Position numbers and translations under genes: made by a program | Part shown: positions 1 to 64,000 of the stretch, one piece after another | How positions within the stretch are numbered: position 1 is the stretch's first letter | Layout of the letters: every line of letters begins with the position of its first letter | Notes under the pieces: generated by a model | Database searches by the model: none | What the model saw: the letters and a program-made list of their open reading frames with translations, nothing else | Told to the model about the DNA's origin: nothing | Source of the DNA: Algoriphagus antarcticus | Lineage (GTDB): Bacteria > Bacteroidota > Bacteroidia > Cytophagales > Cyclobacteriaceae | Direction: 5' to 3' | Assembly: GCF_002150685.1 (NCBI RefSeq) | Contig: NZ_MSSW01000009.1 | Span: forward strand, 111,438-175,437 | DNA length: 64,000 bases

Positions 1-942
1 TTTGCGAACTCCCCTACCCATTCCAAGGACGTATTGGGGACTTTCTTTTTCATTCTGATAGGTTACAAGAATATGATCAGAGAATTCCAAATATTCTCTT
101 CTCTCCCTGTTTCTGCGGATATCTATGGAAGTAATAAGTTCAGTTCCAAGGCTATCTATGAATTTGCCCTTATGAACAGGATCATCCTTACGGTAAAGTC
201 TTCTTATCTCGAAACCCTCGGCAACTGATTTCCCAGCATAAATAGACCGCATGAAATGCTGAAAACTTCCATAATATGCTTCCAACCGATTCCTTTCCAC
301 TCTTCTCTGCTTTCGCCGAGACAGAGTTGAATCAGGGATAAACAGAGGATATCCACCATAAGTGACAAATCCTATTTTGTAATTAAACCGAAAGTCATTG
401 AGCAGGTAATCAAGCCTATAGCCCAGATTTGGATTGTTTATTTTTAGAATATCTCTAGAGGAAGCTATTAATGCTCCAGGTTCAGATTGATCATCTAGAA
501 TCATTGACAATTCATTTTCTATTTCACAGGCTTTTCCATTCAGAGAAGTACCTAAGAAATATCTCTTGAAATCATCCAAATTTCTATACCAAGCAGGATC
601 ACGAGTTTCATTCACCTCCATTTCATCTAAGTCTTCATCCACAGATACAAGCATAAATTTGTATCCCTGAGGCTGCACCATAGACGCAGGAAGATTAAAT
701 GTGAGCCCTTCATACCCGAGTATTCGGATAATTACTTCATAGTTTCCGTTAGGTAAATACATAGAAAACTTCCCTTCCTCGTCGGTAGTTGTACCTAGGG
801 TAGTATTAGCCAAAAATACTGTGGCGTATGGAATCGCTTCTCCAGTTTCAAAATCTACAATAGTACCTTTGAAAATAGCCTGAGCATTTGCAGAGAAGCT
901 TCCAAAAAACAAAAACAAGCCTAAAAAAATCTTTAATAGCAT
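1..942 (-). CDS. carboxypeptidase-like regulatory domain protein, 3' end cut by window
   Basis: The reading frame is open from an ATG at 942 to the first base of the window (314 codons, no stop), so the C-terminus is missing. The N-terminus (MLLKIFLGLFLFFGSFSANAQA) is a signal peptide ending in ANAQA. It is followed by a CarboxypepD_reg-like beta-sandwich with the segments GTIVDFETGEAIPYATVFL and TTLGTTTDEEGKF, about residues 24-100. The remainder, rich in Arg and aromatic residues, matches the uncharacterised C-terminal part of many Bacteroidota cell-surface proteins of this type. Export is supported by the signal peptide; the function is unknown. The start codon lies in the loop of a 10-bp inverted repeat (914-957). 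The gene is the outer boundary of the RHS remnant array. Confidence 0.8.
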   Translation of the reverse strand, partial: MLLKIFLGLFLFFGSFSANAQAIFKGTIVDFETGEAIPYATVFLANTTLGTTTDEEGKFSMYLPNGNYEVIIRILGYEGLTFNLPASMVQPQGYKFMLVSVDEDLDEMEVNETRDPAWYRNLDDFKRYFLGTSLNGKACEIENELSMILDDQSEPGALIASSRDILKINNPNLGYRLDYLLNDFRFNYKIGFVTYGGYPLFIPDSTLSRRKQRRVERNRLEAYYGSFQHFMRSIYAGKSVAEGFEIRRLYRKDDPVHKGKFIDSLGTELITSIDIRRNRERREYLEFSDHILVTYQNEKESPQYVLGMGRGVRK

Positions 943-957
943 GGAAGTAGGCTTGTT
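914..957. repeat. inverted repeat over the start codon, near-copy of 5182-5225
   Basis: Arms AACAAGCCTA (914-923) and TAGGCTTGTT (948-957) are perfectly complementary, with a 24-base loop that contains the ATG of the minus-strand gene (940-942). Nearly the same 44 bases, including both arms, occur at 5182-5225 downstream of topA. The two copies are direct repeats bracketing the RHS remnants. Confidence 0.75.
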
Positions 958-1138
958 TGAATTCATCAATGCAAATAAGTAATAGTTTTGACTTTTCACT
1001 TATAACTTGGTCTTCCCCTTCTAGGTTAAGTCAAATCATCGTGGTGGCTGGGTGTAATCCGTACAGTGGTTATATGTAATTACACCTTACTATCCTTAAC
1101 CATAAGTTATTGGAAAACAATTGAAAATCACTAATAAT

Positions 1139-1783
1139 CTAACTCACTAAGACTTTCAATCCTGAATACTTGCCCGACGTCGCGGGATTTCTAGCATATG
1201 AATAAAGGAAATCTTTGGGCTTATCAACAATTCCTGCATTCTCTAAAGATTCTGACCTTATAACTAATCTATTTCTTATCCATTCATCGTCAGAAGTCTC
1301 ATTGACCAAGTAGGTTTCAATGTAGCCATCCTTTGGAACAGCGATCTTTTTGATCAGTTCCTCGTGTTTGTTTCTTGCCTTTTTTGGAAAGGATTACTTT
1401 TCCTTGTTCATAGAGTGTAGAATCTGAATCATACAATGCATATCCCAAGTAAGCTTCTGGCACGGGTTTCTGTTGCAGCTCCGTAATCACCAGCGCGATC
1501 ACATTGGCGATGGCGATTTCGTTGATTCCTACTGTACTGAGATTCTGACCGTATTCGGTGAGCTGCTGGATTAGCTTCTTGTCCATTCCTGATCGTACAA
1601 AGCTGGCTGGTGACAACTTGAATTTCTTAGGATCGACGTACTTTCCTCCCGACTACTGTACGGGAACACCAAGCTCCACGCTGTCGCCTTGCTGCACTTC
1701 CTGTGATCGGGAAGGGCCAAGAGTTCGGTTTCTACCTGCATTGAGCCAAGTAGTGGCATATCCGCCGGGAGTTTTGTTGTTTT
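1139..1783 (-). pseudogene. orphan RHS core fragment C, frameshifted, no toxin
   Basis: The minus strand encodes a run starting GGYATTWLNAGRNRTLGPS, then SFVRSGMDKKLIQQLTEYG, ALVITELQQKPVPEAYLGYA and a segment ending YLVNETSDD. This is the part of an RHS-family protein just before the conserved tip core. An in-frame TAG lies inside a small inverted repeat (1647-1665). After QGKVILSKK a six-A run shifts the frame by one relative to the homologous stretch near 3500. After SDD the sequence diverges from the sister copy, runs on as EWIRNRLVIRSES and stops at 1139. No tip core (DPMAEK..RYIDPDG) and no toxin remain. It is a broken displaced fragment. The left limit is the last in-frame stop upstream. 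Confidence 0.75.
1647..1665. repeat. small TCCCG..CGGGA palindrome inside RHS fragment C
   Basis: Bases 1647-1665 form TCCCG and CGGGA arms around a short loop. On the minus strand the RHS coding sequence reads through it as about 18 extra bases carrying a TAG stop between LGV and GGKYVDP. This looks like an insert into the coding sequence. Confidence 0.5.
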
Positions 1784-1888
1784 AGTCTGATCTAAATGGA
1801 CATCTCTATACTTTTATACATAATAAAAAAAATCATTATACGAGAATTGAAATCTCAAAGAAACTCATATGTTCACATTAAATTACAA

Positions 1889-2470
1889 TTAGTTTAATTG
1901 ATAGGGTAATTCACCTTCAGAAAAAAGTTTTAGACTCATCTTACTTTCTTGCTCATTAAACACCTCTTTAATTATTCTAGTTAACAAATAACCTCCAAAC
2001 CTAATTCGAGTACCTAAATCAACTATAAAATAAGATATCTCCCCTCCATCTACATGCTTTATAATCTCACTTTCTTCATGCAACAGTAATTTTAATGATT
2101 CAATTTGATTAATACTCATACTTTTTGTAGGAATATATAAAGCCAGCCCAAAGGAAACATCATACTCTGACTTGCAAAGTTCAGGAAAATGTGATCTGTG
2201 CATAATTTGCATTAACTGAATACCATCAAAATATATATTCAGCAAGAAATCATTATTCTTTCTTTTAATATTATACTCAAACACAATGTGCCTTATAGTA
2301 TCTCTCAACTTCTCTTTGAAAGGCATATTTTTATATTCTTTGGATTTCACCCCCTTTTTTTCATGAATTTGTTTCTTTAAATATCTTACAAAAAAGAAAC
2401 ACACAAATCCAAAAATAGCACCTAATATAAATTCCATAAGATATAATTTAAAATTGCCATTGTCCTGCAA
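1889..2470 (-). CDS. membrane-anchored candidate immunity protein next to RHS tip B
   Basis: This 193-residue protein has one N-terminal transmembrane segment (about residues 12-30, [20 protein letters not shown]), a basic linker, then a soluble domain of about 150 residues with no motif I recognise. The first ATG (2470) overlaps the end of the RHS tip at 2448 by 23 bases. A second ATG at 2437, directly before the membrane segment, is an equally good start. Position right after an RHS toxin tip is the standard place for a polymorphic-toxin immunity gene, so an immunity role is inferred from context only. The base composition is more AT-rich than the RHS core upstream, as is usual for exchanged tip cassettes. 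Confidence 0.6.
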
Positions 2471-3197
2471 TCCTAATCATTTGTTTAATTTTCCCCCAAG
2501 TTGACATGGGTTCTGTTGTATTGGGAACATTAGAAATAGTCTGTTCAAAAGCCTTTTCTACTTTAGAAACTTGCGAAGTTGTACTTAAAGATGTACTTTC
2601 TAGTCCAAATCTTTTTAATGCATCCTTTGAAACTATCCGACCATTTACAGCCCACTTCCATACATTCCCATCCTTTATTAGTAATTTTGAAATTTTAAGA
2701 ATTTTGACAGGAGATACATCAGGACCTGTCCCACCAATTGGGGACATTCCTATTATCCTCCCTTCAGCATTTACATCAAAACCTCCCAGCGTCCTATAAC
2801 CAAAGAAATCCTCAAATCCAGGCACCCCATCCCTATGCCCCATTACTTTATCTCCAACTTCAGAATAATTTTCAATCCTTGTTGATTCTACTACAAATTC
2901 AGGAAGTGTTGCACAACCTTGACAATCACTTCCCGGAGCCTGCTCCTCCCCATTTACCACACTTTTTAGTGTCGGATCCTCAGGATCAGGTGTTCCTTGA
3001 GTTACCGCACCCATGACCTCGTATGGTTCCATCCCATCCGGATCGATATATCTCAGCGGATTATTGAATGCATAATTATAAGGGGAATGCCTGCGCATCT
3101 TCTCTGCCATCGGATCTAACACAAACCATCTACCAATGGCTGGATCGTACATCCTCGCGCCAAAATCGTAGATATTTACTCCCAAGTGGCCGTTTGC

Positions 3198-3264
3198 CTC
3201 CCACCCTACAAGCTGGCTCTTCGCTAAAATGATCCAAAGGGATCATTTCTTAACGCTCAGCCCT
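3198..3264. repeat. 67-bp palindromic element, copy 1
   Basis: Inserted in RHS B precisely between the codons for YNGKE and ANGHLGVN: removing 67 bases restores a continuous reading frame. The inner stem AAATGATCC / GGATCATTT is flanked by outer blocks CTGGCTCTTCGCTA and TTAACGCTCAGCCCT. It also carries a 15-base extension (CTCCCACCCTACAAG) shared only with the copy at 38375. Confidence 0.75.
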
Positions 3265-3533
3265 CTCCTTGCCGTTGTATAAATACGGATTTATTTTGAT
3301 ACCGCCATACTGGTAACCTAATCCAGAAAGCTCCACTCCCCATGGATCGTAATGGGTTTCCTGTACGATAAGTGGTCCAGTGCTGAGAATCCTAAACTGG
3401 TCAAATCATACATCGTCAGAAGTCTCCTTGACCAAGTAGGTTTCAATGTACCCGTCCTTTGGAACTGCAATCTTTTTGATCAGTTCCTCGTTTTTGTTTC
3501 TTGCCTTTTTGGATAGGATTTCCTGCGCACGGC

Positions 3534-3584
3534 CTGGCTCTTCGCTAAAACAGTCCACTTGACTGTTTCTTTACGCTCAGCCCT
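3534..3584. repeat. 51-bp palindromic element, copy 2
   Basis: Same outer blocks as the copy at 3198, but a different inner stem (AAACAGTC / GACTGTTT). Removing 51 bases rejoins the RHS codons to read YEQGRAQEILSKK. The insert carries stop codons in the RHS frame. Confidence 0.75.
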
Positions 3585-3612
3585 CCTGCTCATACAAGGT
3601 AGAGTCAGCATT

Positions 3613-3642
3613 CCCGATATCGCTGTGCTCATCGGGACAGGC
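3613..3642. repeat. CCCGAT..ATCGGGACAGGC palindrome in RHS B
   Basis: CCCGAT and ATCGGG arms are followed by ACAGGC. The element separates RHS codons for ALY and NADSTLYE on the minus strand. A related element is at 4910-4938. Confidence 0.65.
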
Positions 3643-3791
3643 AATACAGCGCATGCCCCATATGTGCCTATGACACCGGCCCCGATAAAAATCGGGGGTT
3701 GTAACTCTGTAATCACCAGTGCTACTACATTGGCGATGGTGATTTCGTTGATTCCTGCCGTACTTAGGTTCTGACCGTATTCAGTGAGCTG

Positions 3792-3816
3792 CTGGATCAT
3801 TAAAAGAATGATCCAG
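3792..3816. repeat. perfect 10-bp inverted repeat inside RHS B
   Basis: CTGGATCATT and AATGATCCAG are separated by five bases. Comparison with fragment C (GMDKKLIQQLTEYG) shows this stretch is extra sequence within the codons for KLIQQL. Confidence 0.65.
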
Positions 3817-3842
3817 CTACTTGTCCTCATTTTTACAAAAAT

Positions 3843-4121
3843 CTAAATTTTACTCTTTAAAAAACTTTCCATTTCAGACAGATATTTATCGATTTCTTCA
3901 ATTGCTTTATCATCGCCATTTGTCGAATAAAAAATTTCTAATGGAGTCCAATAGTTATACCATTGCAAAATGAGGCTTTCATCTTGAAATTCTCCTGCAT
4001 CTAAGTAACCTTCTAATCCATATATAAAATCAGAAAAGAGTAAGGTGCCACCACTTCTGTAGCTCTCTATGGATTTAAGCATTTTAATCCAAAGCTTTTT
4101 TTGAAGTTTATTAAATTCCAT
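3843..4121 (-). CDS. candidate immunity protein of RHS tip A
   Basis: The product is a small acidic protein of 92 residues without signal peptide or membrane segment, starting two bases after the RHS tip stop at 4124, so it is translationally coupled. The composition (rich in Tyr, Trp, Glu and Lys, with segments LQWYNYWTPLEIFYS and EIDKYLSEMESFLKS) and the length fit immunity proteins of polymorphic toxin systems, but I recognise no named family. The role is inferred from position and size. The next RHS fragment (B) begins only a few bases downstream, which is the arrangement expected when old tip/immunity pairs are displaced behind a new one. Confidence 0.65.
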   Translation of the reverse strand: MEFNKLQKKLWIKMLKSIESYRSGGTLLFSDFIYGLEGYLDAGEFQDESLILQWYNYWTPLEIFYSTNGDDKAIEEIDKYLSEMESFLKSKI

Positions 4122-4123
4122 AT

Positions 4124-5003
4124 TTAATTTCCAATTTTTATAACAGAAATTACCCTTGTAGCTGCAGGGTTTGTGATAACTCTGACATTTTCAAAAGTTC
4201 TTACTACTTCTGCGGCAGTATTTCCAGGTGTAACATTACCATACTTAATAGCATTTTCAACCACAGATGGTGGAATTCCACGACTAAATGAATTTGCACC
4301 TTTCATAATTGTTCCAACAGGTTGCATTCTTTCTAATGCGTGAGTTGTATATTCTATTCCATTGATAACGGTCCTACCACCACTGGCAGATGGCCAAATA
4401 CTTATTCCATTCTTCGCAGCATTAAATATGCTCCTAGCATTTTTTAAAACACTCCAAAAGTTTTTAATATTACTCCATCCTCCAATTCCTCCTGGAAGAA
4501 ATGGAGGAGTTCCTCCAATCACTCGGGGTTCGTTTATGATATAACTTTCCCCATTATTCTGTCCTTGCCTGAAGTCGTGCCACCCTGATTGTGACCTCTG
4601 GTTATCCGAATAAATTCCTGAAAAATTAGGTAAGCGGGTCGCAGTAACAGTCACTCCTTCTAAATCAACTGTAGGACATCCTTCACAAGCACCTCCTGGT
4701 GCACTCTCCTCCCCATTCAACACACTCTTCTGCGTTGGATCCTCAGCATCAGGTGGTCCTTGAGTCACCCCACCCATCACCTCATACGGCTCCATGCCAT
4801 CAGGATCGATATATCTCAGCGGATTATTGAATGCATAGTTATATGGAGAATGTCGGCGCATCTTCTCTGCCATCGGATCTAACACAAACCACCTACCGAT
4901 CGCCGGATTCCCGATACGCTTCGCTATCGGGACAGGCTGTACAATCTTGCCCCGTAGTCATATAGATTTACTCCAAAATGGCCGTTTGCCTCCTTGCCAT
5001 TAA
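4124..5003 (-). pseudogene. orphan RHS tip A with DUF4258-like toxin domain, 5' disrupted
   Basis: Homology starts about 5003 ([21 protein letters not shown]), is broken by a palindromic insert at 4910-4938 that shifts the frame, then resumes as [17 protein letters not shown] and continues to [16 protein letters not shown]. The C-terminal 80 residues ([38 protein letters not shown]) resemble DUF4258/BrnT-like small nuclease-type domains found at RHS and CdiA tips. That is family resemblance by eye only. An open frame of 253 codons survives from 4885 but lacks the core start. No N-terminal RHS barrel exists upstream; the next 250 bases are AT-rich and noncoding. So it is an orphan tip, probably silent unless recombined. 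Confidence 0.75.
4910..4938. repeat. CCCGATA..TATCGGGACAGGCT palindrome in RHS A
   Basis: A 29-base insert between RHS codons for ARLY and NPAIGRW. Arms CCCGATA and TATCGGG, tail ACAGGCT. It shifts the frame and introduces a stop. Removing it restores the RHS reading frame. Confidence 0.7.
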
Positions 5004-5181
5004 TACAAATATTTATTTTTAGTAAAAAATACTAAAAGCATTTATTTTTACTAATTGATCACAAATTCTCGATATAAATTTATTTAAGAAAATTTCAAAT
5101 GCACTCTACCTATCAAGATGTAGTATAAAAAAATATGATCAAAAAATATGGGGATTGGAAAAAAGAAGAAAACCTCATTAA

Positions 5182-5225
5182 AACAAGCCTAAAACAATCT
5201 TTAATAGCATTGAATTAGGCTTGTT
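5182..5225. terminator. inverted repeat downstream of topA, copy of 914-957
   Basis: AACAAGCCTA / TAGGCTTGTT arms, 25 bases after the topA stop in the topA direction, so it could serve as a terminator although no long T-run follows. The loop still encodes the first residues of the gene at 942 (MLLKIVLGLF, then stop). The sequence therefore looks like a duplicated start region of the carboxypeptidase-like gene. Confidence 0.55.
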
Positions 5226-5250
5226 CATATAGTCTTAAATAAAGCTCGAC

Positions 5251-7578
5251 TTACTTTTTCTTGGCAAACTTTCCGCCCTTTTTCTTAGGTTCCGGCTGAT
5301 TTTCAATGATTTCAATAGTCTGTTTGTACGTTAAAGTTTCAGCTTCCTTATCCTTAGGGATTTTATAATTATTCTTACCCATCTTGATGTAAGGCCCCCA
5401 TCGCCCATTCAATACTTGGATCTCAGGATTCTCTTCAAAGGATTTGATATGCTTCTTGGCATCGGCCTCCCGCTTTTCCTTGATCAACTGGATCGCTTCT
5501 TCTTCATTGATGCTCAGCGGATCCATTTCCTTAGGAAGAGAGAAAAAAGCGCTATCATGACGAACATAAGGCCCAAATCTACCAATCGCTGCCACCATCT
5601 TTTTATCCTCAAACATCCCGATATCACGAGGCAATTTGAATAGCTCAAGTGCATCTTCCATGGTGATATTTTCGATGAACTGGCCTTTTTTCAAACTTGC
5701 AAACTGCTTCTCCTCATCTTCAGAATCACCGATCTGAACCAATGGCCCAAATTTTCCAAGTCTGGCGATCATCGGCTTGCCACTCACTGGGTGGTTGCCA
5801 AGTTCACGGTTTGAATTGATATCCTGTCTGGAGATCTGGTCTGTATCTTCTACATTTTTGTGAAAATCACCGTAGAATGAATCCAGCATATCCTGCCAAA
5901 CTTGTCCTCCTGAAGCGATATCATCAAACTCCTTCTCTACCCTAGCGGTAAAGCTAAAGTCAATCACATTTGGAAAATGCTCCACCAAGAAGTCATTGAC
6001 TACCATTGCAATATTGGTAGGGAAAAGCTTTTGCTTCTCAGCTCCAGTGGTTTCTGTTTTGGTAGCATCTTTAAATGCTCCCTTGGCAATGATCATTTCC
6101 ACATAATCTCTCGGAGTGCCATCTCTGGATTCTTTGATCACGTATTCACGTCTTTGAATCGTCGAAATAGTAGGTGCATAAGTTGATGGACGACCGATTC
6201 CCAGTTCCTCTAACTTCTTCACCAACGATGCTTCAGTATATCTCGGGGAAGCTCTGGAGAAAGTCTCACGGCCTTTCATTTCTTGAAGAGCTAGACTCTG
6301 ACCGATAGTCAATGGTGGCAGGAGTGCCTTACCCTCATTGCTTTCATCTTCTTCAGGCTCATCATCTGTGTCTTCCAAATATACTTTTAGGAAACCATCA
6401 AACTTGATGATCTCTCCAGTGGCGACTAAATTTTGAGTCTGGTTGGAAATATCTACCGTAATAATAGTCTTCTCCAATTCTGCATCAGCCATCTGCGAAG
6501 CAATAGCGCGCTTCCAGATTAGCTCATAAAGGCGCTGCTCATTGCGTTCTCCAATAACTTGCGGATTGGCAAATTCAGTAGGTCGAATGGCTTCGTGAGC
6601 CTCCTGAGCACCTTCAGATTTGGTTGTAAATTTTCTCGATTTATGATATTTATCACCGTATGAATCGTGAATAGCATTTTTGGCAGAAGCCATAGCGTCA
6701 TCCGAAAGATTCACACTATCTGTTCTCATGTAGGTAATCTTACCAGCTTCATACAGTTTCTGCGCTACAGACATCGTCTGAGCTACGGAGAAGTAAAGCT
6801 TTCTACTTGCTTCCTGCTGAAGAGTAGAAGTGGTAAAAGGTGCAGCTGGAGTTTTCTTCCCTGGCTTTTTCTCTAAGTTGGCTACCGAAAAATCAGCATC
6901 AAGACACTTCTTCAAGAATTCCTCAGCTTCAGCTTTGGTGTCAAATTTCTTTGGAAGTTCGGCTTGGAATGTTTTTCCTTCTACTTCGAAAATCGCTGTG
7001 ATTCTAAAACTAGACTTAGCATTGTGCTTTTCTATTTCCCGCTCACGATCTACGATCAGGCGAACGGCAACAGACTGAACTCTTCCTGCAGAAAGACCAG
7101 TTTTGATTTTCTTCCAAAGTATAGGAGAAAGTTCAAACCCTACCAGACGATCTAAAATTCGTCTTGCTTGCTGGGCATTTACCAGATCTATATCTATGCC
7201 TCTAGGGTTCTCAATCGCTTTCGTAATCGCATTTTTGGTGATCTCCCGAAATACAATCCGTTTGGTATTTTCATCCTTAAGCTTCAATACTTCTTTTAAA
7301 TGCCAAGAAATTGCCTCTCCCTCGCGGTCATCATCGCTTGCTAGATAGACCATCTCAGCATCCTTCACCAAAGCCTTGAGATTCTTGATCACATCCTTTT
7401 TATCGGCCGTGACCTCGTAGGTAGGATTGAATCTGTTTTTAATATCGATCGCTTTATCGCCTTTAGGCAGATCCCGTACGTGACCGTAGCTGGATGCTAC
7501 CTTATAGTCCTTGCCCAAGTATCCCTCAATGGTTTTGGCTTTGGCAGGTGACTCGACGATAACAAGGTTTTTAGACAT
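5251..7578 (-). CDS. topA: DNA topoisomerase I
   Basis: Type IA topoisomerase of 775 residues that relaxes negative supercoils through a Tyr-DNA intermediate. The chosen ATG (7578) gives MSKNLVIVESPAKAKTIEGY, the invariant TOPRIM start; an upstream in-frame ATG would add 29 residues unlike the family. Visible landmarks are the TOPRIM acidic motif SDDDREGEAISWHL, the RRILDRLVGFELSPILWKK block, and the active-site Tyr in GKITYMRTDS with SEGAQEAHEAIRPT after it. GIGRPSTYAPTISTIQRR follows. The C-terminus has repeated GRFGPYV / GRWGPYI modules instead of Cys4 zinc fingers and a basic tail (KKKGGKFAKKK), as is usual in Bacteroidota. It stands as a single gene ending at the 5182 inverted repeat. 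Confidence 0.97.
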   Translation of the reverse strand: MSKNLVIVESPAKAKTIEGYLGKDYKVASSYGHVRDLPKGDKAIDIKNRFNPTYEVTADKKDVIKNLKALVKDAEMVYLASDDDREGEAISWHLKEVLKLKDENTKRIVFREITKNAITKAIENPRGIDIDLVNAQQARRILDRLVGFELSPILWKKIKTGLSAGRVQSVAVRLIVDREREIEKHNAKSSFRITAIFEVEGKTFQAELPKKFDTKAEAEEFLKKCLDADFSVANLEKKPGKKTPAAPFTTSTLQQEASRKLYFSVAQTMSVAQKLYEAGKITYMRTDSVNLSDDAMASAKNAIHDSYGDKYHKSRKFTTKSEGAQEAHEAIRPTEFANPQVIGERNEQRLYELIWKRAIASQMADAELEKTIITVDISNQTQNLVATGEIIKFDGFLKVYLEDTDDEPEEDESNEGKALLPPLTIGQSLALQEMKGRETFSRASPRYTEASLVKKLEELGIGRPSTYAPTISTIQRREYVIKESRDGTPRDYVEMIIAKGAFKDATKTETTGAEKQKLFPTNIAMVVNDFLVEHFPNVIDFSFTARVEKEFDDIASGGQVWQDMLDSFYGDFHKNVEDTDQISRQDINSNRELGNHPVSGKPMIARLGKFGPLVQIGDSEDEEKQFASLKKGQFIENITMEDALELFKLPRDIGMFEDKKMVAAIGRFGPYVRHDSAFFSLPKEMDPLSINEEEAIQLIKEKREADAKKHIKSFEENPEIQVLNGRWGPYIKMGKNNYKIPKDKEAETLTYKQTIEIIENQPEPKKKGGKFAKKK

Positions 7579-7732
7579 AAATGGCAATATTTCTGGGTTT
7601 TCATTCCCGTTTAGAAAAGCTAAAAATAGACGGCATTGTTTTCTCGTCCAAATAATTAAAATCAACTAAACCTGATTTGGAGGGATTATTGATCAATGTA
7701 AGAAATACTATACAGGGTATAAACCACTTATC

Positions 7733-8200
7733 ATGAAGCAATTGTTTTTACTCAGACACGGAGAAGCAGGTTTTTCTCAAGGTTCAGATTTTCAAAGACA
7801 ACTCACCGAAAAAGGTAGAGAAAACTTGGTTCGTATGGGAAAAAGCCTAGATAAAAAGCTAAAATCTGTTGATTTGATGTATTGTTCCACAGCGCAACGT
7901 ACGATGGAAACTGCTGATTTGATAGGAAAGTACATTACAATTAAGGAGAGTATGTTCACAAAAGTTATCTATCACGGCGATATGGGAGACATGATAGCGC
8001 TACTGGAAAAAACTTCCTCCTCGGTGGATTCTTGTCTTTTGGTCGGGCACAATCCTACCATTAGTCTGCTTTTGGCACATCTTTCGGATGAGAATTACCT
8101 AGGATTGCAACCTGGTATGATGGCTGTGATTGACTTGGAAATTTCGGAATGGAAAATGATTGGCTTTGGAACAGGCATCTTAAAAGAGATTATCCAATAA
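7733..8200 (+). CDS. sixA: SixA-like histidine phosphatase family protein
   Basis: 155-residue member of the histidine phosphatase (phosphoglycerate mutase-like) superfamily. The RHG catalytic motif is at residues 8-10 (LLRHGEAG). It is followed by QLTEKGRENL, the substrate-side STAQRTMETADLI and the second catalytic His in LLVGHNPTISLL. The length and spacing fit SixA-type phosphohistidine phosphatases; the symbol is tentative because closely related proteins can act on other phosphoesters. The protein is cytoplasmic with no signal peptide. It is divergent from topA with 154 bases between the starts. Confidence 0.85.
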   Translation: MKQLFLLRHGEAGFSQGSDFQRQLTEKGRENLVRMGKSLDKKLKSVDLMYCSTAQRTMETADLIGKYITIKESMFTKVIYHGDMGDMIALLEKTSSSVDSCLLVGHNPTISLLLAHLSDENYLGLQPGMMAVIDLEISEWKMIGFGTGILKEIIQ

Positions 8201-8684
8201 AGTAAATCACATAGAGAGTATGCAACAGAATTATAAACCACTTTTCTAACTTTTATCAAAAATATCTTTAGACTCATCGAATTATAAACCCAACTTCCTT
8301 TATATTGGCATAATAATTCAGATAGAAGCAGAGATTATCAATCACCAAAGTCAATCTTAGCTATTTCTGCAGTTATAAATTCTAGCACATACTTTCAAAA
8401 TCCGGAAACTTACCCCGAAGCCTAGCCCAAAATATTCGAATGAATCCATTGCCATGGGACCAAAATTTGATTTCAAATCAAATGGCTAAATCATTCAGTA
8501 CCCTTTAAAGAATACATACCCAAATTGTGATTACCCTATTTAATTGCTAGCATTAAAACTTAGCGATTTCTGAGAAGTCTAAGATGCCTTATTCATAAAG
8601 CATCTAGATTAAATGTAGCGTCAAATGAATGTCAGAAGGAAAACAGCCTTGTCAATTACCAGAAGCACAATTGATATTAAATGC
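8201..8684. other. intergenic, no gene seen
   Basis: About 480 bases after the phosphatase gene with only short, frame-broken open stretches. No tRNA or protein homology is recognisable. Confidence 0.5.
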
Positions 8685-8719
8685 AAAAAGCCCTGAATTT
8701 TTATATTCAGGGCTTTTTA
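8685..8719. terminator. bidirectional intrinsic terminator
   Basis: AAAAAGCCCTGAA and TTCAGGGCTTTTT form a GC-containing stem with an A/T-rich loop, with A-tract and T-tract on the two sides. It lies just after the minus-strand DUF1080 gene. Confidence 0.85.
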
Positions 8720-8736
8720 ATGCTCTTTTACTTTTC

Positions 8737-9510
8737 TTAGAAATCTGTCGATTTACCATCAAGATCAAGCTTTTTGATCCAGATATTTCGATAGAACACA
8801 TCATGTCCTTCCGCTTGCAACTTTAAACCGCCCGGCGTATCGGTAATCCCTTTTCCACCGTCATTGCCGCCATCAAGACCCGAGTATGGTCCACCCCAAA
8901 CTTGCTGAATCTCCTTGTCCTCATGGATTTTCACTCCATTCAAATAGACTGTAGCCCTAGGCTTCTCTACTAATTTCCCATTTTCAAAACGTGCTGCTTT
9001 AAACTCAATATCATAAGCATTCCACTTTCCAATGCCATAATATTCTTCCGAGGTTGGAACATGTTCATTGATCAATGCAGCTAAGCCATGATCACCGTAG
9101 TCTCCATCCAAAATTTGAATTTCATAGCGATTTTGAAGATACACCCCTGAATTCCCGCCTTCATTTTTGACAAAAAACTCTACGTGCGCACGAAAATCCT
9201 CGAATTTGTCTTTGGTCACGATATCAGCGGCACCATATAAACCTCCAGCTCCTGCAGGATCATTGCTGCTAATTGCTTTGCCGCTATCTACAGGATCAGC
9301 CACTTCAGGCCATTTGATAGGATTTTCAGCAGAAAAACGTGGTCCTTCCCAGTATTCCCAATTTTTCTCCAGTGATTTCTTTGAGCCGTCCAGATAGACC
9401 TTGGCTCCTTTTTCGGGCTTAGCCCCTACGCCTGTTTGAGCTTGTACGACTGTAAATGCACACGCTAAGGCAAAGGAGAAAGCTAGTCTTTGAAAAACTT
9501 TACTGTTCAT
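8737..9510 (-). CDS. secreted DUF1080 (3-keto-disaccharide hydrolase-like) protein
   Basis: 257 residues with an N-terminal signal peptide ending at AFTVVQA|Q, so it is probably periplasmic. The rest is one DUF1080 concanavalin-like jelly-roll. Typical blocks are FEDFRAHVEFFVKNEGGNSG, GVYLQNRYEIQILD, WNAYDIEFKAARFENGK, ATVYLNGVKIHED and the final GLKLQAEGHDVFYRNIWIK. Some members of the family hydrolyse 3-keto-glucosides; the substrate here cannot be told from sequence. It stands alone, divergent from the metallopeptidase gene at 9608, and ends at the bidirectional terminator. The ATG at 9510 fits the signal peptide start. Confidence 0.88.
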   Translation of the reverse strand: MNSKVFQRLAFSFALACAFTVVQAQTGVGAKPEKGAKVYLDGSKKSLEKNWEYWEGPRFSAENPIKWPEVADPVDSGKAISSNDPAGAGGLYGAADIVTKDKFEDFRAHVEFFVKNEGGNSGVYLQNRYEIQILDGDYGDHGLAALINEHVPTSEEYYGIGKWNAYDIEFKAARFENGKLVEKPRATVYLNGVKIHEDKEIQQVWGGPYSGLDGGNDGGKGITDTPGGLKLQAEGHDVFYRNIWIKKLDLDGKSTDF

Positions 9511-9607
9511 AGGTTTTTGAGTTAAATTATTTTTTTGAAATTAAATATAAGACAATATCCAATTGTTGAATTTGGTTAATTTTAGGCAAAATCAAACATT
9601 TTGTACC

Positions 9608-10507
9608 ATGAAATGGGAAGGAAGAAGACGAAGCTCAAATGTAGAGGATAGACGGGGTCAAAGTAGTGGTGGATCGCGGGGTGGTGGATTTAGCCCTATG
9701 CTAATTGGGCCGTTGATTAGAATTCTTTTTTCTAAAACAGGCTTAATTATCGTGGGTATCGTCATTGCCATCTCGGTGATCACGGGTACCAACCCCCTTA
9801 CCTTCTTAGGGAATTTCATGGGTGGCGGTGGACAGGGATTTACTACTGAGACTAACTATACTCCTACTGCTGAGGAAGATCGCCTCGCTGCTTTCAGTGA
9901 GACCATTTTGGCGGACACGGAAGATGTCTGGAACAATCTTTTGGAGAATTACAGAGAACCAACGCTTGTACTATTCAGTGGACAAGTTTCTTCTGCATGT
10001 GGACTAGCATCCAGCGCTACAGGACCTTTCTATTGTCCAAGTGATGAAAAACTTTACATAGACCTGAGCTTTTTTGAAGAAATGGAAGTGAAACTGCAAG
10101 CCCCGGGAGACTTTGCTCAAGCCTATGTAATCGCACATGAAGTGGGACACCATATTCAAAAAATCATGGGAATCACTGATGAAATGGCCAAACTTCGTTC
10201 ACAGGTGAGCGAGAAAGAATACAATCAGTATTCTGTGAGATTGGAACTTCAGGCAGACTTCTTAGCGGGAATCTGGGCCAATCACAGCCAAAAATCAGTC
10301 GGTTGGATGGAAAAGGGAGATTTGGATGAAGCACTAAATGCCGCAAATGCTATCGGCGATGATCGTCTCCAGAAGCAATCCAGTGGTCGCGTGATCCCTG
10401 ACTCCTTCACTCACGGCACATCAGCACAGCGAATGAAATGGTTTAAAAAAGGTTTTGAAACTGGAGATATCAATCAGGGAGACACATTCAATGCCTCTAA
10501 TCTGTAA
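9608..10507 (+). CDS. ypfJ: YpfJ-type neutral zinc metallopeptidase
   Basis: Putative neutral zinc metallopeptidase of 299 residues from the ATG at 9608 (MKWEGRRRSSNVEDRRGQ), the canonical family start. A 15-codon upstream extension is ignored. One membrane anchor lies around residues 45-65 (IGPLIRILFSKTGLIIVGIV). The catalytic zinc motif HEVGHHIQ is near residue 178, with the third ligand likely in ELQADFLAGIWANHS. The CGLASSATGPFYCPSDEKLY block is diagnostic. The enzyme is expected to face the periplasm; physiological substrates are unknown. The family name derives from E. coli YpfJ. Confidence 0.92.
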   Translation: MKWEGRRRSSNVEDRRGQSSGGSRGGGFSPMLIGPLIRILFSKTGLIIVGIVIAISVITGTNPLTFLGNFMGGGGQGFTTETNYTPTAEEDRLAAFSETILADTEDVWNNLLENYREPTLVLFSGQVSSACGLASSATGPFYCPSDEKLYIDLSFFEEMEVKLQAPGDFAQAYVIAHEVGHHIQKIMGITDEMAKLRSQVSEKEYNQYSVRLELQADFLAGIWANHSQKSVGWMEKGDLDEALNAANAIGDDRLQKQSSGRVIPDSFTHGTSAQRMKWFKKGFETGDINQGDTFNASNL

Positions 10508-10513
10508 GCCAAC

Positions 10514-11878
10514 TCAACTTGTCTCCAACACCAAAATCTGTTCAGTATTGATCTGATGTATAAATTGGCGGAGGATGTAATAAGTCTCAGGAACCTGCGT
10601 CACCAGATCAAGTTGTGATGGAATATCATCAGTAATTTGGTCATTTTCCAAGTAGGCAAATCTGCTCAACATCCCACTTTCAAACATACAATAAGCCGTT
10701 TCATTTGAATTTCGTCCAGCAAGCTTAATCAGGATTTCCTTTTGGCTTTCCTTGATCTTTTTCATAAACTCCGCCACTCGCTGATTGTATTCCTTTGGCT
10801 TCTCTGTGAAATCACAAGCTCCTTCACATCTCACTTCCTCTTCTGGTTCACAATTGACTTTTCTGAGTCCGCATAGTTTGGGGCAAAGGCCGTATATATT
10901 GATACCTGTTTTCAGAAATGAATTAGCCTCTTCCATGGAGAAAAACGATTCAATCGGTTTAAAAAACTTAGTGATTTTCGAAACTTGAAATCTGCCATAA
11001 CCCGAATTATCCTCGTAATGGAATAAGCCAAACATCCGTTTAGGAAGCTTCGAAGCAAAATTATACTTCGGCCATAATCTCTTGATTTCCAAAGTCTCAA
11101 ACAGAAGTGCCATAAACTCACTTCCTGTGAGTTCCCATTTCAAATCATGAACTTCAGTTTTGAGTTTTTGCTTCAGATTTGGAAGCAGCTGCCCCGAAAA
11201 GTGATTCTTAAACCGCTCTCTTATATTTATAGCTTTGCCTACGTAGATTACTTTGCCACGCTCATCCAGCATGTAATAAACACCACAGGAAGTCGGAATT
11301 TCTTTGAATTTTGAATGGGGAAAATTAGGCGGTAAAAAGGCTTCCCCAGTATTCTTTTTGAGCGATTGATTGATGATTTGATAGTCAGATTTGATCATTC
11401 TATCAAATAAAATTGCCGTAGCCTTTGCGTCACCCATGGCTCGGTGCCTGGCTTCGATTTGTATTCTTTGACTTTCACAAAGCCTTCCCAAACTATAAGA
11501 ACCTAATCCTGGATACACTTTTCTACTTAGCCGGACGGTACACAGTTTTGGAGTTTTGAGCTCCTTGCCTACTTTCAAAAATGCCTCGCGAAGAAATCCG
11601 TAATCAAAACTAACATTATGAGCCACGAATACTCTGTCATTGAGCAATTCCCAAAGTTCCTCTTGAATTGCTGAAAAGGTGGGCTGATGTCGCACCATGA
11701 AATTGTCGATTCCAGTTAATCCAGTGATGTAAGTAGGGATCGCTTGCTCTGGATTAAGCAGCGTCTGATACTCTCTGATAATAGCTTCCCCATCGTGAAT
11801 CAAAACGGCAACTTCTGTAATACCACCATATTTCGGCGCTCCACCGGTGGTCTCAATATCTACTATGGCAAATTCCAT
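10514..11878 (-). CDS. DEDDh exonuclease fused to GIY-YIG (UvrC/Cho-like) nuclease domain
   Basis: A 454-residue two-domain nuclease. Residues 1-165 are a DnaQ-type 3'-5' exonuclease: Exo I FAIVDIETTGG, Exo II FVAHNVSFDYGFL, Exo III HRAMGDAKAT. Residues about 195-290 are a GIY-YIG endonuclease domain (SCGVYYMLDERGKVIYVGKA, NIRERFKNHF) as in UvrC and Cho. The C-terminal third has a Cys-containing stretch (GLCPKLCGLRKVNCE, EVRCEGACDF) similar to the Cys-rich part of Cho-like proteins. This fusion recurs in Bacteroidota. A role in DNA repair, incision plus trimming, is inferred from the domains. It converges with ypfJ, six bases apart. Confidence 0.88.
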   Translation of the reverse strand: MEFAIVDIETTGGAPKYGGITEVAVLIHDGEAIIREYQTLLNPEQAIPTYITGLTGIDNFMVRHQPTFSAIQEELWELLNDRVFVAHNVSFDYGFLREAFLKVGKELKTPKLCTVRLSRKVYPGLGSYSLGRLCESQRIQIEARHRAMGDAKATAILFDRMIKSDYQIINQSLKKNTGEAFLPPNFPHSKFKEIPTSCGVYYMLDERGKVIYVGKAINIRERFKNHFSGQLLPNLKQKLKTEVHDLKWELTGSEFMALLFETLEIKRLWPKYNFASKLPKRMFGLFHYEDNSGYGRFQVSKITKFFKPIESFFSMEEANSFLKTGINIYGLCPKLCGLRKVNCEPEEEVRCEGACDFTEKPKEYNQRVAEFMKKIKESQKEILIKLAGRNSNETAYCMFESGMLSRFAYLENDQITDDIPSQLDLVTQVPETYYILRQFIHQINTEQILVLETS

Positions 11879-12265
11879 TGGCCAAAAGTAGGAATTAGAA
11901 TTTTCAGTTTGGAATTAAGTGTCACAGAATGACGTGGTTTGATTGAGTTTTTGATTTTCTGCCTTCTCGAAAGCTGTTCCTAGGATTCCACCGCCTCGGT
12001 CTGTGTCTCCACAGTCCACACTGTATTTCGGTGCGTCGAGACACTGACCACGGTTGAAGACGATTAGCCTTCCAAACAAATCTAGACCTCCTCTTCGGCC
12101 ACAATAAGCTAAAACCAGTATAGGATTAATCTAACACTTTGAAATTCGAACTTCAGTCATTCCCGTATGTCATCGGGCAGGGGTCATCGGTCATCTCACC
12201 ATCAGATACACACTCTCCATTCAATTTACTACCACCCATCCTATAAATGCAACTTTGTTTCAAAT
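11879..12265. other. intergenic with traces of repeats
   Basis: No gene is supported. A heptamer-like stretch (GTCATCG, GTCATCG, GTCATCT) near 12166-12200 resembles the array at 52025-52240. GTCGAGACACTGACC near 12037 recalls the hairpin repeats at 19020. Confidence 0.45.
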
Positions 12266-14611
12266 ATGTTAGTTAATAATTCGAACGTCTACTATTTTTG
12301 CATTGTGAATTTGAAAACACCAATATTATTAACACTTATTCTACTACTTGGACACAAGATCCAGGCTCAAAATTGCAATCTTTCTATTCGTGGCAAAATC
12401 ATCCACTTGGAAAATAATGAGCCTATTGAAGCTGCTTATGTGTGGGTAATCGAGGCTGAAGAAGGTGCGGTTAGTGATAAAAACGGAAATTTCACGATCA
12501 AAAATCTTTGTAGTGGCACTTACACTCTTACGATACAATATCTTGGTCATAAAGAGATTAGAGATACTGTAACTTTAGAATCCGGCACTTTTACCAAAAC
12601 CTACAGACTGGAAGAAGTAGCATTGGGTCTAAAAAGCGTGGAAGTGCATGGTCATCGTGATGCAGTGCAAACTACCACCGCTGTTTCTGCGCTTTATGGA
12701 GAAAAACTTCTGGAATCCCGAGGTGAAAATCTCGGAGAAAGTCTAAAGCGAATCTCAGGTGTATCTACTTTTTCCACTGGAAATAGCATCTCAAAACCCG
12801 TAATCCACGGAATGCACAGTAATCGGATTATGATTATGAATAACGGCATTCGTCTGGAAGGTCAGCAATGGGGAGCTGAGCACGCTCCGGAAATTGATCC
12901 TTTTCTTGCTGATGAAATCACTGTAGTGAAAGGTGCAGAAACAGTGAGATATGGCCCAGAAGCTATGGGTGGAGTGATTCTGGTAAATCCAGCTCCTCTT
13001 CCAACGAAAAAAACAAGCAAAACTAGCCTGAACCTAGTCGGCGGGACAAATGGGCAAATGGGCAACATCAACTTGGTATATGTAGGTGGCTCACACAAAA
13101 TTAAAGGTTTGGGATACCGTATTCAAAGCTCTGCCAAAAGATCTGGAAATGTAAAGTCTCCGGGCTATTTTCAAGACAACACAGGGGTAAGTGAGCTAAA
13201 TTTAAGTAGCTCGCTGGGTTATAGTAGTTCCAAACTTGGTGTGGAAGCTTATTACAGTCTTTTCCATACTGAATTGGGAATATTGAACGATTCACATACC
13301 GGAAATCTTTCTGATCTGGAAAATATAATTGAGAATGGACGACCATTCGCAGATGGAGAATTTAGCTACGAAATAGCAAATCCAAAGCAACGGGTAACCC
13401 ATCATTTGGCTAAATTAAAATCCCACTATCATATTTCTGAAAGCTGGAAATTGAACTTCCAATATGGCTTTCAACTCAATCACAGACAAGAATTTGATAA
13501 AAGGCGTGGTGACTTGAATGAAAAAGCAAGCTTAGATCTGGAGCTTTTCACCAATACGATCGATCTCTATGTGAACCATACGCATAAGAATGAACTGAGC
13601 GGAACTTGGGGAATAAATTTAATTCAACAAGCTAATAGCAATGTTCCAGGCACTGGAGTAACTCCATTGATCCCTAACTATGACATGGTCAACACAGGTC
13701 TGTATGCGATGGAAAAATACTCCAAAGGCCCGCTGGAAGTGGAAGCTGGTGTGAGATATGATTTTAGAAATGTAAGCACAGCCAGATACATCAATCAGGA
13801 GCTGAGAACGGCTGACCTGGATTATCAGAATTTCTCAGCATTCCTAGGCGGACTCTATCATATCAGCCCAGATCTTACATTCAATTCAAACATTGGCTCT
13901 GCGTGGAGACCTCCGAATGTCAATGAGTTATTCAGTGAAGGACTTCACCATGGTGCTGCCGCAGTGGAAATCGGTAATTCTGATTTGAAATCAGAGAAAT
14001 CCCTCAAATGGATCAATGAGCTGCAATATGACGGTAAAAGAACCCATTTGGAGCTAACTGCCTACCTCAATCCCATTAGCGACTATATCTTTCTAAATCC
14101 TACTGGGGAAGTTTTTGTAAGCCTGAGAGGCACATTCAATGTATATGAATACTTGCAGGCAAATGCCCTTTTCTATGGCTTCGACTTTGCAGGAAGCTAT
14201 GAGTTTACTGACAAAATCAGCGCATACCTCAAAGGGTCCATCGTGCAAGCTAAAAACAGGGACGAGGACAACTATTTTCCTTTTATTCCTGCCAATAGAA
14301 TGGATTGGGGCGTTTCTTATGACTTTGCGAAGGGAACTGATTCCCGGACGAATAAAATAACCTTGAGTAATGTATTGGTTGCCAAACAAAACAGAGAACC
14401 TGATTTTGATATTGCTCCTGCCCCTCCAGCTTATGCGCTTTTCAACATCTCCTACAATAAGCAACTGATCATAGGAGATGATAAGCTAAATCTAGGCCTT
14501 CAGGTGCAAAACCTCTTCAATACCAGCTATAAAGACTATATGAATCGCTTCCGATACTTCTCTTATGATATGGGAAGAAATGTCCTTTTAAAAATCAATT
14601 ATGAATTCTGA
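12266..14611 (+). CDS. TonB-dependent receptor with CarboxypepD_reg-like domain
   Basis: Outer-membrane active-transport receptor. The signal peptide (NLKTPILLTLILLLGHKIQA) is followed by a CarboxypepD_reg-like domain (CNLSIRGKIIHLENNEPIEA, about 80 residues). Next come a plug domain (VSALYGEKLLESRGENLGES, KPVIHGMHSNRIMIMNNGIR, ITVVKGAETVRYGPEAMGGV) and a 22-strand-type barrel ending in aromatic-rich strands (FRYFSYDMGRN, LLKINYEF). The start is uncertain: ATG at 12266 leaves an odd leader, while GTG at 12305 begins right at the signal peptide. The downstream lipoprotein is probably cotranscribed. The plug and the partner lipoprotein resemble receptor/lipoprotein pairs proposed for metal or metallophore uptake; the substrate is not known. 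Confidence 0.88.
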   Translation: MLVNNSNVYYFCIVNLKTPILLTLILLLGHKIQAQNCNLSIRGKIIHLENNEPIEAAYVWVIEAEEGAVSDKNGNFTIKNLCSGTYTLTIQYLGHKEIRDTVTLESGTFTKTYRLEEVALGLKSVEVHGHRDAVQTTTAVSALYGEKLLESRGENLGESLKRISGVSTFSTGNSISKPVIHGMHSNRIMIMNNGIRLEGQQWGAEHAPEIDPFLADEITVVKGAETVRYGPEAMGGVILVNPAPLPTKKTSKTSLNLVGGTNGQMGNINLVYVGGSHKIKGLGYRIQSSAKRSGNVKSPGYFQDNTGVSELNLSSSLGYSSSKLGVEAYYSLFHTELGILNDSHTGNLSDLENIIENGRPFADGEFSYEIANPKQRVTHHLAKLKSHYHISESWKLNFQYGFQLNHRQEFDKRRGDLNEKASLDLELFTNTIDLYVNHTHKNELSGTWGINLIQQANSNVPGTGVTPLIPNYDMVNTGLYAMEKYSKGPLEVEAGVRYDFRNVSTARYINQELRTADLDYQNFSAFLGGLYHISPDLTFNSNIGSAWRPPNVNELFSEGLHHGAAAVEIGNSDLKSEKSLKWINELQYDGKRTHLELTAYLNPISDYIFLNPTGEVFVSLRGTFNVYEYLQANALFYGFDFAGSYEFTDKISAYLKGSIVQAKNRDEDNYFPFIPANRMDWGVSYDFAKGTDSRTNKITLSNVLVAKQNREPDFDIAPAPPAYALFNISYNKQLIIGDDKLNLGLQVQNLFNTSYKDYMNRFRYFSYDMGRNVLLKINYEF
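12293..12300 (+). promoter_or_regulatory. Bacteroidota-type -7 box (TAnnTTTG)
   Basis: TATTTTTG matches the Bacteroidota -7 consensus TAnnTTTG just upstream of the TonB receptor's signal-peptide region. If used, translation must start at the GTG (12305) or further in, rather than at the ATG at 12266. Confidence 0.4.
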
Positions 14612-14651
14612 CCAATTTAAAAAGCAATTACCAATTCTAAACAATCCAACT

Positions 14652-15251
14652 ATGTTCAATTCAAGAAAAATATTCCTGTACGCAATCCTATTTGCAGCTT
14701 TTACATTTACTGCCTGTGAAAGTGATGATCCTGAACCTGAAAATGATGGTGAAGTAATCACCGATGTGATTCTGAACTTCCAAGAATTAGATGCCTCGGG
14801 AAACCCAGTGGGAGCTGTATCTTCTTTCAGCGCATCTGATCCACAAGGAATCGAAGTAGGTGCAACCCCTACGATAGAAACTGTCGAATTGACCAAAGGT
14901 AAAACTTATCAGCTCAATATTGAAGTAAGAAATTCTATCGAGAATGAGGATATTACTGAGGAAATCTTGGAAGAAGCCGATGAGCATCAGTTTTACTTCT
15001 TAGGTACGGCATTCGTCGGATCACCTATTTTGACTTATCAATATGATGATCTTTCTGGTGAATTAATTGGTGTACAAGGTATATTGACAGTTCAGCAGAA
15101 TCCAGGATTCAACAATGCGAATATGCAAATCATTCTTCGTCATGACTTGGATAAAAACTATCCTGGTGCATCTAATCCTAATTTCCAAGAATATGCTATG
15201 GCTGGAGGAGAATCCGACCTAGACATTACTTTTCCAGTTGTGGTCGAGTAA
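14652..15251 (+). CDS. putative lipoprotein paired with the TonB receptor
   Basis: 199 residues from ATG 14652 (MFNSRKIFLYAILFAAFTFTAC). The lipobox TAC at residues 20-22 is followed by an acidic linker (ESDDPEPENDGEV), so it is probably a surface-exposed or periplasmic lipoprotein. The body is beta-rich with segments LNFQELDASGNPVGAV and ADEHQFYFLGTAFV. It is usually annotated as a type-1 periplasmic-binding-fold-like protein in Bacteroidota, always next to a TonB receptor. It starts 40 bases after the receptor stop, supporting an operon. A substrate-capturing partner role is inferred. A longer start at 14601 would put 17 residues before the signal peptide and is rejected. Confidence 0.8.
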   Translation: MFNSRKIFLYAILFAAFTFTACESDDPEPENDGEVITDVILNFQELDASGNPVGAVSSFSASDPQGIEVGATPTIETVELTKGKTYQLNIEVRNSIENEDITEEILEEADEHQFYFLGTAFVGSPILTYQYDDLSGELIGVQGILTVQQNPGFNNANMQIILRHDLDKNYPGASNPNFQEYAMAGGESDLDITFPVVVE

Positions 15252-15270
15252 TTAGCATTAATCCTTGCAA

Positions 15271-15304
15271 ACAGAAAAAGCAGCTTTAGAGCTGCTTTTT
15301 CTGT
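15271..15304. terminator. bidirectional intrinsic terminator
   Basis: A 14-bp perfect stem, ACAGAAAAAGCAGC with GCTGCTTTTTCTGT and a six-base loop, lies between the convergent lipoprotein genes ending at 15251 and 15324. Confidence 0.9.
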
Positions 15305-15323
15305 TTCAAAATGCTATTAAGTC

Positions 15324-15848
15324 TTAAAAATCCGGAGAACAAATAGTCATTTGCGATGCATCAAATTGTTCAGCATTATTCAGTGTTGAGCCAACATTCC
15401 CGGCTACCAAAATCACATTATAGTCTGGGCCTTCGCTGTCCAGATGAACTTTTACATGTCCCTCGAAATTTTGGAAAGATTCAAAATTCAGGTTACTGCC
15501 ATCAGTCAGTTGTTCTATTCTTGTTTGAGATAACAAAGTCATCGAATTAACCGGGGCCAGCATAAATGCCATAGGGGCATCTGGGGTATCATAACTTCCA
15601 AAATGTAGGTGTGCAGGGAAGTTTATATCAGAGTTTCGAGAACCATCCCAGTCTAGTTGAATATTCAATTCTATTCCCTCATCTGGGTATTCCCGTACGG
15701 TGACTGTACCTGTATAGTCAAAATCACTCGATTGGTATAAGGTATACCTGAGTTCCCTACCTGTATAATCCTTTGGCTCGACTATTTCTTCTGAGCAGGA
15801 AGACAGCCCAACTGATAATATCATAATACCAAACATTAATGCTCTCAT
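15324..15848 (-). CDS. hypothetical lipoprotein, CHRD-like
   Basis: 174 residues. The signal peptide has a lipobox LSSC (Cys18), so lipidation is expected. The following 150 residues are beta-rich with a PAHLHFGSYDTPDAPMAF segment and a late FEGHVKVHLDSE segment. The H-x-H placement recalls CHRD-domain proteins, but the match is weak and by eye. It is convergent with the receptor-associated lipoprotein and shares the terminator at 15271-15304. Function unknown. Confidence 0.7.
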   Translation of the reverse strand: MRALMFGIMILSVGLSSCSEEIVEPKDYTGRELRYTLYQSSDFDYTGTVTVREYPDEGIELNIQLDWDGSRNSDINFPAHLHFGSYDTPDAPMAFMLAPVNSMTLLSQTRIEQLTDGSNLNFESFQNFEGHVKVHLDSEGPDYNVILVAGNVGSTLNNAEQFDASQMTICSPDF

Positions 15849-15972
15849 ATTCTTATCGAGTTAATTCCATTTGAAATTACGAATAAAGGTGCTGAGAGTT
15901 CTTAAATCTCTGAAATTTTCTATTCCAATTAAAAAGCGTCAAAGATCAAGAAACTTGCTTTTTAATACTCTG

Positions 15973-17418
15973 TTAATTGGCTCTCCAGAAGAATGGAGTA
16001 AATAAAATTAAGAGTGTAAAAAGCTCCAATCGACCGAGAAGCATGATCACAGATAGGAAAATTTTTGCAGCAGGAGAGAAAAACGCAAAATTATCAACTG
16101 GCCCAACTTTACCAATCCCCGGCCCAACATTCGCCAATGAAGTAGCAACAGCTCCTAAAGAGGTAGCCAAATCATACCCCATCAGGGATAGAGCCAAAGA
16201 TCCTAACACGAAAGTCAACAGGTAAATCAGCAAGAAATTCATGATATGTGTGATGATTCGACCAGTAACCCGATCACCATTGATCATCAACGGAACAATT
16301 GCTCTAGGGTGAACTAAGCGCTTGAACTCCAACCATGAGTTTTTGATAAAAGTAAGGTGTCTCACGAACTTGATTCCGCCCGCAGTAGACCCTGCACAAC
16401 CTCCTACAAAGAGTAGCATAAAGCAGATAAAGGTAAATCCTTCACTATACTGTGTATAGTCATCCGTAACATATCCCGTGGTAGTAACAATGGATACTAC
16501 CTGAAAAAGCGATTTTCTAAATGCCAACTCAGGGTCAATCCCTGTAGCAGCAATAGGGAAATAAAGAATAACGGCAACCCCTAGGAGAGTTAGACCATAT
16601 GTTTTGAATTCATCACTCTTCAGTACTCTCTTGATTTTACCAATCAAGCCAAAGTAGATAACAGTAAAGTTGGTACCAGCCAAAAACATAAATATGATGG
16701 CCACATATTGGATAAAGGCTGAATCGTAATACGCCATACTGGCATTTTTTGTGGAGAATCCACCTGTGGCTAAAGTTGTAAGCGCGTGATTTATAGCATC
16801 AAAAAATGTCATTCCGCCAACCCAGTAAAGCAAAGTTGCCGATACGGTAAGCCCTACATAGACATACCAAAGTCGCTTGGCTGTTTCGGAGATTCTTGGA
16901 TGGACTTTGTCAGAAGTAGGCCCTGGAGATTCAGCTACAAAAAGCTCAATTCCACCAATTCCCAGTAAAGGGAAAATAGCAACCGTCAGCACAATAATCC
17001 CCAAACCACCAATCCACTGAGTCATACTTCTCCAAAAAAGCAAGCCTTTTGGCATAGCCTCAATATCAGTCAAAATAGATGCACCAGTGGTAGTCAGGCC
17101 AGACATAGTCTCAAAAAGCGCATCAGAAAAACCTGAAATCTCCCGACTTAGCACATAAGGAAGCATCCCAAAACCAGCCATAAAAATCCAGCTCAGCGCT
17201 ACAATCAAATAGCCTTCTCGCTTTCGAATGTTTTGATCCTGCTTAGAAAATGAGAAAAACAGCGTCATTCCTATCACCATGGTGATCAAGGCAGAGCTCA
17301 AGATCGGCCAAGGATCTTCATCAAAATATGTTGAAAAAATAACACCGGGAAGCATCAGAAGGGCTATCAGCACCAAGAGTGCTCCCATGATCTTCCCTAT
17401 TTCTTTGAAATGAATCAT
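15973..17418 (-). CDS. trkH: Trk potassium uptake system, membrane subunit
   Basis: TrkH/KtrB superfamily transporter of 481 residues with about ten hydrophobic helices and the repeated pore loops of K+ channels. Visible selectivity-filter-type turns are MSGLTTTGASIL, TTLATGGFSTKNASM, VSIVTTTGYVTDDYTQY and VATSLANVGPGIGKVG. Between the third and fourth pores lies the GGCAGSTAGGIKFVRH motif. It is the inner-membrane K+ permease and works with the NAD-binding subunit encoded immediately upstream (stop of trkA at 17422, three bases away), so the two form one operon read on the minus strand. Confidence 0.95.
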   Translation of the reverse strand: MIHFKEIGKIMGALLVLIALLMLPGVIFSTYFDEDPWPILSSALITMVIGMTLFFSFSKQDQNIRKREGYLIVALSWIFMAGFGMLPYVLSREISGFSDALFETMSGLTTTGASILTDIEAMPKGLLFWRSMTQWIGGLGIIVLTVAIFPLLGIGGIELFVAESPGPTSDKVHPRISETAKRLWYVYVGLTVSATLLYWVGGMTFFDAINHALTTLATGGFSTKNASMAYYDSAFIQYVAIIFMFLAGTNFTVIYFGLIGKIKRVLKSDEFKTYGLTLLGVAVILYFPIAATGIDPELAFRKSLFQVVSIVTTTGYVTDDYTQYSEGFTFICFMLLFVGGCAGSTAGGIKFVRHLTFIKNSWLEFKRLVHPRAIVPLMINGDRVTGRIITHIMNFLLIYLLTFVLGSLALSLMGYDLATSLGAVATSLANVGPGIGKVGPVDNFAFFSPAAKIFLSVIMLLGRLELFTLLILFTPFFWRAN

Positions 17419-17421
17419 GCC

Positions 17422-18768
17422 TTAATGAAACAATTTTTCCAGCGCGATCTTAGCCTCAGGTAAAGCCAAAACAATTGCTTTATCATTCAACTCCAACTGA
17501 AAATCTCCGTCTGGAATAAAAACTTTGTCTCCTCGTATCACTCCTGCCACAATAGCAGTATCGGGGAAATATAGCTCTTGCAAAGATTTTTTAATCAATC
17601 TATTATTTTTGCAAACCGAATACTGAATAAACTCTGCATCAACTCCATAAATACCCGAAACAGCATCGACAGATCCTTTTTTTAAGAATCTGGAAATCTC
17701 GTTTGCTGCAACCAGCTTTTTATTGATCAACGAATCCACTCCTATACTGTGCGAAATATGAATATATTCCCGAGTATCCACGTGGGCTATTGTCTTATAT
17801 ACACCGTGATTTTTGGCAGTCAAACTAGCGATAATATTGGTTTCGGAAGATTCCGTTAAAGCCAGAAATGCATCCATCTGCTCTAAACCTTCTTCAATCA
17901 ATAGTTCTACATTTTTGTAATCACCATTGATCACAAGTGAGTTTTTGAGGTTTTCCGCAAGCCATTTGCAACGCTCTTTATCTTTATTGATCAGTGTCAC
18001 TCGGAAGTGATCTTCCAGTCGGAGTGCCGTGGTCAATGCCATATCATCCCCACCGATAATCATCACATTCTTGATCGTGTGTTTTACCTGACCCAGAACT
18101 TCCATGATCGACTGTGTATTTTTCTTGCTTGAGATGAAAAACACGTGATCATTATTTCGGATAATCGTGCTTCCTCGAGGTATAATAGTTTTTTGATCCC
18201 GAAGAATCGCAATGATTCTGATATCCTCAAAAATCGGGTTGGACTTAGTATCCATGATACGCTGATTGACCAATGGGTTACTTTGATCGAGCGTGATACC
18301 CACAATATTTAGCTTTCCTCCTTCAAAGTCGAATACCTCGGTAAAACTCGAGTTCTCGATCATTTTAAAAATATGTTTGCTACAAAGCATCGTAGGCGAG
18401 ATCAAATTGTCAATGCCTAAATTTTTAAAATAGGACAAGTTTTCATCATCCATGTAGGAGTGATTTCTCACCCTAGCCATCACACGCTTTGCACCCAGTT
18501 GCTTTGCCAGAACGGCCGTCACAATATTGGTTTTCTCAGAGGTAGTCACCGCCAGCACCATACTCGCTTTGTTGACATTGGCTCGCTTGAGAATCTCAAA
18601 GGCAGTAGCATCCCCCTGCACAGTCAACACGTCAAGTTTGGAAGCGACATAGTCGAGGACTTCTCTGTCTGTATCGATCAGCGTGATATCCTTGTTATCG
18701 AAACTTAATTGCTCGGCGAGGTGGTAACCCATGTCTCCAGCACCAGCAATCACAATATTCATCCCCAT
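17422..18768 (-). CDS. trkA: Trk system potassium transporter regulatory subunit
   Basis: 448 residues, cytoplasmic, with two tandem RCK modules. The first RCK_N carries MNIVIAGAGDMGYHLAEQLS with an acidic strand end (ITLIDTD). The second starts near residue 230 (NVMIIGGDDMALTTALRLE) and contains VINGDYKNVELLIEEGLEQM. Each is followed by a TrkA_C domain (FDFEGGKLNIVGITLDQSN; YSVCKNNRLIKKSLQEL). It binds NAD(H)/nucleotides and gates TrkH. The start may be ATG 18768 or the ATG two codons later (18762), which begins directly at MNIVIAG. Confidence 0.95.
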   Translation of the reverse strand: MGMNIVIAGAGDMGYHLAEQLSFDNKDITLIDTDREVLDYVASKLDVLTVQGDATAFEILKRANVNKASMVLAVTTSEKTNIVTAVLAKQLGAKRVMARVRNHSYMDDENLSYFKNLGIDNLISPTMLCSKHIFKMIENSSFTEVFDFEGGKLNIVGITLDQSNPLVNQRIMDTKSNPIFEDIRIIAILRDQKTIIPRGSTIIRNNDHVFFISSKKNTQSIMEVLGQVKHTIKNVMIIGGDDMALTTALRLEDHFRVTLINKDKERCKWLAENLKNSLVINGDYKNVELLIEEGLEQMDAFLALTESSETNIIASLTAKNHGVYKTIAHVDTREYIHISHSIGVDSLINKKLVAANEISRFLKKGSVDAVSGIYGVDAEFIQYSVCKNNRLIKKSLQELYFPDTAIVAGVIRGDKVFIPDGDFQLELNDKAIVLALPEAKIALEKLFH

Positions 18769-19180
18769 AGAGGTTATTCAGGTGATTTTTGAATTGGCAA
18801 AAATAAGGGCTTTCTAAATGGTAATCAGTTATAAAGCTATTTCTTTTCTGTCTTACAGACCAAAGTAACAAAGCTAAAATTGAATAATTCATTTTAAGAA
18901 AGTTTTTTAGGCTGTCATTATGCTTTGAATACTCAACCCGCTTAGTTCAAGTATTATTACCAGGACTACTTTTGCCTCAGATAGAGTCTTCACGAACCTG
19001 GTTTGCAGGTGTCCATTTGAGTGGAGACACTCACATAGGCGCTCAGTCTTATGAGTGATGATTTAGAAGAGAATATTTGTGTGGAGACTCTCACACAAGC
19101 GAAAACGATCATAGAAACTCGAAACTGCGGAGGGAAAGTCACCTCTTTTACTTATCACTTTCTACCTAATCCCCAAAAAC
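18769..19180. other. intergenic with two related small hairpins
   Basis: No gene is supported. GAGTG-GAGA-CACTC near 19018-19033 and TTGTGTG..CACACAA near 19076-19098 are two inverted repeats built on the same GTGGAGACnCTCACA theme, each followed by a short purine-rich GCG-containing stretch. Confidence 0.45.
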
Positions 19181-20425
19181 TTACTCCTCCAGCAGCTTGT
19201 CACTCTCCGCTTCCGGCAATTCCTGAATGTCTTTTAGCTTCCGCTGAATCACCCTTGTTCTCGCTCCAACCAACTTATCCAATTCGGAATTTGCCTCTGA
19301 GAGTTTCTTCTGAGTCTTTTCGATCAGCTCCCCAAACTTGCCAAACTCAGTCTTGATCGCTCCCAAAATCTGCCAAACCTCAGAACTTCGCTTTTGAATA
19401 GCCAGCGTTCTGAATCCCATCTGGAGACTGTTTAAAATGGCTGAAAGCGTAGTTGGTCCAGTTACTATCACTTTGTAGTCTTGTTGGATTTGCTGAGAAA
19501 GTCCAGGTTCGCGGAGGATTTCAGCATAGAGACTTTCTACCGGGAGAAAAAGTATGGCAAAATCCGTGGTGTATGGTGCGTTGATATATCTATTCTGTAT
19601 GTCCTGAGCGGCTTTTTTTACGGCTTTGAAAAGCTCATTACGATTCATTTCTATCTCTGGCTTCAAAGCCACCTCGTATGCATCGACCAATCTCAGGTAG
19701 GATTCCTGCGGAAATTTAGAATCAATAGGAAGTAAAATAGGCTCACTTTGCCCGGGCATTTTCACAGCAAATTCCACCCGCTCTCGATTTCCTTTTCCCA
19801 CCTCCGCATTCAACACATATTGATCCGGAGAAAGTAAATTCTCCAAAATCGCCTGCAACTGATATTCTCCCAGTACACCACGACTTTTCACATTGGACAA
19901 AACCCGCTTCAGATCTCCTACTCCAGTTGCTAGATTCTGCATCTCACCGAGACCTTTTTGCACGGCCTGTAGCTGATTACTTACCATCTCAAAAGATTGC
20001 CCAAGTCGGGTTTCCAGCGTTTTTTGAAGCTTTTCATCTACAGTTTCTCGAATCTTTTCCAGCCGCAACTCAGTCGTTTTCATCAGATCTTCCTGACGGC
20101 GATTCAGTTCAGAGAATTTTTCCCGCTGAAGCGCATTGAAGTCCTGCACATTCTGCCGAAAGACTTCGCCAAAGGTTTTCAGCGCTTCATTTTGATCTTT
20201 TGAATTAGCACGAATGCTATTGAATACCAATTGAAATTGATTGGTCAGGTTTTCGTTGGCTTCTTTTCGGGATTGTGCCAAAGCTAATTCAAGCTCCTTG
20301 CTCATTCTGGCAAGCTCAGTTTGCAAAAAAACTTTCTCCTGATCATTTCCTTTTTTCAAAAAAAACAACACAAGGAAAATCACTTGTAAAAATACAATCA
20401 GTATTAAAATATACTCAGTCGACAT
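19181..20425 (-). CDS. rmuC: DNA recombination protein RmuC family
   Basis: 414 residues: an N-terminal transmembrane anchor (residues 4-24, YILILIVFLQVIFLVLFFLK) and a coiled coil of about 130 residues (from LQTELARMSKELELA). Next is the RmuC domain with GVLGEYQLQAILENLLSPDQ, LPIDSKFPQESYLRLVDAYE, YTTDFAILFLPVESLYAEIL and PTTLSAILNSLQMGFRTLAI. A final coiled coil ends the protein. RmuC limits DNA inversions and rearrangements in E. coli; the endonuclease-like fold makes a DNA-processing role likely, but the catalytic chemistry is not established. Monocistronic by spacing. Confidence 0.93.
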   Translation of the reverse strand: MSTEYILILIVFLQVIFLVLFFLKKGNDQEKVFLQTELARMSKELELALAQSRKEANENLTNQFQLVFNSIRANSKDQNEALKTFGEVFRQNVQDFNALQREKFSELNRRQEDLMKTTELRLEKIRETVDEKLQKTLETRLGQSFEMVSNQLQAVQKGLGEMQNLATGVGDLKRVLSNVKSRGVLGEYQLQAILENLLSPDQYVLNAEVGKGNRERVEFAVKMPGQSEPILLPIDSKFPQESYLRLVDAYEVALKPEIEMNRNELFKAVKKAAQDIQNRYINAPYTTDFAILFLPVESLYAEILREPGLSQQIQQDYKVIVTGPTTLSAILNSLQMGFRTLAIQKRSSEVWQILGAIKTEFGKFGELIEKTQKKLSEANSELDKLVGARTRVIQRKLKDIQELPEAESDKLLEE

Positions 20426-22575
<2,150 letters not shown>

Positions 22576-22775
22576 TCATCCGAAATAAAGCCAATAGCCC
22601 TATTTTCTGTACTTATCTGGACGGAAGACCGAAGACCGATGACCGAAGCTGCGTCTTCGCTAGTTCACGATCGTTCTCGGGATCATCAAATACTATGATG
22701 CTTTTATCTTCTACTGGAAGAAGTGTAGATATAAAAAAATTACTGATTGATTAAAAAAACAAACCTAACCCAACC
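22576..22775. other. heptamer-like repeat between atpD and atpC
   Basis: This 200-base spacer is unusual in an otherwise overlapping operon. Near 22622-22655 it holds tandem AGACCGA, AGACCGA, TGACCGA units, related by complement to the CATCGGT units of the array at 52025-52240. Confidence 0.5.
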
Positions 22776-23159
22776 ATGAACCTCAAGATTCTTCTTCCAT
22801 ACAAAGTGTTTGCTGACATCAAAGATGTGAAGCAAGTGGTGATGGAAACCAGTGAAGGGTCTTATGGTCTGTTGCCGCAAAGATTGGATTGCGTGGCGGC
22901 TTTGGTTCCCGGTATTCTCACTTATGAAACTGAAAACATCCATTACGTGGCGGTGGATGAAGGCGTGATGATTAAAGCTGGTTCGGAGGTTTTGGTATCT
23001 GTGCGAAATGCCGTTGGCGGAGCAGATCTGGGCAAGCTTGGAGAGTTGGTGAAAAGTGAATTTACCAAGCAGGATCAACTAGAAACGCAAGCAAAAACGG
23101 TAGTAGCAAAGCTTGAAAGAGGATTTATCTACAGCTTTGACAAGTTTCGAGACCATTAA
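22776..23159 (+). CDS. atpC: N-ATPase epsilon subunit
   Basis: 127 residues. The N-terminal epsilon beta-sandwich has the expected start MNLKILLPYKVFADIKDVKQ, then ETSEGSYGLLPQRLDCVAAL, the counterpart of the GxxGxLPxH loop, and VAVDEGVMIKAGSEVLVSVR. A short helical C-terminus follows (LETQAKTVVAKLERGFIYSF). It belongs to the central stalk, coupling rotation of gamma and the c-ring. It lies between beta and AtpQ, two bases before the atpQ start, as in other N-ATPase operons. Confidence 0.9.
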   Translation: MNLKILLPYKVFADIKDVKQVVMETSEGSYGLLPQRLDCVAALVPGILTYETENIHYVAVDEGVMIKAGSEVLVSVRNAVGGADLGKLGELVKSEFTKQDQLETQAKTVVAKLERGFIYSFDKFRDH

Positions 23160-23160
23160 C

Positions 23161-23487
23161 ATGGAGCCATCAAGAAATAGTGACCAAGAGAATTTTTTTA
23201 GTGAAGAAGTCGCTAAAAAAGAGAAACGAAAGCTGAAAGCGCTGAAAGAAAAGAACGGTGTTTGGTTTGGATTGGGAATGATGGGAATGGTAGGTTGGTC
23301 TGTGGCTGTTCCCGCTTTGCTGGGCGCTGCATTGGGAATATGGCTGGACAAAAGCTACCCGCAGACATTTTCCTGGACATTGACTTTTTTGATGGTCGGG
23401 ATCATTGGAGGAGTCATCATAGCTTGGTCTTGGGTCAATAAAGAAGACAAGGAAGTACATAAAAATAACGAAGAAAACGATGAATGA
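23161..23487 (+). CDS. atpQ: N-ATPase AtpQ/AtpI-like membrane subunit
   Basis: 108 residues from ATG 23161 (MEPSRNSDQENFFSEEVAKK), one base after the atpC stop. There are two transmembrane helices (about 42-62 and 70-90; FGLGMMGMVGWSVAVPALLG, FSWTLTFLMVGIIGGVIIAW) with the AtpI-type ALGIWLDKSYP turn between them. It belongs to the AtpI-related F0F1-ATPase-associated family, where AtpI-like proteins help assemble the c-ring. The position between epsilon and AtpR identifies it as AtpQ. The N-terminus is long and charged. Confidence 0.88.
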   Translation: MEPSRNSDQENFFSEEVAKKEKRKLKALKEKNGVWFGLGMMGMVGWSVAVPALLGAALGIWLDKSYPQTFSWTLTFLMVGIIGGVIIAWSWVNKEDKEVHKNNEENDE

Positions 23488-23794
23488 AACGATATCAATG
23501 GGTGTAGCTTTTGTGGCAGGAATAGCCTTGGGAGTAATTTTCTTCGGTGGACTTTGGTTTACCGTAAAGAAAGCAGTGTCCGCCAAAATACCGGCACTTT
23601 GGATTTTCGGCAGTTTTATCCTTCGCATGAGTATCACGCTGCTGGGATTTTATGTAGTAGGATTGGATCAATGGCAGAATCTGATGCTTTGTCTCCTGGG
23701 TTTTATAATAGCAAGATTCACCGTGATTCATTTCACCAAATCACTGGACGCCAAACAAGCGCAACTCAAAAAGGAGGAAATCCATGGATCTTAG
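23480..23794 (+). CDS. atpR: N-ATPase AtpR subunit
   Basis: 104 residues, three hydrophobic helices (MGVAFVAGIALGVIFFGGLW, IFGSFILRMSITLLGFYVV, LMLCLLGFIIARFTVIHF). It overlaps atpQ by 8 bases and atpB by 11 bases, so it is translationally coupled. AtpR is specific to N-ATPases; its intramembrane Arg residues (here in FILRMSI and FIIARF) have been proposed to interact with the c subunit. The assignment rests on operon position, size and the GGLWFTVKKAV motif. Confidence 0.85.
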   Translation: MNETISMGVAFVAGIALGVIFFGGLWFTVKKAVSAKIPALWIFGSFILRMSITLLGFYVVGLDQWQNLMLCLLGFIIARFTVIHFTKSLDAKQAQLKKEEIHGS

Positions 23795-24482
23795 CCCTGA
23801 TCAGACCATCTTCTGGGAGTACGGTTTTATTACCATCAATCTTACCCTAGTCACTACTTGGGGAGTAATGCTGGTGCTGATCGTATCGTCATGGTTGGTG
23901 ACCCGCAAGCTGAGAACGGATATTCAGATTTCCCGCTGGCAATGCTTCCTGGAAATGATCGTCACCGGTATCAACACCCAAATCGAAGAAGTGGGCCTAA
24001 GCAAGCCCGAGCGATACATCGGATTTATCGGTACGCTGTTCCTATTCATCTTTGTCTCCAATATTGGTATCATTCTGCCTGGCTACAGTCCTCCAACTGG
24101 ATCACTTTCCACCACAGCAGCTTTGGCATTATCTGTATTTCTAGCTGTTCCATTTTTTGGTATCAGTGAAAGCGGCTTTGGGGGATATCTCAAATCCTAT
24201 TTGCAACCCACCTGGATCATGCTTCCTTTTAATATTATCGGCGAGGTTTCCCGAACCTTGGCATTAGCGGTGAGACTATTTGGCAATATTATGAGCGGGG
24301 GAATGATCGTAGCGATCCTCCTGAGCATCTCCCCTTTTATTTTCCCGATCATCATGAATATGCTCGGCTTGCTGACAGGAACGGTGCAGGCCTATATTTT
24401 CAGCATTTTGGCCACGGTTTATATAGCCGCAGCAGTTCGCAATTCGAAAGAAAAAACTAAATCAAAAGTAATAACGACCTAA
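23784..24482 (+). CDS. atpB: N-ATPase a subunit
   Basis: 232 residues, five to six transmembrane helices. The ion half-channel helix carries the conserved Arg in GEVSRTLALAVRLFGNIMSG (the functional Arg is in the ALAVRLFGN segment). The final helices, LTGTVQAYIFSILATVYIAA, have the family Gln. It forms the stator ion channel against the c-ring. The start at 23784 overlaps atpR. Confidence 0.93.
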   Translation: MDLSPDQTIFWEYGFITINLTLVTTWGVMLVLIVSSWLVTRKLRTDIQISRWQCFLEMIVTGINTQIEEVGLSKPERYIGFIGTLFLFIFVSNIGIILPGYSPPTGSLSTTAALALSVFLAVPFFGISESGFGGYLKSYLQPTWIMLPFNIIGEVSRTLALAVRLFGNIMSGGMIVAILLSISPFIFPIIMNMLGLLTGTVQAYIFSILATVYIAAAVRNSKEKTKSKVITT

Positions 24483-24492
24483 TTAAATCACT

Positions 24493-24762
24493 ATGGATAG
24501 TATAACCACAATTGCCATCGCTTCAATAATCACCGCAGGTGTGACCACCACTTTTGGCACCATGATGCCTGCTATTGGCGAAGGCCGGGCAGTATCTGCC
24601 GCCTTGACATCCATTGCGCAGCAGCCCGATGCAGCTCCAACCATTACCAGAACCCTCTTTGTAGGATTGGCCATGATCGAATCCACAGCGATCTACTGCT
24701 TCGTGGTTTCGATGATTCTGATTTTCGCCAATCCTTTCTGGAACTACGTCCTAGCCAATTAA
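24493..24762 (+). CDS. atpE: N-ATPase c subunit with Na+-type ligands
   Basis: 89 residues, a two-helix hairpin. Helix 1 has the glycine-rich face and Glu30 (PAIGEGRAVSAAL). Helix 2 has Glu63-Ser64-Thr65 and Tyr68 (FVGLAMIESTAIYCF). Offset by two, these coincide with the Na+ ligands of Ilyobacter tartaricus c (Gln32, Val63 carbonyl, Glu65, Ser66, Thr67, Tyr70), with Gln replaced by Glu, a pattern known for N-ATPases. Na+ as coupling ion is therefore likely but inferred. The loop is QQPDAAPT. Confidence 0.93.
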   Translation: MDSITTIAIASIITAGVTTTFGTMMPAIGEGRAVSAALTSIAQQPDAAPTITRTLFVGLAMIESTAIYCFVVSMILIFANPFWNYVLAN

Positions 24763-24768
24763 TTCATC

Positions 24769-25566
24769 ATGGATATCAATTGGTTTACCGTAGTCGCACA
24801 GCTGATTAATTTCCTGATTCTCGTCTGGTTACTCAAGCGATTTTTGTATAAACCAATCCTTGATGCAGTCAATAAGCGAGAGAAAAAAATCATGGATCAA
24901 TTGAAAGACGCAGCTGATAAAAAAACGATTGCTGAACAAGAAAAAGAAGAGTTCAAAAAGAAGAATGAAGAGTTTGACCAGCAGAAAAAAGGGTTGATGG
25001 ATACCGTTGTGGCTGAAGCAGCCACAGAAAAAAATCAATTGATTGAAACGGCAAAAGCGGAAGCAAAAGGATTGATCTTCAAAATGGAAGAAGCGGCAAA
25101 AGCAGCGCAGGCCAATGAGAATAAAGAGCTTGCTCAAAATACTCAAAAGCAGGTTTTCGAGATCACCCGAAAAGCACTTTCAGCGATTGCTTCACTGAGC
25201 TTAGAAGAGCAATCCGCTGACACATTCATCAAACACTTAAAGGCTTCCAAAGAAGAGGAAAAGCAACAATTCATCGATGCATTTAAGTCTCATCCGGATT
25301 CCATTTTGGTGAAAAGTGCCTTTGAACTCCCTACAAAGCAACAGGATGAAATAACTGAAGCTGTGAATGCCCTGCTCCATACGGAAACCAAGCTTCAGTT
25401 TAAAACAGCTCCAGGAATAATAAGTGGAATTGAGCTTTCCACTAATGGTTATAAAGTAGCCTGGAGTTTTTCAGAATACCTCAGTGCGTTGGAGGAGAAT
25501 ATTTCTGGGGAAACTAGGGAGAAAGCCAAACCAAACGTGAAGGAAGATTCAGATGTCAGCAATTGA
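24769..25566 (+). CDS. atpF: N-ATPase b subunit with delta-like C-terminal domain
   Basis: 265 residues, far longer than an ordinary b subunit (about 160). Residues 1-25 are the membrane anchor ([20 protein letters not shown]), followed by a charged coiled coil to about residue 150. The C-terminal hundred residues ([51 protein letters not shown]) match the shape of a delta/OSCP C-terminal domain, where a beta hairpin with P-x-L-I-G-G-I follows an alpha helix. No separate delta gene exists in the operon. It therefore looks like a b-delta fusion forming the whole peripheral stalk. It overlaps atpA by 14 bases. Confidence 0.9.
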
Positions 25567-27100
25567 AAAAAATCCTGTGGTAAGAGGCGTTTTCGATCAA
25601 ATTGCCGTGGGGATTGAAAGCTTTTCTTTTTCTATAAAAGCCCGTGAGATTGGACATGTCACAAGCGTTTCAACAGGAATTGCTAAAGTCTCAGGACTGC
25701 CCGGAGTAGGCTTTGAGGAATTGCTGAAGTTCAAAGATGGCCTTTTTGGCATTGCTTATAATCTGGATGAGGCTGAAATCGGTGTCATTCTTTTAGGCAA
25801 AGATTCTGCCCTGAAAGCCGGCGATGAGGTAGTCCGCACCGGTCGGGTGATGGATGTACCTGTAGGAGATGGATTGATCGGAAGAGTGATTGATCCCTTG
25901 GGCAAACCTAAGGATGAAAAAGGCCCGATTGTGTATAGCGAGCGTTTGCCTATTGAGCGGCCTGCCCATGCCATCATGGATCGAAGTGCGGTTGCCGTTC
26001 CTTTGCAAACAGGCATAAAAGTGATTGATGCGATGATTCCTATTGGGCGAGGCCAGCGTGAATTGATAGTCGGCGATCGGCAGACCGGCAAAACGGCCAT
26101 CGCTATTGATGCCATTCTCAATCAGCATGATAAAAATGTCTTGTGCGTGTATTGCGCCATTGGGCAGCGCGCTTCTTCAGTAGCGAAAGTGATTGCCAAT
26201 CTGGAAGAAAAAGGTGCCATGGATTACACAGTTGTGGTGGTGGCCGAAGGAAATAATTCTCCTGGGATTGCATACATTGCTCCCTACGCCGCGACGAGTA
26301 TTGCAGAGTATTTTATGGAAAAGGGGCGAGATGTACTTATCGTTTACGATGATCTTACGCACCATGCCCGTGCCTATCGCGAGCTCTCTTTATTGCTGAG
26401 AAGGCCTCCAGGACGCGAAGCATTTCCCGGAGATATTTTTTACATCCATTCCAGATTGTTGGAGCGATCCACGCACCTCAGTGATGAACTGAAAGGCGGT
26501 TCCCTCACCGCATTGCCCATCATAGAAACAGAGGCGCAGAATATCTCTGCCTACATTCCTACCAATCTTATTTCCATTACCGATGGGCAGATTTATCTCT
26601 CTCCCAAACTTTTTGAGTTGGGTATTTTGCCCGCAGTGGACGTCGGTAGATCGGTCTCGCGCGTTGGTGGCAAAGCACAGTTGGCTGCTTACCGTTCTAT
26701 CGCAAAGCTAAAATTGGAGTATGCGCAATTTGAAGAACTGGAGACATTTGCTCGATTTGGAACACGGCTCGATGACACCACCCGAAAGACCATTGGCCAT
26801 GGCAAGCGGATCCGAGAAAGCCTAAAGCAGCAGGAACTACAACCATTGACAGCTTCAGAACAAATCATCGTTTTGCTCGCCTTGAAGGAAGGTCTTTTAG
26901 ATACTGTTCCCGTCGAAAAAATTCGGGAGGCCGAAGAAGTTCTGCTTAGGAATAGCAAAGATTTTCCCGAGGACATCATCAAGCGAATAGTAGAAAACGA
27001 GAAGCTAAGCGAAGCTGATACCAAGGCTATTCTGAATAAGGCACAAACCCTACTTGCCCCGTTTCAGGAAGAGACAGATCCAGACCAAATCAAAACATAA
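25553..27100 (+). CDS. atpA: N-ATPase alpha subunit
   Basis: 515 residues. Walker A is [16 protein letters not shown] (near residue 176), with [17 protein letters not shown], the Walker B strand [40 protein letters not shown] and the alpha-type Arg finger context [13 protein letters not shown]. It lacks most of the N-terminal helix that binds delta in housekeeping enzymes, beginning with [18 protein letters not shown]. It is the noncatalytic nucleotide-binding subunit of the F1 hexamer. It ends by sharing one base with the atpG start. Confidence 0.95.
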
Positions 27101-27999
27101 TGGATACGCTGGAAAATTTGCGCAGCAAAACAGAAGGTGCAAAAGACCTAAAGTCGGTCGTGAGTGCCATGAAAGCCATGGCAGGATCAAATATTGTCCA
27201 ATATGAAACCGCCGTCAGTTCACTTGCGGACTATTACTACACCATCGCGTTGGGAATCGTGGCGTATTTCAAAGCAGAGGGAATCGAGGGAATTAGCGAA
27301 AAAGCAGTTTCGGAAAAGAATTCGGAAGATGCAATCTGTGCCATAGTCTTCGGTTCTGATCAGGGACTTGTGGCTCAGTTCAATGATGCGATGGCGAATT
27401 TTGTTACTACTTCGCTGAAGGCTTTGCCGGGAAAAAAGGAACTATGGGTAGTGGGCGAACGAGTTGCATTGCTTTTATCGGATGAAGGATTTGCCAGCGC
27501 AAAATTATATCCTGTACCAAATGATATTAATGCGGTCACTCCTTTGGTCACAGAGATTTTGAGTCAAAGTCAAATCAAGCAACAGCAGCACGAAGGCACG
27601 CGGTTTTATATTTTTCATAACAAACCCAACGCAGTTTCAGGTTATACTCCTGTGATGCAGCGATTCCTTCCATTGGATGAAAAATGGAAGGAAAACGTAG
27701 AGAAAACTGAGTGGCCAAGCAAGTTGCTTCCGCAGATTGCAGGAACTCCAAAACCCACGTTGATCGCTTTGATCAACGGATACCTTTTCACTTCGCTCTT
27801 CAAAGCCTGTGTAGAATCATTGGCAAGCGAAAATGCAAGTCGATTGGAAGCGATGCAGCGAGCCGACAAAAACATCAGTGATCTGCTGGACGATCTTAAC
27901 ACTAAATACCATCGGCTGCGTCAAAGTTCGATCGATGAAGAATTATTTGATGTGGTCTCAGGCTTTGAGGCCTTGAAAAAAGACTCAACTAAGGATTAA
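27100..27999 (+). CDS. atpG: N-ATPase gamma subunit
   Basis: 299 residues, the rotor shaft. The N-terminal coiled coil ([37 protein letters not shown]) is the classic gamma start. The central domain has FGSDQGLVAQFND, and the C-terminal coiled coil contains LFTSLFKACVESLASENASR, EAMQRADKNISDLLDDLNTK and YHRLRQSSIDEELFDVVSG. Start and stop of atpA overlap by one base (TAATG). Last gene of the operon. Confidence 0.94.
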   Translation: MDTLENLRSKTEGAKDLKSVVSAMKAMAGSNIVQYETAVSSLADYYYTIALGIVAYFKAEGIEGISEKAVSEKNSEDAICAIVFGSDQGLVAQFNDAMANFVTTSLKALPGKKELWVVGERVALLLSDEGFASAKLYPVPNDINAVTPLVTEILSQSQIKQQQHEGTRFYIFHNKPNAVSGYTPVMQRFLPLDEKWKENVEKTEWPSKLLPQIAGTPKPTLIALINGYLFTSLFKACVESLASENASRLEAMQRADKNISDLLDDLNTKYHRLRQSSIDEELFDVVSGFEALKKDSTKD

Positions 28000-28077
28000 T
28001 AATAAATCCTAAAATAACCCCCTTCTTTCTTGACCTTGGAGGCGTGCTGCTTTCCGACGGATAGGTGCATAAATGAG

Positions 28078-28370
28078 GATGCTTTTGCTAGCAATTAATA
28101 TTTTTGCTGCTAAATCAAAAATAAAAATGGTGTTTAAACTGCTTCATTAGGTGGATTGGATACGCTCTTTTTTCCGGGGGTATTGGTGAGCGTGAAGCAA
28201 CCATTCGTTCCCTAATAGGTACAGATTTTGGCTTCATCGGCATTAAATTAAATGAAAAAAAGAACCAAGGCAATGAGGATGGAAGTAAGGTCAAAGTATA
28301 TGTCATTCCAACCAACGAGGAATTGATGATTGTAAAATTGGTCTACATTACTTTGAATTACCAAACGTAA
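28078..28370 (+). pseudogene. ackA: acetate kinase C-terminal remnant
   Basis: Three frames together give LLAINIFAAKSKIKMVFK, SLGGLDTL, FSGGIGEREATIRSLIGTDF, then FIGIKLNEKKNQGNEDGSKV and KVYVIPTNEELMIVK with a stop at 28370. These match the acetate kinase C-terminus, where the family reads A-L-G-G-L-D-x-L-V-F-T-G-G-I-G-E and V-L-V-I-P-T-x-E-E-L. Frame changes fall near 28140 and in the T/C run 28166-28173, and the first 300 residues of the enzyme are absent. It lies directly after the N-ATPase operon. Confidence 0.8.
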
Positions 28371-28507
28371 AATGGTGGAATGAGCATGAATCGATTTGGA
28401 TTATCAAATGCGTGAATCATATAACTATTAGCACCAATTGTATAATAGAAATATGAGATTTAGTGTCCACCTTCTTACTAATCTAACTGGTTTAAAAACC
28501 CCTAAAA

Positions 28508-28930
28508 ATGAAAAAAATACAAACAGCGGCATATTCAATAGTGCTGCTAATTCTTATTGGATCTTGTCAATCAGGTTCAACTCACACGAGTCTCCTTTCC
28601 GATACTCAATCAAGAAATGAGATCATGGAGGCAATCGCCGCCGATAGTACCATGTCGAATGAAATGATAGGTACCTTATTGAATAATGAAAACGGTATGA
28701 TGACCATGCAGAATCATCAAAAGATGACGATGGGGAATCACAGTTCCATGATGAATATGGTCAAAAATAATCCAGACCTGACCCATAATATGATGTCAAC
28801 TATGGTGGAAACAGCTAAAAGTGACTCCAGTATGATGTCAGGAATGATTAGAACCATGATGGCTGATCCGCAAATGATGCAAATGATGCAAAATAGGATT
28901 TGTAATGGCAGCATGAATGGCATGAAATGA
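28508..28930 (+). CDS. Met-rich lipoprotein
   Basis: 140 residues. A lipoprotein signal (MKKIQTAAYSIVLLILIGSC) has the Cys at residue 20. The mature part has about 25 Met residues in NxxMMxxM patterns (NGMMTMQNHQKMTM, NHSSMMNMVKNNPDL, MADPQMMQMMQNRI). Met/His-rich periplasmic proteins of this kind often bind Cu(I), and the window carries a large copper cluster, but here the neighbours are stress genes, so a metal role is only a suggestion. No named family recognised. Confidence 0.75.
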   Translation: MKKIQTAAYSIVLLILIGSCQSGSTHTSLLSDTQSRNEIMEAIAADSTMSNEMIGTLLNNENGMMTMQNHQKMTMGNHSSMMNMVKNNPDLTHNMMSTMVETAKSDSSMMSGMIRTMMADPQMMQMMQNRICNGSMNGMK

Positions 28931-28996
28931 ATGACAAGAAAGAGTAATTAATCACATTATTGACCACAATTTCTAAAAATTCAACTATACAAAATC

Positions 28997-29116
28997 ATGA
29001 TGCACGATAGCGGAAATTATTATTATTGGGGAATGCATGCGGGGTGGTGGATTTTTACACTTGTCATTGTTATAGTATTAGTAGGTGCCGTTTACCTGAC
29101 TCGGAAAAGAAGATGA
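28997..29116 (+). CDS. small membrane protein, 39 residues
   Basis: The ATG at 28997 encodes MMHDSGNYYYWGMHAGWWIF, then a hydrophobic helix (TLVIVIVLVGAVYL) and a basic tail TRKRR. This looks like the SHOCT-less small membrane proteins starting MxHxxxxxWGMH that follow copper or stress genes in Bacteroidota. Clean start and stop, intergenic position and the strong N-out/C-in topology signal support it as real. Function unknown. Confidence 0.6.
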   Translation: MMHDSGNYYYWGMHAGWWIFTLVIVIVLVGAVYLTRKRR

Positions 29117-29192
29117 AAAAGTCCGTTTTAAAAAAATTTTCTTAAGACATGCTTCAATATATTATTTGATTATTCGAACAGACATTTTATCT

Positions 29193-29602
29193 ATGGAATA
29201 CTATATCAGCAAAACAATTCCCGGGAGTTTAGACAGCGCAATACAAAAAGTTTCTGATGTACTCAAGGCAGAAGGCTTTGATTCACTTACTGAAATTGGC
29301 TTAAAAGCTACATTAAAGAAAAAGCTCGATGTATATTTTTACAATTATAAAATCCTTGGCGCCTGTAACCCTCCATTTGCCTATGAAGCCCTACTCGCTG
29401 AAGATAAAATCGACACCATCTGGCCCTGTAGTGTGACTGTTCAAGAATAATTGCCGGCGAGCTCGAGGTTTCAGCTGTTGACCCGATAGGATCCATGCAG
29501 GATGTTGAGAATAAGAAACTTATAGAATTAGCCACTGAGATGAGAATAGGCTACAGAAAATCATTACGGAACTATAGCAGACTCATTTCATTTAAGCATT
29601 AA
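29193..29602 (+). pseudogene. DUF302 family gene, frameshifted
   Basis: The ATG at 29193 gives MEYYISKTIPGSLDSAIQKV, KAEGFDSLTEIGLKATLKKK and YKILGACNPPFAYEALLAED, then IWPCSVTVQE and stop at 29450. Directly after, another frame continues IAGELEVSAVDPIGSMQDVE, KLIELATEMRIGYRKSL, exactly the missing DUF302 C-terminus, up to a stop at 29602. A single net one-base change near 29449 splits the gene. DUF302 domains are small homodimeric proteins of unknown biochemistry often found with stress and metal genes. Either a recent pseudogene or a sequencing error. Confidence 0.8.
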
Positions 29603-29681
29603 AAGCTTTGAAAGCAAAATACGAGATTTTCAAAACAGTCTTTACAGGTAGTTATTAACTTCAAAAACAACAACAGAAATC

Positions 29682-29996
29682 ATGAAAATTCAAATTAATA
29701 CTGGTAAAAATTTAAGTGTCCATGAAGAATATGGAAATGAGTTGGAAGCTTCTTTGTCAGAAAATTTAAGTAGATTTAGTGAGCACATTACAAGACTCGA
29801 AGTGCATCTTTCAGATGAGAATGGAAACAAAGAATCGGAGGATGATAAAAAGTGTCTGATTGAAGCAAGGATGGAAGGAAGACAACCAATTGCGGTTTCA
29901 GCCACAGGCAATACTTACGACCAAGCCGTAAACAGCGCAACTGGTAAGCTTAAGGCATCTCTTGATACAATCATCGGTAAGTTGAGAAATCACTGA
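29682..29996 (+). CDS. HPF/RaiA-family ribosome-associated protein
   Basis: 104 residues, one beta-alpha-beta-beta-beta-alpha domain of the ribosome hibernation/sigma-54 modulation (S30EA) family: MKIQINTGKNLSVHEEYG, LSRFSEHITRLEVHLSDENG, CLIEARMEGRQPIAVSATGN, AVNSATGKLKASLDTIIGKL. These proteins bind the decoding centre and silence ribosomes during starvation. This short type without the long C-terminal extension is often found, as here, in stress islands beside P-type ATPases. It could be a second copy besides a housekeeping HPF. Confidence 0.85.
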   Translation: MKIQINTGKNLSVHEEYGNELEASLSENLSRFSEHITRLEVHLSDENGNKESEDDKKCLIEARMEGRQPIAVSATGNTYDQAVNSATGKLKASLDTIIGKLRNH

Positions 29997-30195
29997 GCAG
30001 TATTGCTGTGAAACAAGATCCTATGGAATGATGCCAGTGGCATCATTCCATTTACAAAACAGAATAATTGAAGTAAATCCAAATTTAGCTACTATCCCCC
30101 GCTTTTTAGAACTTATGGCTACCCATTGGTATAAATGCAGATAATCAAATCAATTTGTAGAACAGCACACCTATTCATAACAAGCAATTTTTATT

Positions 30196-32706
30196 ATGTC
30201 TGCAAATAACTTCGATATAAAAGGGTTAACCGATGACCAGGTTCTTGACGCGAGAAAAAAGCATGGATATAATCAGTTAGCATATAAGAAGGAAAGTGGA
30301 TTTTTTGGTGCGATAAAAAGCATCGCAAAAGAGCCCATGGTCATTTTACTCTTGGTCGCTGCGTCCATTTATTTCATAAGCGGAAATACTGACGATGGTA
30401 TTTTTATGGCTTTCGCGATTGTCTTGGTAGCGGGTATTTCGCTATATCAGGATTCCAGAAGTCGAAATGCTCTGGAGAAATTAAAAGACTTAACTAAACC
30501 CATCTCCAAAGTAATCCGCAATGGCGAAATAAAGGAGGTCAAAAGTGAGGAGCTAGTATTCGGTGATAGCCTCATGATCGAAGAGGGAACTGCCATTGCA
30601 GCAGATGGAAAAATTATTCAATCCAATGATTTTTCGGTGGACGAATCCATTCTGACAGGTGAATCCTTATCGGTTTATAAAGATGTCGCAGACGATAAAA
30701 ATCAAGTATTCAGAGGAACTACCGTTGCCAGCGGATTGGCTATCATTACCATCACAGCGATTGGAAATGAAACAAAACTCGGGAAAATAGGCAAAAGCCT
30801 CGAGACGATCCAAGAGGAAAAGACGCCCTTAGAACTGCAGATCAACAATTTTGTAAAGAAAATGGTGATTGTAGGAGTTGTCGTCTTCTTCATTGTCTGG
30901 GGCATAAACTATTTTCAGTCCTACAGTTTTTCCGATAGTTTGATCAAAGCGCTTACCCTTGCGATGAGTATTTTACCTGAGGAGATTCCAGTCGCTTTTA
31001 CTACGTTTATGGCTCTTGGTGCTTGGCGTTTGATGAAAATGGGAATCATCGTCAAGCAGATGAAAACTGTAGAAACCTTGGGTAGCGCAACCGTTATCTG
31101 CACGGATAAGACAGGCACCCTCACCGAAAATAGAATGAGTCTGGCAAAAATCTTCACATTGAACTCCGGTGAAGTTTCCAAGCCTGAAACTATTTCAAAT
31201 GACGAAGAAAAAGAGCTGATCAGATTAGCCATGTGGGCCAGTGAGCCTATTCCTTTTGACCCAATGGAAATAGCCCTTCACGAAGTTTATGGAAATACGT
31301 TTGAATCGGACGAAAGACCCAATTTCAAACTGGTTCATGAATATCCATTAGGAGGAAAGCCTCCCATGATGACCCATGTCTTTGAAGACTCCACTGGTAA
31401 GCGAATCATCTCTGCCAAAGGAGCTCCGGAAGCGATGATCAAGGTGTCTGATTTAAGTGCTGCCCAAAAAAAGCAGGTAAATGATGCTTTGGCCGAACTC
31501 ACGAGTGAGGGTTATCGAGTGCTCGGCGTGGGAGAAGCAAATTTTGGGGGCACTGATTATCCTAAAGAGCAGCAGGAGTTCCCTTTTACTTTTAAAGGCG
31601 TTGTTGCGTTTTACGATCCTCCAAAGAAAAATATCACCAAAGTTCTGGAAGACTTTTATACTGCAGGAATTAACGTAAAGATAATTACCGGGGATAACTC
31701 AACAACTACTACCGCAATTGCCAAGCAAGTAGGATTTAAGGGTTTTGAGAAAAGTATTTCCGGAGATGAACTGATGGCTTTATCAGATGAATCCGTTCAA
31801 AAAACAGTCGGAGATATTCAGGTATTTACCAGAATGTTCCCCGAGGCTAAATTGAAAATAATCAATGCCCTAAAGGCCAATAAAGAAATAGTAGCGATGA
31901 TTGGTGATGGGGTGAATGACGGCCCTGCAATTAAAGCGGCCCACATTGGTGTTGCCATGGGAGGCAAAGGAACGGAGATTGCCAAACAGGCTTCTTCTCT
32001 GATTCTAAAGGAAGATGACTTGTCTAAGTTGGTGGATGCCGTAGCCATGGGACGGAAGATTTACACCAACCTCAAAAAAGCAATTCAATACATCATCTCC
32101 ATTCACATCCCGATTATATTGACGGTGTTTCTTCCTTTGGCTTTAGGCTGGCTGTATCCCAATATATTTTCGCCGGTTCATATCATATTTCTGGAGTTGG
32201 TGATGGGACCTACCTGTTCTATTATTTATGAAAATGAGCCGATGGAAAAAAACAGCATGTCTCAAAAACCCCGTGCTTTGACCAGCACTTTTTTCAACCT
32301 GAAAGAACTAACTACCAGTATCATACAAGGTTTAGTCATCACTGCCGGCACCTTATTTATTTACCAATATGCAGTGCATCAAGGTTTAAATGAGGAACTC
32401 ACACGAACGATGGTTTTTACAGTTCTTATTGCTGCCAATATCGTTTTAACTCTCGTTAATCGTTCCTTCTACTATTCTATTCTAACAACAGTGCGATACA
32501 AGAATAACCTAGTACCGTTGATTATCGGCATCACAGTTTTAATTACTGGTCTTCTACTTTATGTAAAACCCTTATCGAGCTTTTTTGACTTTGAACCGCT
32601 GAATTCTTTGCAAATATCAATTGCTATAACGACTGGTTTTGTATCAGTTATTTGGTATGAAGGGGTAAAATGGGGCAAGCGAATCAAGGGAGCTAAAAAG
32701 GTGTAA
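30196..32706 (+). CDS. P2-type cation-transporting ATPase
   Basis: 836 residues, ten-helix P-type ATPase. Actuator motif SVDESILTGESLSV (residues 149-162), TM4 motif LPEEIPVAFTTFMALG (usual PEGLP changed to PEEIP), phosphorylation site CTDKTGTLTENRMSL (Asp near residue 302), KGAPEAM in the nucleotide domain, and hinge MIGDGVNDGPAIKAAHIGVA. The N-terminus (GLTDDQVLDARKKHGYNQL) is a cation-ATPase N domain. Overall closest to Ca2+/cation P2A-type pumps; the ion is not certain, since TM4 PEEIP and TM6 residues differ from SERCA. The final segment TGFVSVIWYEGVKWGKR is a typical cytosolic end. Stands with HPF and OsmC in a stress cluster. Confidence 0.92.
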   Translation: MSANNFDIKGLTDDQVLDARKKHGYNQLAYKKESGFFGAIKSIAKEPMVILLLVAASIYFISGNTDDGIFMAFAIVLVAGISLYQDSRSRNALEKLKDLTKPISKVIRNGEIKEVKSEELVFGDSLMIEEGTAIAADGKIIQSNDFSVDESILTGESLSVYKDVADDKNQVFRGTTVASGLAIITITAIGNETKLGKIGKSLETIQEEKTPLELQINNFVKKMVIVGVVVFFIVWGINYFQSYSFSDSLIKALTLAMSILPEEIPVAFTTFMALGAWRLMKMGIIVKQMKTVETLGSATVICTDKTGTLTENRMSLAKIFTLNSGEVSKPETISNDEEKELIRLAMWASEPIPFDPMEIALHEVYGNTFESDERPNFKLVHEYPLGGKPPMMTHVFEDSTGKRIISAKGAPEAMIKVSDLSAAQKKQVNDALAELTSEGYRVLGVGEANFGGTDYPKEQQEFPFTFKGVVAFYDPPKKNITKVLEDFYTAGINVKIITGDNSTTTTAIAKQVGFKGFEKSISGDELMALSDESVQKTVGDIQVFTRMFPEAKLKIINALKANKEIVAMIGDGVNDGPAIKAAHIGVAMGGKGTEIAKQASSLILKEDDLSKLVDAVAMGRKIYTNLKKAIQYIISIHIPIILTVFLPLALGWLYPNIFSPVHIIFLELVMGPTCSIIYENEPMEKNSMSQKPRALTSTFFNLKELTTSIIQGLVITAGTLFIYQYAVHQGLNEELTRTMVFTVLIAANIVLTLVNRSFYYSILTTVRYKNNLVPLIIGITVLITGLLLYVKPLSSFFDFEPLNSLQISIAITTGFVSVIWYEGVKWGKRIKGAKKV

Positions 32707-33565
32707 TTACATCCGACTACTCTGCGAAATGTATTCTAGGCTAGGTAAAATGAAATGTAGAATCGAAACACGACGAAGAAGTTGTCGAACTTAATGTTTC
32801 AACCCCGATGGGGATGGGATGACAAAAACCATTGATTCGTTTCCCATGGGTTGCACCCATGGCTACTTATGGTTTGATCCCGTTGGGATCATGATTTTAT
32901 ACCATCATATCTCTATTCTTCCCCTTTTATGACCACGAAGTAGTCAAAGCATGAATACCTGCGTGCCGAGGCATAAATCCCGGTGCAACTACGGTTAAGA
33001 ATGAGGGTTCTATATGGCAACCTTGAAATGCCTGCCCGCTGTGGCGGGGGTTGAACTATAGGTGTAAATTCTGATACTAAATCTCCAATTACAAATTGCA
33101 TCTCTACACCAAGAGGACTTCTTATTCTCATCTATCCCATATCTCTTTCCAATCCACCTCTCCCTATTCGCAGTACAAAGTATTTTTAATAAATGAGGCA
33201 GGTTATTAGAAGCCTCATTCTGACAGGATATTGACAAGAGTAGAGATCGCTTTTCCGGTCTATTTGGCACATATCATCCAGGGAGAAGAAGGGACAACCA
33301 AGCCACACAAATGTAGCCTGATCCTCAAGTAGTGATTTTGCAGAGCAATCCCCAAAAAGTGGGATAGATACAATAAACAGGCAGGATTGTGTAACAAGTT
33401 CGGCTTCAGTTTTATAGAACTTTATATTCCAACCTAATGCGGAGGGTTGATTAAAAGGCATTTAGCGTCAAAAAACAAATAATTTAACAAGAACCCGCTT
33501 AAGTGCTTAAAATAACGAGCCTGCCCAAAAAACCTATAGATAATCTACCAATAAATAACAATCAC
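32707..33565. repeat. intergenic region with several palindromic REP-like sequences
   Basis: No gene is supported in 860 bases. It contains CAACCCCGATGGGG (near 32801), CCCATGGGTTGCACCCATGG (near 32847), GATCCCGTTGGGATC (near 32877) and CCCGCTGTGGCGGGGG (near 33034), all short inverted repeats reminiscent of Bacteroidota REP-like units. An open minus-strand stretch at 33186-33461 has no recognisable homology. Confidence 0.5.
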
Positions 33566-33808
33566 ATGAAAAATAACTTGGGGTCAATAGACCGAATGAT
33601 CAGGATAGCATTAGCAATCATTATCTCAGCTTTATACTTTACCCATGTCATTTCAGGCAGTTTAGGTTCGGGTTTAATACTTGTTGTTGGTGTATTATTC
33701 ATCACAAGCTTTTTTAGTTTCTGCCCGTTTTATTCTCTTTTTGGAATAGCAACCAAGAAAAAAACGAAAGCAGTCTTTCTTCCTCAAAGAAAACCTACTG
33801 CCAATTAA
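33566..33808 (+). CDS. DUF2892 (YgaP-like transmembrane) protein
   Basis: 80 residues from ATG 33566 (MKNNLGSIDRMIRIALAIII). The family signature GxxDRxxRxxLA is directly followed by two hydrophobic helices (IALAIIISALYFTHVISG, SGLILVVGVLFITSFFSF) and the conserved CPFYSLFGI. DUF2892 proteins are inner-membrane proteins frequently fused or adjacent to rhodanese or redox genes. The OsmC gene follows 41 bases later, so the two may be an operon. A 21-codon upstream extension was rejected. Confidence 0.85.
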   Translation: MKNNLGSIDRMIRIALAIIISALYFTHVISGSLGSGLILVVGVLFITSFFSFCPFYSLFGIATKKKTKAVFLPQRKPTAN

Positions 33809-33849
33809 ATGATTGAAAGACAAAAGGAACCTTTTACCTAGAAAAATCA

Positions 33850-34317
33850 ATGGAATCACACTATTATAATGTAGGTATAAATTGGGAAAACAGTCGAAAA
33901 GGCATCTTATGTTCTCCTGAATTAAACAAGAAAAACAGCGTTTGCATTGAAGTAGCGACGCCTCCGGAATTCCCCAAAGGAATTGAGGGGGTTTGGTCTC
34001 CTGAGCATTTGTTTGTTGCTGCTATTAGTGGCTGCTTAATGACTACTTTTTTAGCCATTGCAGAAAATTCGACATTGGACTTTACAAGTTTTAGCTGTAA
34101 GACAAAAGGAAAGATGGAAATGGTGGAAGGCAAATTAATGATGAGCGAAATACTGCTTAAACCTACTGTTGTTATCCATAATGAAATGTATAGAGACAAG
34201 GCGATTCGTATTTTGAAAAAAGCTGAAGATGCCTGTTTGATAAGTAATTCCGTGAAGTCAAAAATCACTATGGAAATAAATATTGAGGTGACACCCATGT
34301 TAATCGAAACCAAATAA
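33850..34317 (+). CDS. OsmC family protein
   Basis: 155 residues. OsmC-like fold with the first half SPEHLFVAAISGCLMTTFLA containing the catalytic-type Cys (SGCLM, near residue 62) and the second half around DACLISNSVKSKITMEI with the second Cys (near 137). Paired Cys residues suggest a thiol peroxidase acting on organic hydroperoxides, in the wider OsmC/Ohr/YhfA superfamily. It belongs with the DUF2892 gene upstream. The exact substrate is unknown. Confidence 0.87.
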   Translation: MESHYYNVGINWENSRKGILCSPELNKKNSVCIEVATPPEFPKGIEGVWSPEHLFVAAISGCLMTTFLAIAENSTLDFTSFSCKTKGKMEMVEGKLMMSEILLKPTVVIHNEMYRDKAIRILKKAEDACLISNSVKSKITMEINIEVTPMLIETK

Positions 34318-34805
34318 CCAAGTCACATATCCTTAACATCGGTGGCAATTTTGCCCGGTTAAACACAGCCAGATACACTCATGCTATAGTGAAATTTAAC
34401 AGATATTGCCATCATTGACTGCAATTCCTTGCTCAGCTTCGTGCCGAATATTCCAAAGCGCGTGCTACCAAATGTCAACCTTGCAATTCACCTCTATTTT
34501 AACTTCTAGCCCTTTTTAAAACATGAAGGCATCGAATTATTCAGGCGTAAGTCGCTATGTTTGATACAGGCACGAGAAACTATTTTCACCAACTCAATAC
34601 TCAATGGACATGCAGTTCATCCTTTTTTGCAAGATCAAGTAGGATTATCTGTTGATAGCATTAGTCAATCGTTTGTGGCATGCGAAATAAAATGGGTAGG
34701 AAGAAAATGGTTATAGCTTCTCCCGTGTATTTCTGGTAAATCGCTTAAGGGCTTACTTATACTAGGACTATAATGGATGGATCAATAGACTTTAAAAGCA
34801 CCACT
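34318..34805. other. intergenic, possible gene debris
   Basis: No intact gene. Around 34520-34715 one plus-strand frame gives a run containing ARETIFTNSILNGHAVHPFL and ending IKWVGRKWL, with stops in all frames nearby. It could be debris of a lost gene, but I recognise no family. Confidence 0.35.
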
Positions 34806-37214
34806 ATGAAACAGATTAAGAATTTTTCAGAAATACGTCTAAAAGACATTGCACTCGTAGGAGGTAAAAATTCTTCCCTGGGAGAAATGTTTTCAGAACT
34901 TTCTTCCAAAGGCATTAAAGTGCCCGACGGGTTCGCAGTGACAAGTGATGGATATTGGAGTTTTCTAAATGAAAACGAACTCGTACCTAAACTCACGGCT
35001 ATTCTTTCAGAATTGGACCTCAAAACATTTAATAACCTTTCAGAGATTGGCTCAAGAGCCAGACAACTTCTGCTGGATGCTTCATTTCCAAAAGATTTAA
35101 GTGATGAGATTTTAGCTTCATACAAGCACTTGGAAAAGCGTGCTGGAAGTACCGTTTCTTTAGCCGTGCGCAGCAGTGCTACAGCCGAGGATTTACCCAA
35201 TGCAAGTTTTGCCGGACAGCAGGAATCCTACCTCAATGTGCAGGGAGCCGAAAATCTAATTTTTGCATGCCACCGTTGCTATGCTTCACTTTTTACAGAC
35301 AGAGCCATAAAGTATCGAGTTGACAATGGTTTTGATCACATGAAAGTGGCCTTATCTATTGGGATTCAGATTATGGTCCGGTCCGATAAAGCCTGTGCCG
35401 GTGTCATGTTTACACTTGATCCGGATACGGGATTTGATAAGGTAGCTCTTGTTTCAGGTGCTTGGGGACTTGGTGAAAATGTGGTCCAGGGAAGTGTGAA
35501 CACCGATGAGTTTCTGGTATATAAATCGTTTATCGGAAAAGTAAAGCAACCCATCATCTCAAGAATATTGGGTAGCAAAGTGAAAACAATGGTCTATGCT
35601 GATAAAAAATTAGAAGAGATTTCAAAGCCAGAAGATGCCATCATCAATTTGGATACATCAGATGAAAACAGACAAAAGTACATACTCACCGATGATGAAG
35701 TAGTTCAACTGACTGAATGGGCGATCCTTCTTCAAGCGCATTACGAGCGTCATATGGACATTGAGTGGGCAAAAGATGGTGACACGAATGAAATATTTAT
35801 CGTTCAGGCTAGACCAGAAACAGTTCACAGCCAGAATGAAAACAAGAGTCAATTCAAAGAATATCAAATCAAGGAAAAGGGGGAATTAATCTGTCAGGGA
35901 ATTGGATTAGGAAACCGGATTACCTCTGGTATTGCAAGACTATTGGACTCACCAAAAGATATTGATAAGCTTAATGTGGGCGAAATTTTGGTGACTGGAC
36001 GAACTGATCCTGACTGGGATCCCATACTCAAAAAAGCTGCGGGCATCGTGACTGATCAAGGGGGAAGAACTTCACATGCGGCTATTGTAGCTCGTGAAGT
36101 AGGTGCAGTCGCTATTGTGGGAACCGGTGATGCTACCAAAACTATTAAGGATGGTCAACTCGTGACCATCTCCACTGCTGAAGGGGACACGGGTTTTGTC
36201 TATGAAGGTAAAGGCACTTGGGACGAGCAAGAGATTGACACCTCTAAAATTGAAATGCCAAAAACGAAGATTATGCTCATTCTTGCAGATCCCGATAAGG
36301 CATTCCGATATTCGCTGTTCCCAAATAATGGCGTAGGGCTGATGCGAATGGAATTTATTATCAACAATACAATTAAGATTCACCCGATGGCTTTGCATCA
36401 TTTTGATCAGCTAAAAGATAAAGCAGTAATAAAAGAAATTGAAAACCTGAGCCACCATTATCCCGACAAAAAAGACTATTTCATTCACAAACTGGCAGAG
36501 GCCACTGCAACGATTGCTGCGGCTTTTTATCCTAAAGATGTCATAGTAAGAATGAGTGACTTTAAATCAAATGAGTACGCCGGACTGCTTGGCGGTGACA
36601 CATTTGAACCTGTGGAGCAAAACCCAATGATCGGTTTCAGAGGGGCGTCGCGATATTATCATCCATTGTATAAGGATGCGTTTGTGATGGAATGCGAAGC
36701 GATGAAAATGGTGCGGGATGAAATGGGTTTTACCAATATCAAACTGATGCTGCCATTTGTACGAACCATCAAAGAAGCCACCAATGTAATTGCGATCATG
36801 AAGGAAAATGGATTGGTAAGAGGTGAAAAAAATCTGGAATTGTATATGATGCTGGAAATTCCAAGCAATGCCTTGCTGGCGGAAGAATTTGCCAAACATT
36901 TTGATGGCTTCTCCATCGGGTCAAATGACCTGACTCAATTAACACTTGGTGCTGACCGGGATTCGGAATTGCTCAGCGACATCTTTTCTCCCTTTGATCC
37001 AGCGGTGATGCAATTGATCAGCATGGCGGTCACCAAAGCAAAAGCTGAGGGTGTCAAAATTGGTTTATGTGGACAGGCACCAAGTGATTACCCGGAGTAT
37101 TCCCAGTTTCTTGTTGATTGTGGAATTGATAGTATTTCCTTCAACCCGGATGCGTTGATAAAAGGAATTTCCAATATGCATGAGGCGGAAAGTAAAAAGT
37201 TACCTGCAAGCTGA
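34806..37214 (+). CDS. ppsA: phosphoenolpyruvate synthase
   Basis: 802 residues from ATG 34806 (MKQIKNFSEIRLKDIALVGG); the ATG at 34773 would add 11 unmatched residues. N-terminal ATP-grasp PEP/pyruvate-binding domain (GGKNSSLGEMFSELSSKGIK, RSSATAEDLPNASFAGQQES). Swivelling phosphohistidine domain with GGRTSHAAIVAREVGAVAIV, the His being the phosphorylated residue. C-terminal TIM barrel with LPFVRTIKEATNVIAIMKEN, IGSNDLTQLTLGADRDSEL and the catalytic Cys in KIGLCGQAPSDYPEY. It converts pyruvate and ATP to PEP, AMP and phosphate. Sitting near an N-ATPase and an acetate kinase remnant it fits a fermentative/energy-stress island. Confidence 0.93.
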   Translation: MKQIKNFSEIRLKDIALVGGKNSSLGEMFSELSSKGIKVPDGFAVTSDGYWSFLNENELVPKLTAILSELDLKTFNNLSEIGSRARQLLLDASFPKDLSDEILASYKHLEKRAGSTVSLAVRSSATAEDLPNASFAGQQESYLNVQGAENLIFACHRCYASLFTDRAIKYRVDNGFDHMKVALSIGIQIMVRSDKACAGVMFTLDPDTGFDKVALVSGAWGLGENVVQGSVNTDEFLVYKSFIGKVKQPIISRILGSKVKTMVYADKKLEEISKPEDAIINLDTSDENRQKYILTDDEVVQLTEWAILLQAHYERHMDIEWAKDGDTNEIFIVQARPETVHSQNENKSQFKEYQIKEKGELICQGIGLGNRITSGIARLLDSPKDIDKLNVGEILVTGRTDPDWDPILKKAAGIVTDQGGRTSHAAIVAREVGAVAIVGTGDATKTIKDGQLVTISTAEGDTGFVYEGKGTWDEQEIDTSKIEMPKTKIMLILADPDKAFRYSLFPNNGVGLMRMEFIINNTIKIHPMALHHFDQLKDKAVIKEIENLSHHYPDKKDYFIHKLAEATATIAAAFYPKDVIVRMSDFKSNEYAGLLGGDTFEPVEQNPMIGFRGASRYYHPLYKDAFVMECEAMKMVRDEMGFTNIKLMLPFVRTIKEATNVIAIMKENGLVRGEKNLELYMMLEIPSNALLAEEFAKHFDGFSIGSNDLTQLTLGADRDSELLSDIFSPFDPAVMQLISMAVTKAKAEGVKIGLCGQAPSDYPEYSQFLVDCGIDSISFNPDALIKGISNMHEAESKKLPAS

Positions 37215-37223
37215 AACAAACTA

Positions 37224-37868
37224 ATGACTGCTAAAGAATTTATTGAAACTTTAAAGATAATCGGTCAAGATTATTCGGGAGAAATTCCGAAAAGGGAGAT
37301 ATTTTCTTTAGCAAAAGAATATCAGCAAATTCCAGTATTTGAGGTTGTAAAATTGCTTAAAGATAAAGATGATAATCATCGACTTGGAGCAGTATCTATA
37401 TTAGATTGGAAAGCCCGAAATAAGAAAACTTCTAAAGCGGAACGACAAAACATATACAGAGCGTATATTGATAATCATAAATGGATTGATAATTGGGGTT
37501 TGGTAGATAGAAGTGCACCATATGTAGTTGGAGGATACTTACACGACAAGGACAAAAAAGCATTATATGATTTAGCAAAGTCCAAAAATCCAATGGAGCG
37601 AAGAACTGCAATTGTAAGCACTTATTATTTTATCAAAAAAAATGAAATAGAAGACACATTTAAAATTGCAGAAATTCTTGTAAACGACAAAGACGAATAT
37701 GTACAAAAGGCTGTTGGGAGTTGGATTAGAGAAGCAGGAAAAAAGGATGAAGAAAAATTAAAAAAATTTCTTGATAAACACGCAACTGAAATGCCAAGAA
37801 TTTCACTTCGATACGCAATTGAGAAATTCGACAAGGAAACGAGAGAATATTACTTGAATTTAAAGTGA
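37224..37868 (+). CDS. AlkD-like DNA alkylation repair protein
   Basis: 214 residues, all-helical HEAT-like repeats as in AlkD: KLLKDKDDNHRLGAVSILDW, NIYRAYIDNHKWIDNWGLVD (the conserved W-x-x-V-D containing the catalytic Asp), KALYDLAKSKNPMERRTAIV, KAVGSWIREAGKKDEEKLKK and EMPRISLRYAIEKF. The family excises bulky or cationic alkylpurines. Strong Lys/AT bias relative to ppsA suggests separate acquisition. Starts 9 bases after ppsA, but the group II intron scar begins 23 bases after its stop. Confidence 0.88.
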   Translation: MTAKEFIETLKIIGQDYSGEIPKREIFSLAKEYQQIPVFEVVKLLKDKDDNHRLGAVSILDWKARNKKTSKAERQNIYRAYIDNHKWIDNWGLVDRSAPYVVGGYLHDKDKKALYDLAKSKNPMERRTAIVSTYYFIKKNEIEDTFKIAEILVNDKDEYVQKAVGSWIREAGKKDEEKLKKFLDKHATEMPRISLRYAIEKFDKETREYYLNLK

Positions 37869-37972
37869 CAGGTGGAAAAGCCAGCAGGTAGTCGAGTAGA
37901 CGGCCTCGCCAGTTTTCTCAAGCGAGGTGCGCCTCTCACACCACTGCCAATAGCTATCAGCATACGGGTCTT

Positions 37973-37995
37973 CCCGATAAAAATCGGGACAGGCT
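37973..37995. repeat. CCCGATA..TCGGGACAGGCTG palindrome
   Basis: CCCGAT and ATCGGG arms around AAAA, with the ACAGGCTG tail. Same family as 3613-3642 and 4910-4938, here splitting the GTATAC / GACCCGTATG region of the intron-like remnant. Confidence 0.65.
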
Positions 37996-38175
37996 GTATA
38001 CGGAGGTTCACTGGATTGTAGGTTGTGCCCGCCTGAATGACTAGTCGGACCGGTTTTGAGGTAATAAGATAGCATAGATTCATACCCCTTACGTCTCAGG
38101 CGTGACAAAGTAATAGTGGTTATCAAAATCGGACTCTGGGCTACGGCCCATCCCCCTTTCCTGCCTTCCCGCAGC

Positions 38176-38226
38176 CTGGCCCTTCGCTAAAAATGTCCAC
38201 TGGACATTTTCTTAAAGCTCAGTCCT
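38176..38226. repeat. 51-bp palindromic element, copy 3
   Basis: Outer blocks CTGGCCCTTCGCTAAAA and TTTCTTAAAGCTCAGTCCT, inner stem AATGTCCA / TGGACATT. Same organisation as 3534-3584 with a different, still perfectly paired stem. Confidence 0.7.
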
Positions 38227-38374
38227 TCCATGCGTAGGCATGGTCTTGATCCACTCCCAGTCTGATTAGGTTTTTACGTTTCCGCTTAGGCTTCTTCTCC
38301 CGATATTGTTATGGCTCGTTCCTCATAGCTACTATGACCTCGGCTGACTTCTCTCAGATGTTCACGACATCTAT

Positions 38375-38440
38375 CTCCCACCCTACAAGCTGGCCCAGTG
38401 CTAAAAATATCCACTGGATATTTTTCTTACGCACTGCGCT
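38375..38440. repeat. 66-bp palindromic element, copy 4
   Basis: Shares the 5' extension CTCCCACCCTACAAG with the copy at 3198. Inner stem AATATCCA / TGGATATT; the outer stem has also changed, to CAGTGC / GCACTG. Confidence 0.7.
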
Positions 38441-38531
38441 CTCGGTAAGACGAATATCCTTATGTCTATCGCTGCTCTATCTACTATTTTGGCTTATCTC
38501 TGAAATTCAGAGTTTAGGACTTCGGCATGAT

Positions 38532-38618
38532 CCCGATACTCGGGACAGGTAGTGATACCTCATCCAGCCTCATAGCCTCAGTATAGAGTTCCTGTTTCCC
38601 GCCTTGCGGGACAGGCTG
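38532..38618. repeat. two CCCG..CGGGACAGG palindromes
   Basis: CCCGATACTCGGGACAGG at 38532-38549 and CCCGCCTTGCGGGACAGGCTG at 38598-38618: different arm sequences, same ACAGG tail. Confidence 0.6.
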
Positions 38619-38924
38619 TCAGTACAGACACCGCAGTCGGGCTTACTTTACTGCATGCCTCACGGCAAACCATGCCGATAGCTAACGGCACGACTTGCTT
38701 GGCTTCGGGACAGCCTGTCCCGAGAATCGGGAATACCCCCGCGCTTGAGGGACTTTATTCACTAAAAGTTCTAATTCATTCGTGTTCATGAATGCTTCAC
38801 ATTTCACCCGTTGGAACGACCATCTTTTTGATCTATATTCACCATTCAAGGCACACACAGCACCTACAATAAATTGGCGGTTCAGTGCTCCAAAGACACA
38901 TTTGTGGTTAATCAAACATTGATT

Positions 38925-39308
38925 TTCCACTTCACTGAAGTGGGGAAAATCTCAAAGCATTTCATTGATTGCGGCGTAACTGTTAGAAATGAAAACGTAG
39001 CCAATTTCCAGCTTTGGGATGCGGTCGATTACAATCACAGACTTCATCCGGAGCGGTTATTAAGCATTAATGAGCTTTCTGAAAAAGTGCTGAAATTGGA
39101 AGATTTGGAGGTAGAAGTCGAATATCAGGGTCAGACAATAGAGAAGTTCGGATTGGAATTCGACGGAGTCAATTTTCTACTTACTAATAAGCAAACAGAT
39201 TGTCTCGCAAAGGAGAAATGTAGGATCCCTCAAAAAAAGTCAAAAGTCCAACTTTCAGAATTAAGAGGGAATGAAGAGTCTTGCACTCCTGGTACGGGCT
39301 GCTGCTAA
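38925..39308 (+). pseudogene. DUF6428 family protein, N-terminus lost
   Basis: From about 38925 the frame encodes FHFTEVGKISKHFIDCG, FQLWDAVDYNHRLHPERLL, TNKQTDCLAKEKCRIPQKKS and the end ESCTPGTGCC, matching DUF6428 proteins that sit in Bacteroidota arsenic operons. The family's first 25-30 residues (a short N-terminal helix before the FHVTEVG block) are replaced by unrelated sequence next to the intron scar. An ATG at 38874 could start a hybrid protein of 144 residues. The Cys pairs (DCLAKEKC, CTPGTGCC) suggest metal or metalloid binding. Truncation coincides with the remnant mobile element. Confidence 0.7.
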
Positions 39309-39329
39309 AACCAAAATATTTTATTAGAT

Positions 39330-39962
39330 ATGAGCGCAGACACGATAAAATTGTTGCCCAATCTTTTGGCGACAGTGGAACTGGCACGATCACTTCCTGT
39401 TTCAGAACAAAGGAAAGAAGTCCTTCAAGTACTTATTGATTACACTCAGGATAAAGTCAATAATGGTGAAGAGCTTAATTTAAACTTCATCTGTACCCAT
39501 AATTCCAGAAGAAGCCAATTTGCACAAATCTGGGCACAGACTGCCGCTGACTATTTTGGAATTCCCGCGAATTGCTATTCAGGCGGTGTAGAAGTAACTG
39601 CTTTCAATGAAAGAGCAGTAGCTTCGATCAAAAGAAATGGCTTCAGAGTTACTAAGAAGGGAATTGAAAATGCAGTGTACTTTATTTTTCATTCTGATGA
39701 TCAGGGCCCCATCAGCACATTTTCTAACCTGTATGATGACGCTATCAATAAAGCAACTCGATTTGGTGCAGTAATGACCTGCTCACACGCGGATGAAAAC
39801 TGTCCTTTTATACCGGGAACAGAACATCGAATTCCCGTGCGTTATGAAGATCCCAAAGTCTACGACGATACACCAGAAGAGAAAAACAAGTATGACGAGC
39901 GATCCTTACAAATAGCTTCTGAAATGTTTTATGTTTTCTCTCAAATATCCCTAGACAAATAA
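39330..39962 (+). CDS. protein-tyrosine-phosphatase-type arsenate reductase
   Basis: 210 residues, low-molecular-weight phosphatase fold. The P-loop is [14 protein letters not shown] near residues 54-67 (Cys-x5-Arg) after LNLNFI. The second half has [20 protein letters not shown] and [20 protein letters not shown] with further Cys residues usable for redox relay. This family lies next to DUF6428 and acr3 in Bacteroidota arsenic operons, so reduction of arsenate to arsenite is the likely job. It is intact while its neighbours on both sides are broken; start ATG at 39330, 19 bases after the DUF6428 stop. Confidence 0.85.
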
Positions 39963-39964
39963 GT

Positions 39965-41012
39965 ATGGCTCACAAAAAATTGAGTTTTTTGGATCAGTAT
40001 CTTACGCTTTGGATATTTCTTGCAATGGCCATTGGAGTGGGCATTGGTTATTTTTTGCCTTCAAGTTCTGAGTTTATAATTCTTTTGGGGTGGGCTCAAC
40101 CAATATCCCGATTGCTATTGGTTTAATTTTGATGATGTACCCGCCGCTGGCCAAAGTGGATTACAAGCAGTTGCCGAAGGTTTTTAAGAATGTAAAAATT
40201 CTAACGGTTTCATTGGTTTTGAATTGGGTCATCGGGCCAATTTTGATGTTTGCATTGGCATTGATATTTCTTCATGATTATCCGGAATACATGGTGGTTT
40301 GATTTTGATAGGCTTAGCAAGGTGCATTGCGATGGTGTTGGTGTGGAATGATCTCGCAGAGGGAAGTAGTGAATATGGAGCAGGTCTGGTTGCGTTGAAT
40401 AGCATATTTCAAGTTTTCGCCTATAGTTTTTATGCATGGATATTCATCACTATCCTTCCACCTTATTTCGGATTTGACGGCGCTGTCGTAGATATTTCTA
40501 TAGGGACAATAGCCGAAAGTGTGGCTATCTACTTGGGAATCCCATTTTTGATGGGGATTTTGAGCAGGTATGTTTTGGTGAAAGCGAAGGGTGAGGCTTG
40601 GCATCAAACTAAATTCATCTCTACAATTTCTCCAATCACACTCGGCTCTTTACTCTTCACGATTTTGGTGATGTTTTCCTTGAAAGGTGAACTGATAGTT
40701 CAGATTTCAATGGATGTTGTCAGAATAGCAATACCGCTCTTGATCTATTTCGTGTTAATGTTTTTGATAGGATTTTTCTTAACAAAGGCATTGGGAGCAG
40801 ATTATGAAAAAACAGCTTCAGTGGCATTTATGGCATCTGCAAACAATTTTGAACTGGCAATTGCTGTAGCGATTGCAGTTTTCGGTCTCAATTCAGGTCA
40901 GACATTTACAGGAGTTATTGGGCCTTTAGTAGAAGTACCTGCTTTAATCTTGCTCGTGCGTGTAGCTTTTTGGTTGAGGGGAAAGTATTTTTCAAACAGC
41001 TACTACTTATGA
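39965..41012 (+). pseudogene. acr3: ACR3-type arsenite efflux permease, two frameshifts
   Basis: Starting at ATG 39965: [34 protein letters not shown], then a one-base loss near 40077 and continuation in another frame with [20 protein letters not shown] and [21 protein letters not shown] second one-base loss near 40297 follows, then [20 protein letters not shown] with the conserved Cys, and [20 protein letters not shown] and [16 protein letters not shown] to 41012. Together the three frames give a full ten-helix ACR3. Both shifts sit in short A or G/T runs; decay or sequencing error are both possible. Confidence 0.85.
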
Positions 41013-41090
41013 ATTACTCCAAAAATTTTACTAACGTTCAATTAAAAGAACATTATCCCAGCAGTTTCTTAGGAAGGACATTTTGATTTT

Positions 41091-41203
41091 ACTGAAATCT
41101 GGAGATAATCTTCCCGATCCCCAGTCAGTTGATTTCTATCTCCTTTTTAAAGACCAGGCCACTGTGGACTATTCGGAATTTCAGATTATTCATTCATTTT
41201 AAT
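41091..41203 (+). pseudogene. possible RraB-like fragment
   Basis: One frame reads ILLKSGDNLPDPQSVDFYLL, FKDQATVDYSEFQIIHSF and stops. K-x-G-D-x-L-x-x-P-x-x-V-D-F/H is the hallmark of ribonuclease E inhibitor RraB-like domains. Nothing else of the domain is present. Weak, by eye. Confidence 0.3.
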
Positions 41204-41321
41204 TTCAAAAAGTGTATGGTGCCAGAAGTAACCTAATAAATTTCAAATTATTCAAAAATAGCCTGGTCCAGAAACTATTAAAAATAGATCAGTTGGATGC
41301 TGACAAAAACAATATCCTGCT

Positions 41322-41459
41322 TCAACTCCAAATTCTAAATGGAGGAAAAGCGGAGAACCAAGAAATGAAATCCAGGGCCCAATGGCTGTGGTTATCCTAG
41401 GCGGTTTGCTGACAGCAACTTTACTTAATCTGATCGTAATTCCATGTGTTTTACGAACT
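41322..41459 (+). repeat. RND efflux pump 3'-end remnant, left direct repeat
   Basis: Encodes GPMAVVILGGLLTATLLNLI and VIPCVL, the last membrane helix of CusA-type pumps. About 138 bases are repeated with roughly one change in eight at 42567-42703 in the same orientation. Confidence 0.75.
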
Positions 41460-41500
41460 GGTTCTGAAAAGAGAAGACCGTCAATTAGACAATTAGAGCA

Positions 41501-41535
41501 AATGCCCTGCGGTGAAGCTGCGGGGCATTTTTATT
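41501..41535 (+). terminator. intrinsic terminator of the pump remnant
   Basis: AATGCCCTGC pairs with GCGGGGCATT (one G-T pair) and TTTTATTT follows. It is the expected terminator just after an RND pump 3' end. Confidence 0.8.
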
Positions 41536-41540
41536 TCAGG

Positions 41541-41738
41541 ATGTTTGCAGCGCAAGAAGATTACCCTGTATTTATTGTCTTGGGAGCAGGCGGCAAACCT
41601 TCCAATCCTGACGAGTTGTACATTCTACCAATTCAAGAACTTGCTAAACCTATTCTCCATACCGCAAGATTGGGAAGATACAGGATGAAAATTGATACTG
41701 ATTTCTTTTTTGATCAGGAAAAGAAAATTCTTAGGTGA
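41541..41738 (+). CDS. hypothetical protein, possibly truncated
   Basis: 65 residues from the ATG at 41541, directly after the terminator: MFAAQEDYPVFIVLGAGGKP, DELYILPIQELAKPILHTAR, LGRYRMKIDTDFFFDQEKKI. The sequence reads like the C-terminal part of a larger soluble protein (several conserved-looking hydrophobic strands, no N-terminal context). The upstream frame is open into the RND remnant, so the piece may have been joined by recombination. No family recognised. Confidence 0.45.
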   Translation: MFAAQEDYPVFIVLGAGGKPSNPDELYILPIQELAKPILHTARLGRYRMKIDTDFFFDQEKKILR

Positions 41739-41835
41739 ATTAAATATATGCATTTTTTGGGTGGTGAAATACTTCAGTTTGTTTTCAGTTTGAAAACTTT
41801 TTGATATCTTTAAACGTTTATTAAAACGACTTGCT

Positions 41836-42141
41836 TTGAAAAACATCATATCTATCAAAAACTTGATTCAGTTTTATCAAAAGCCTCCGAATTCCAAATC
41901 AAGCTTAGAAACATGGATGTCCATCACCAAACATGCGAATTGGCTAAAACCTTCGGACGTGGTAGAAGATTTTCCAGATGCTGATCCAGTAAAAAATAGT
42001 CGGGTGGTGTTTAACATCGCTAGAAACAAATACAGATTGATAGTTCAGATAAGTTTCCCAAGACAATGGGTCTTTATTAAATTCATCGGAACACATTCAG
42101 AATACGACAAAGTTGATGTGAACACCATTGACCAATTTTAA
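41836..42141 (+). CDS. higB: HigB-family toxin
   Basis: 101 residues, HigB_toxin (RelE-superfamily mRNA interferase) family. Diagnostic blocks are SSLETWMSITKHANWLKPSD, VKNSRVVFNIARNKYRLIVQ and VFIKFIGTHSEYDKVDVNTI. The His-Ser-Glu-Tyr-Asp-Lys motif near the C-terminus is characteristic of the ribosome-dependent mRNase type. No ATG: TTG at 41836 (MKNIISIKNLIQFYQ) is the best start. The antitoxin gene follows after 21 bases; toxin before antitoxin is the normal Hig order. Confidence 0.9.
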   Translation: MKNIISIKNLIQFYQKPPNSKSSLETWMSITKHANWLKPSDVVEDFPDADPVKNSRVVFNIARNKYRLIVQISFPRQWVFIKFIGTHSEYDKVDVNTIDQF

Positions 42142-42162
42142 ACCGTAAACCAAATTGTAATC

Positions 42163-42555
42163 ATGAAGTGGGAAAAGACGATAACTACAGAGCAAGAATA
42201 CGAGAAAACACTTGCGAGACTTTCTGAGATTTTTCAGGCAGATGCTGACAGTGCAGAAGGGATGGAAGCAGAGTTGTTGGTAACCTTAGTTGATAAATAT
42301 GAAAAGGAACATTACCCTATCTCCTTACCCGATCCTATTGATGCAATGAGGGAAACAATGGAAAGAAAAGGATTTAAGGCTAAAGACTTGATTCCAGCCA
42401 TTGGCAGTAAAACAACTGTCAGCCTCGTGCTAAACAGAAAAAGAGCGTTGACAATCGATATGATCAGAAACCTTTCTGTTTTGTTAGGCTTGCCTCTTGA
42501 AGTCCTGATTCAACCTTATAAACTTGACGGAAAGCCAGAAAAAGTGAATCCGTAG
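42163..42555 (+). CDS. higA: HigA-family antitoxin with XRE helix-turn-helix
   Basis: 130 residues. N-terminal helices (EQEYEKTLARLSEIFQADAD, AELLVTLVDKYEKEHYPISL) probably wrap the toxin. The C-terminal part is an XRE-like HTH: MRETMERKGFKAKDLIPAIG, SKTTVSLVLNRKRALTIDMI, RNLSVLLGLPLEVLIQPY. It neutralises HigB and is expected to autorepress the operon. The pair is flanked by direct repeats of pump 3' sequence (41322-41459, 42567-42703), so it looks like a small acquired island. Confidence 0.9.
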   Translation: MKWEKTITTEQEYEKTLARLSEIFQADADSAEGMEAELLVTLVDKYEKEHYPISLPDPIDAMRETMERKGFKAKDLIPAIGSKTTVSLVLNRKRALTIDMIRNLSVLLGLPLEVLIQPYKLDGKPEKVNP

Positions 42556-42566
42556 ATAGGAAACTT

Positions 42567-42703
42567 TCAACTCCAAATTCTAAACGGAGGAAAAGTGGAG
42601 AACGGGGAAATGAGATCCAGAGCCCAATGGTTGTGGTTACCCTGGGTGGTTTGCTGACAGCTACCTTGCTTAACTTGATCGTAATTCCATGTGTTTACGA
42701 ACT
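42567..42703 (+). repeat. RND efflux pump 3'-end remnant, right direct repeat
   Basis: Second, diverged copy of 41322-41459. The frame for the last helix is recognisable (GGLLTATLLNLIVIPCVY). It begins 12 bases after the higA stop. Confidence 0.75.
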
Positions 42704-42865
42704 AACAACCCTACTCCTCCGAAGGGGTAAGGCTGTTTATTTATAGCAGTTAATCGAAACTTGAATTAATAGTTTTTTAGCACTAAGCTAAAACGTTTCA
42801 GAATAAGAAAATCGCATTTTAAAAAGTCAAGCATACTAACGCTTGGCCTGAACGTTGGACATATA

Positions 42866-43345
42866 CTAATCTTTGCTCAATCTTTTTATCATTGCTTTCA
42901 TCTCGCTGATTTCTCTTCTTTGAGCTTCAATTATGTCATTAGCCAGCTTTTTTACTTCAGGGTCTTGTATGTCTGCACGTTCACTTGTCAATATGGCAAT
43001 AGAATGATGTGGGATCATAGCTTTCATCCAGAGCACATCTCCGATGGGTTCTTGCACACGGACAAGAAATAATGCACTAACAAATAAGAGAAAACTTCCA
43101 ACAATGATTGCTATGTTTTTTTGTCTGTTTTTATACATCTTTTTCATGAAAAGAAACATAATTACAGCCATTGCCGAAATGCCTAAACAGGACATGTAAA
43201 AACGCGTCAGGCTGAAATATACATGGTCTATTTGGTAGGTATTCAAGTACATGGTAATGTACATCGCAACAAAAGACGAGGCCAACATAGAAACAAATGT
43301 GGTATACTGTTCTTTCATTTGGTTATTATTTTCAGTGTGTTCCAT
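42866..43345 (-). CDS. DUF305 family membrane protein
   Basis: 159 residues: three to four N-terminal hydrophobic helices (FVSMLASSFVAMYITMYLNT, FYMSCLGISAMAVIMFLFMK, IAIIVGSFLLFVSALFLV) and a DUF305 helical segment with the motif WMKAMIPHHSIAILTSERAD and the AQRREISEMKAMIKRL tail. His/Met residues of the MIPHH motif suggest copper or silver binding; DUF305 proteins cluster with copper genes. It is paralogous to the gene at 52269 (same order of motifs). Minus strand, before the copper cluster. Confidence 0.88.
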   Translation of the reverse strand: MEHTENNNQMKEQYTTFVSMLASSFVAMYITMYLNTYQIDHVYFSLTRFYMSCLGISAMAVIMFLFMKKMYKNRQKNIAIIVGSFLLFVSALFLVRVQEPIGDVLWMKAMIPHHSIAILTSERADIQDPEVKKLANDIIEAQRREISEMKAMIKRLSKD

Positions 43346-43389
43346 TTGAATGATTTTAAGGTTTAAGTTAAGTAAAAAACAAACTAGAT

Positions 43390-43593
43390 TTATTCTAGCC
43401 TCTCGTCATTGGGTGGTTGCGCTAGGAAAACGGGGGAGACAAGGTCTGATGCGATTAGTTGAAGTCCCAAAGTATCAGCCATAGTTTGTGCTGTAACCGT
43501 AGTTTGAGTAGAATCCTCAGCGCGTGTCTTTGAAATAAAGGAAATGCAAAGCAGCAGCCCTGCAGCAGCATAAAACAGGTTGTTAATTTTCAT
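43390..43593 (-). pseudogene. N-terminal stub of a PQQ-dependent sugar dehydrogenase-like protein
   Basis: The signal peptide (MKINNLFYAAAGLLLCISFI) is followed after 25 residues by LGLQLIASDLVSPVFLAQPP and NDERLE, then a stop. L-x-x-V/I-A-x-x-L-x-S-P-V-x-L-A-x-P-P-x-D-x-R-L-F is the opening of soluble glucose/sorbosone dehydrogenase-type beta propellers, and only this first strand remains. The rest of the roughly 450-residue enzyme is absent. Confidence 0.6.
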
Positions 43594-44121
43594 AGTTATT
43601 TATTTTTTTATAAAAAACGAAACACAGACATTCATTCTAATTTACCCCTATAAAGGCTGTAACTAGGCCAAACAATTCTTCATAATAGGCAAGCAATGCC
43701 AGGTTTCAGATCGGTGATTACAATAATACTTGTTATTAAGCCTGCATAAGACTGCTCACTCTACCATCTTTTCAGGGTCGGCAATTATCAATTCTTCAAT
43801 TACTATTCCACCTGATTTCTTTCCTGATCTGAGTAATTTTAAAAATCTTATGAGAATAAATCACCTGAATTTGAGGCTCATTCGCCAACCTGATTCTAAG
43901 GAAAATGCGAAATGCCCACAAAGAAACCATATAAATCTGATGCTGGTCGGCCTTTGAGCAGAAAAGGAAGTGGAAATGGCGGCGGGCTTTTATTTTTTTT
44001 CTTTCAAAGAAAGAAATGTATTCAAAAACTGATTTGATAAAAAAACTTGATTTATAGCTGTTTAGTCCTTAGAATTTTTAAAATCTGAACCCTTTACAAT
44101 TTAATTCGTAAGTTTACACTG
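43594..44121. other. intergenic before the copper cluster
   Basis: About 530 bases. A plus-strand open stretch (43730-43957, ending NHINLMLVGL) has no recognisable homology, and a short frame from 43912 (MPTKKPYKSDAGRPLSRKGS) runs into a long T-tract. Neither is supported as a gene. Confidence 0.4.
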
Positions 44122-44538
44122 TTGAAAAAGACATTTTCCATAGCGTTTTCTCTCCTAATCCTCCTCAGCAATGTGGGATTGGCTAAGACTATACATCTCT
44201 GTATGGGTACAGCTATGGAGAGTGCAATTGGTTTTTCCACTTCCAATATAGAATGCGAAATGGCCAAAAAGAAGTCTGATTGTCATTCTAAAGCGGATTC
44301 GACTTCCCATGACGAGAAAGATTGTTGCGATGAGGAGTTTGAATTGCTCGTTTTAGACCAAGAGCTTCAGAAGTCAGCGCTCAGCCTTGATATTTCCACA
44401 GAATTCGTTGTTTCCTTGGTTTATACCTTCTTTGGGGTATCCATTTTTCCAACCGAGACCAACGAAAATTACACCGATTACCCTCCTCCAGTTCTAAGGC
44501 AAGACTTTCAAGTCCTTCATCAGTCCTTCTTAATTTAA
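44122..44538 (+). CDS. HYC_CC_PP family protein
   Basis: 138 residues. The start is TTG at 44122 (no ATG in frame): MKKTFSIAFSLLILLSNVGL is a signal peptide. The family hallmarks H-x-C (IHLCMGTAMES), a CC pair (EKDCCDEEFELL) and a PP pair (YTDYPPPVLRQDF) are all present; another Cys is at KKSDCHSK. Members occur beside Bacteroidota heavy-metal RND pumps, and the His/Cys groups suggest metal binding in the periplasm. It is 94 bases upstream of cusA in the same direction. Confidence 0.85.
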   Translation: MKKTFSIAFSLLILLSNVGLAKTIHLCMGTAMESAIGFSTSNIECEMAKKKSDCHSKADSTSHDEKDCCDEEFELLVLDQELQKSALSLDISTEFVVSLVYTFFGVSIFPTETNENYTDYPPPVLRQDFQVLHQSFLI

Positions 44539-44631
44539 TCATTCCGGTAGCCCAATTCCTCTGAATTGGGAGAATAAGCTGTTGCCTGTTTAGGCAATTG
44601 ATTCTTTCTATTTCTTTTACCGGATTCGATT

Positions 44632-47600
44632 ATGCTAAATACAATTATCAAGTTTTTTCTTGAAAACAAACTAGTCACCGTACTCCTGCTCCTGCTGATC
44701 ATTGCTTGGGGAGTTGTGACCGCCCCGTTCAACTGGGACACTGGATTTCTTCCAAGAGATCCTGTACCGGTGGATGCCATTCCTGATATTGGGGAAAATC
44801 AACAAATCGTATTCACGGAATGGATGGGGCGATCGCCTCAGGATGTGGAAGACCAAATCACTTATCCGCTTACTACTTCATTGTTGGGATTACCTGGCGT
44901 GAAAAGCGTCCGAAGTAGCTCTGCTTTTGGCTTTTCCAGTATCTACATCATTTTCGATGAGGATACAGAATTCTACTGGAGTCGCTCCAGAGTTTTAGAG
45001 AAACTCAACTCCCTACCTGCTGGACTATTACCTGATGACGTTCAGCCCAAGTTGGGACCGGATGCCACAGCTTTGGGTCAGGTATACTGGTACACTCTTG
45101 AAGGGCGAGATGCGGATGGTAATCCAGCCGGTGGCTGGGATCTTCACGAACTCAGAACTATTCAGGATTATTACGTCCGATATTCCCTGACCGCTGTCGA
45201 GGGAGTTTCTGAAGTCGCTTCGGTGGGTGGCTATGTGAAGGAATATCAGGTGGATGTAGATCCAACGGCGCTAAAAGCCTACGGTGTCACGCTGATGGAT
45301 GTGATGCAGGCCGTCCGAAAAAGCAATCTCGATGTCAGCGCCAATACTATTGAAGTCAATAAAGTGGACTATTTCGTCCGAGGTTTGGGCTATGTAGAAG
45401 AACTTTCCGATTTGGATCAGGCTGTAGTAAAAGTCACTGATAATGTTCCGATTCGGATCAAGGATGTCGCCAAAGTTAATATTGGCCCCCAAGTCCGAAA
45501 TATGGGTGGGATCTTGGATAAGTCTGGGTCCGAAGCTGTCGGTGGCGTAGTCATCGCCCGATATGGAGACAATCCATTGGCAGTCATTCAAGGTGTAAAA
45601 GCTGAAATCGAGAAGCTTTCCGAAGGCTTACCATCCAAAACGCTGGCTGATGGAAGGATCTCAAAAGTCACCATAGTTCCTTTTTACGATCGATCTGGGT
45701 TGATTTTCGAGACACTTGGAACACTCTACGAGGCTATTTCGCTTCAGATTTTGATCACGATTATCGTGATCGTGGTGATGGTCTCTAATCTGCGAGCCTC
45801 ATTCCTGATTTCTGCACTACTGCCTTTGGCGGTACTGATGTGCTTCATTTTTATGAAATATTTCGGAGTAGATGCCAATATCGTAGCGCTATCAGGAATT
45901 GCCATAGCGATTGGGACCATGGTGGATTTGGGGATTATTCTCAATGAGAATGTGCTGCGCCATCTTGAAGATGCGCCCGAAGGTCAGTCCAAAATGAAGA
46001 CGGTGTACTTGGCTACTACTGAAGTAGCCTCTGCCATTCTCACCGCAGTGAGTACGACGATCGTCAGCTTTCTCCCAGTATTTACGCTACAGGCAGCGGA
46101 AGGTAAGCTCTTTGGACCTTTGGCTTACACCAAATCCTTTGCACTGATTTCAGCATTGATTTTTACGCTTTTGATTATGCCGGCCTTTTCCCATTGGATT
46201 TTTTCCTTGAAAAGCGCTAGCAAACAAAGGGGGCTTTACCTAAATATCGCACTGATTGTTTTAGGACCAATCGTAGCTTTCACCATTTGGTCTTGGGCTG
46301 GTTGGGTCTTATTTGCTTTTGGAATTGCAAACTTACTAATCCACTATTATCCAGAGCGAGTTGGAAAATACCAAGATTACATCCGTGTTGGCATCACTGT
46401 AGTTGCCATTTCTTGGTTGCTGACGATCAAATGGCTTCCGCTTGGTGTCGCCAATAGCCTGTTGACAAATTTCATATTCATCGCTTTGATTATCGGTTTG
46501 GTATTGGGTACCTTCTCGATTTTTCTTCACTACTATCCGAGGATTCTCCTTTGGTGTCTGAATAATAAAGGCAAATTTCTAATCTTGCCTATCGTTATTT
46601 TTCTCTTGGGTATGAATGTCTGGTTGGGTTTCGACCGGGTTTTTGGGGTTTTCTCCAATACTGCCGACCGAGTCGGATGGAATCTTCGGGCAACGGGATT
46701 CTGGTCGAGCATGACCCACAGCTTTCCAGGCTTGGGAAAAGAATTTATGCCATCCTTGAATGAAGGTTCTTTTCTACTAATGCCTACCACTATGCCACAT
46801 TCTGGTCTCACTGAGAATAAAGAAGTGCTTGCCCAATTGGATATGCTGGTGACGGCGATTCCTGAAGTGGATATGGTAGTGGGAAAGGCAGGCCGGGCAG
46901 AAACAGCCATCGACCCTGCGCCTATTTCAATGTTTGAGAATACGATCAACTACAAATCGGAATATGCAACGGATGCGGATGGAAATCGCCTTCGTTTTAA
47001 GACAAATGATGATGGATTTTATGAATTGCAGTCGGGAGAGTTTTACGATCCTAGCCTAGATACTCCAAGTAAAGTCAATCCTTCAACTATGATTCCCGAC
47101 GAGGATGGTGAATACTTCCGTCAATGGCGAACTAAAATCAAGTCTCCTGATGACATCTGGAATGAAATTATAAGTGTCATCAATATTCCCGGAGTGACCT
47201 CCTCTCCAAAGCTTCAACCTATAGAGACTCGACTGGTGATGCTTCAAACTGGGATGCGTGCTCCAATGGGTATCAAAGTATATGGGCCTGATCTTCAAAC
47301 CATCGAAGAGTTTGGAATGAAGCTGGAGCGATACCTCAAGGAAGTACCTTCCGTAAAGAAAGAAGCGGTCTTTGCAGATCGAATCGTAGGCAAACCTTAC
47401 TTGGAATTAGACATCGACAGAGAACAAATCTCCCGCTATGGAATGAATGTAGTCGATGTGCAAGACTTTATTGAGACGGCGATTGGCGGTATGAAAGTCA
47501 GCACGACCGTCGAAGGTAGAGAGCGATTCCCAATCCGGGTTCGCTATGCTCGGGAATTCCGTGATGACCCAGCGGCCATCGAAAACATCCAAGTCCCTAC

Positions 47601-48441
47601 TCCAATGGGCAATTATATTCCCTTGGGACAATTGGCAAATATCACCTATCGAGCTGGTCCGGATATGATTCGGGCAGAAAACAGCTTCTTGGTAGGCTAT
47701 GTGCTTTTGGACAAAATGCCTGGTTTTGCAGAGGTAACGGTCGTCGAAGATGCGCAACGCTACCTAAAAAGTAAAATCGACTCAGGCGAATTGGTCGTTC
47801 CGGCTGGAATTCGATATGTGTTCTCGGGTTCCTACGAAAATCAGCTCCGAGCCGAGCAGCGCTTAGCGATTGTGGTTCCACTCTGTCTGATTGCGATTTT
47901 CTTGATTTTATACTTCCAATTCAAATCTGTATCCACCACCCTATTTGTATTCTCGGGCATTGCAATGGCCTTTTCCGGTGGATTCCTGATGCTTTGGTTT
48001 TATGGACAGGATTGGTTTCTGAACTTCTCCTTTTTCGGAACAGAGATGCGGGACTTATTTCAAATGAAAAGCTACAATCTCTCCGTGGCAGTTTGGGTGG
48101 GTTTTATCGCCTTGTTCGGAATAGCAACAGATGACGGAGTGGTAGTAGCCTCTTACCTCAAGCAAAGCTTTGCATCGAATAATCCACAGACAGTGACCGA
48201 AATTAGAGCCGCAGTTTTGGAGGCAGGAAGCAGGAGAATATTGCCTTGTCTGATGACCACTGCTACTACACTGCTGGCATTGATTCCGGTGCTTTCCTCC
48301 TCGGGAAGAGGTTCTGACATCATGATACCGATGGCGATTCCTTCTTTTGGAGGAATGACGATTGCCTTGATCACCTTATTCCTAGTCCCAGTTCTATATA
48401 GCTGGTGGGCTGAGCGAAAACTAAAAAATAAGAAACTATGA
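44632..48441 (+). CDS. cusA: CusA-type heavy-metal RND efflux pump
   Basis: 1269 residues; inner-membrane RND transporter for Cu(I)/Ag(I) type ions. Start MLNTIIKFFLENKLVTVLLL (TM1), then PVDAIPDIGENQQIVFTEW, TM4 with the proton-relay Asp in IAIAIGTMVDLGIILNEN, QAAEGKLFGPLAYTKSFALI, MPTTMPHSGLTENKEVLAQL (Met-rich porter segment), LQTGMRAPMGIKVYGPDLQT, and the C-terminal GIATDDGVVVASYLKQSF and ALIPVLSSSGRGSDIM. About 200 residues longer than E. coli CusA, mainly through extra helices between roughly residues 525 and 640 and a periplasmic insert with YATDADGNRLRFKT. Stop overlaps the next start by four bases. Confidence 0.93.
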   Translation: MLNTIIKFFLENKLVTVLLLLLIIAWGVVTAPFNWDTGFLPRDPVPVDAIPDIGENQQIVFTEWMGRSPQDVEDQITYPLTTSLLGLPGVKSVRSSSAFGFSSIYIIFDEDTEFYWSRSRVLEKLNSLPAGLLPDDVQPKLGPDATALGQVYWYTLEGRDADGNPAGGWDLHELRTIQDYYVRYSLTAVEGVSEVASVGGYVKEYQVDVDPTALKAYGVTLMDVMQAVRKSNLDVSANTIEVNKVDYFVRGLGYVEELSDLDQAVVKVTDNVPIRIKDVAKVNIGPQVRNMGGILDKSGSEAVGGVVIARYGDNPLAVIQGVKAEIEKLSEGLPSKTLADGRISKVTIVPFYDRSGLIFETLGTLYEAISLQILITIIVIVVMVSNLRASFLISALLPLAVLMCFIFMKYFGVDANIVALSGIAIAIGTMVDLGIILNENVLRHLEDAPEGQSKMKTVYLATTEVASAILTAVSTTIVSFLPVFTLQAAEGKLFGPLAYTKSFALISALIFTLLIMPAFSHWIFSLKSASKQRGLYLNIALIVLGPIVAFTIWSWAGWVLFAFGIANLLIHYYPERVGKYQDYIRVGITVVAISWLLTIKWLPLGVANSLLTNFIFIALIIGLVLGTFSIFLHYYPRILLWCLNNKGKFLILPIVIFLLGMNVWLGFDRVFGVFSNTADRVGWNLRATGFWSSMTHSFPGLGKEFMPSLNEGSFLLMPTTMPHSGLTENKEVLAQLDMLVTAIPEVDMVVGKAGRAETAIDPAPISMFENTINYKSEYATDADGNRLRFKTNDDGFYELQSGEFYDPSLDTPSKVNPSTMIPDEDGEYFRQWRTKIKSPDDIWNEIISVINIPGVTSSPKLQPIETRLVMLQTGMRAPMGIKVYGPDLQTIEEFGMKLERYLKEVPSVKKEAVFADRIVGKPYLELDIDREQISRYGMNVVDVQDFIETAIGGMKVSTTVEGRERFPIRVRYAREFRDDPAAIENIQVPTPMGNYIPLGQLANITYRAGPDMIRAENSFLVGYVLLDKMPGFAEVTVVEDAQRYLKSKIDSGELVVPAGIRYVFSGSYENQLRAEQRLAIVVPLCLIAIFLILYFQFKSVSTTLFVFSGIAMAFSGGFLMLWFYGQDWFLNFSFFGTEMRDLFQMKSYNLSVAVWVGFIALFGIATDDGVVVASYLKQSFASNNPQTVTEIRAAVLEAGSRRILPCLMTTATTLLALIPVLSSSGRGSDIMIPMAIPSFGGMTIALITLFLVPVLYSWWAERKLKNKKL

Positions 48442-49850
48442 GACATTTAATTTCACTTCTTCTCTTATGTAGTCTTGTGCAGTTTGCTTCAGCACAAAGC
48501 TTGGATGAGTACTTGGTCAAGGCGGCGGAAAATAATCCCGAGCTAAAAGCCTACTACAACGAATACTTGGCCGCGTCGGAGATTGGCAATCAAGTCAGTC
48601 TTCCCGATCCTGAACTTCAGGTAGGTGTCTTCTTTCGACCCATGGAGCGATTTATGGGAAATCAGCAAGCAGATATTCGCCTAATGCAGATGTTTCCTTG
48701 GTTCGGTATGCTGAAAGCGCAAGAGTCCGAAGCTGATCAAATGGCTTTAGCGCGCTACCAGCTTTTCTTGGATGCCAAAAACAACCTGTTTTACCAATTC
48801 AAAACCTCTTGGTATGCATTGGCAGAATTGGAGCAGGAAATCCGAATCGCCGAAGAAAATCTCGAAATCCTTCGCAAATACGAGCGAATGGCATTGATCC
48901 GCTTCGAAAGTGCAGCGACTTCGTCTTCAAGCCCAAGCTCCACGCCTATGGCTTCTTCGCCAAGTGCTAGTTTTTCCACAGGTTCAGGTGGAGTGAATAC
49001 CATGGGAAATCAAACTCAGGGCATGTTCAGTCAAGCGAAATCTTCCGCAATGGCTTCACCCGCGGCTATGGGATCCACTGGCCCGGGCATGACCGATGTG
49101 CTGAGAATTCGTCTTCAAATCAATACGTTGGAAAATGATCTGGAATTGCTGAACGCTAATAAGCTTCCGCTTCAGGTGGAATTAAATAAACTGATGAATT
49201 CCCCTAGGGAAGCTCAGATTTCTACTCCGGAACCTTTGATTTCATTTGCTATGAATCTGGAAAAACAGGCTATCCTAGATAGTATCACTACCAATAACCC
49301 CATGTTAGCGATGTACGATGCGGAGCTTTTGGCACTGGAATCTCAAAAGCGCATGGCCAAACTGGACGGAAGACCGATGTTTGGTGCCGGAGTGAATTAT
49401 ATGCCATTTCAGGCCAGAATTGAGGACGGCATGTCCATGGGTGGCAATGATATGATTATGCCCATGGTGACGATGACCTTGCCTATTTACAGAAAGAAAA
49501 CCACTGCTAAAATCAAAGAAGCTGAACTCCGTCAGGAAGCGGTTCGGTTCAAGAAAGGAAATACGCTCAACCAACTGGAAATCGGTTGGTCAAAAGCAAT
49601 TCGTGATTTGGAGGATGCTAATCGAAAAGTAGCACTATATGAGTCGCAGCTGGACTTGGCTAATCAAAACCTCAGCCTTCTGCTGACTGCTTACGCTACC
49701 AATGGGCAAGATTTCGAAGAAGTCCTCAGAGCCCAGCAACTGATACTGGACTATGAGTTTTCGAAGATCGGTGCCATCACCAGACAATATACTTCCCTAG
49801 CCATGCTGGACATGCTTTCAGCTACTGGGGTTCAACCTTATTCTAATTAA
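48438..49850 (+). CDS. TolC-family outer-membrane channel of the copper pump
   Basis: 470 residues with signal peptide (LISLLLLCSLVQFASAQ). The repeated outer-membrane efflux helices start SLDEYLVKAAENNPELKAYY and later SITTNNPMLAMYDAELLALE, with NQVSLPDPELQVGVFF at the family's conserved turn. Between the halves there is an unusual Ser/Pro/Met-rich linker (about residues 155-215: ATSSSSPSSTPMASSPSASF, MGNQTQGMFSQAKSS). This Met/Ser insert is not part of the TolC barrel and might bind Cu or Ag. It is the exit channel for the CusA pump; start overlaps the cusA stop and the adaptor begins four bases after. Confidence 0.9.
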   Translation: MRHLISLLLLCSLVQFASAQSLDEYLVKAAENNPELKAYYNEYLAASEIGNQVSLPDPELQVGVFFRPMERFMGNQQADIRLMQMFPWFGMLKAQESEADQMALARYQLFLDAKNNLFYQFKTSWYALAELEQEIRIAEENLEILRKYERMALIRFESAATSSSSPSSTPMASSPSASFSTGSGGVNTMGNQTQGMFSQAKSSAMASPAAMGSTGPGMTDVLRIRLQINTLENDLELLNANKLPLQVELNKLMNSPREAQISTPEPLISFAMNLEKQAILDSITTNNPMLAMYDAELLALESQKRMAKLDGRPMFGAGVNYMPFQARIEDGMSMGGNDMIMPMVTMTLPIYRKKTTAKIKEAELRQEAVRFKKGNTLNQLEIGWSKAIRDLEDANRKVALYESQLDLANQNLSLLLTAYATNGQDFEEVLRAQQLILDYEFSKIGAITRQYTSLAMLDMLSATGVQPYSN

Positions 49851-49854
49851 TCAC

Positions 49855-51636
49855 ATGGAAACTAAAACTAGAAAGTTATACCTATTTGGTGGTTTATTGC
49901 TTATCCTCGGGATCACGATCGGCTGGCTGATCAGTCCTTCTGCACCTGAAACTGTCGATGCAGAACACAACCACGGCGTAGAAGCCTTGGCCGATCAAAT
50001 CTGGACTTGCTCCATGCATCCACAAATAAAATTGAATGAACCGGGCGATTGTCCCATTTGTGGAATGGATTTGATTCCTGTCGCTACCGCGAAATCTTCT
50101 GGATCTACTAACCCGATGGTGCATGAGATGACAGCGGAGGCAATTGCCATGGCCAATGTTCAAACCTCCATCGTAGGTGGAATGAACAGCGATGGCGAAA
50201 TCAGCCTGACTGGGAAAATTCAAGCTGATGAACGACAGAATGCTTCCGTTACGGCAAAATTTCCCGGTCGAATAGAAAAGCTATTTGTGAGTTTTACGGG
50301 AGAAAAGGTGAAAGTCGGTCAACGTCTTGCCTCGATCTATTCGCCTGAGTTGGTTACTGCTCAAAAAGAGCTTTTGGAAGCTGCGAAAACGAGGTCAGTT
50401 TTCCCCGAATTGTACCAAGCAGCTCGCGAAAAATTAAGGCTTTGGAAATTATCAGAGGCGCAAATTACAACTATCGAAAATACCGGAACGCCAAAGACTG
50501 AGTTTGAAGTCTTGGCCGAACATAGCGGTGTGGTGACTCAGCGAAATATTGCCGTAGGTGATTATGTAAACACAGGTACAGTTCTTTTCAACATTGTGGA
50601 TCTGGATAAAATCTGGGTGATGCTGGATGCGTATGAATCGGATTTACCGATGGTAGCTGTGGGTAATCCGATTTCATTCACTGCTGCGGGGATTCCCGGT
50701 CAAACCTATCAAGCGAAAGTCACTTACATCGATCCGATTTTGAACCCGGCGACTCGAGCGGCATCGCTTCGCGCAGAACTGAATAATCCCGGAGGAAAGC
50801 TGCTGCCTGAGATGTTTGTCTCAGCAAAAGTGAAAACCAATTCGAAGTCTCAAAATGCGGGGATTGCGATCCCTCGTACGGCTTTACTTTGGTCGGGCAA
50901 GCGTTCCATAGTTTATGTCAAAGTCCCTAATTCCGAATATCCTGCTTATGAAATGCGGGAGATTACCATCGGTTCAAAAATAGGCGATATGTATGCTGTG
51001 GAGGCAGGTTTGGAGATTGGTGAAGAGATCGTGACCAATGGTGCTTTTGCAATTGATGCTGCTTCGCAATTGGCTGGAGGCTATAGTATGATGAATCGAC
51101 CGGAAACAAAGACGATGGAAGTTTCTTCGGCTTTTCAATCCCAATTGACTCAACTGACCGAGGAGTATTTCAAGGTAAAGAACAGTTTGGTCAATGACGA
51201 CGCACCGGCGACTCAGAAAGCCGCTGCTGCAATACAAACCAGTCTTTCAAAAGTGGATATGAATTTGGTCAAAGGCCCAGCTCATGAGCTATGGATGTCG
51301 ATCCGAAGTGAGGTCGAAAAAGCTGCTGGAATGATGTCAAAAGAAACCGATATCGAAAAACAACGAACGCACTTTGCTCCGCTTTCCCAAGCTTTTCTGG
51401 ATTTAACAGAGACTTTTGGACTTACTAAAGACAAGGTTTATAAGGAGTTTTGCCCGATGGCTTTTGACAATAAAGGAGCCTTTTGGCTAAGTGAATCAGA
51501 ACAGATCCGCAACCCTTATTATGGGAAAGCAATGCTTACATGTGGTGAGGTGAAAGCGACTTATCTGAAAGGTCAGCCGGTGATGGATTTTACTGGCACC
51601 AATGCTGTACCTAGTTCGGGGGAGCATAGGCATTAG
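49855..51636 (+). CDS. cusB: CusB-type periplasmic adaptor with HMBD and DUF3347 domains
   Basis: 593 residues. N-terminal anchor ([18 protein letters not shown]), then a heavy-metal-binding domain [20 protein letters not shown] and CGMDLIPV (Cys/Met ligands, residues 49-75). The membrane-fusion body is [16 protein letters not shown], the lipoyl half-motif [20 protein letters not shown] and the barrel [20 protein letters not shown]. The C-terminal 190 residues are DUF3347-like, ending in [39 protein letters not shown]. It joins CusA to the TolC channel; the extra C-terminal domain has the same CPM..NPYYG..TC motif as the gene at 60217 and may deliver or sense metal. Confidence 0.92.
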
Positions 51637-52249
51637 GCAGTGGGCAGGGGGCAGGGGGCAGTCGGCAGTGGGCAGTTTGCAGTAGGCAGTCTTCAGTGGG
51701 CAGTGGGCAGTTTGCAGTCGGCAGTTTGCAGTCGGCAGTCGGCAGTTTGCAGTGGGCAGTCGGCAGTTTGCAGTCGGCAGTTTGCAGTGGGCAGTGGGCA
51801 GTGGGCAGTGGGCAGTCTTCAGTCATCAGTGGGCAGTCTTCAGTGGGCAGTCATCAGTGGGCAGTGGGCAGTCTTCAGTGGGCAGTCATCAGTGGGCAGT
51901 GGGCAGTCTTCAGTGGGCAGTCGGCAGTCTTCAGTTTGCAGAAAGCAGTGGGCAGGCGGCAGTCCCGATTGCTTTCGGGATCAGTTTGCAGAAAGCAGTG
52001 GGCAGTTGGGAGAAAACGGACTTCAGGCATCGATCATCGGTCATCGGTCATGTAGCATCGGTCACCTAACATTGGGCACCGGGCATCGATCATCGGTCAT
52101 TTAGCATCGGTCACCTAACATTGGGCACCGGGCATCGATCATCGGACATTTAGCATCGGTCACCTAACATCGGTCATCAAGCATCGGTCATTTAGCATCG
52201 GACATCGGTCATCTAGCATCGGTCATCCAGCACCTGACACAAAACATTA
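51637..52249. repeat. heptanucleotide repeat array (two unit types)
   Basis: From the adaptor stop to just before the DUF305 gene the DNA has a 7-base period. The first half (about 51640-51960) is made of NNNCAGT units: GGGCAGT, CGGCAGT, TTGCAGT, CTTCAGT, CATCAGT in mixed order, more than 40 copies. The second half (about 52025-52240) has CATCGGT-type units, with a higher-order unit of 49-56 bases repeated (GCATCGA, TCATCGG, TCATTTA, GCATCGG, TCACCTA, ACATTGG, GCACCGG). Between them sits a CCCGATTGCTTTCGGGA palindrome (51963-51980). All plus-strand frames of the first half are open by chance; no protein is proposed. Confidence 0.93.
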
Positions 52250-52268
52250 ACTTAAACCAACCCAAACC

Positions 52269-52727
52269 ATGAAAAACAAATCCTATCAAAAATTCGCATT
52301 GATGATGGCAGTTTCTTTTGTCATCATGTATGGCGTGATGTTTTTAAATGCTGACATTTTCGATCATGTCATGCTTAGCACGACCAGAACTTACATGACC
52401 ATTTTGATGATCGCTCCTATGGCGATTTCGATGATGTTTTTTATGTGGGGAATGTATGAGAATAAGAAAGCCAATTACATCATCATCGCTTCGGCTTTGG
52501 TGATTTTCCTGGCCACCTTGACCATGCTTAGAAATCAAACTTTGATTGCTGATGTACAATGGATGAAAGCGATGATCCCACATCATTCCTCGGCGATTAT
52601 GGTCAGTCAAAAAGCTCACTTACAAGATCCGGAAGCACAAAAGTTGGCTCAGGATATAATCGAAGCGCAGAAAAAAGAAATCGCTCAAATGGAAGCGATG
52701 ATACAAAGATTACAGAATCAAGACTAA
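52269..52727 (+). CDS. DUF305 family membrane protein
   Basis: 152 residues; paralogue of the protein at 42866. Hydrophobic helices FALMMAVSFVIMYGVMFLNA, TYMTILMIAPMAISMMFFMW and YIIIASALVIFLATLTML, then WMKAMIPHHSSAIMVSQKAH and the AQKKEIAQMEAMIQRLQ helix. MIPHH residues are plausible copper/silver ligands. It lies between the heptamer array and the multicopper oxidase (start 6 bases after its stop), so it is probably cotranscribed with the latter. Confidence 0.88.
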   Translation: MKNKSYQKFALMMAVSFVIMYGVMFLNADIFDHVMLSTTRTYMTILMIAPMAISMMFFMWGMYENKKANYIIIASALVIFLATLTMLRNQTLIADVQWMKAMIPHHSSAIMVSQKAHLQDPEAQKLAQDIIEAQKKEIAQMEAMIQRLQNQD

Positions 52728-52732
52728 AAATC

Positions 52733-55234
52733 ATGACCAATAAGACAGACAAATTCCTTAAAAATGTTGCGCTGCTTATATCGTTGTGCTTTGTACAAGC
52801 GATCGCAATAGCCGAACAGGTCCCGACCGATACCGCTGTTTACACACTTACTCTTAAGCAGGAAATGGTCTCCAAAACTGGAAAACCAGTTGCTGCAATG
52901 ACAGTAAACGATGGTATTCCGGGTCCTACGCTCACTTTTCAGGAAGGCGGCTATGCAGTCATCTATGTCAAAAACGAGATGGACGTAGAGACCTCTGTGC
53001 ACTGGCACGGGATCTTGCTTCCAAATTTCTTTGATGGGGTTCCCTACCTCACCACTCCTCCTATTATGCCGGGAGAGACTCAGAAATATGAATTTCCTTT
53101 GATTCAATCCGGTACCTATTGGTATCATTCGCACACGATGCTGCAAGAGCAAAGTGGAGTCTATGGATCTATAATAATTGAGCCCAAAGAAAAAACTTTG
53201 GAATACGATTCGGATCTGGTGATCCTGCTTTCCGACTGGACTGAACAGAAACCAATGAACGTCTTGCGAAATCTAAAGCGGGGAAATGAATGGTATAATA
53301 TCAAAAAAGGAACGGCCACTCCATTAAGCATGGTGATTGGCAGAGGCGGGTTTGGAGCCCAGCTCAACTTCTGGAAGCAGCGGATGGAAGGAGCCGACAT
53401 CGCTGATATTTATTACGATGCATTTTTAAATAATGGCCAGATCACCACCGAATATCCCGAATTTAAACCGGGAGATAAAGTTCGGGTTCGAATGATCAAC
53501 GGTTCGGCTTCCTCTCAATTTTGGTTGACATTTGGAGGAAAAGATCCCCTTTTGGTTTCTGCAGATGGCTTGAATGTAGCCCCGATTTCCCGAAACAAAA
53601 CTTTTATCGCCATAGCTGAGACCTACGATTTTATCGTGACCATTCCCCCAGCTGGAAAAATAGAAATCCGAGCCATGGCACAAGATGGTTCAGGAACAAC
53701 CTCAGCGTTCCTTGGAAGTGGCAATGCCATCTTAGCACCAGTGTTACCACGTCCTGATAAGATCGGGATGATGATGAAAATGGCGGAAATGGATATGCGA
53801 ATGGGCGCACCGGCTATGAAATTTAATCCTTCCGAGGAAAAACCACAGGAAATGATGGAAACCTGGGGCATGCAAATGGACGGCAAGATGAAAGGGATGA
53901 AAATGGATCATTCAGGAATGGGCCATTCCAAAATGAAAAAGGAACCAGAGACCAAGCCTGCAATGAAAATGTCCGATAAGGACAGTAGCATGATGCAGAT
54001 GGATCACTCAGGCATGGACCACTCCAAAATGAAAAAGGAACCAGAGTCCAAGCCTGCAATGAAAATGTCCGATAAGGACAGTAGCATGATGCAGATGGAT
54101 CACTCAGGCATGGACCACTCCAAAATGAAACCTAATGAATCCAAGGAAAAGACCATGTCGAACGATCAGAAGATGGGAATGAATGATTCGATGGGACAAA
54201 TGCCAGGAATGGACATGTTTGCAGAATATAATTACGATTACTTGAAAGCCGTCGAGAAAACCGACTTCGATGAAGATATCCCGGTCAATGAAGTACTGCT
54301 TAATCTCACTGGAAATATGTGGCGATACATCTGGAGCATGAACGGTGTGCCTCTCTCCGAAGCTGATCAGATTAAAATCAAAGGTGGAGAAGTTACCCGA
54401 ATCACCTTGAACAATCTCACCATGATGCACCACCCGATGCACTTGCACGGCCATTTTTTCCGAGTGATCAATGATAAAGGAGAATATTCCCCACTGAAAC
54501 ACACCGTCAATGTTCCCCCGATGCAAAAAATCACCATCGAGTTTGAAGGAACAGAATACGGTGACTGGTTTTTTCACTGCCATGTATTATATCACATGAT
54601 GGGTGGTATGGCTCGGGTGTTCTCCTACGATACACCGAGAGATCCAAGATTAAAACCATTCCCATTGAATAAGTTGCTCCAAGAAGGAAATCATTTTTAC
54701 AATTGGGGAACTGCCGAGGTCGCCTCCCACATGACTGAGATCAACATTATGTCCTCGAATATTCGGAATCAATTCAATCTGAATATGGAATATGGCTACA
54801 ATCAGAATATGGAGGCAGAGTTTACTTATGAGCGATATTTGTATGATTATTTCAGGGTTTTTGCCGGAGTGAATGTGGAAAATGAAATCCCGGAAAGTCT
54901 GGATGAAATCAGCACCACCGCCATCGTTGGTATTCGCTTTCTGACTCCTTACCTCTTCAACCTTGATGTGAGACTGGATCACAAACTCAGACCGGAAATT
55001 AGAATTGATCGGGAAATCATGATTTTCCCACGCACCTCAATCTTCGGAGTATATGAATATCAAATGGATTTCGGCTTGACCAATACATTACCTGAAATTG
55101 GTGAAAATGCTGACTACAAGGGAGAAACCACCTGGTCTGCCGGGGTCAGTTACATCTTCACGAGAAATTTCTCCGTCATGGGTAGCTATGACAATCGCTT
55201 TGGAGCCGGTGGAGGATTGACGGTTCGGTTTTAA
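52733..55234 (+). CDS. copA: multicopper oxidase fused to CopB-like outer-membrane domain
   Basis: 833 residues from ATG 52733. Signal peptide (FLKNVALLISLCFVQAIAIA), three cupredoxin domains with copper sites SVHWHGILLPNF (near residue 89), GTYWYHSHTMLQEQ (near 128), MMHHPMHLHGHFFRV (near 566) and WFFHCHVLYHMMGGM (near 614). A Met/His-rich linker (about 350-500) contains two copies of a 32-residue, 96-bp tandem repeat (MKKEPE, SMMQMDHSGMDHSKM). The last 150 residues (TYERYLYDYFRVFAGVNVEN, FNLDVRLDHKLRPEIRIDRE, FGVYEYQMDFGLTN) resemble the C-terminal beta-barrel of copper protein CopB. Likely oxidises Cu(I) in the periplasm; the fused part suggests outer-membrane attachment. Confidence 0.92.
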   Translation: MTNKTDKFLKNVALLISLCFVQAIAIAEQVPTDTAVYTLTLKQEMVSKTGKPVAAMTVNDGIPGPTLTFQEGGYAVIYVKNEMDVETSVHWHGILLPNFFDGVPYLTTPPIMPGETQKYEFPLIQSGTYWYHSHTMLQEQSGVYGSIIIEPKEKTLEYDSDLVILLSDWTEQKPMNVLRNLKRGNEWYNIKKGTATPLSMVIGRGGFGAQLNFWKQRMEGADIADIYYDAFLNNGQITTEYPEFKPGDKVRVRMINGSASSQFWLTFGGKDPLLVSADGLNVAPISRNKTFIAIAETYDFIVTIPPAGKIEIRAMAQDGSGTTSAFLGSGNAILAPVLPRPDKIGMMMKMAEMDMRMGAPAMKFNPSEEKPQEMMETWGMQMDGKMKGMKMDHSGMGHSKMKKEPETKPAMKMSDKDSSMMQMDHSGMDHSKMKKEPESKPAMKMSDKDSSMMQMDHSGMDHSKMKPNESKEKTMSNDQKMGMNDSMGQMPGMDMFAEYNYDYLKAVEKTDFDEDIPVNEVLLNLTGNMWRYIWSMNGVPLSEADQIKIKGGEVTRITLNNLTMMHHPMHLHGHFFRVINDKGEYSPLKHTVNVPPMQKITIEFEGTEYGDWFFHCHVLYHMMGGMARVFSYDTPRDPRLKPFPLNKLLQEGNHFYNWGTAEVASHMTEINIMSSNIRNQFNLNMEYGYNQNMEAEFTYERYLYDYFRVFAGVNVENEIPESLDEISTTAIVGIRFLTPYLFNLDVRLDHKLRPEIRIDREIMIFPRTSIFGVYEYQMDFGLTNTLPEIGENADYKGETTWSAGVSYIFTRNFSVMGSYDNRFGAGGGLTVRF

Positions 55235-55316
55235 TGGATAATTTTTCACAAATCAATAAACCTTAGTATGGATCATGACTCCTCTTACCATCAACATGTA
55301 TATAATTCTTAATTAG

Positions 55317-55436
55317 ATGACAGCAATGATCTCGCACCAATCTTCTACAATTAAGTTCAGTCAAAAAGCTCCTTTCAACGACTCCGAACCAATCGAACTG
55401 GCGATAGATGAAATTGAAACACCTAAAAAAAAATAG
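55317..55436 (+). CDS. possible small protein, 39 residues
   Basis: The ATG at 55317 opens a clean frame: MTAMISHQSSTIKFSQKAPF, then PIELAIDEIETPKKK and stop. No signal peptide, no homology recognised. It lies in the 256-base gap between the oxidase and the permease. Reported only because start, stop and composition look gene-like. Confidence 0.3.
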   Translation: MTAMISHQSSTIKFSQKAPFNDSEPIELAIDEIETPKKK

Positions 55437-55490
55437 ATTAGATGGAGGCGATTTTCAAAAGATTAGAAATCCCGTCAAACCCAAATAATT

Positions 55491-56801
55491 ATGGATACAA
55501 GTAATGATAAGGATTATAATGCCGGAAGTCTCTCACTAACTGATACGATCTCATTAGGAACCGGAGTTATGATCGGTGCAGGTATTTTTGCACTATTGGG
55601 ACAAGTAGCCGAGCTATCCGGTACATGGTTTCCTTATATCTTTTTATTGGGCGCAATTATTTCTGGATTTAGTGCGTATTCCTACATAAAAGTTTCCAAT
55701 ACCTATCCATCAGCGGGTGGTATTGCGATGATACTGAAGAAAGCATATGGCAAAACCACGATAACAGCTTTTGCATCATTGTTGATGGCCTTATCTATGA
55801 TCATCAGTGAAAGTTTGGTCGCTCGAACTTTTGGCACCTATACGATGCAGCTATTTGCTGCCGATAGTCCAGACTTTTGGGTTCCCGTACTCGGGGTATT
55901 GTTATTAATTGTTGCCTTTGTCGTTAACATATCGGGCAATAAGCTTTTGGGAAAATCTTCTCAAGTCATGGCCTTTCTTAAAATTATGGGGATTGTGGTT
56001 TTTGCAGTTGCAGGATTGTGGGCAGCGGGCTTTTCTTACGAAGACTTGATACCTGCACCTGCCGAAAATTCAGAATATTCTGCAAGCAGTTACATTGGCG
56101 CGCTGGCACTTTCCATTTTAGCCTATAAAGGCTTTACTACCATCACCAACAGTGGAGGCGAAGTCGTGAATCCGAAGAAAAATGTTGGTAAAGCAATAAT
56201 TTGGTCTTTGCTAATCTGCACGGTTGTTTACTTTTTGGTAGCCATTGCGGTTAATTCAAGTCTTTCAGTAACAGAAATTATAGCTGCAAAAGACTATTCG
56301 CTCGCTGAAGCAGCAAAGCCTGCCTTTGGGGATTATGGATTATATTTCACCGTCGGGATTGCGCTAATTGCTACGGTTTCAGGTGTAATTGCAAGTGTTT
56401 TTGCAGTTTCCCGGATGACAGCCATGCTCACGGATATGGACCTTATACCTCACAGTCATTTAGGTATGTCAGGCAGTATTCAAAAACACATGTTAGTGTA
56501 CGTGGTCAGTATTGCCATAGTCTTGACCATCTTCTTCGATCTTTCAAGAATAGCTTCTTTGGGGGCTATATTCTACTTGGTAATGGATATGATTATTCAT
56601 TGGGGAGTTTTTAAGTATTTGAGAAAAGAAGTTAAAGCAAATGGCATCATTGTGATCACAGCCCTTTTATTGGACTTTGTCGTGCTTGTAGCTTTTTTAT
56701 GGATAAAGGCAAAATCAGACCTATTGGTACTCATAGTAGCAGGAGTCGTGATGATTCTTGTTTTCGCAGGAGAAAAATGGTTTTTAGCAAGAGATAACTA
56801 G
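55491..56801 (+). CDS. APC-superfamily amino acid permease-like transporter
   Basis: 436 residues, about twelve helices. The APC start is LSLTDTISLGTGVMIGAGIF (the GxGxMIGxGIF helix 1), then GAIISGFSAYSYIKVSNTYP, GGIAMILKKAYGK and FTTITNSGGEVVNPKKNVGK, the conserved helix 6 region of amino-acid permeases. The substrate is unknown. Its presence inside a copper cluster is unusual: flanked by the oxidase and the P1B ATPase on the same strand (stop 21 bases before the next start). Possibly imports a thiol or amino acid useful under copper stress, which is speculation. Confidence 0.88.
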   Translation: MDTSNDKDYNAGSLSLTDTISLGTGVMIGAGIFALLGQVAELSGTWFPYIFLLGAIISGFSAYSYIKVSNTYPSAGGIAMILKKAYGKTTITAFASLLMALSMIISESLVARTFGTYTMQLFAADSPDFWVPVLGVLLLIVAFVVNISGNKLLGKSSQVMAFLKIMGIVVFAVAGLWAAGFSYEDLIPAPAENSEYSASSYIGALALSILAYKGFTTITNSGGEVVNPKKNVGKAIIWSLLICTVVYFLVAIAVNSSLSVTEIIAAKDYSLAEAAKPAFGDYGLYFTVGIALIATVSGVIASVFAVSRMTAMLTDMDLIPHSHLGMSGSIQKHMLVYVVSIAIVLTIFFDLSRIASLGAIFYLVMDMIIHWGVFKYLRKEVKANGIIVITALLLDFVVLVAFLWIKAKSDLLVLIVAGVVMILVFAGEKWFLARDN

Positions 56802-56822
56802 TGAACTTAACTTAAAGTAATC

Positions 56823-58865
56823 ATGGAACATCATAACATTGATCATAAGGACCATAATCAAGATAAGGGACATCATAACCACAGCGATCAAAAGAGTCAT
56901 CATGAGTCTCATGCGCATCATCATGAACACATGATTGCCGATTTTAAGAAACGGTTCTGGGTTTCATTAGTCATTACCCTTCCTATTGTAGTGCTAGCCC
57001 CGATGATTCAAGACCTGTTGGGCTATGAACTTCGCTTTAATGGTGATAGGTACTTTCAGTTTGCACTTTCTTCCGTCATCTTCTTTTATGGCGGTTGGCC
57101 ATTTCTAAAAGGATTGGTAGATGAATTGAAAAAGAAAGCTCCTGCCATGATGACTTTAATTGCATTAGCGATATCAGTCGCCTATTTCTACAGTTCGGCA
57201 GTGGTCTTTGGACTCGGAGGTAAGATCTTCTTTTGGGAACTGGCCAGCTTAATAGTCATTATGCTATTAGGGCATTGGATAGAGATGAAGTCTGTGATGG
57301 GAGCTTCCAACGCTTTACAGGAACTGGCCAAAATGATGCCTTCCACAGCTCGAAGAATCAAAGAAAATGGGGATCATGAAGACGTACCTATTACTGATCT
57401 GAAGAGCGACGACATCATTCTGGTGAGGCCGGGAGAGAAAGTCCCTGCCGATGGTACTGTGATCGAAGGTGAAAGCCATGTCAATGAATCCATGCTTACC
57501 GGTGAATCAAAACCTGCATCTAAGCATAAAGATGACCAAGTAATCGGTGGTTCAATCAATGACAATGGCACCTTAAAAATCAAGGTAAAGCACATTGGAG
57601 AAGATTCTTACTTGTCCAAAGTGATTGCGATGGTTAAAGAAGCTCAGGAAACCAAATCAAAAACCCAAAATCTGGCAGATAAGGCAGCTGCATGGTTATT
57701 CTATATTGCCTTGGGAGCAGGTATTACAACCCTAGTGGTTTGGTTGAGCTTGGGTAAAGATTTTGAATATGCTTTGGAGCGAATGGTCACAGTCATGATC
57801 ATTTCTTGTCCTCATGCATTGGGACTAGCAGTTCCTCTGGTTGTCGCAATTTCCACATCCGTTTCAGCAAAAAATGGATTGTTGATTCGAAATAGAACTG
57901 CCTTTGAAAATGCACGAAAAATCACAGCTATCATTTTTGACAAGACAGGCACATTAACCAAAGGTGATTTTGGTGTTGCCCGTTTCAAAAGCGTTTCTGA
58001 ATCTCTTTCAGATAATGAATTATTGCAAATTGCCGCTTCCATTGAAAACAGTTCCGAACATCCGATTGCAGCAGGAATCGTTAAAAAGGCAAAATCAGAA
58101 AATTTAACCTTAGATGAACCCCAAAACTTTCAAAACATCACCGGAAAAGGCATAAAGGCCACCTTAAAAGGTAAAGAGATTAAAATTGTAAGTCCTGGTA
58201 TGTTAAAAGAAGAAGAAATAGAGTCTCCTAAAGAAGCATTCAAAACAGATGACGAAACAGTTGTATTTGTGCTATCTGAAGGAAAGCTCATCGGATATAT
58301 AGCTCTTGCCGACGAAATCAGGAAAGAGTCGGCAGAAGCCATACAAACTCTGAAAAAGCAGGGGATTAAAGTCCTGATGGCTACCGGAGACAATGAACAG
58401 GTCGGAAAAGCGGTAAGTGATACACTTGAGTTGGATGGCTATTTCGCTGAAGTATTACCCGAAGACAAACAGAAGATCATCAAAGATCTCCAAGCAAAAG
58501 GTGAATTCGTGGCGATGACGGGCGATGGCGTCAATGATGCACCTGCTCTTGCTCAGGCCGATGTAGGAATTGCCGTAGGTTCGGGAACAGATGTAGCCGC
58601 GGAAACAGCTGATATCGTGTTGGTCAATAGCAATCCAAAAGATATTGCAAAGCTTATCCTGTTTGGTACAGCTACCTATAAAAAGATGATGCAGAACCTA
58701 TGGTGGGCAGCAGGCTACAATATTGTGGCTGTTCCCTTGGCAGCAGGTGTTTTAGCAGGTGTTGGCATTATTCTAAGTCCAGCAATTGGTGCTGTTCTTA
58801 TGAGCCTAAGTACTGTCATTGTGGCCCTAAATGCTCAATTGTTAAAAAGACAAATCAAGAATTAA
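56823..58865 (+). CDS. copB: CPH-type P1B copper-transporting ATPase (CopB-like)
   Basis: 680 residues. A His-rich N-terminus (MEHHNIDHKDHNQDKGHHNH, ESHAHHHEHMI) replaces the usual CxxC ferredoxin-like domain. TGES motif near residue 226 (SMLTGESKPASK), metal site in TM6 ISCPHALGLAVPLVV near 327 (CPH instead of CPC, the P1B-3 class), phosphorylation site FDKTGTLTKGD near 373, the P1B His-Pro in SSEHPIAAGIV, and hinge TGDGVNDAPALAQADVGIAV. P1B-3 ATPases export Cu(II)/Cu(I) or Ag(I). It is the cytoplasmic export arm of the cluster; DUF2911 follows. Confidence 0.93.
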   Translation: MEHHNIDHKDHNQDKGHHNHSDQKSHHESHAHHHEHMIADFKKRFWVSLVITLPIVVLAPMIQDLLGYELRFNGDRYFQFALSSVIFFYGGWPFLKGLVDELKKKAPAMMTLIALAISVAYFYSSAVVFGLGGKIFFWELASLIVIMLLGHWIEMKSVMGASNALQELAKMMPSTARRIKENGDHEDVPITDLKSDDIILVRPGEKVPADGTVIEGESHVNESMLTGESKPASKHKDDQVIGGSINDNGTLKIKVKHIGEDSYLSKVIAMVKEAQETKSKTQNLADKAAAWLFYIALGAGITTLVVWLSLGKDFEYALERMVTVMIISCPHALGLAVPLVVAISTSVSAKNGLLIRNRTAFENARKITAIIFDKTGTLTKGDFGVARFKSVSESLSDNELLQIAASIENSSEHPIAAGIVKKAKSENLTLDEPQNFQNITGKGIKATLKGKEIKIVSPGMLKEEEIESPKEAFKTDDETVVFVLSEGKLIGYIALADEIRKESAEAIQTLKKQGIKVLMATGDNEQVGKAVSDTLELDGYFAEVLPEDKQKIIKDLQAKGEFVAMTGDGVNDAPALAQADVGIAVGSGTDVAAETADIVLVNSNPKDIAKLILFGTATYKKMMQNLWWAAGYNIVAVPLAAGVLAGVGIILSPAIGAVLMSLSTVIVALNAQLLKRQIKN

Positions 58866-58911
58866 AATGATAAATCAATTTGTAAAACATGATTCAATAT
58901 TCCATTTCTTT

Positions 58912-59511
58912 ATGAGAAAGTGCCTCTTATCACTCAGTATCCTGGCAGCTGTAGCCTGCTCATCCGAAAAGTCCAGTGACCATGAAGGTCATGACATGGA
59001 TCAAATGGAATCAGAATCCCATGAAATGCATGAAGAAAAACCCGCCGAAGCTCCAAAAAGCCCTAGAACATCGGCCATGGCAATGACAGGTGGCAACCAT
59101 ATTCATATTGATTACAGTGCCCCAAGTGCAAGAGGCAGACAGATTTTCGGAGGGCTAGTTGCTCACGATGAAGTTTGGGTAACTGGTGCTCACAAGGCAA
59201 CTTCGATCCAGTTCGACCAACCTGTGACCATTAGCGGTAAACGCATAAAAGCTGGAAAATATGGTTTCTTTACCATTCCTGGTGAAAGTGAGTGGACAGT
59301 AATCCTCAATCAAGTTTGGGACATGCATCTCGCAGACGATTATGATCAAAGCAAAGACTTCTTTCGCTTTATGGTAAAACCGAACCAGTTGTCAGAAACG
59401 GTAGAAGCTTTAACTTTCGAAGTAAAAGAAAAAGATGCCAAAACAACCACTATAGCTTTTTCATGGGATAAAACGAAGATATCCTTTGACGTAGTCAATG
59501 CCGAAAAATGA
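58912..59511 (+). CDS. DUF2911 lipoprotein
   Basis: 199 residues from ATG 58912. Lipoprotein signal KCLLSLSILAAVACSS (Cys near residue 16), a His/Met/Glu-rich linker (HEGHDMDQMESESHEMHEEK) that could bind copper, then one DUF2911 domain: HIHIDYSAPSARGRQIFGGL, VWVTGAHKATSIQFDQPVTI, GKRIKAGKYGFFTIPGESEW, TVILNQVWDMHLADDYDQ. DUF2911 is an uncharacterised periplasmic beta-sandwich family. A longer start (58867) puts 15 residues before the signal. Its stop overlaps the start of the PepSY gene by four bases. Confidence 0.87.
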   Translation: MRKCLLSLSILAAVACSSEKSSDHEGHDMDQMESESHEMHEEKPAEAPKSPRTSAMAMTGGNHIHIDYSAPSARGRQIFGGLVAHDEVWVTGAHKATSIQFDQPVTISGKRIKAGKYGFFTIPGESEWTVILNQVWDMHLADDYDQSKDFFRFMVKPNQLSETVEALTFEVKEKDAKTTTIAFSWDKTKISFDVVNAEK

Positions 59512-60203
59512 GGAAGAATAATCAATACTACGCCCGGAGAATCCATCGATTTCTAGGCGTTTTTATAGGGATTCAATTCATATTTTGGACAATTAGTGGC
59601 CTGTACTTTAGCTGGACAGATATCGATGAAATCCACGGGGATCATTTCCGTACTGATCATATGATGCATGAGAATGCAGGTGAATTGATTGATCTCAATA
59701 AGCTGGATTCTACGCTCATGATAGCTACGCTCGAGCTCAGGTTTGTCAACCACAAACCCTACTACTGGGTGAATGAAAGTAAATTATTCGATGCTCAAAC
59801 TGGTAGTCTGCATCCTGAGATTTCTGAAGTAGAAGCCAAGGATATCGCCCAAATTTATATCAAAGACGATCTCCAAATCAGTAAAATGGAATACTTGACT
59901 GAAACCGGGGCTCACCATGAATACAGGGGAACTGCCCTTCCCGCTTGGGCTGTTCATTTTGATCATCCTGAAAATCTCGTAGCCTATGTCGATGCCAAGA
60001 GCGGGCAATTCACCAAAGTCAGACATAGAGCCTGGCGCTGGTTTGATTTCCTATGGATGTTTCACACCATGGATTATGCAGGAAGGGACAATTTCAATAA
60101 CCTTTTACTACGCATATTTTCCCTGGCAGGATTAGCAGCAGTAGCCTCAGGATTTACCCTATTCTTTATGTCAAGAAAGAAAAATATAAAAACGAAAAAA
60201 TAA
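59508..60203 (+). CDS. PepSY-domain membrane protein
   Basis: 231 residues, start overlapping the DUF2911 stop. TM1 RIHRFLGVFIGIQFIFWTIS, a periplasmic part with two PepSY-like stretches (SEVEAKDIAQIYIKDDLQIS; PAWAVHFDHPENLVAYVDAK), the segment TKVRHRAWRWFDFLWMFHTM and TM2 IFSLAGLAAVASGFTLFFMS. It resembles PepSY-associated TM proteins found next to metal transport genes, often thought to shuttle electrons or reduce metals. The RxHRFLG and WRWFDFLWMFH motifs are typical. The role with copper is inferred from location only. Confidence 0.87.
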   Translation: MRKNNQYYARRIHRFLGVFIGIQFIFWTISGLYFSWTDIDEIHGDHFRTDHMMHENAGELIDLNKLDSTLMIATLELRFVNHKPYYWVNESKLFDAQTGSLHPEISEVEAKDIAQIYIKDDLQISKMEYLTETGAHHEYRGTALPAWAVHFDHPENLVAYVDAKSGQFTKVRHRAWRWFDFLWMFHTMDYAGRDNFNNLLLRIFSLAGLAAVASGFTLFFMSRKKNIKTKK

Positions 60204-60216
60204 ATACTTATCAAAA

Positions 60217-60777
60217 ATGAAAAATCTAAGAACACCTTTTGCCCTTTCCCTAGTAGTTGCTCTTTCCCTTGCTTGCTCTAGCAAATCAACTGAAGATCAC
60301 TCCCAAATGGAAAATGCGGATAATCATGAAATGCATGAAGCTACAGACAATGAATCAATTACTGAATCGTCTAAAACAATTGTTTTCAAAGAAGAATCAA
60401 CCACACAGATTTTCAATGCATATTTAGCTTTGAAGGACGCATTGGTGGAAACTGATGGCACAAAAGCAAATGAGGAAGCTAAGAAGTTGGAATCTCTGCT
60501 AGCCAATGAAAAATATAATTCAATAAAAGTAGATGTGCAGAAGATCTCAGAAAGCACAGATCCTACGATTCAGAGAGAATCATTTGTCAGTCTTTCTGAA
60601 CAAATGACAGAGCTTGCCTAAAACAGTGAGCTGACTTCAGGGACCTTGTTTCTACAACGTTGCCCGATGGCGAATGACAATAAAGGCGCAAATTGGTTGA
60701 GTCTATCGGAAGAAATCAGAAATCCCTATTTCGGAGATAAAATGCTGAAATGTGGATCTGTGACTGAGAAGATTTAA
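60217..60777 (+). pseudogene. DUF3347 lipoprotein interrupted by an in-frame stop
   Basis: The first 134 codons give a lipoprotein signal (LSLVVALSLACSS), a His/Met-rich linker and the DUF3347 helical half (FNAYLALKDALVETDGTKAN, YNSIKVDVQKISESTDPTIQ, SLSEQMTELA). TAA at 60619-60621 interrupts it, but the same frame continues NSELTSGTLFLQRCPMANDN, GANWLSLSEEIRNPYFGDKM, LKCGSVTEKI and stops at 60777, the expected second half with its Cys-Pro-Met and Cys residues. One base change would restore a 186-residue protein. Same motif as the CusB C-terminus at 51636. Confidence 0.85.
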
Positions 60778-60793
60778 TATTAAAAACCACGAA

Positions 60794-60829
60794 GTAGGGG
60801 CGAAAAATCTTTCGCTCCTACCCTTTTTT
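60794..60829. terminator. intrinsic terminator at the end of the copper cluster
   Basis: GTAGGGGCGAAA pairs with TTTCGCTCCTAC (one G-T pair), loop AATC, followed by CCTTTTTT. It lies 17 bases after the DUF3347 reading frame. Confidence 0.88.
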
Positions 60830-60933
60830 ATGGATAAAAGAATAGTCAATGAGCTATTTTCAAATTCAATGATCAAGGAGCCAACTCTTCCCTTCACGCT
60901 TTCTTTGTGTGCTGTGTGGGTATATAAAAATAC

Positions 60934-63216
60934 TCAATCCGAAACCGTAAACCTCACACCCAGGAATCCCCTAGCACCCTGATTTGGGGCATAGACATAA
61001 GTCGGATCAAACGTCAACCCATTTGGATTGCCTGGCGTAGGAATCACTGAACCGTCAGTGGCAAACACTACATTTTTATCAAATGGGTCAAAGGATCTAG
61101 CGATAGAATTTGCCGCAGGCGTGAAATTCAGTAGATTTTTCACGCCTCCAAAAACTTCCCATTTCTCCCCCAGCTTCTTTGTCAGCTGTATATTCTGAAT
61201 GCTAAACCACGGCGAATAAGCAGGTCTGTCGTCCAATGTGCCGAGTAGCGGTAAACGCATCGGGCTATAGACATTCCCTGTGTAATCCACCGTCAAACCC
61301 AAGCGGAAAAAGTCATAGCCTACAGACCAAACTCCTGAAAACTTCTCTGTGAGCAACTGGCGGGTTTTGATTCCCTCCTCTTCTATACTCACATCCATGA
61401 GTGTTCCACCAGCGGTTATATTCAAACCATTTGGCCAGGCTATATCAAGATTTAGAGAAACTCCCTTCGAAACTGCTGAGCCATCCAGATTGGAATAAAT
61501 GATCTGATTTGGATTTGTCTCATAGTCTGGAATAATCCGGTTGGTGAAATAGGTGTAAAATACTGAGCCATCCAGCCCGATAAAAGTCCCCTTATCGGTA
61601 TAAATTTTCTTCACCAAATTGGTGTTTACATTCCAGCTTTGCTCTGGTTTCAACTCCTCAGTAAAGATGACTTCCCTAGCGCCAGTCAACGCCGCGTGAT
61701 CTTCTGTAAAAACATTGGCTACACGAAAGCCATTTCCTGCCGAGAGCCTAAAAACCGTACTCTTGTCAGCTGAAGACAATTTGTAATTCACACGCGGTGA
61801 AAAAATCGAACCATGGATGGAATTGTAATCGTATCGCACACCTAGCAGCAGACTCTGATTGGTTGTGAATTTGATTTCGTCTTGAAGAAAAGCTCCTGGC
61901 AAATGAATGACTGAGGGTGCATTTTTATCCGAACCTAGCTCTGATGTAGCTGAGGTATTGTCATCATAAAAAGTATATCTATATGCCAAACCAAATAGTA
62001 AACCATGTTTTTGTGCAGTTTTTGCCCAAGTCAATTGACCAAAACCAATGTATTGATCAGCCTTGTAAATGGTCGTTCCATAAACTGAATTTTGATTGTG
62101 ACCATTCACAGAAAACTGGAAATTCATTGCTTCGGAAGTCGGTAGCTGCCAGGTGCCAAAAGTCTCCCATCTACTCGTGTAGATACTCTCTCCATACACC
62201 TCATCACCGCCACGATCCGCACTCGTCCAGTTCATTTCACCTCCCCATCGATCTTCATAGACATATCTTCCAGCCATGGTGAAAAGTCTGTTTTCTGGCC
62301 GCTGAACATTGATTTTCTGAAAAAATGAAATTCGCTTCGAAAGCGTTACATCCGTAAAACCATCGCCGTTATTGTCAATAGGATTATCGTAATAAAAAGC
62401 ATTTACACCAGTAAGTGATTGAATATTCTTGCCCCAATTCGAGCGTAAACCCAAGTCCAAGTTCAATTCTCCCCAGCCAGTTGCAAAGAAATCTGATGAT
62501 ACCAATGGCGCAGACTCAGGTTTTTTTGTAATCACATTAATCAAACCACCAACAGCCTCCGATCCATACAGTGTAGATGCTGGACCTTTCACCACTTCCA
62601 CTCTATCGATCAGCGCCTGAGGAATTCCTGTCAAACCATAAACCGTAGCCAAACCACTCACAATTGGCATTCCGTCTATCAGCACCATGGTGTAAGGCCC
62701 TTCCAAACCGTTGATATGAATGTCGCCCGTGTTGCAGACATTGCAATTGATCTGAGGCCGAACGCCATTCACATTTTGCAAAGATTCAAAGATAGAAGGT
62801 GTAGGATTAGCTCGAAAAAAGTTGGCTGAATAAACCTCAACTGGTACAGGACTATCTAATTTGGAAACTTCCTGCATCGTCCCACTGACCACAACTTCAT
62901 CCAAACCTCCATCCATTTCCTTGAGTGTGAAAACCAACTCTGCTGAATTCTCACTTGGTACTTTCACTACCTGCTGAGCTGTTTGAAACCCCACCATGGA
63001 AGCCTGCACGGTAAAAGTACCTGTTTCAGCAATTGTGATAGAAAATACACCAGTCTCATCTGTTACAGCTCCATTTGACAAGCCTTTCACATATACATTG
63101 GCAAATTCCACGGGTTCTTCCTGAAAAATAACCTTGCCCTTGAGTAAATAATTTTGTCCAAGGGCATCCAGTGAAAGGAGGGAAAAGAACAGTAAAAGGA
63201 TGTAATTATATGTCAT
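60934..63216 (-). CDS. TonB-dependent receptor with CxxC-like plug motif
   Basis: 760 residues. Signal peptide (ILLLFFSLLSLDALGQ), CarboxypepD_reg-like domain (residues 25-95, LLKGKVIFQEEPVEFANVYV). The plug has VNGVRPQINCNVCNTGDIHI (Cys158 and Cys161), NGLEGPYTMVLIDGMPIVSG and IDRVEVVKGPASTLYGSEAV. The barrel ends ARGFLGVRFTVSD with an N-terminal-type strand pattern. The Cys-x-x-Cys in the plug is a recurrent feature of metal-related receptors in Bacteroidota. Opposite to a DtxR/MntR-type regulator gene, sharing a palindromic site, so metal regulation is likely; iron or manganese are possible, copper cannot be excluded given the neighbours. Confidence 0.9.
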   Translation of the reverse strand: MTYNYILLLFFSLLSLDALGQNYLLKGKVIFQEEPVEFANVYVKGLSNGAVTDETGVFSITIAETGTFTVQASMVGFQTAQQVVKVPSENSAELVFTLKEMDGGLDEVVVSGTMQEVSKLDSPVPVEVYSANFFRANPTPSIFESLQNVNGVRPQINCNVCNTGDIHINGLEGPYTMVLIDGMPIVSGLATVYGLTGIPQALIDRVEVVKGPASTLYGSEAVGGLINVITKKPESAPLVSSDFFATGWGELNLDLGLRSNWGKNIQSLTGVNAFYYDNPIDNNGDGFTDVTLSKRISFFQKINVQRPENRLFTMAGRYVYEDRWGGEMNWTSADRGGDEVYGESIYTSRWETFGTWQLPTSEAMNFQFSVNGHNQNSVYGTTIYKADQYIGFGQLTWAKTAQKHGLLFGLAYRYTFYDDNTSATSELGSDKNAPSVIHLPGAFLQDEIKFTTNQSLLLGVRYDYNSIHGSIFSPRVNYKLSSADKSTVFRLSAGNGFRVANVFTEDHAALTGAREVIFTEELKPEQSWNVNTNLVKKIYTDKGTFIGLDGSVFYTYFTNRIIPDYETNPNQIIYSNLDGSAVSKGVSLNLDIAWPNGLNITAGGTLMDVSIEEEGIKTRQLLTEKFSGVWSVGYDFFRLGLTVDYTGNVYSPMRLPLLGTLDDRPAYSPWFSIQNIQLTKKLGEKWEVFGGVKNLLNFTPAANSIARSFDPFDKNVVFATDGSVIPTPGNPNGLTFDPTYVYAPNQGARGFLGVRFTVSD

Positions 63217-63232
63217 AAACTAAGTGTAGATG

Positions 63233-63240
63233 CAAAATTA
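63233..63240 (-). promoter_or_regulatory. -7 box of the TonB receptor
   Basis: On the minus strand TAATTTTG matches the Bacteroidota TAnnTTTG element 16 bases before the ATG at 63216. The operator palindrome (63258-63277) lies just upstream of it. Confidence 0.55.
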
Positions 63241-63257
63241 GATACGACAAATCTACA

Positions 63258-63277
63258 TTGTTAGATTATTCTAACAA
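63258..63277. promoter_or_regulatory. likely DtxR/MntR-family operator
   Basis: TTGTTAGA and TCTAACAA are perfect inverted repeats with a TTAT spacer, between the divergent receptor and regulator genes. A second inverted repeat ATTCAA / TTGAAT follows near 63294-63310. Position upstream of the receptor's -7 box suits repression. Confidence 0.7.
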
Positions 63278-63327
63278 AATTGTTTTTAAAAATAATTCAA
63301 CATATTTGAATATTAAATCTATAGGAT

Positions 63328-63987
63328 ATGGCATCGCAGACAGAAGAGAACTACCTGAAATCACTTTTTAATCTGGCAAATGATAAGAACGAGGTCAATA
63401 TCTCCGAGCTGGCTGCACAGATGCAAGTCAGCATGCCGACTGTTAATAGCATGGTGAAAACACTTCAGAAAAATGACTGGTTGATTTATGAAAAATATAA
63501 GCCAGTCATACTTACCCCTCAAGGCAAAAAAGAAGCTGCTCTGATCATCCGAAAGCATAGACTGACGGAGATGTTTTTAGTAAATAAGATGGGCTTTGGC
63601 TGGGAGGAAGTGCACGAGATCGCCGAGCAGGTAGAGCATATTCATGCACCAAAATTCTTCGAGCGTATGGATGAAATGATGGGTTTTCCCACCATTGATC
63701 CACATGGCTCTCCTATTCCTGACAAGCAAGGGCGCATCCAAGAGATCAATTACCTCAGTTTATCGGACTGCAAAGCTGGACAAACCGTCATACTTGCTGC
63801 ACTAACCAACTCATCGACAGAATTTCTGGAATTCCTTAACGGAAGAAATCTTAGCCTCGGTACAGAGTTAAAAATACGATCCAAAGAAGCCTATGATCAA
63901 AGCATAGTCGTCACTTACCCTGATCATTCCAGCGAGACTCTAAGTGAAAAAGTTTGTGAGAAGCTGCTCGTGAAGGTGGTGGAGTAA
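63328..63987 (+). CDS. DtxR/MntR-family metal-dependent regulator
   Basis: 219 residues. N-terminal winged HTH (TEENYLKSLFNLANDKNEVN, ISELAAQMQVSMPTVNSMVK, then KYKPVILTPQGKKEAALIIR), metal-binding dimerisation domain (KHRLTEMFLVNKMGFGWEEV, HEIAEQVEHIHAPKFFERMD with typical His/Glu ligands). The C-terminal FeoA/SH3-like domain is LSDCKAGQTVILAALTNSST and NGRNLSLGTELKIRSKEAYD. The family represses uptake genes when Fe(II) or Mn(II) is bound. The ATG at 63328 is the only sensible start. It probably controls the divergent receptor and itself through the palindrome at 63258. Confidence 0.93.
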   Translation: MASQTEENYLKSLFNLANDKNEVNISELAAQMQVSMPTVNSMVKTLQKNDWLIYEKYKPVILTPQGKKEAALIIRKHRLTEMFLVNKMGFGWEEVHEIAEQVEHIHAPKFFERMDEMMGFPTIDPHGSPIPDKQGRIQEINYLSLSDCKAGQTVILAALTNSSTEFLEFLNGRNLSLGTELKIRSKEAYDQSIVVTYPDHSSETLSEKVCEKLLVKVVE

Positions 63988-64000
63988 GCTTTTAATAGCT

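What the first reader, a model, noticed from the sequence alone, without database searches (positions are those of the whole stretch)
3198..38440. Family of 51-67 bp palindromic elements with covarying stems
Four copies (3198-3264, 3534-3584, 38176-38226, 38375-38440) share outer blocks (CTGGCnCTTCGCTAAAA and TTTCTTAACGCTCAGCCCT) but carry four different inner stems: ATGATCC/GGATCAT, ACAGTC/GACTGT, AATGTCCA/TGGACATT, AATATCCA/TGGATATT. Copy 4 also changed its outer stem in a compensatory way (CAGTGC/GCACTG). Two copies (3198 and 38375) share an extra CTCCCACCCTACAAG extension. Pairing conserved while sequence changes means structure is selected or produced by the mechanism that makes the copies. 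Two copies sit in RHS coding sequence so cleanly that deleting 51 or 67 bases restores the reading frame. Elements of this size need a partner enzyme, for example a REP-associated (RAYT-type) transposase, encoded outside this window.
Basis: partly seen in the sequence, partly recalled or inferred. Interest (0 to 1): 0.8.

Follow-up and report, generated by a model that had tools for sequence, protein, structure and literature searches.

The report
Mobile DNA hairpin replacing seven bases
A 64-base DNA hairpin present in hundreds of copies across Bacteroidota has replaced about seven bases of the target at most sites that could be compared and points in one direction relative to chromosome replication in four complete genomes, so it is likely a mobile element that inserts into single-stranded DNA at the replication fork, by an enzyme that remains unidentified.

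Summary
The four copies are real and belong to a dispersed family: 13 copies in this genome, matches in 45 of 98 genomes searched (own included), up to 74 copies per genome, and 84 exact-pattern stretches among 84,980 species, the 80 listed all Bacteroidota. Copies are 64-65 bp: a hairpin plus a 13-nt tail. Both stems covary strongly. The conserved mismatches are G.A pairs on the other strand, and one swaps A.G for G.A (188 of 198 purine pairs), so that strand is probably the folded form. Natural empty sites show an unusual signature: the element usually replaces target bases instead of duplicating them (6-9 nt lost in 30 of 53 comparisons, 5-14 nt in 37), at RGN^GNANA. In four complete genomes 78 of 83 copies (32 of 34 clusters) have this strand on the lagging-strand template, often also where the nearest gene points the other way. 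The proposed RAYT partner is not supported: a genome with 56 copies has no Y1 match, and 1 of 33 Y1 loci examined has a copy nearby. Reverse transcriptase does not track the element either. Best reading: a mobile single-stranded-DNA hairpin, moved at the fork by an unidentified activity. The window's copies lie in RHS-associated genes and a degraded group II intron.

The parts
3200..3264 (-). Element copy 1 (65 bp), in an RHS-associated gene; read on the minus strand it starts AGGGCTGAGCG and ends in the tail CTTGTAGGGTGGG
   Evidence: comparison with relatives gives gap -2
3521..3584 (-). Element copy 2 (64 bp), same gene region; tail GCCGTGCGCAGGA diverged
   Evidence: empty paralogue in the window at 1396-1402
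1396..1402 (-). Seven bases (GAAAAGT on the minus strand) that a paralogue without element has at the position of copy 2
   Evidence: the match was found with the flanks of the relative L131:3180, same site
38163..38226 (-). Element copy 3 (64 bp), in the degraded group II intron, domain IV side
   Evidence: empty intron relatives give 8 nt lost
38377..38440 (-). Element copy 4 (64 bp), in the same intron between domain I and the domain-III-like stretch; fully paired outer stem instead of the G.A motif
   Evidence: empty intron relatives give 6 nt lost
38319..38368 (-). Group II intron stretch, domain-III-like (below Rfam gathering score)
   Evidence: RF01998, 27 bits against cut-off 35
38450..38669 (-). 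Group II intron domain I, host of copies 3 and 4
   Evidence: RF02001, 46.8 bits against cut-off 32
2448..3185 (-). RHS-associated core ORF next to copy 1
   Evidence: TIGR03696, 47.5 bits against cut-off 32.5

Best explanation
The repeats are copies of a non-coding 64-65-base hairpin element that is likely mobile and inserted as single-stranded DNA into the lagging-strand template at replication forks, replacing about seven target bases. Shown by the calls: a hairpin with a nearly fixed 5' end (AGGRC, minus-strand reading), two covarying stems, conserved G.A positions, a 3' tail ending GGGNRGG, a target motif RGN^GNANA, loss of 6-9 target bases at most compared sites, and one orientation relative to replication. 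Inferred: that the strand with the G.A pairs is the active folded form; that an enzyme recognising this shape cuts and joins it at the fork; that the lost bases reflect a gap between joined strand ends. The enzyme is unknown and was not found beside the copies examined; a Y1 transposase or an RVT_1 reverse transcriptase is not present in every carrier genome.
For: Dispersal: 13 copies at E <= 0.01 in this genome; 45 of 98 genomes, own included, at E <= 0.1; 55-74 copies in three genomes; 84 exact-pattern stretches in a scan of 84,980 species' genomes, the 80 listed all Bacteroidota by title. Structure: 14 of 15 pairs change on both sides, covariation score 0.455 against 0.134 shuffled and at most 0.134 for slid partners. 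Of the 205 of 256 elements that the parser could read, A.G 112 and G.A 76 against A.A 5, G.G 5 and 7 others, and 160 keep tandem GA/GA. Arm-to-arm copying would not make such non-Watson-Crick swaps. Insertion: seven positions of one group II intron family have filled and naturally empty versions. Over all data 85 of 256 elements had a candidate empty site, 53 after removing duplicates; loss 6-9 nt in 30 of 53 and 5-14 nt in 37 of 53. Target: first lost base G in 34 of 43, third A in 32, fifth A in 25 (sites filtered for a 4-14 nt gap). Replication: 78 of 83 copies, 32 of 34 clusters, in four one-contig genomes (using skews; G037 with 46 of its 55 copies). In G037 31 of 34 copies away from RHS, and 12 of the 15 of these whose nearest ORF is on the other strand (the last count by eye). 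Control: tail motif GGGNRGG is 66% leading in the same genomes and the most skewed of 4,359 8-mers 80%. Nested copies: seven cases share the host copy's orientation and none is opposite among 256 elements.
Against: 16 of 53 empty-site comparisons fall outside 5-14 nt (tandem arrays, two self-matches, apparent recombinants, a few small gaps), and window copy 1 shows no loss. Origin and terminus were set by eye from skew samples; 2 of 15 samples in G021 and 1 of 10 in G033 have the other sign. Local GC skew supports the orientation in 48 of 69 named loci but only 14 of 22 loci of other relatives (p 0.29), and four loci of the window's own genome (L092, L094-L096) go against it. 34 of 36 copies in or within 400 bp of group II intron or RT matches are sense to the intron (the two others are 230-314 bp away from a match), although local skew fits in only 6 of 11 such loci, so something tied to the intron itself may orient them. 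Insertion into hairpin loops, my own earlier idea, failed (11 of 43, 26.5% expected). No enzyme was found. No transposition was observed; only 4 of 1035 pairs in G037 are near-identical with unrelated flanks.
Confidence: 0.62

Rival explanations
1. Replication template switching without a dedicated enzyme: the polymerase leaves the lagging template, copies an element elsewhere and returns seven or so bases further on, so the hairpin spreads by host replication alone.
For: Lagging-template orientation, loss of a few target bases, no linked enzyme found, one copy whose 5' arm is a perfect 29-nt complement of its 3' arm while a sister copy has a 10-nt perfect stem (L147).
Against: The first base of the element is A in 223 of 256 copies and the next two are G in 244 and 248, and there is a target motif; random switching would give ragged ends.
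Confidence: 0.16
2. Insertion at the RNA level: the element RNA inserts into transcripts and returns to DNA by reverse transcription, as a reduced relative of a retroelement.
For: Sense orientation in 51 of 51 RHS-linked and 34 of 36 intron- or RT-linked copies (many are not independent).
Against: G091 (74 copies), G044 and G033 have no RVT_1 match at E <= 1e-5 (G091 is 84% complete). In G037 12 of 15 copies with the nearest ORF on the other strand follow replication, not the gene. RVT_1 genes in three complete genomes are themselves in the replication direction, 5 of 5, which would give sense-only copies anyway.
Confidence: 0.11
3. A REP-type element of a TnpA-REP (RAYT) transposase, perhaps the 'atypical' REPs of the Bacteroidetes subclass 2.6.
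For: Single-stranded hairpin, lagging-template bias as for IS608-type enzymes, Bacteroidetes subclass 2.6 genes have atypical flanking hairpins (PMC6006769, passages read).
Against: No Y1 match in G014 with 56 copies, Y1 present in genomes with no copy found, 1 of 33 Y1 loci examined has a copy, about 1.3 kb away, no GT[AG]G tag, target loss.
Confidence: 0.07
4. The orientation is selected after insertion, because the G-rich tail GGGNRGG acts as a polar motif (KOPS- or Chi-like); insertion itself is strand-blind.
For: The tail resembles the E. coli KOPS GGGNAGGG (recalled).
Against: GGGNAGGG is only 67% leading (68 to 34) and GGGNRGG 66% (415 to 215) in 1.1 Mb sampled from the same genomes, far below the 94% of the elements.
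Confidence: 0.05

Closest known systems
REP / REPIN elements with TnpA-REP (RAYT)
   Same: Short single hairpins, many copies, single-strand logic
   Different: 64-65 nt with 13-nt 3' tail on the presumed folded strand, no GT[AG]G tag, no Y1 gene beside the copies examined, often inside genes, target bases lost
IS200/IS605-family single-strand transposition (IS608, ISDra2)
   Same: Lagging-strand-template preference and recognition of a folded strand (PMC6006769, start of abstract and passages)
   Different: No transposase, no paired left and right end hairpins, and target bases are lost (IS608-type insertion without target loss is recalled)
Rickettsia palindromic elements (RPE)
   Same: Palindromic elements inside reading frames
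   Different: RPEs are about 150 bp and in frame (PMC10969869 passages); here 64-65 bp, in RHS genes, a group II intron and intergenic DNA
MITEs
   Same: Small non-autonomous dispersed elements
   Different: No target duplication at most compared sites; no parent transposon was found, but none was searched for by end sequence
Integron attC sites
   Same: Folded single strand with conserved unpaired positions and variable stem (recalled)
   Different: Not tested formally; no integrase or cassette array was searched for

Membership tests
REP / RAYT | GT[AG]G tetranucleotide 5' of the hairpin foot | tested here: not met
   Position profiles: 5' end of the presumed folded strand is AGGRC at the hairpin (256 elements), the other strand has CCYNCCCYRCA (93 copies); definition from PMC6006769 passages
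REP / RAYT | Cognate Y1 transposase gene flanked by the repeat | tested here: not met
   1 of 33 Y1 loci examined (49 listed) has a copy, about 1.3 kb off; G014 has no Y1 match. The flanking hairpins of subclass 2.6 were not compared
IS200/IS605 | Insertion biased to the lagging-strand template | tested here: met
   78 of 83 copies, 32 of 34 clusters
IS200/IS605 | Insertion 3' of a fixed target tetranucleotide without loss of target | tested here: not met
   Loose motif RGN^GNANA and 6-9 nt lost in 30 of 53; the family feature is recalled
MITE | Target-site duplication | tested here: not met
   Loss of 5-14 nt, not duplication, at 37 of 53 compared sites
Rickettsia palindromic elements | About 150 bp, in-frame insertion into unrelated genes | tested here: not met
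   64-65 bp; net change +54 to +59 at 34 of 53 sites, any frame
Integron attC | R-box pair GTTRRRY/RYYYAAC at the ends and an integrase (recalled) | not tested
   Only inspected by eye

The most novel reading that the evidence does not exclude
A class of minimal mobile DNA spread over Bacteroidota: a 64-base single-stranded hairpin read by its tandem G.A shape, which enters the lagging-strand template by replacing about seven bases at RGN^GNANA, a mode of transposition (replacement instead of duplication) carried out by an enzyme not yet described or by the replication machinery itself.
Probability: 0.4. Interest if true: 0.85.

Novelty: new variant of a known kind. Interest (0 to 1): 0.66.

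Why it matters
Small palindromic repeats are common in bacteria, and the spread of the best-known ones is explained by RAYT enzymes. Here is a large family with a measurable insertion signature (near-fixed ends, about seven bases lost, target motif, replication strand) in culturable Bacteroidota, but without that enzyme in at least one high-copy genome. The group II intron gives a ready-made comparison, because seven positions of it exist with and without the element. The replication-strand test and the empty-site test can be repeated on any complete Bacteroidota genome and make the mechanism testable.

Tried and rejected
(1) RAYT partner. (2) RVT_1 partner. (3) Other linked gene: clustering of 1,495 open frames in the 80 named loci gave only RHS (17 loci) and group II RT (7 loci) as neighbours shared by more than 6 loci. 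(4) Hairpin-loop targeting: looked convincing for nested copies and for one intron loop but failed over 43 natural empty sites (11 loops, 26.5% expected). (5) tRNA targeting: tRNA genes in 5 of 10 loci chosen for tRNA-like flanks or other oddities; no common insertion point seen by eye. (6) Target duplication GGAG/GGTG at RHS sites: an impression from a few sites, replaced by the loss seen. (7) KOPS-like selection. (8) Phage carriage: no exact-pattern match in viral contigs (one scan). (9) Papers: in the listings of the ten searches I saw no description of this family; most subscription journals are missing from the library, and figures (for example the subclass 2.6 hairpins of PMC6006769) could not be seen. 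I read passages of PMC6006769, PMC3733652 and PMC10969869, and only listings of the rest.

Full report
Observation. The four copies are present as described and fold better than shuffles. An exact family pattern matches two of them and nothing in 100 shuffled windows. The '15-base extension' of copies 1 and 4 is one version of this block.

Hosts in the window. Copies 1 and 2 lie in RHS-associated gene stretches on the minus strand (TIGR03696 above cut-off in the ORF next to copy 1; tblastn label for both). Copies 3 and 4 lie in a degraded group II intron on the minus strand (Rfam RF02001 above, RF01998 below its cut-off); copy 4 lies between these two stretches, copy 3 beyond them. A full-length relative elsewhere (L176) encodes a 412-aa open frame with RVT_1 and GIIM domains and no further Pfam match. 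Read on the minus strand, all four copies are sense to their host.

Family. A covariance model from five copies finds 13 copies at E <= 0.01 in the 5.88-Mb genome and copies in 45 of 98 genomes, own included, at E <= 0.1. A second model with the tail, from 60 copies, finds 55, 56, 47, 74 and 4 copies in five chosen genomes and matches at E <= 1e-6 in 9 of 395 genomes, own included, drawn over the phylum (stricter filters). The exact pattern occurs in 84 stretches in a scan of 84,980 species' genomes. The 80 listed are all Bacteroidota by title (Algoriphagus, Cecembia, Belliella, Lunatimonas, Pleomorphovibrio, Maribacter, Flavobacterium, Bacteroidales MAGs and others; genus placement partly recalled). 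Contig lengths shared between searches suggest that the window's genus is Algoriphagus and that G014 is A. terrigena (inference).

Structure. On 60 distinct copies 14 of 15 pairs change on both sides, 84% of cells pair against 67% shuffled, and the covariation score is 0.455 against 0.134. The outer stem keeps a two-base internal loop, TC/TC on the plus strand, which is tandem G.A on the other strand. In some copies this is replaced by full Watson-Crick pairing (window copy 4, L080, L117; by eye). One more position pairs A with G or G with A: 112 and 76 cases against 5 A.A, 5 G.G and 7 others among the 205 of 256 elements that the parser could read. This strand also has the lower predicted energy in 232 of 250 copies with DNA parameters and 237 of 250 with RNA parameters. 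I therefore take the minus-strand reading as the folded form; this is inference. A copy in Rhodonellum (L147:1141) has a 5' arm that is a perfect 29-nt complement of its 3' arm, while its sister at 5909 has a 10-nt perfect stem. Arm copying therefore seems to happen, but it would erase the G.A positions, so selection on shape is the better account of the covariation.

Insertion signature. One group II intron family has seven positions with both filled and naturally empty versions. For example, at one position the empty form has GC-GGACAGG-GTTAAC and the filled form has the element in place of GGACAGG. Over the loci fetched by then, flanks of 256 distinct elements were searched separately. 85 had a candidate empty relative and 53 remained after removing duplicates; the loss was 6-9 nt in 30 and 5-14 nt in 37. 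The other 16 were tandem arrays, two self-matches, apparent recombinants and a few small gaps. Window copies: copy 2 lost 7 nt (empty paralogue at 1396-1402), copy 3 lost 8, copy 4 lost 6, copy 1 lost none. Among 43 empty sites that passed a 4-14 nt filter (some are one intron position in different lineages) the lost stretch starts with G in 34, has A at its third base in 32 and at its fifth in 25. Insertion into hairpin loops is not a rule (11 of 43 against 26.5% expected). Seven nested cases were found, all in the host copy's orientation; a symmetric search found none opposite. By eye six of the seven start in the host copy's apical loop and one two bases past it.

Orientation. GC skew was sampled in four one-contig genomes, taking the G-rich strand as the leading strand (established convention) and setting origin and terminus by eye; 2 of 15 samples in G021 and 1 of 10 in G033 had the other sign. 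78 of 83 copies (G037 43 of 46, out of 55 found; G021 22 of 23; G009 8 of 9; G033 5 of 5) and 32 of 34 clusters have the presumed folded strand as lagging-strand template. A fifth one-contig genome with a single copy (G068) was not sampled. In G037 the rule holds for 31 of 34 copies away from RHS genes. Of the 15 of these whose nearest or surrounding ORF is on the other strand, 12 still follow replication (counted by eye; ORFs of 90 aa or more, some may be spurious). Target availability (54.5% leading) and the tail motif (66%) do not explain it. Weaker tests: local skew agrees in 48 of 69 named loci (27 of 32 where skew exceeds 0.05) but in only 14 of 22 loci of other relatives. Copies linked to introns are sense to the intron in 34 of 36 (19 intron plus 15 RT matches; two copies 230-314 bp from an intron match are opposite), while local skew fits 6 of 11 such loci. 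Introns of this type may insert into the lagging template themselves: 5 of 5 RVT_1 genes in three complete genomes run with replication. This point is open.

Partner. No recurrent neighbour other than RHS and group II RT was found in the 80 named loci. Y1 transposases have no match in G014 with 56 copies and are present in genomes with no copy found, and 1 of 33 Y1 loci examined, of 49 listed, has a copy. RVT_1 has no match in G091, G044, G033 and G043, which carry copies, and is present in G030, where none was found (G091 is 84% complete).

Comparison. It works like IS200/IS605-type single-strand transposition in strand preference and perhaps in reading a folded strand, but fails the defining features of REP/RAYT, MITE and RPE that could be tested. 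A paper on Bacteroidetes TnpA-REP subclass 2.6 mentions 'atypical secondary structures' beside the gene (PMC6006769, passages); their sequences could not be seen, so a link is unlikely here but not excluded.

Verdict. A real, widespread, probably mobile hairpin family with an unusual replacement-type insertion signature and strong strand preference; the mechanism is inferred and the enzyme unknown.

Noticed in passing
window 37880-38780 (minus): Degraded group II intron with no reverse-transcriptase ORF seen, carrying two elements and other small palindromes; an intron relative with an RVT_1 match lies in the same genome (contig C30).
   Followed up: partly
window 38597-38620, 38709-38733, 38531-38549, 3680-3697, 4908-4936: A second, shorter palindrome family, (AG)CCTGTCCCG..CGGGA, also seen at an intron site and inside loops of the main element (L149:1845, L211); looks like another mobile hairpin.
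   Followed up: no
window 51573-52249: Long array of 7-base-based repeats (CATCGGTCAT-like, spacings 14 and 21) starting at the end of the ORF 49855-51636.
   Followed up: no
window 53896-54130: 96-bp tandem repeats in a long ORF, reading by eye as methionine- and histidine-rich (MDHSGM) repeats.
   Followed up: no
window 912-957 and 5180-5225: 93% identical repeats, terminator-like by eye, on both sides of the RHS region, suggesting a duplicated or mobile block.
   Followed up: no
L191:6240-6680: Three elements in a row beside a tRNA-Glu gene, each between pieces that look by eye like tRNA-Glu fragments.
   Followed up: partly
L147:1141-1213: An element whose 5' arm is a perfect 29-nt complement of its 3' arm, unlike its sister copy: a likely natural example of arm-templated copying.
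   Followed up: yes
L073:8207-8464: Tandem array of four elements with a 69-bp period.
   Followed up: no
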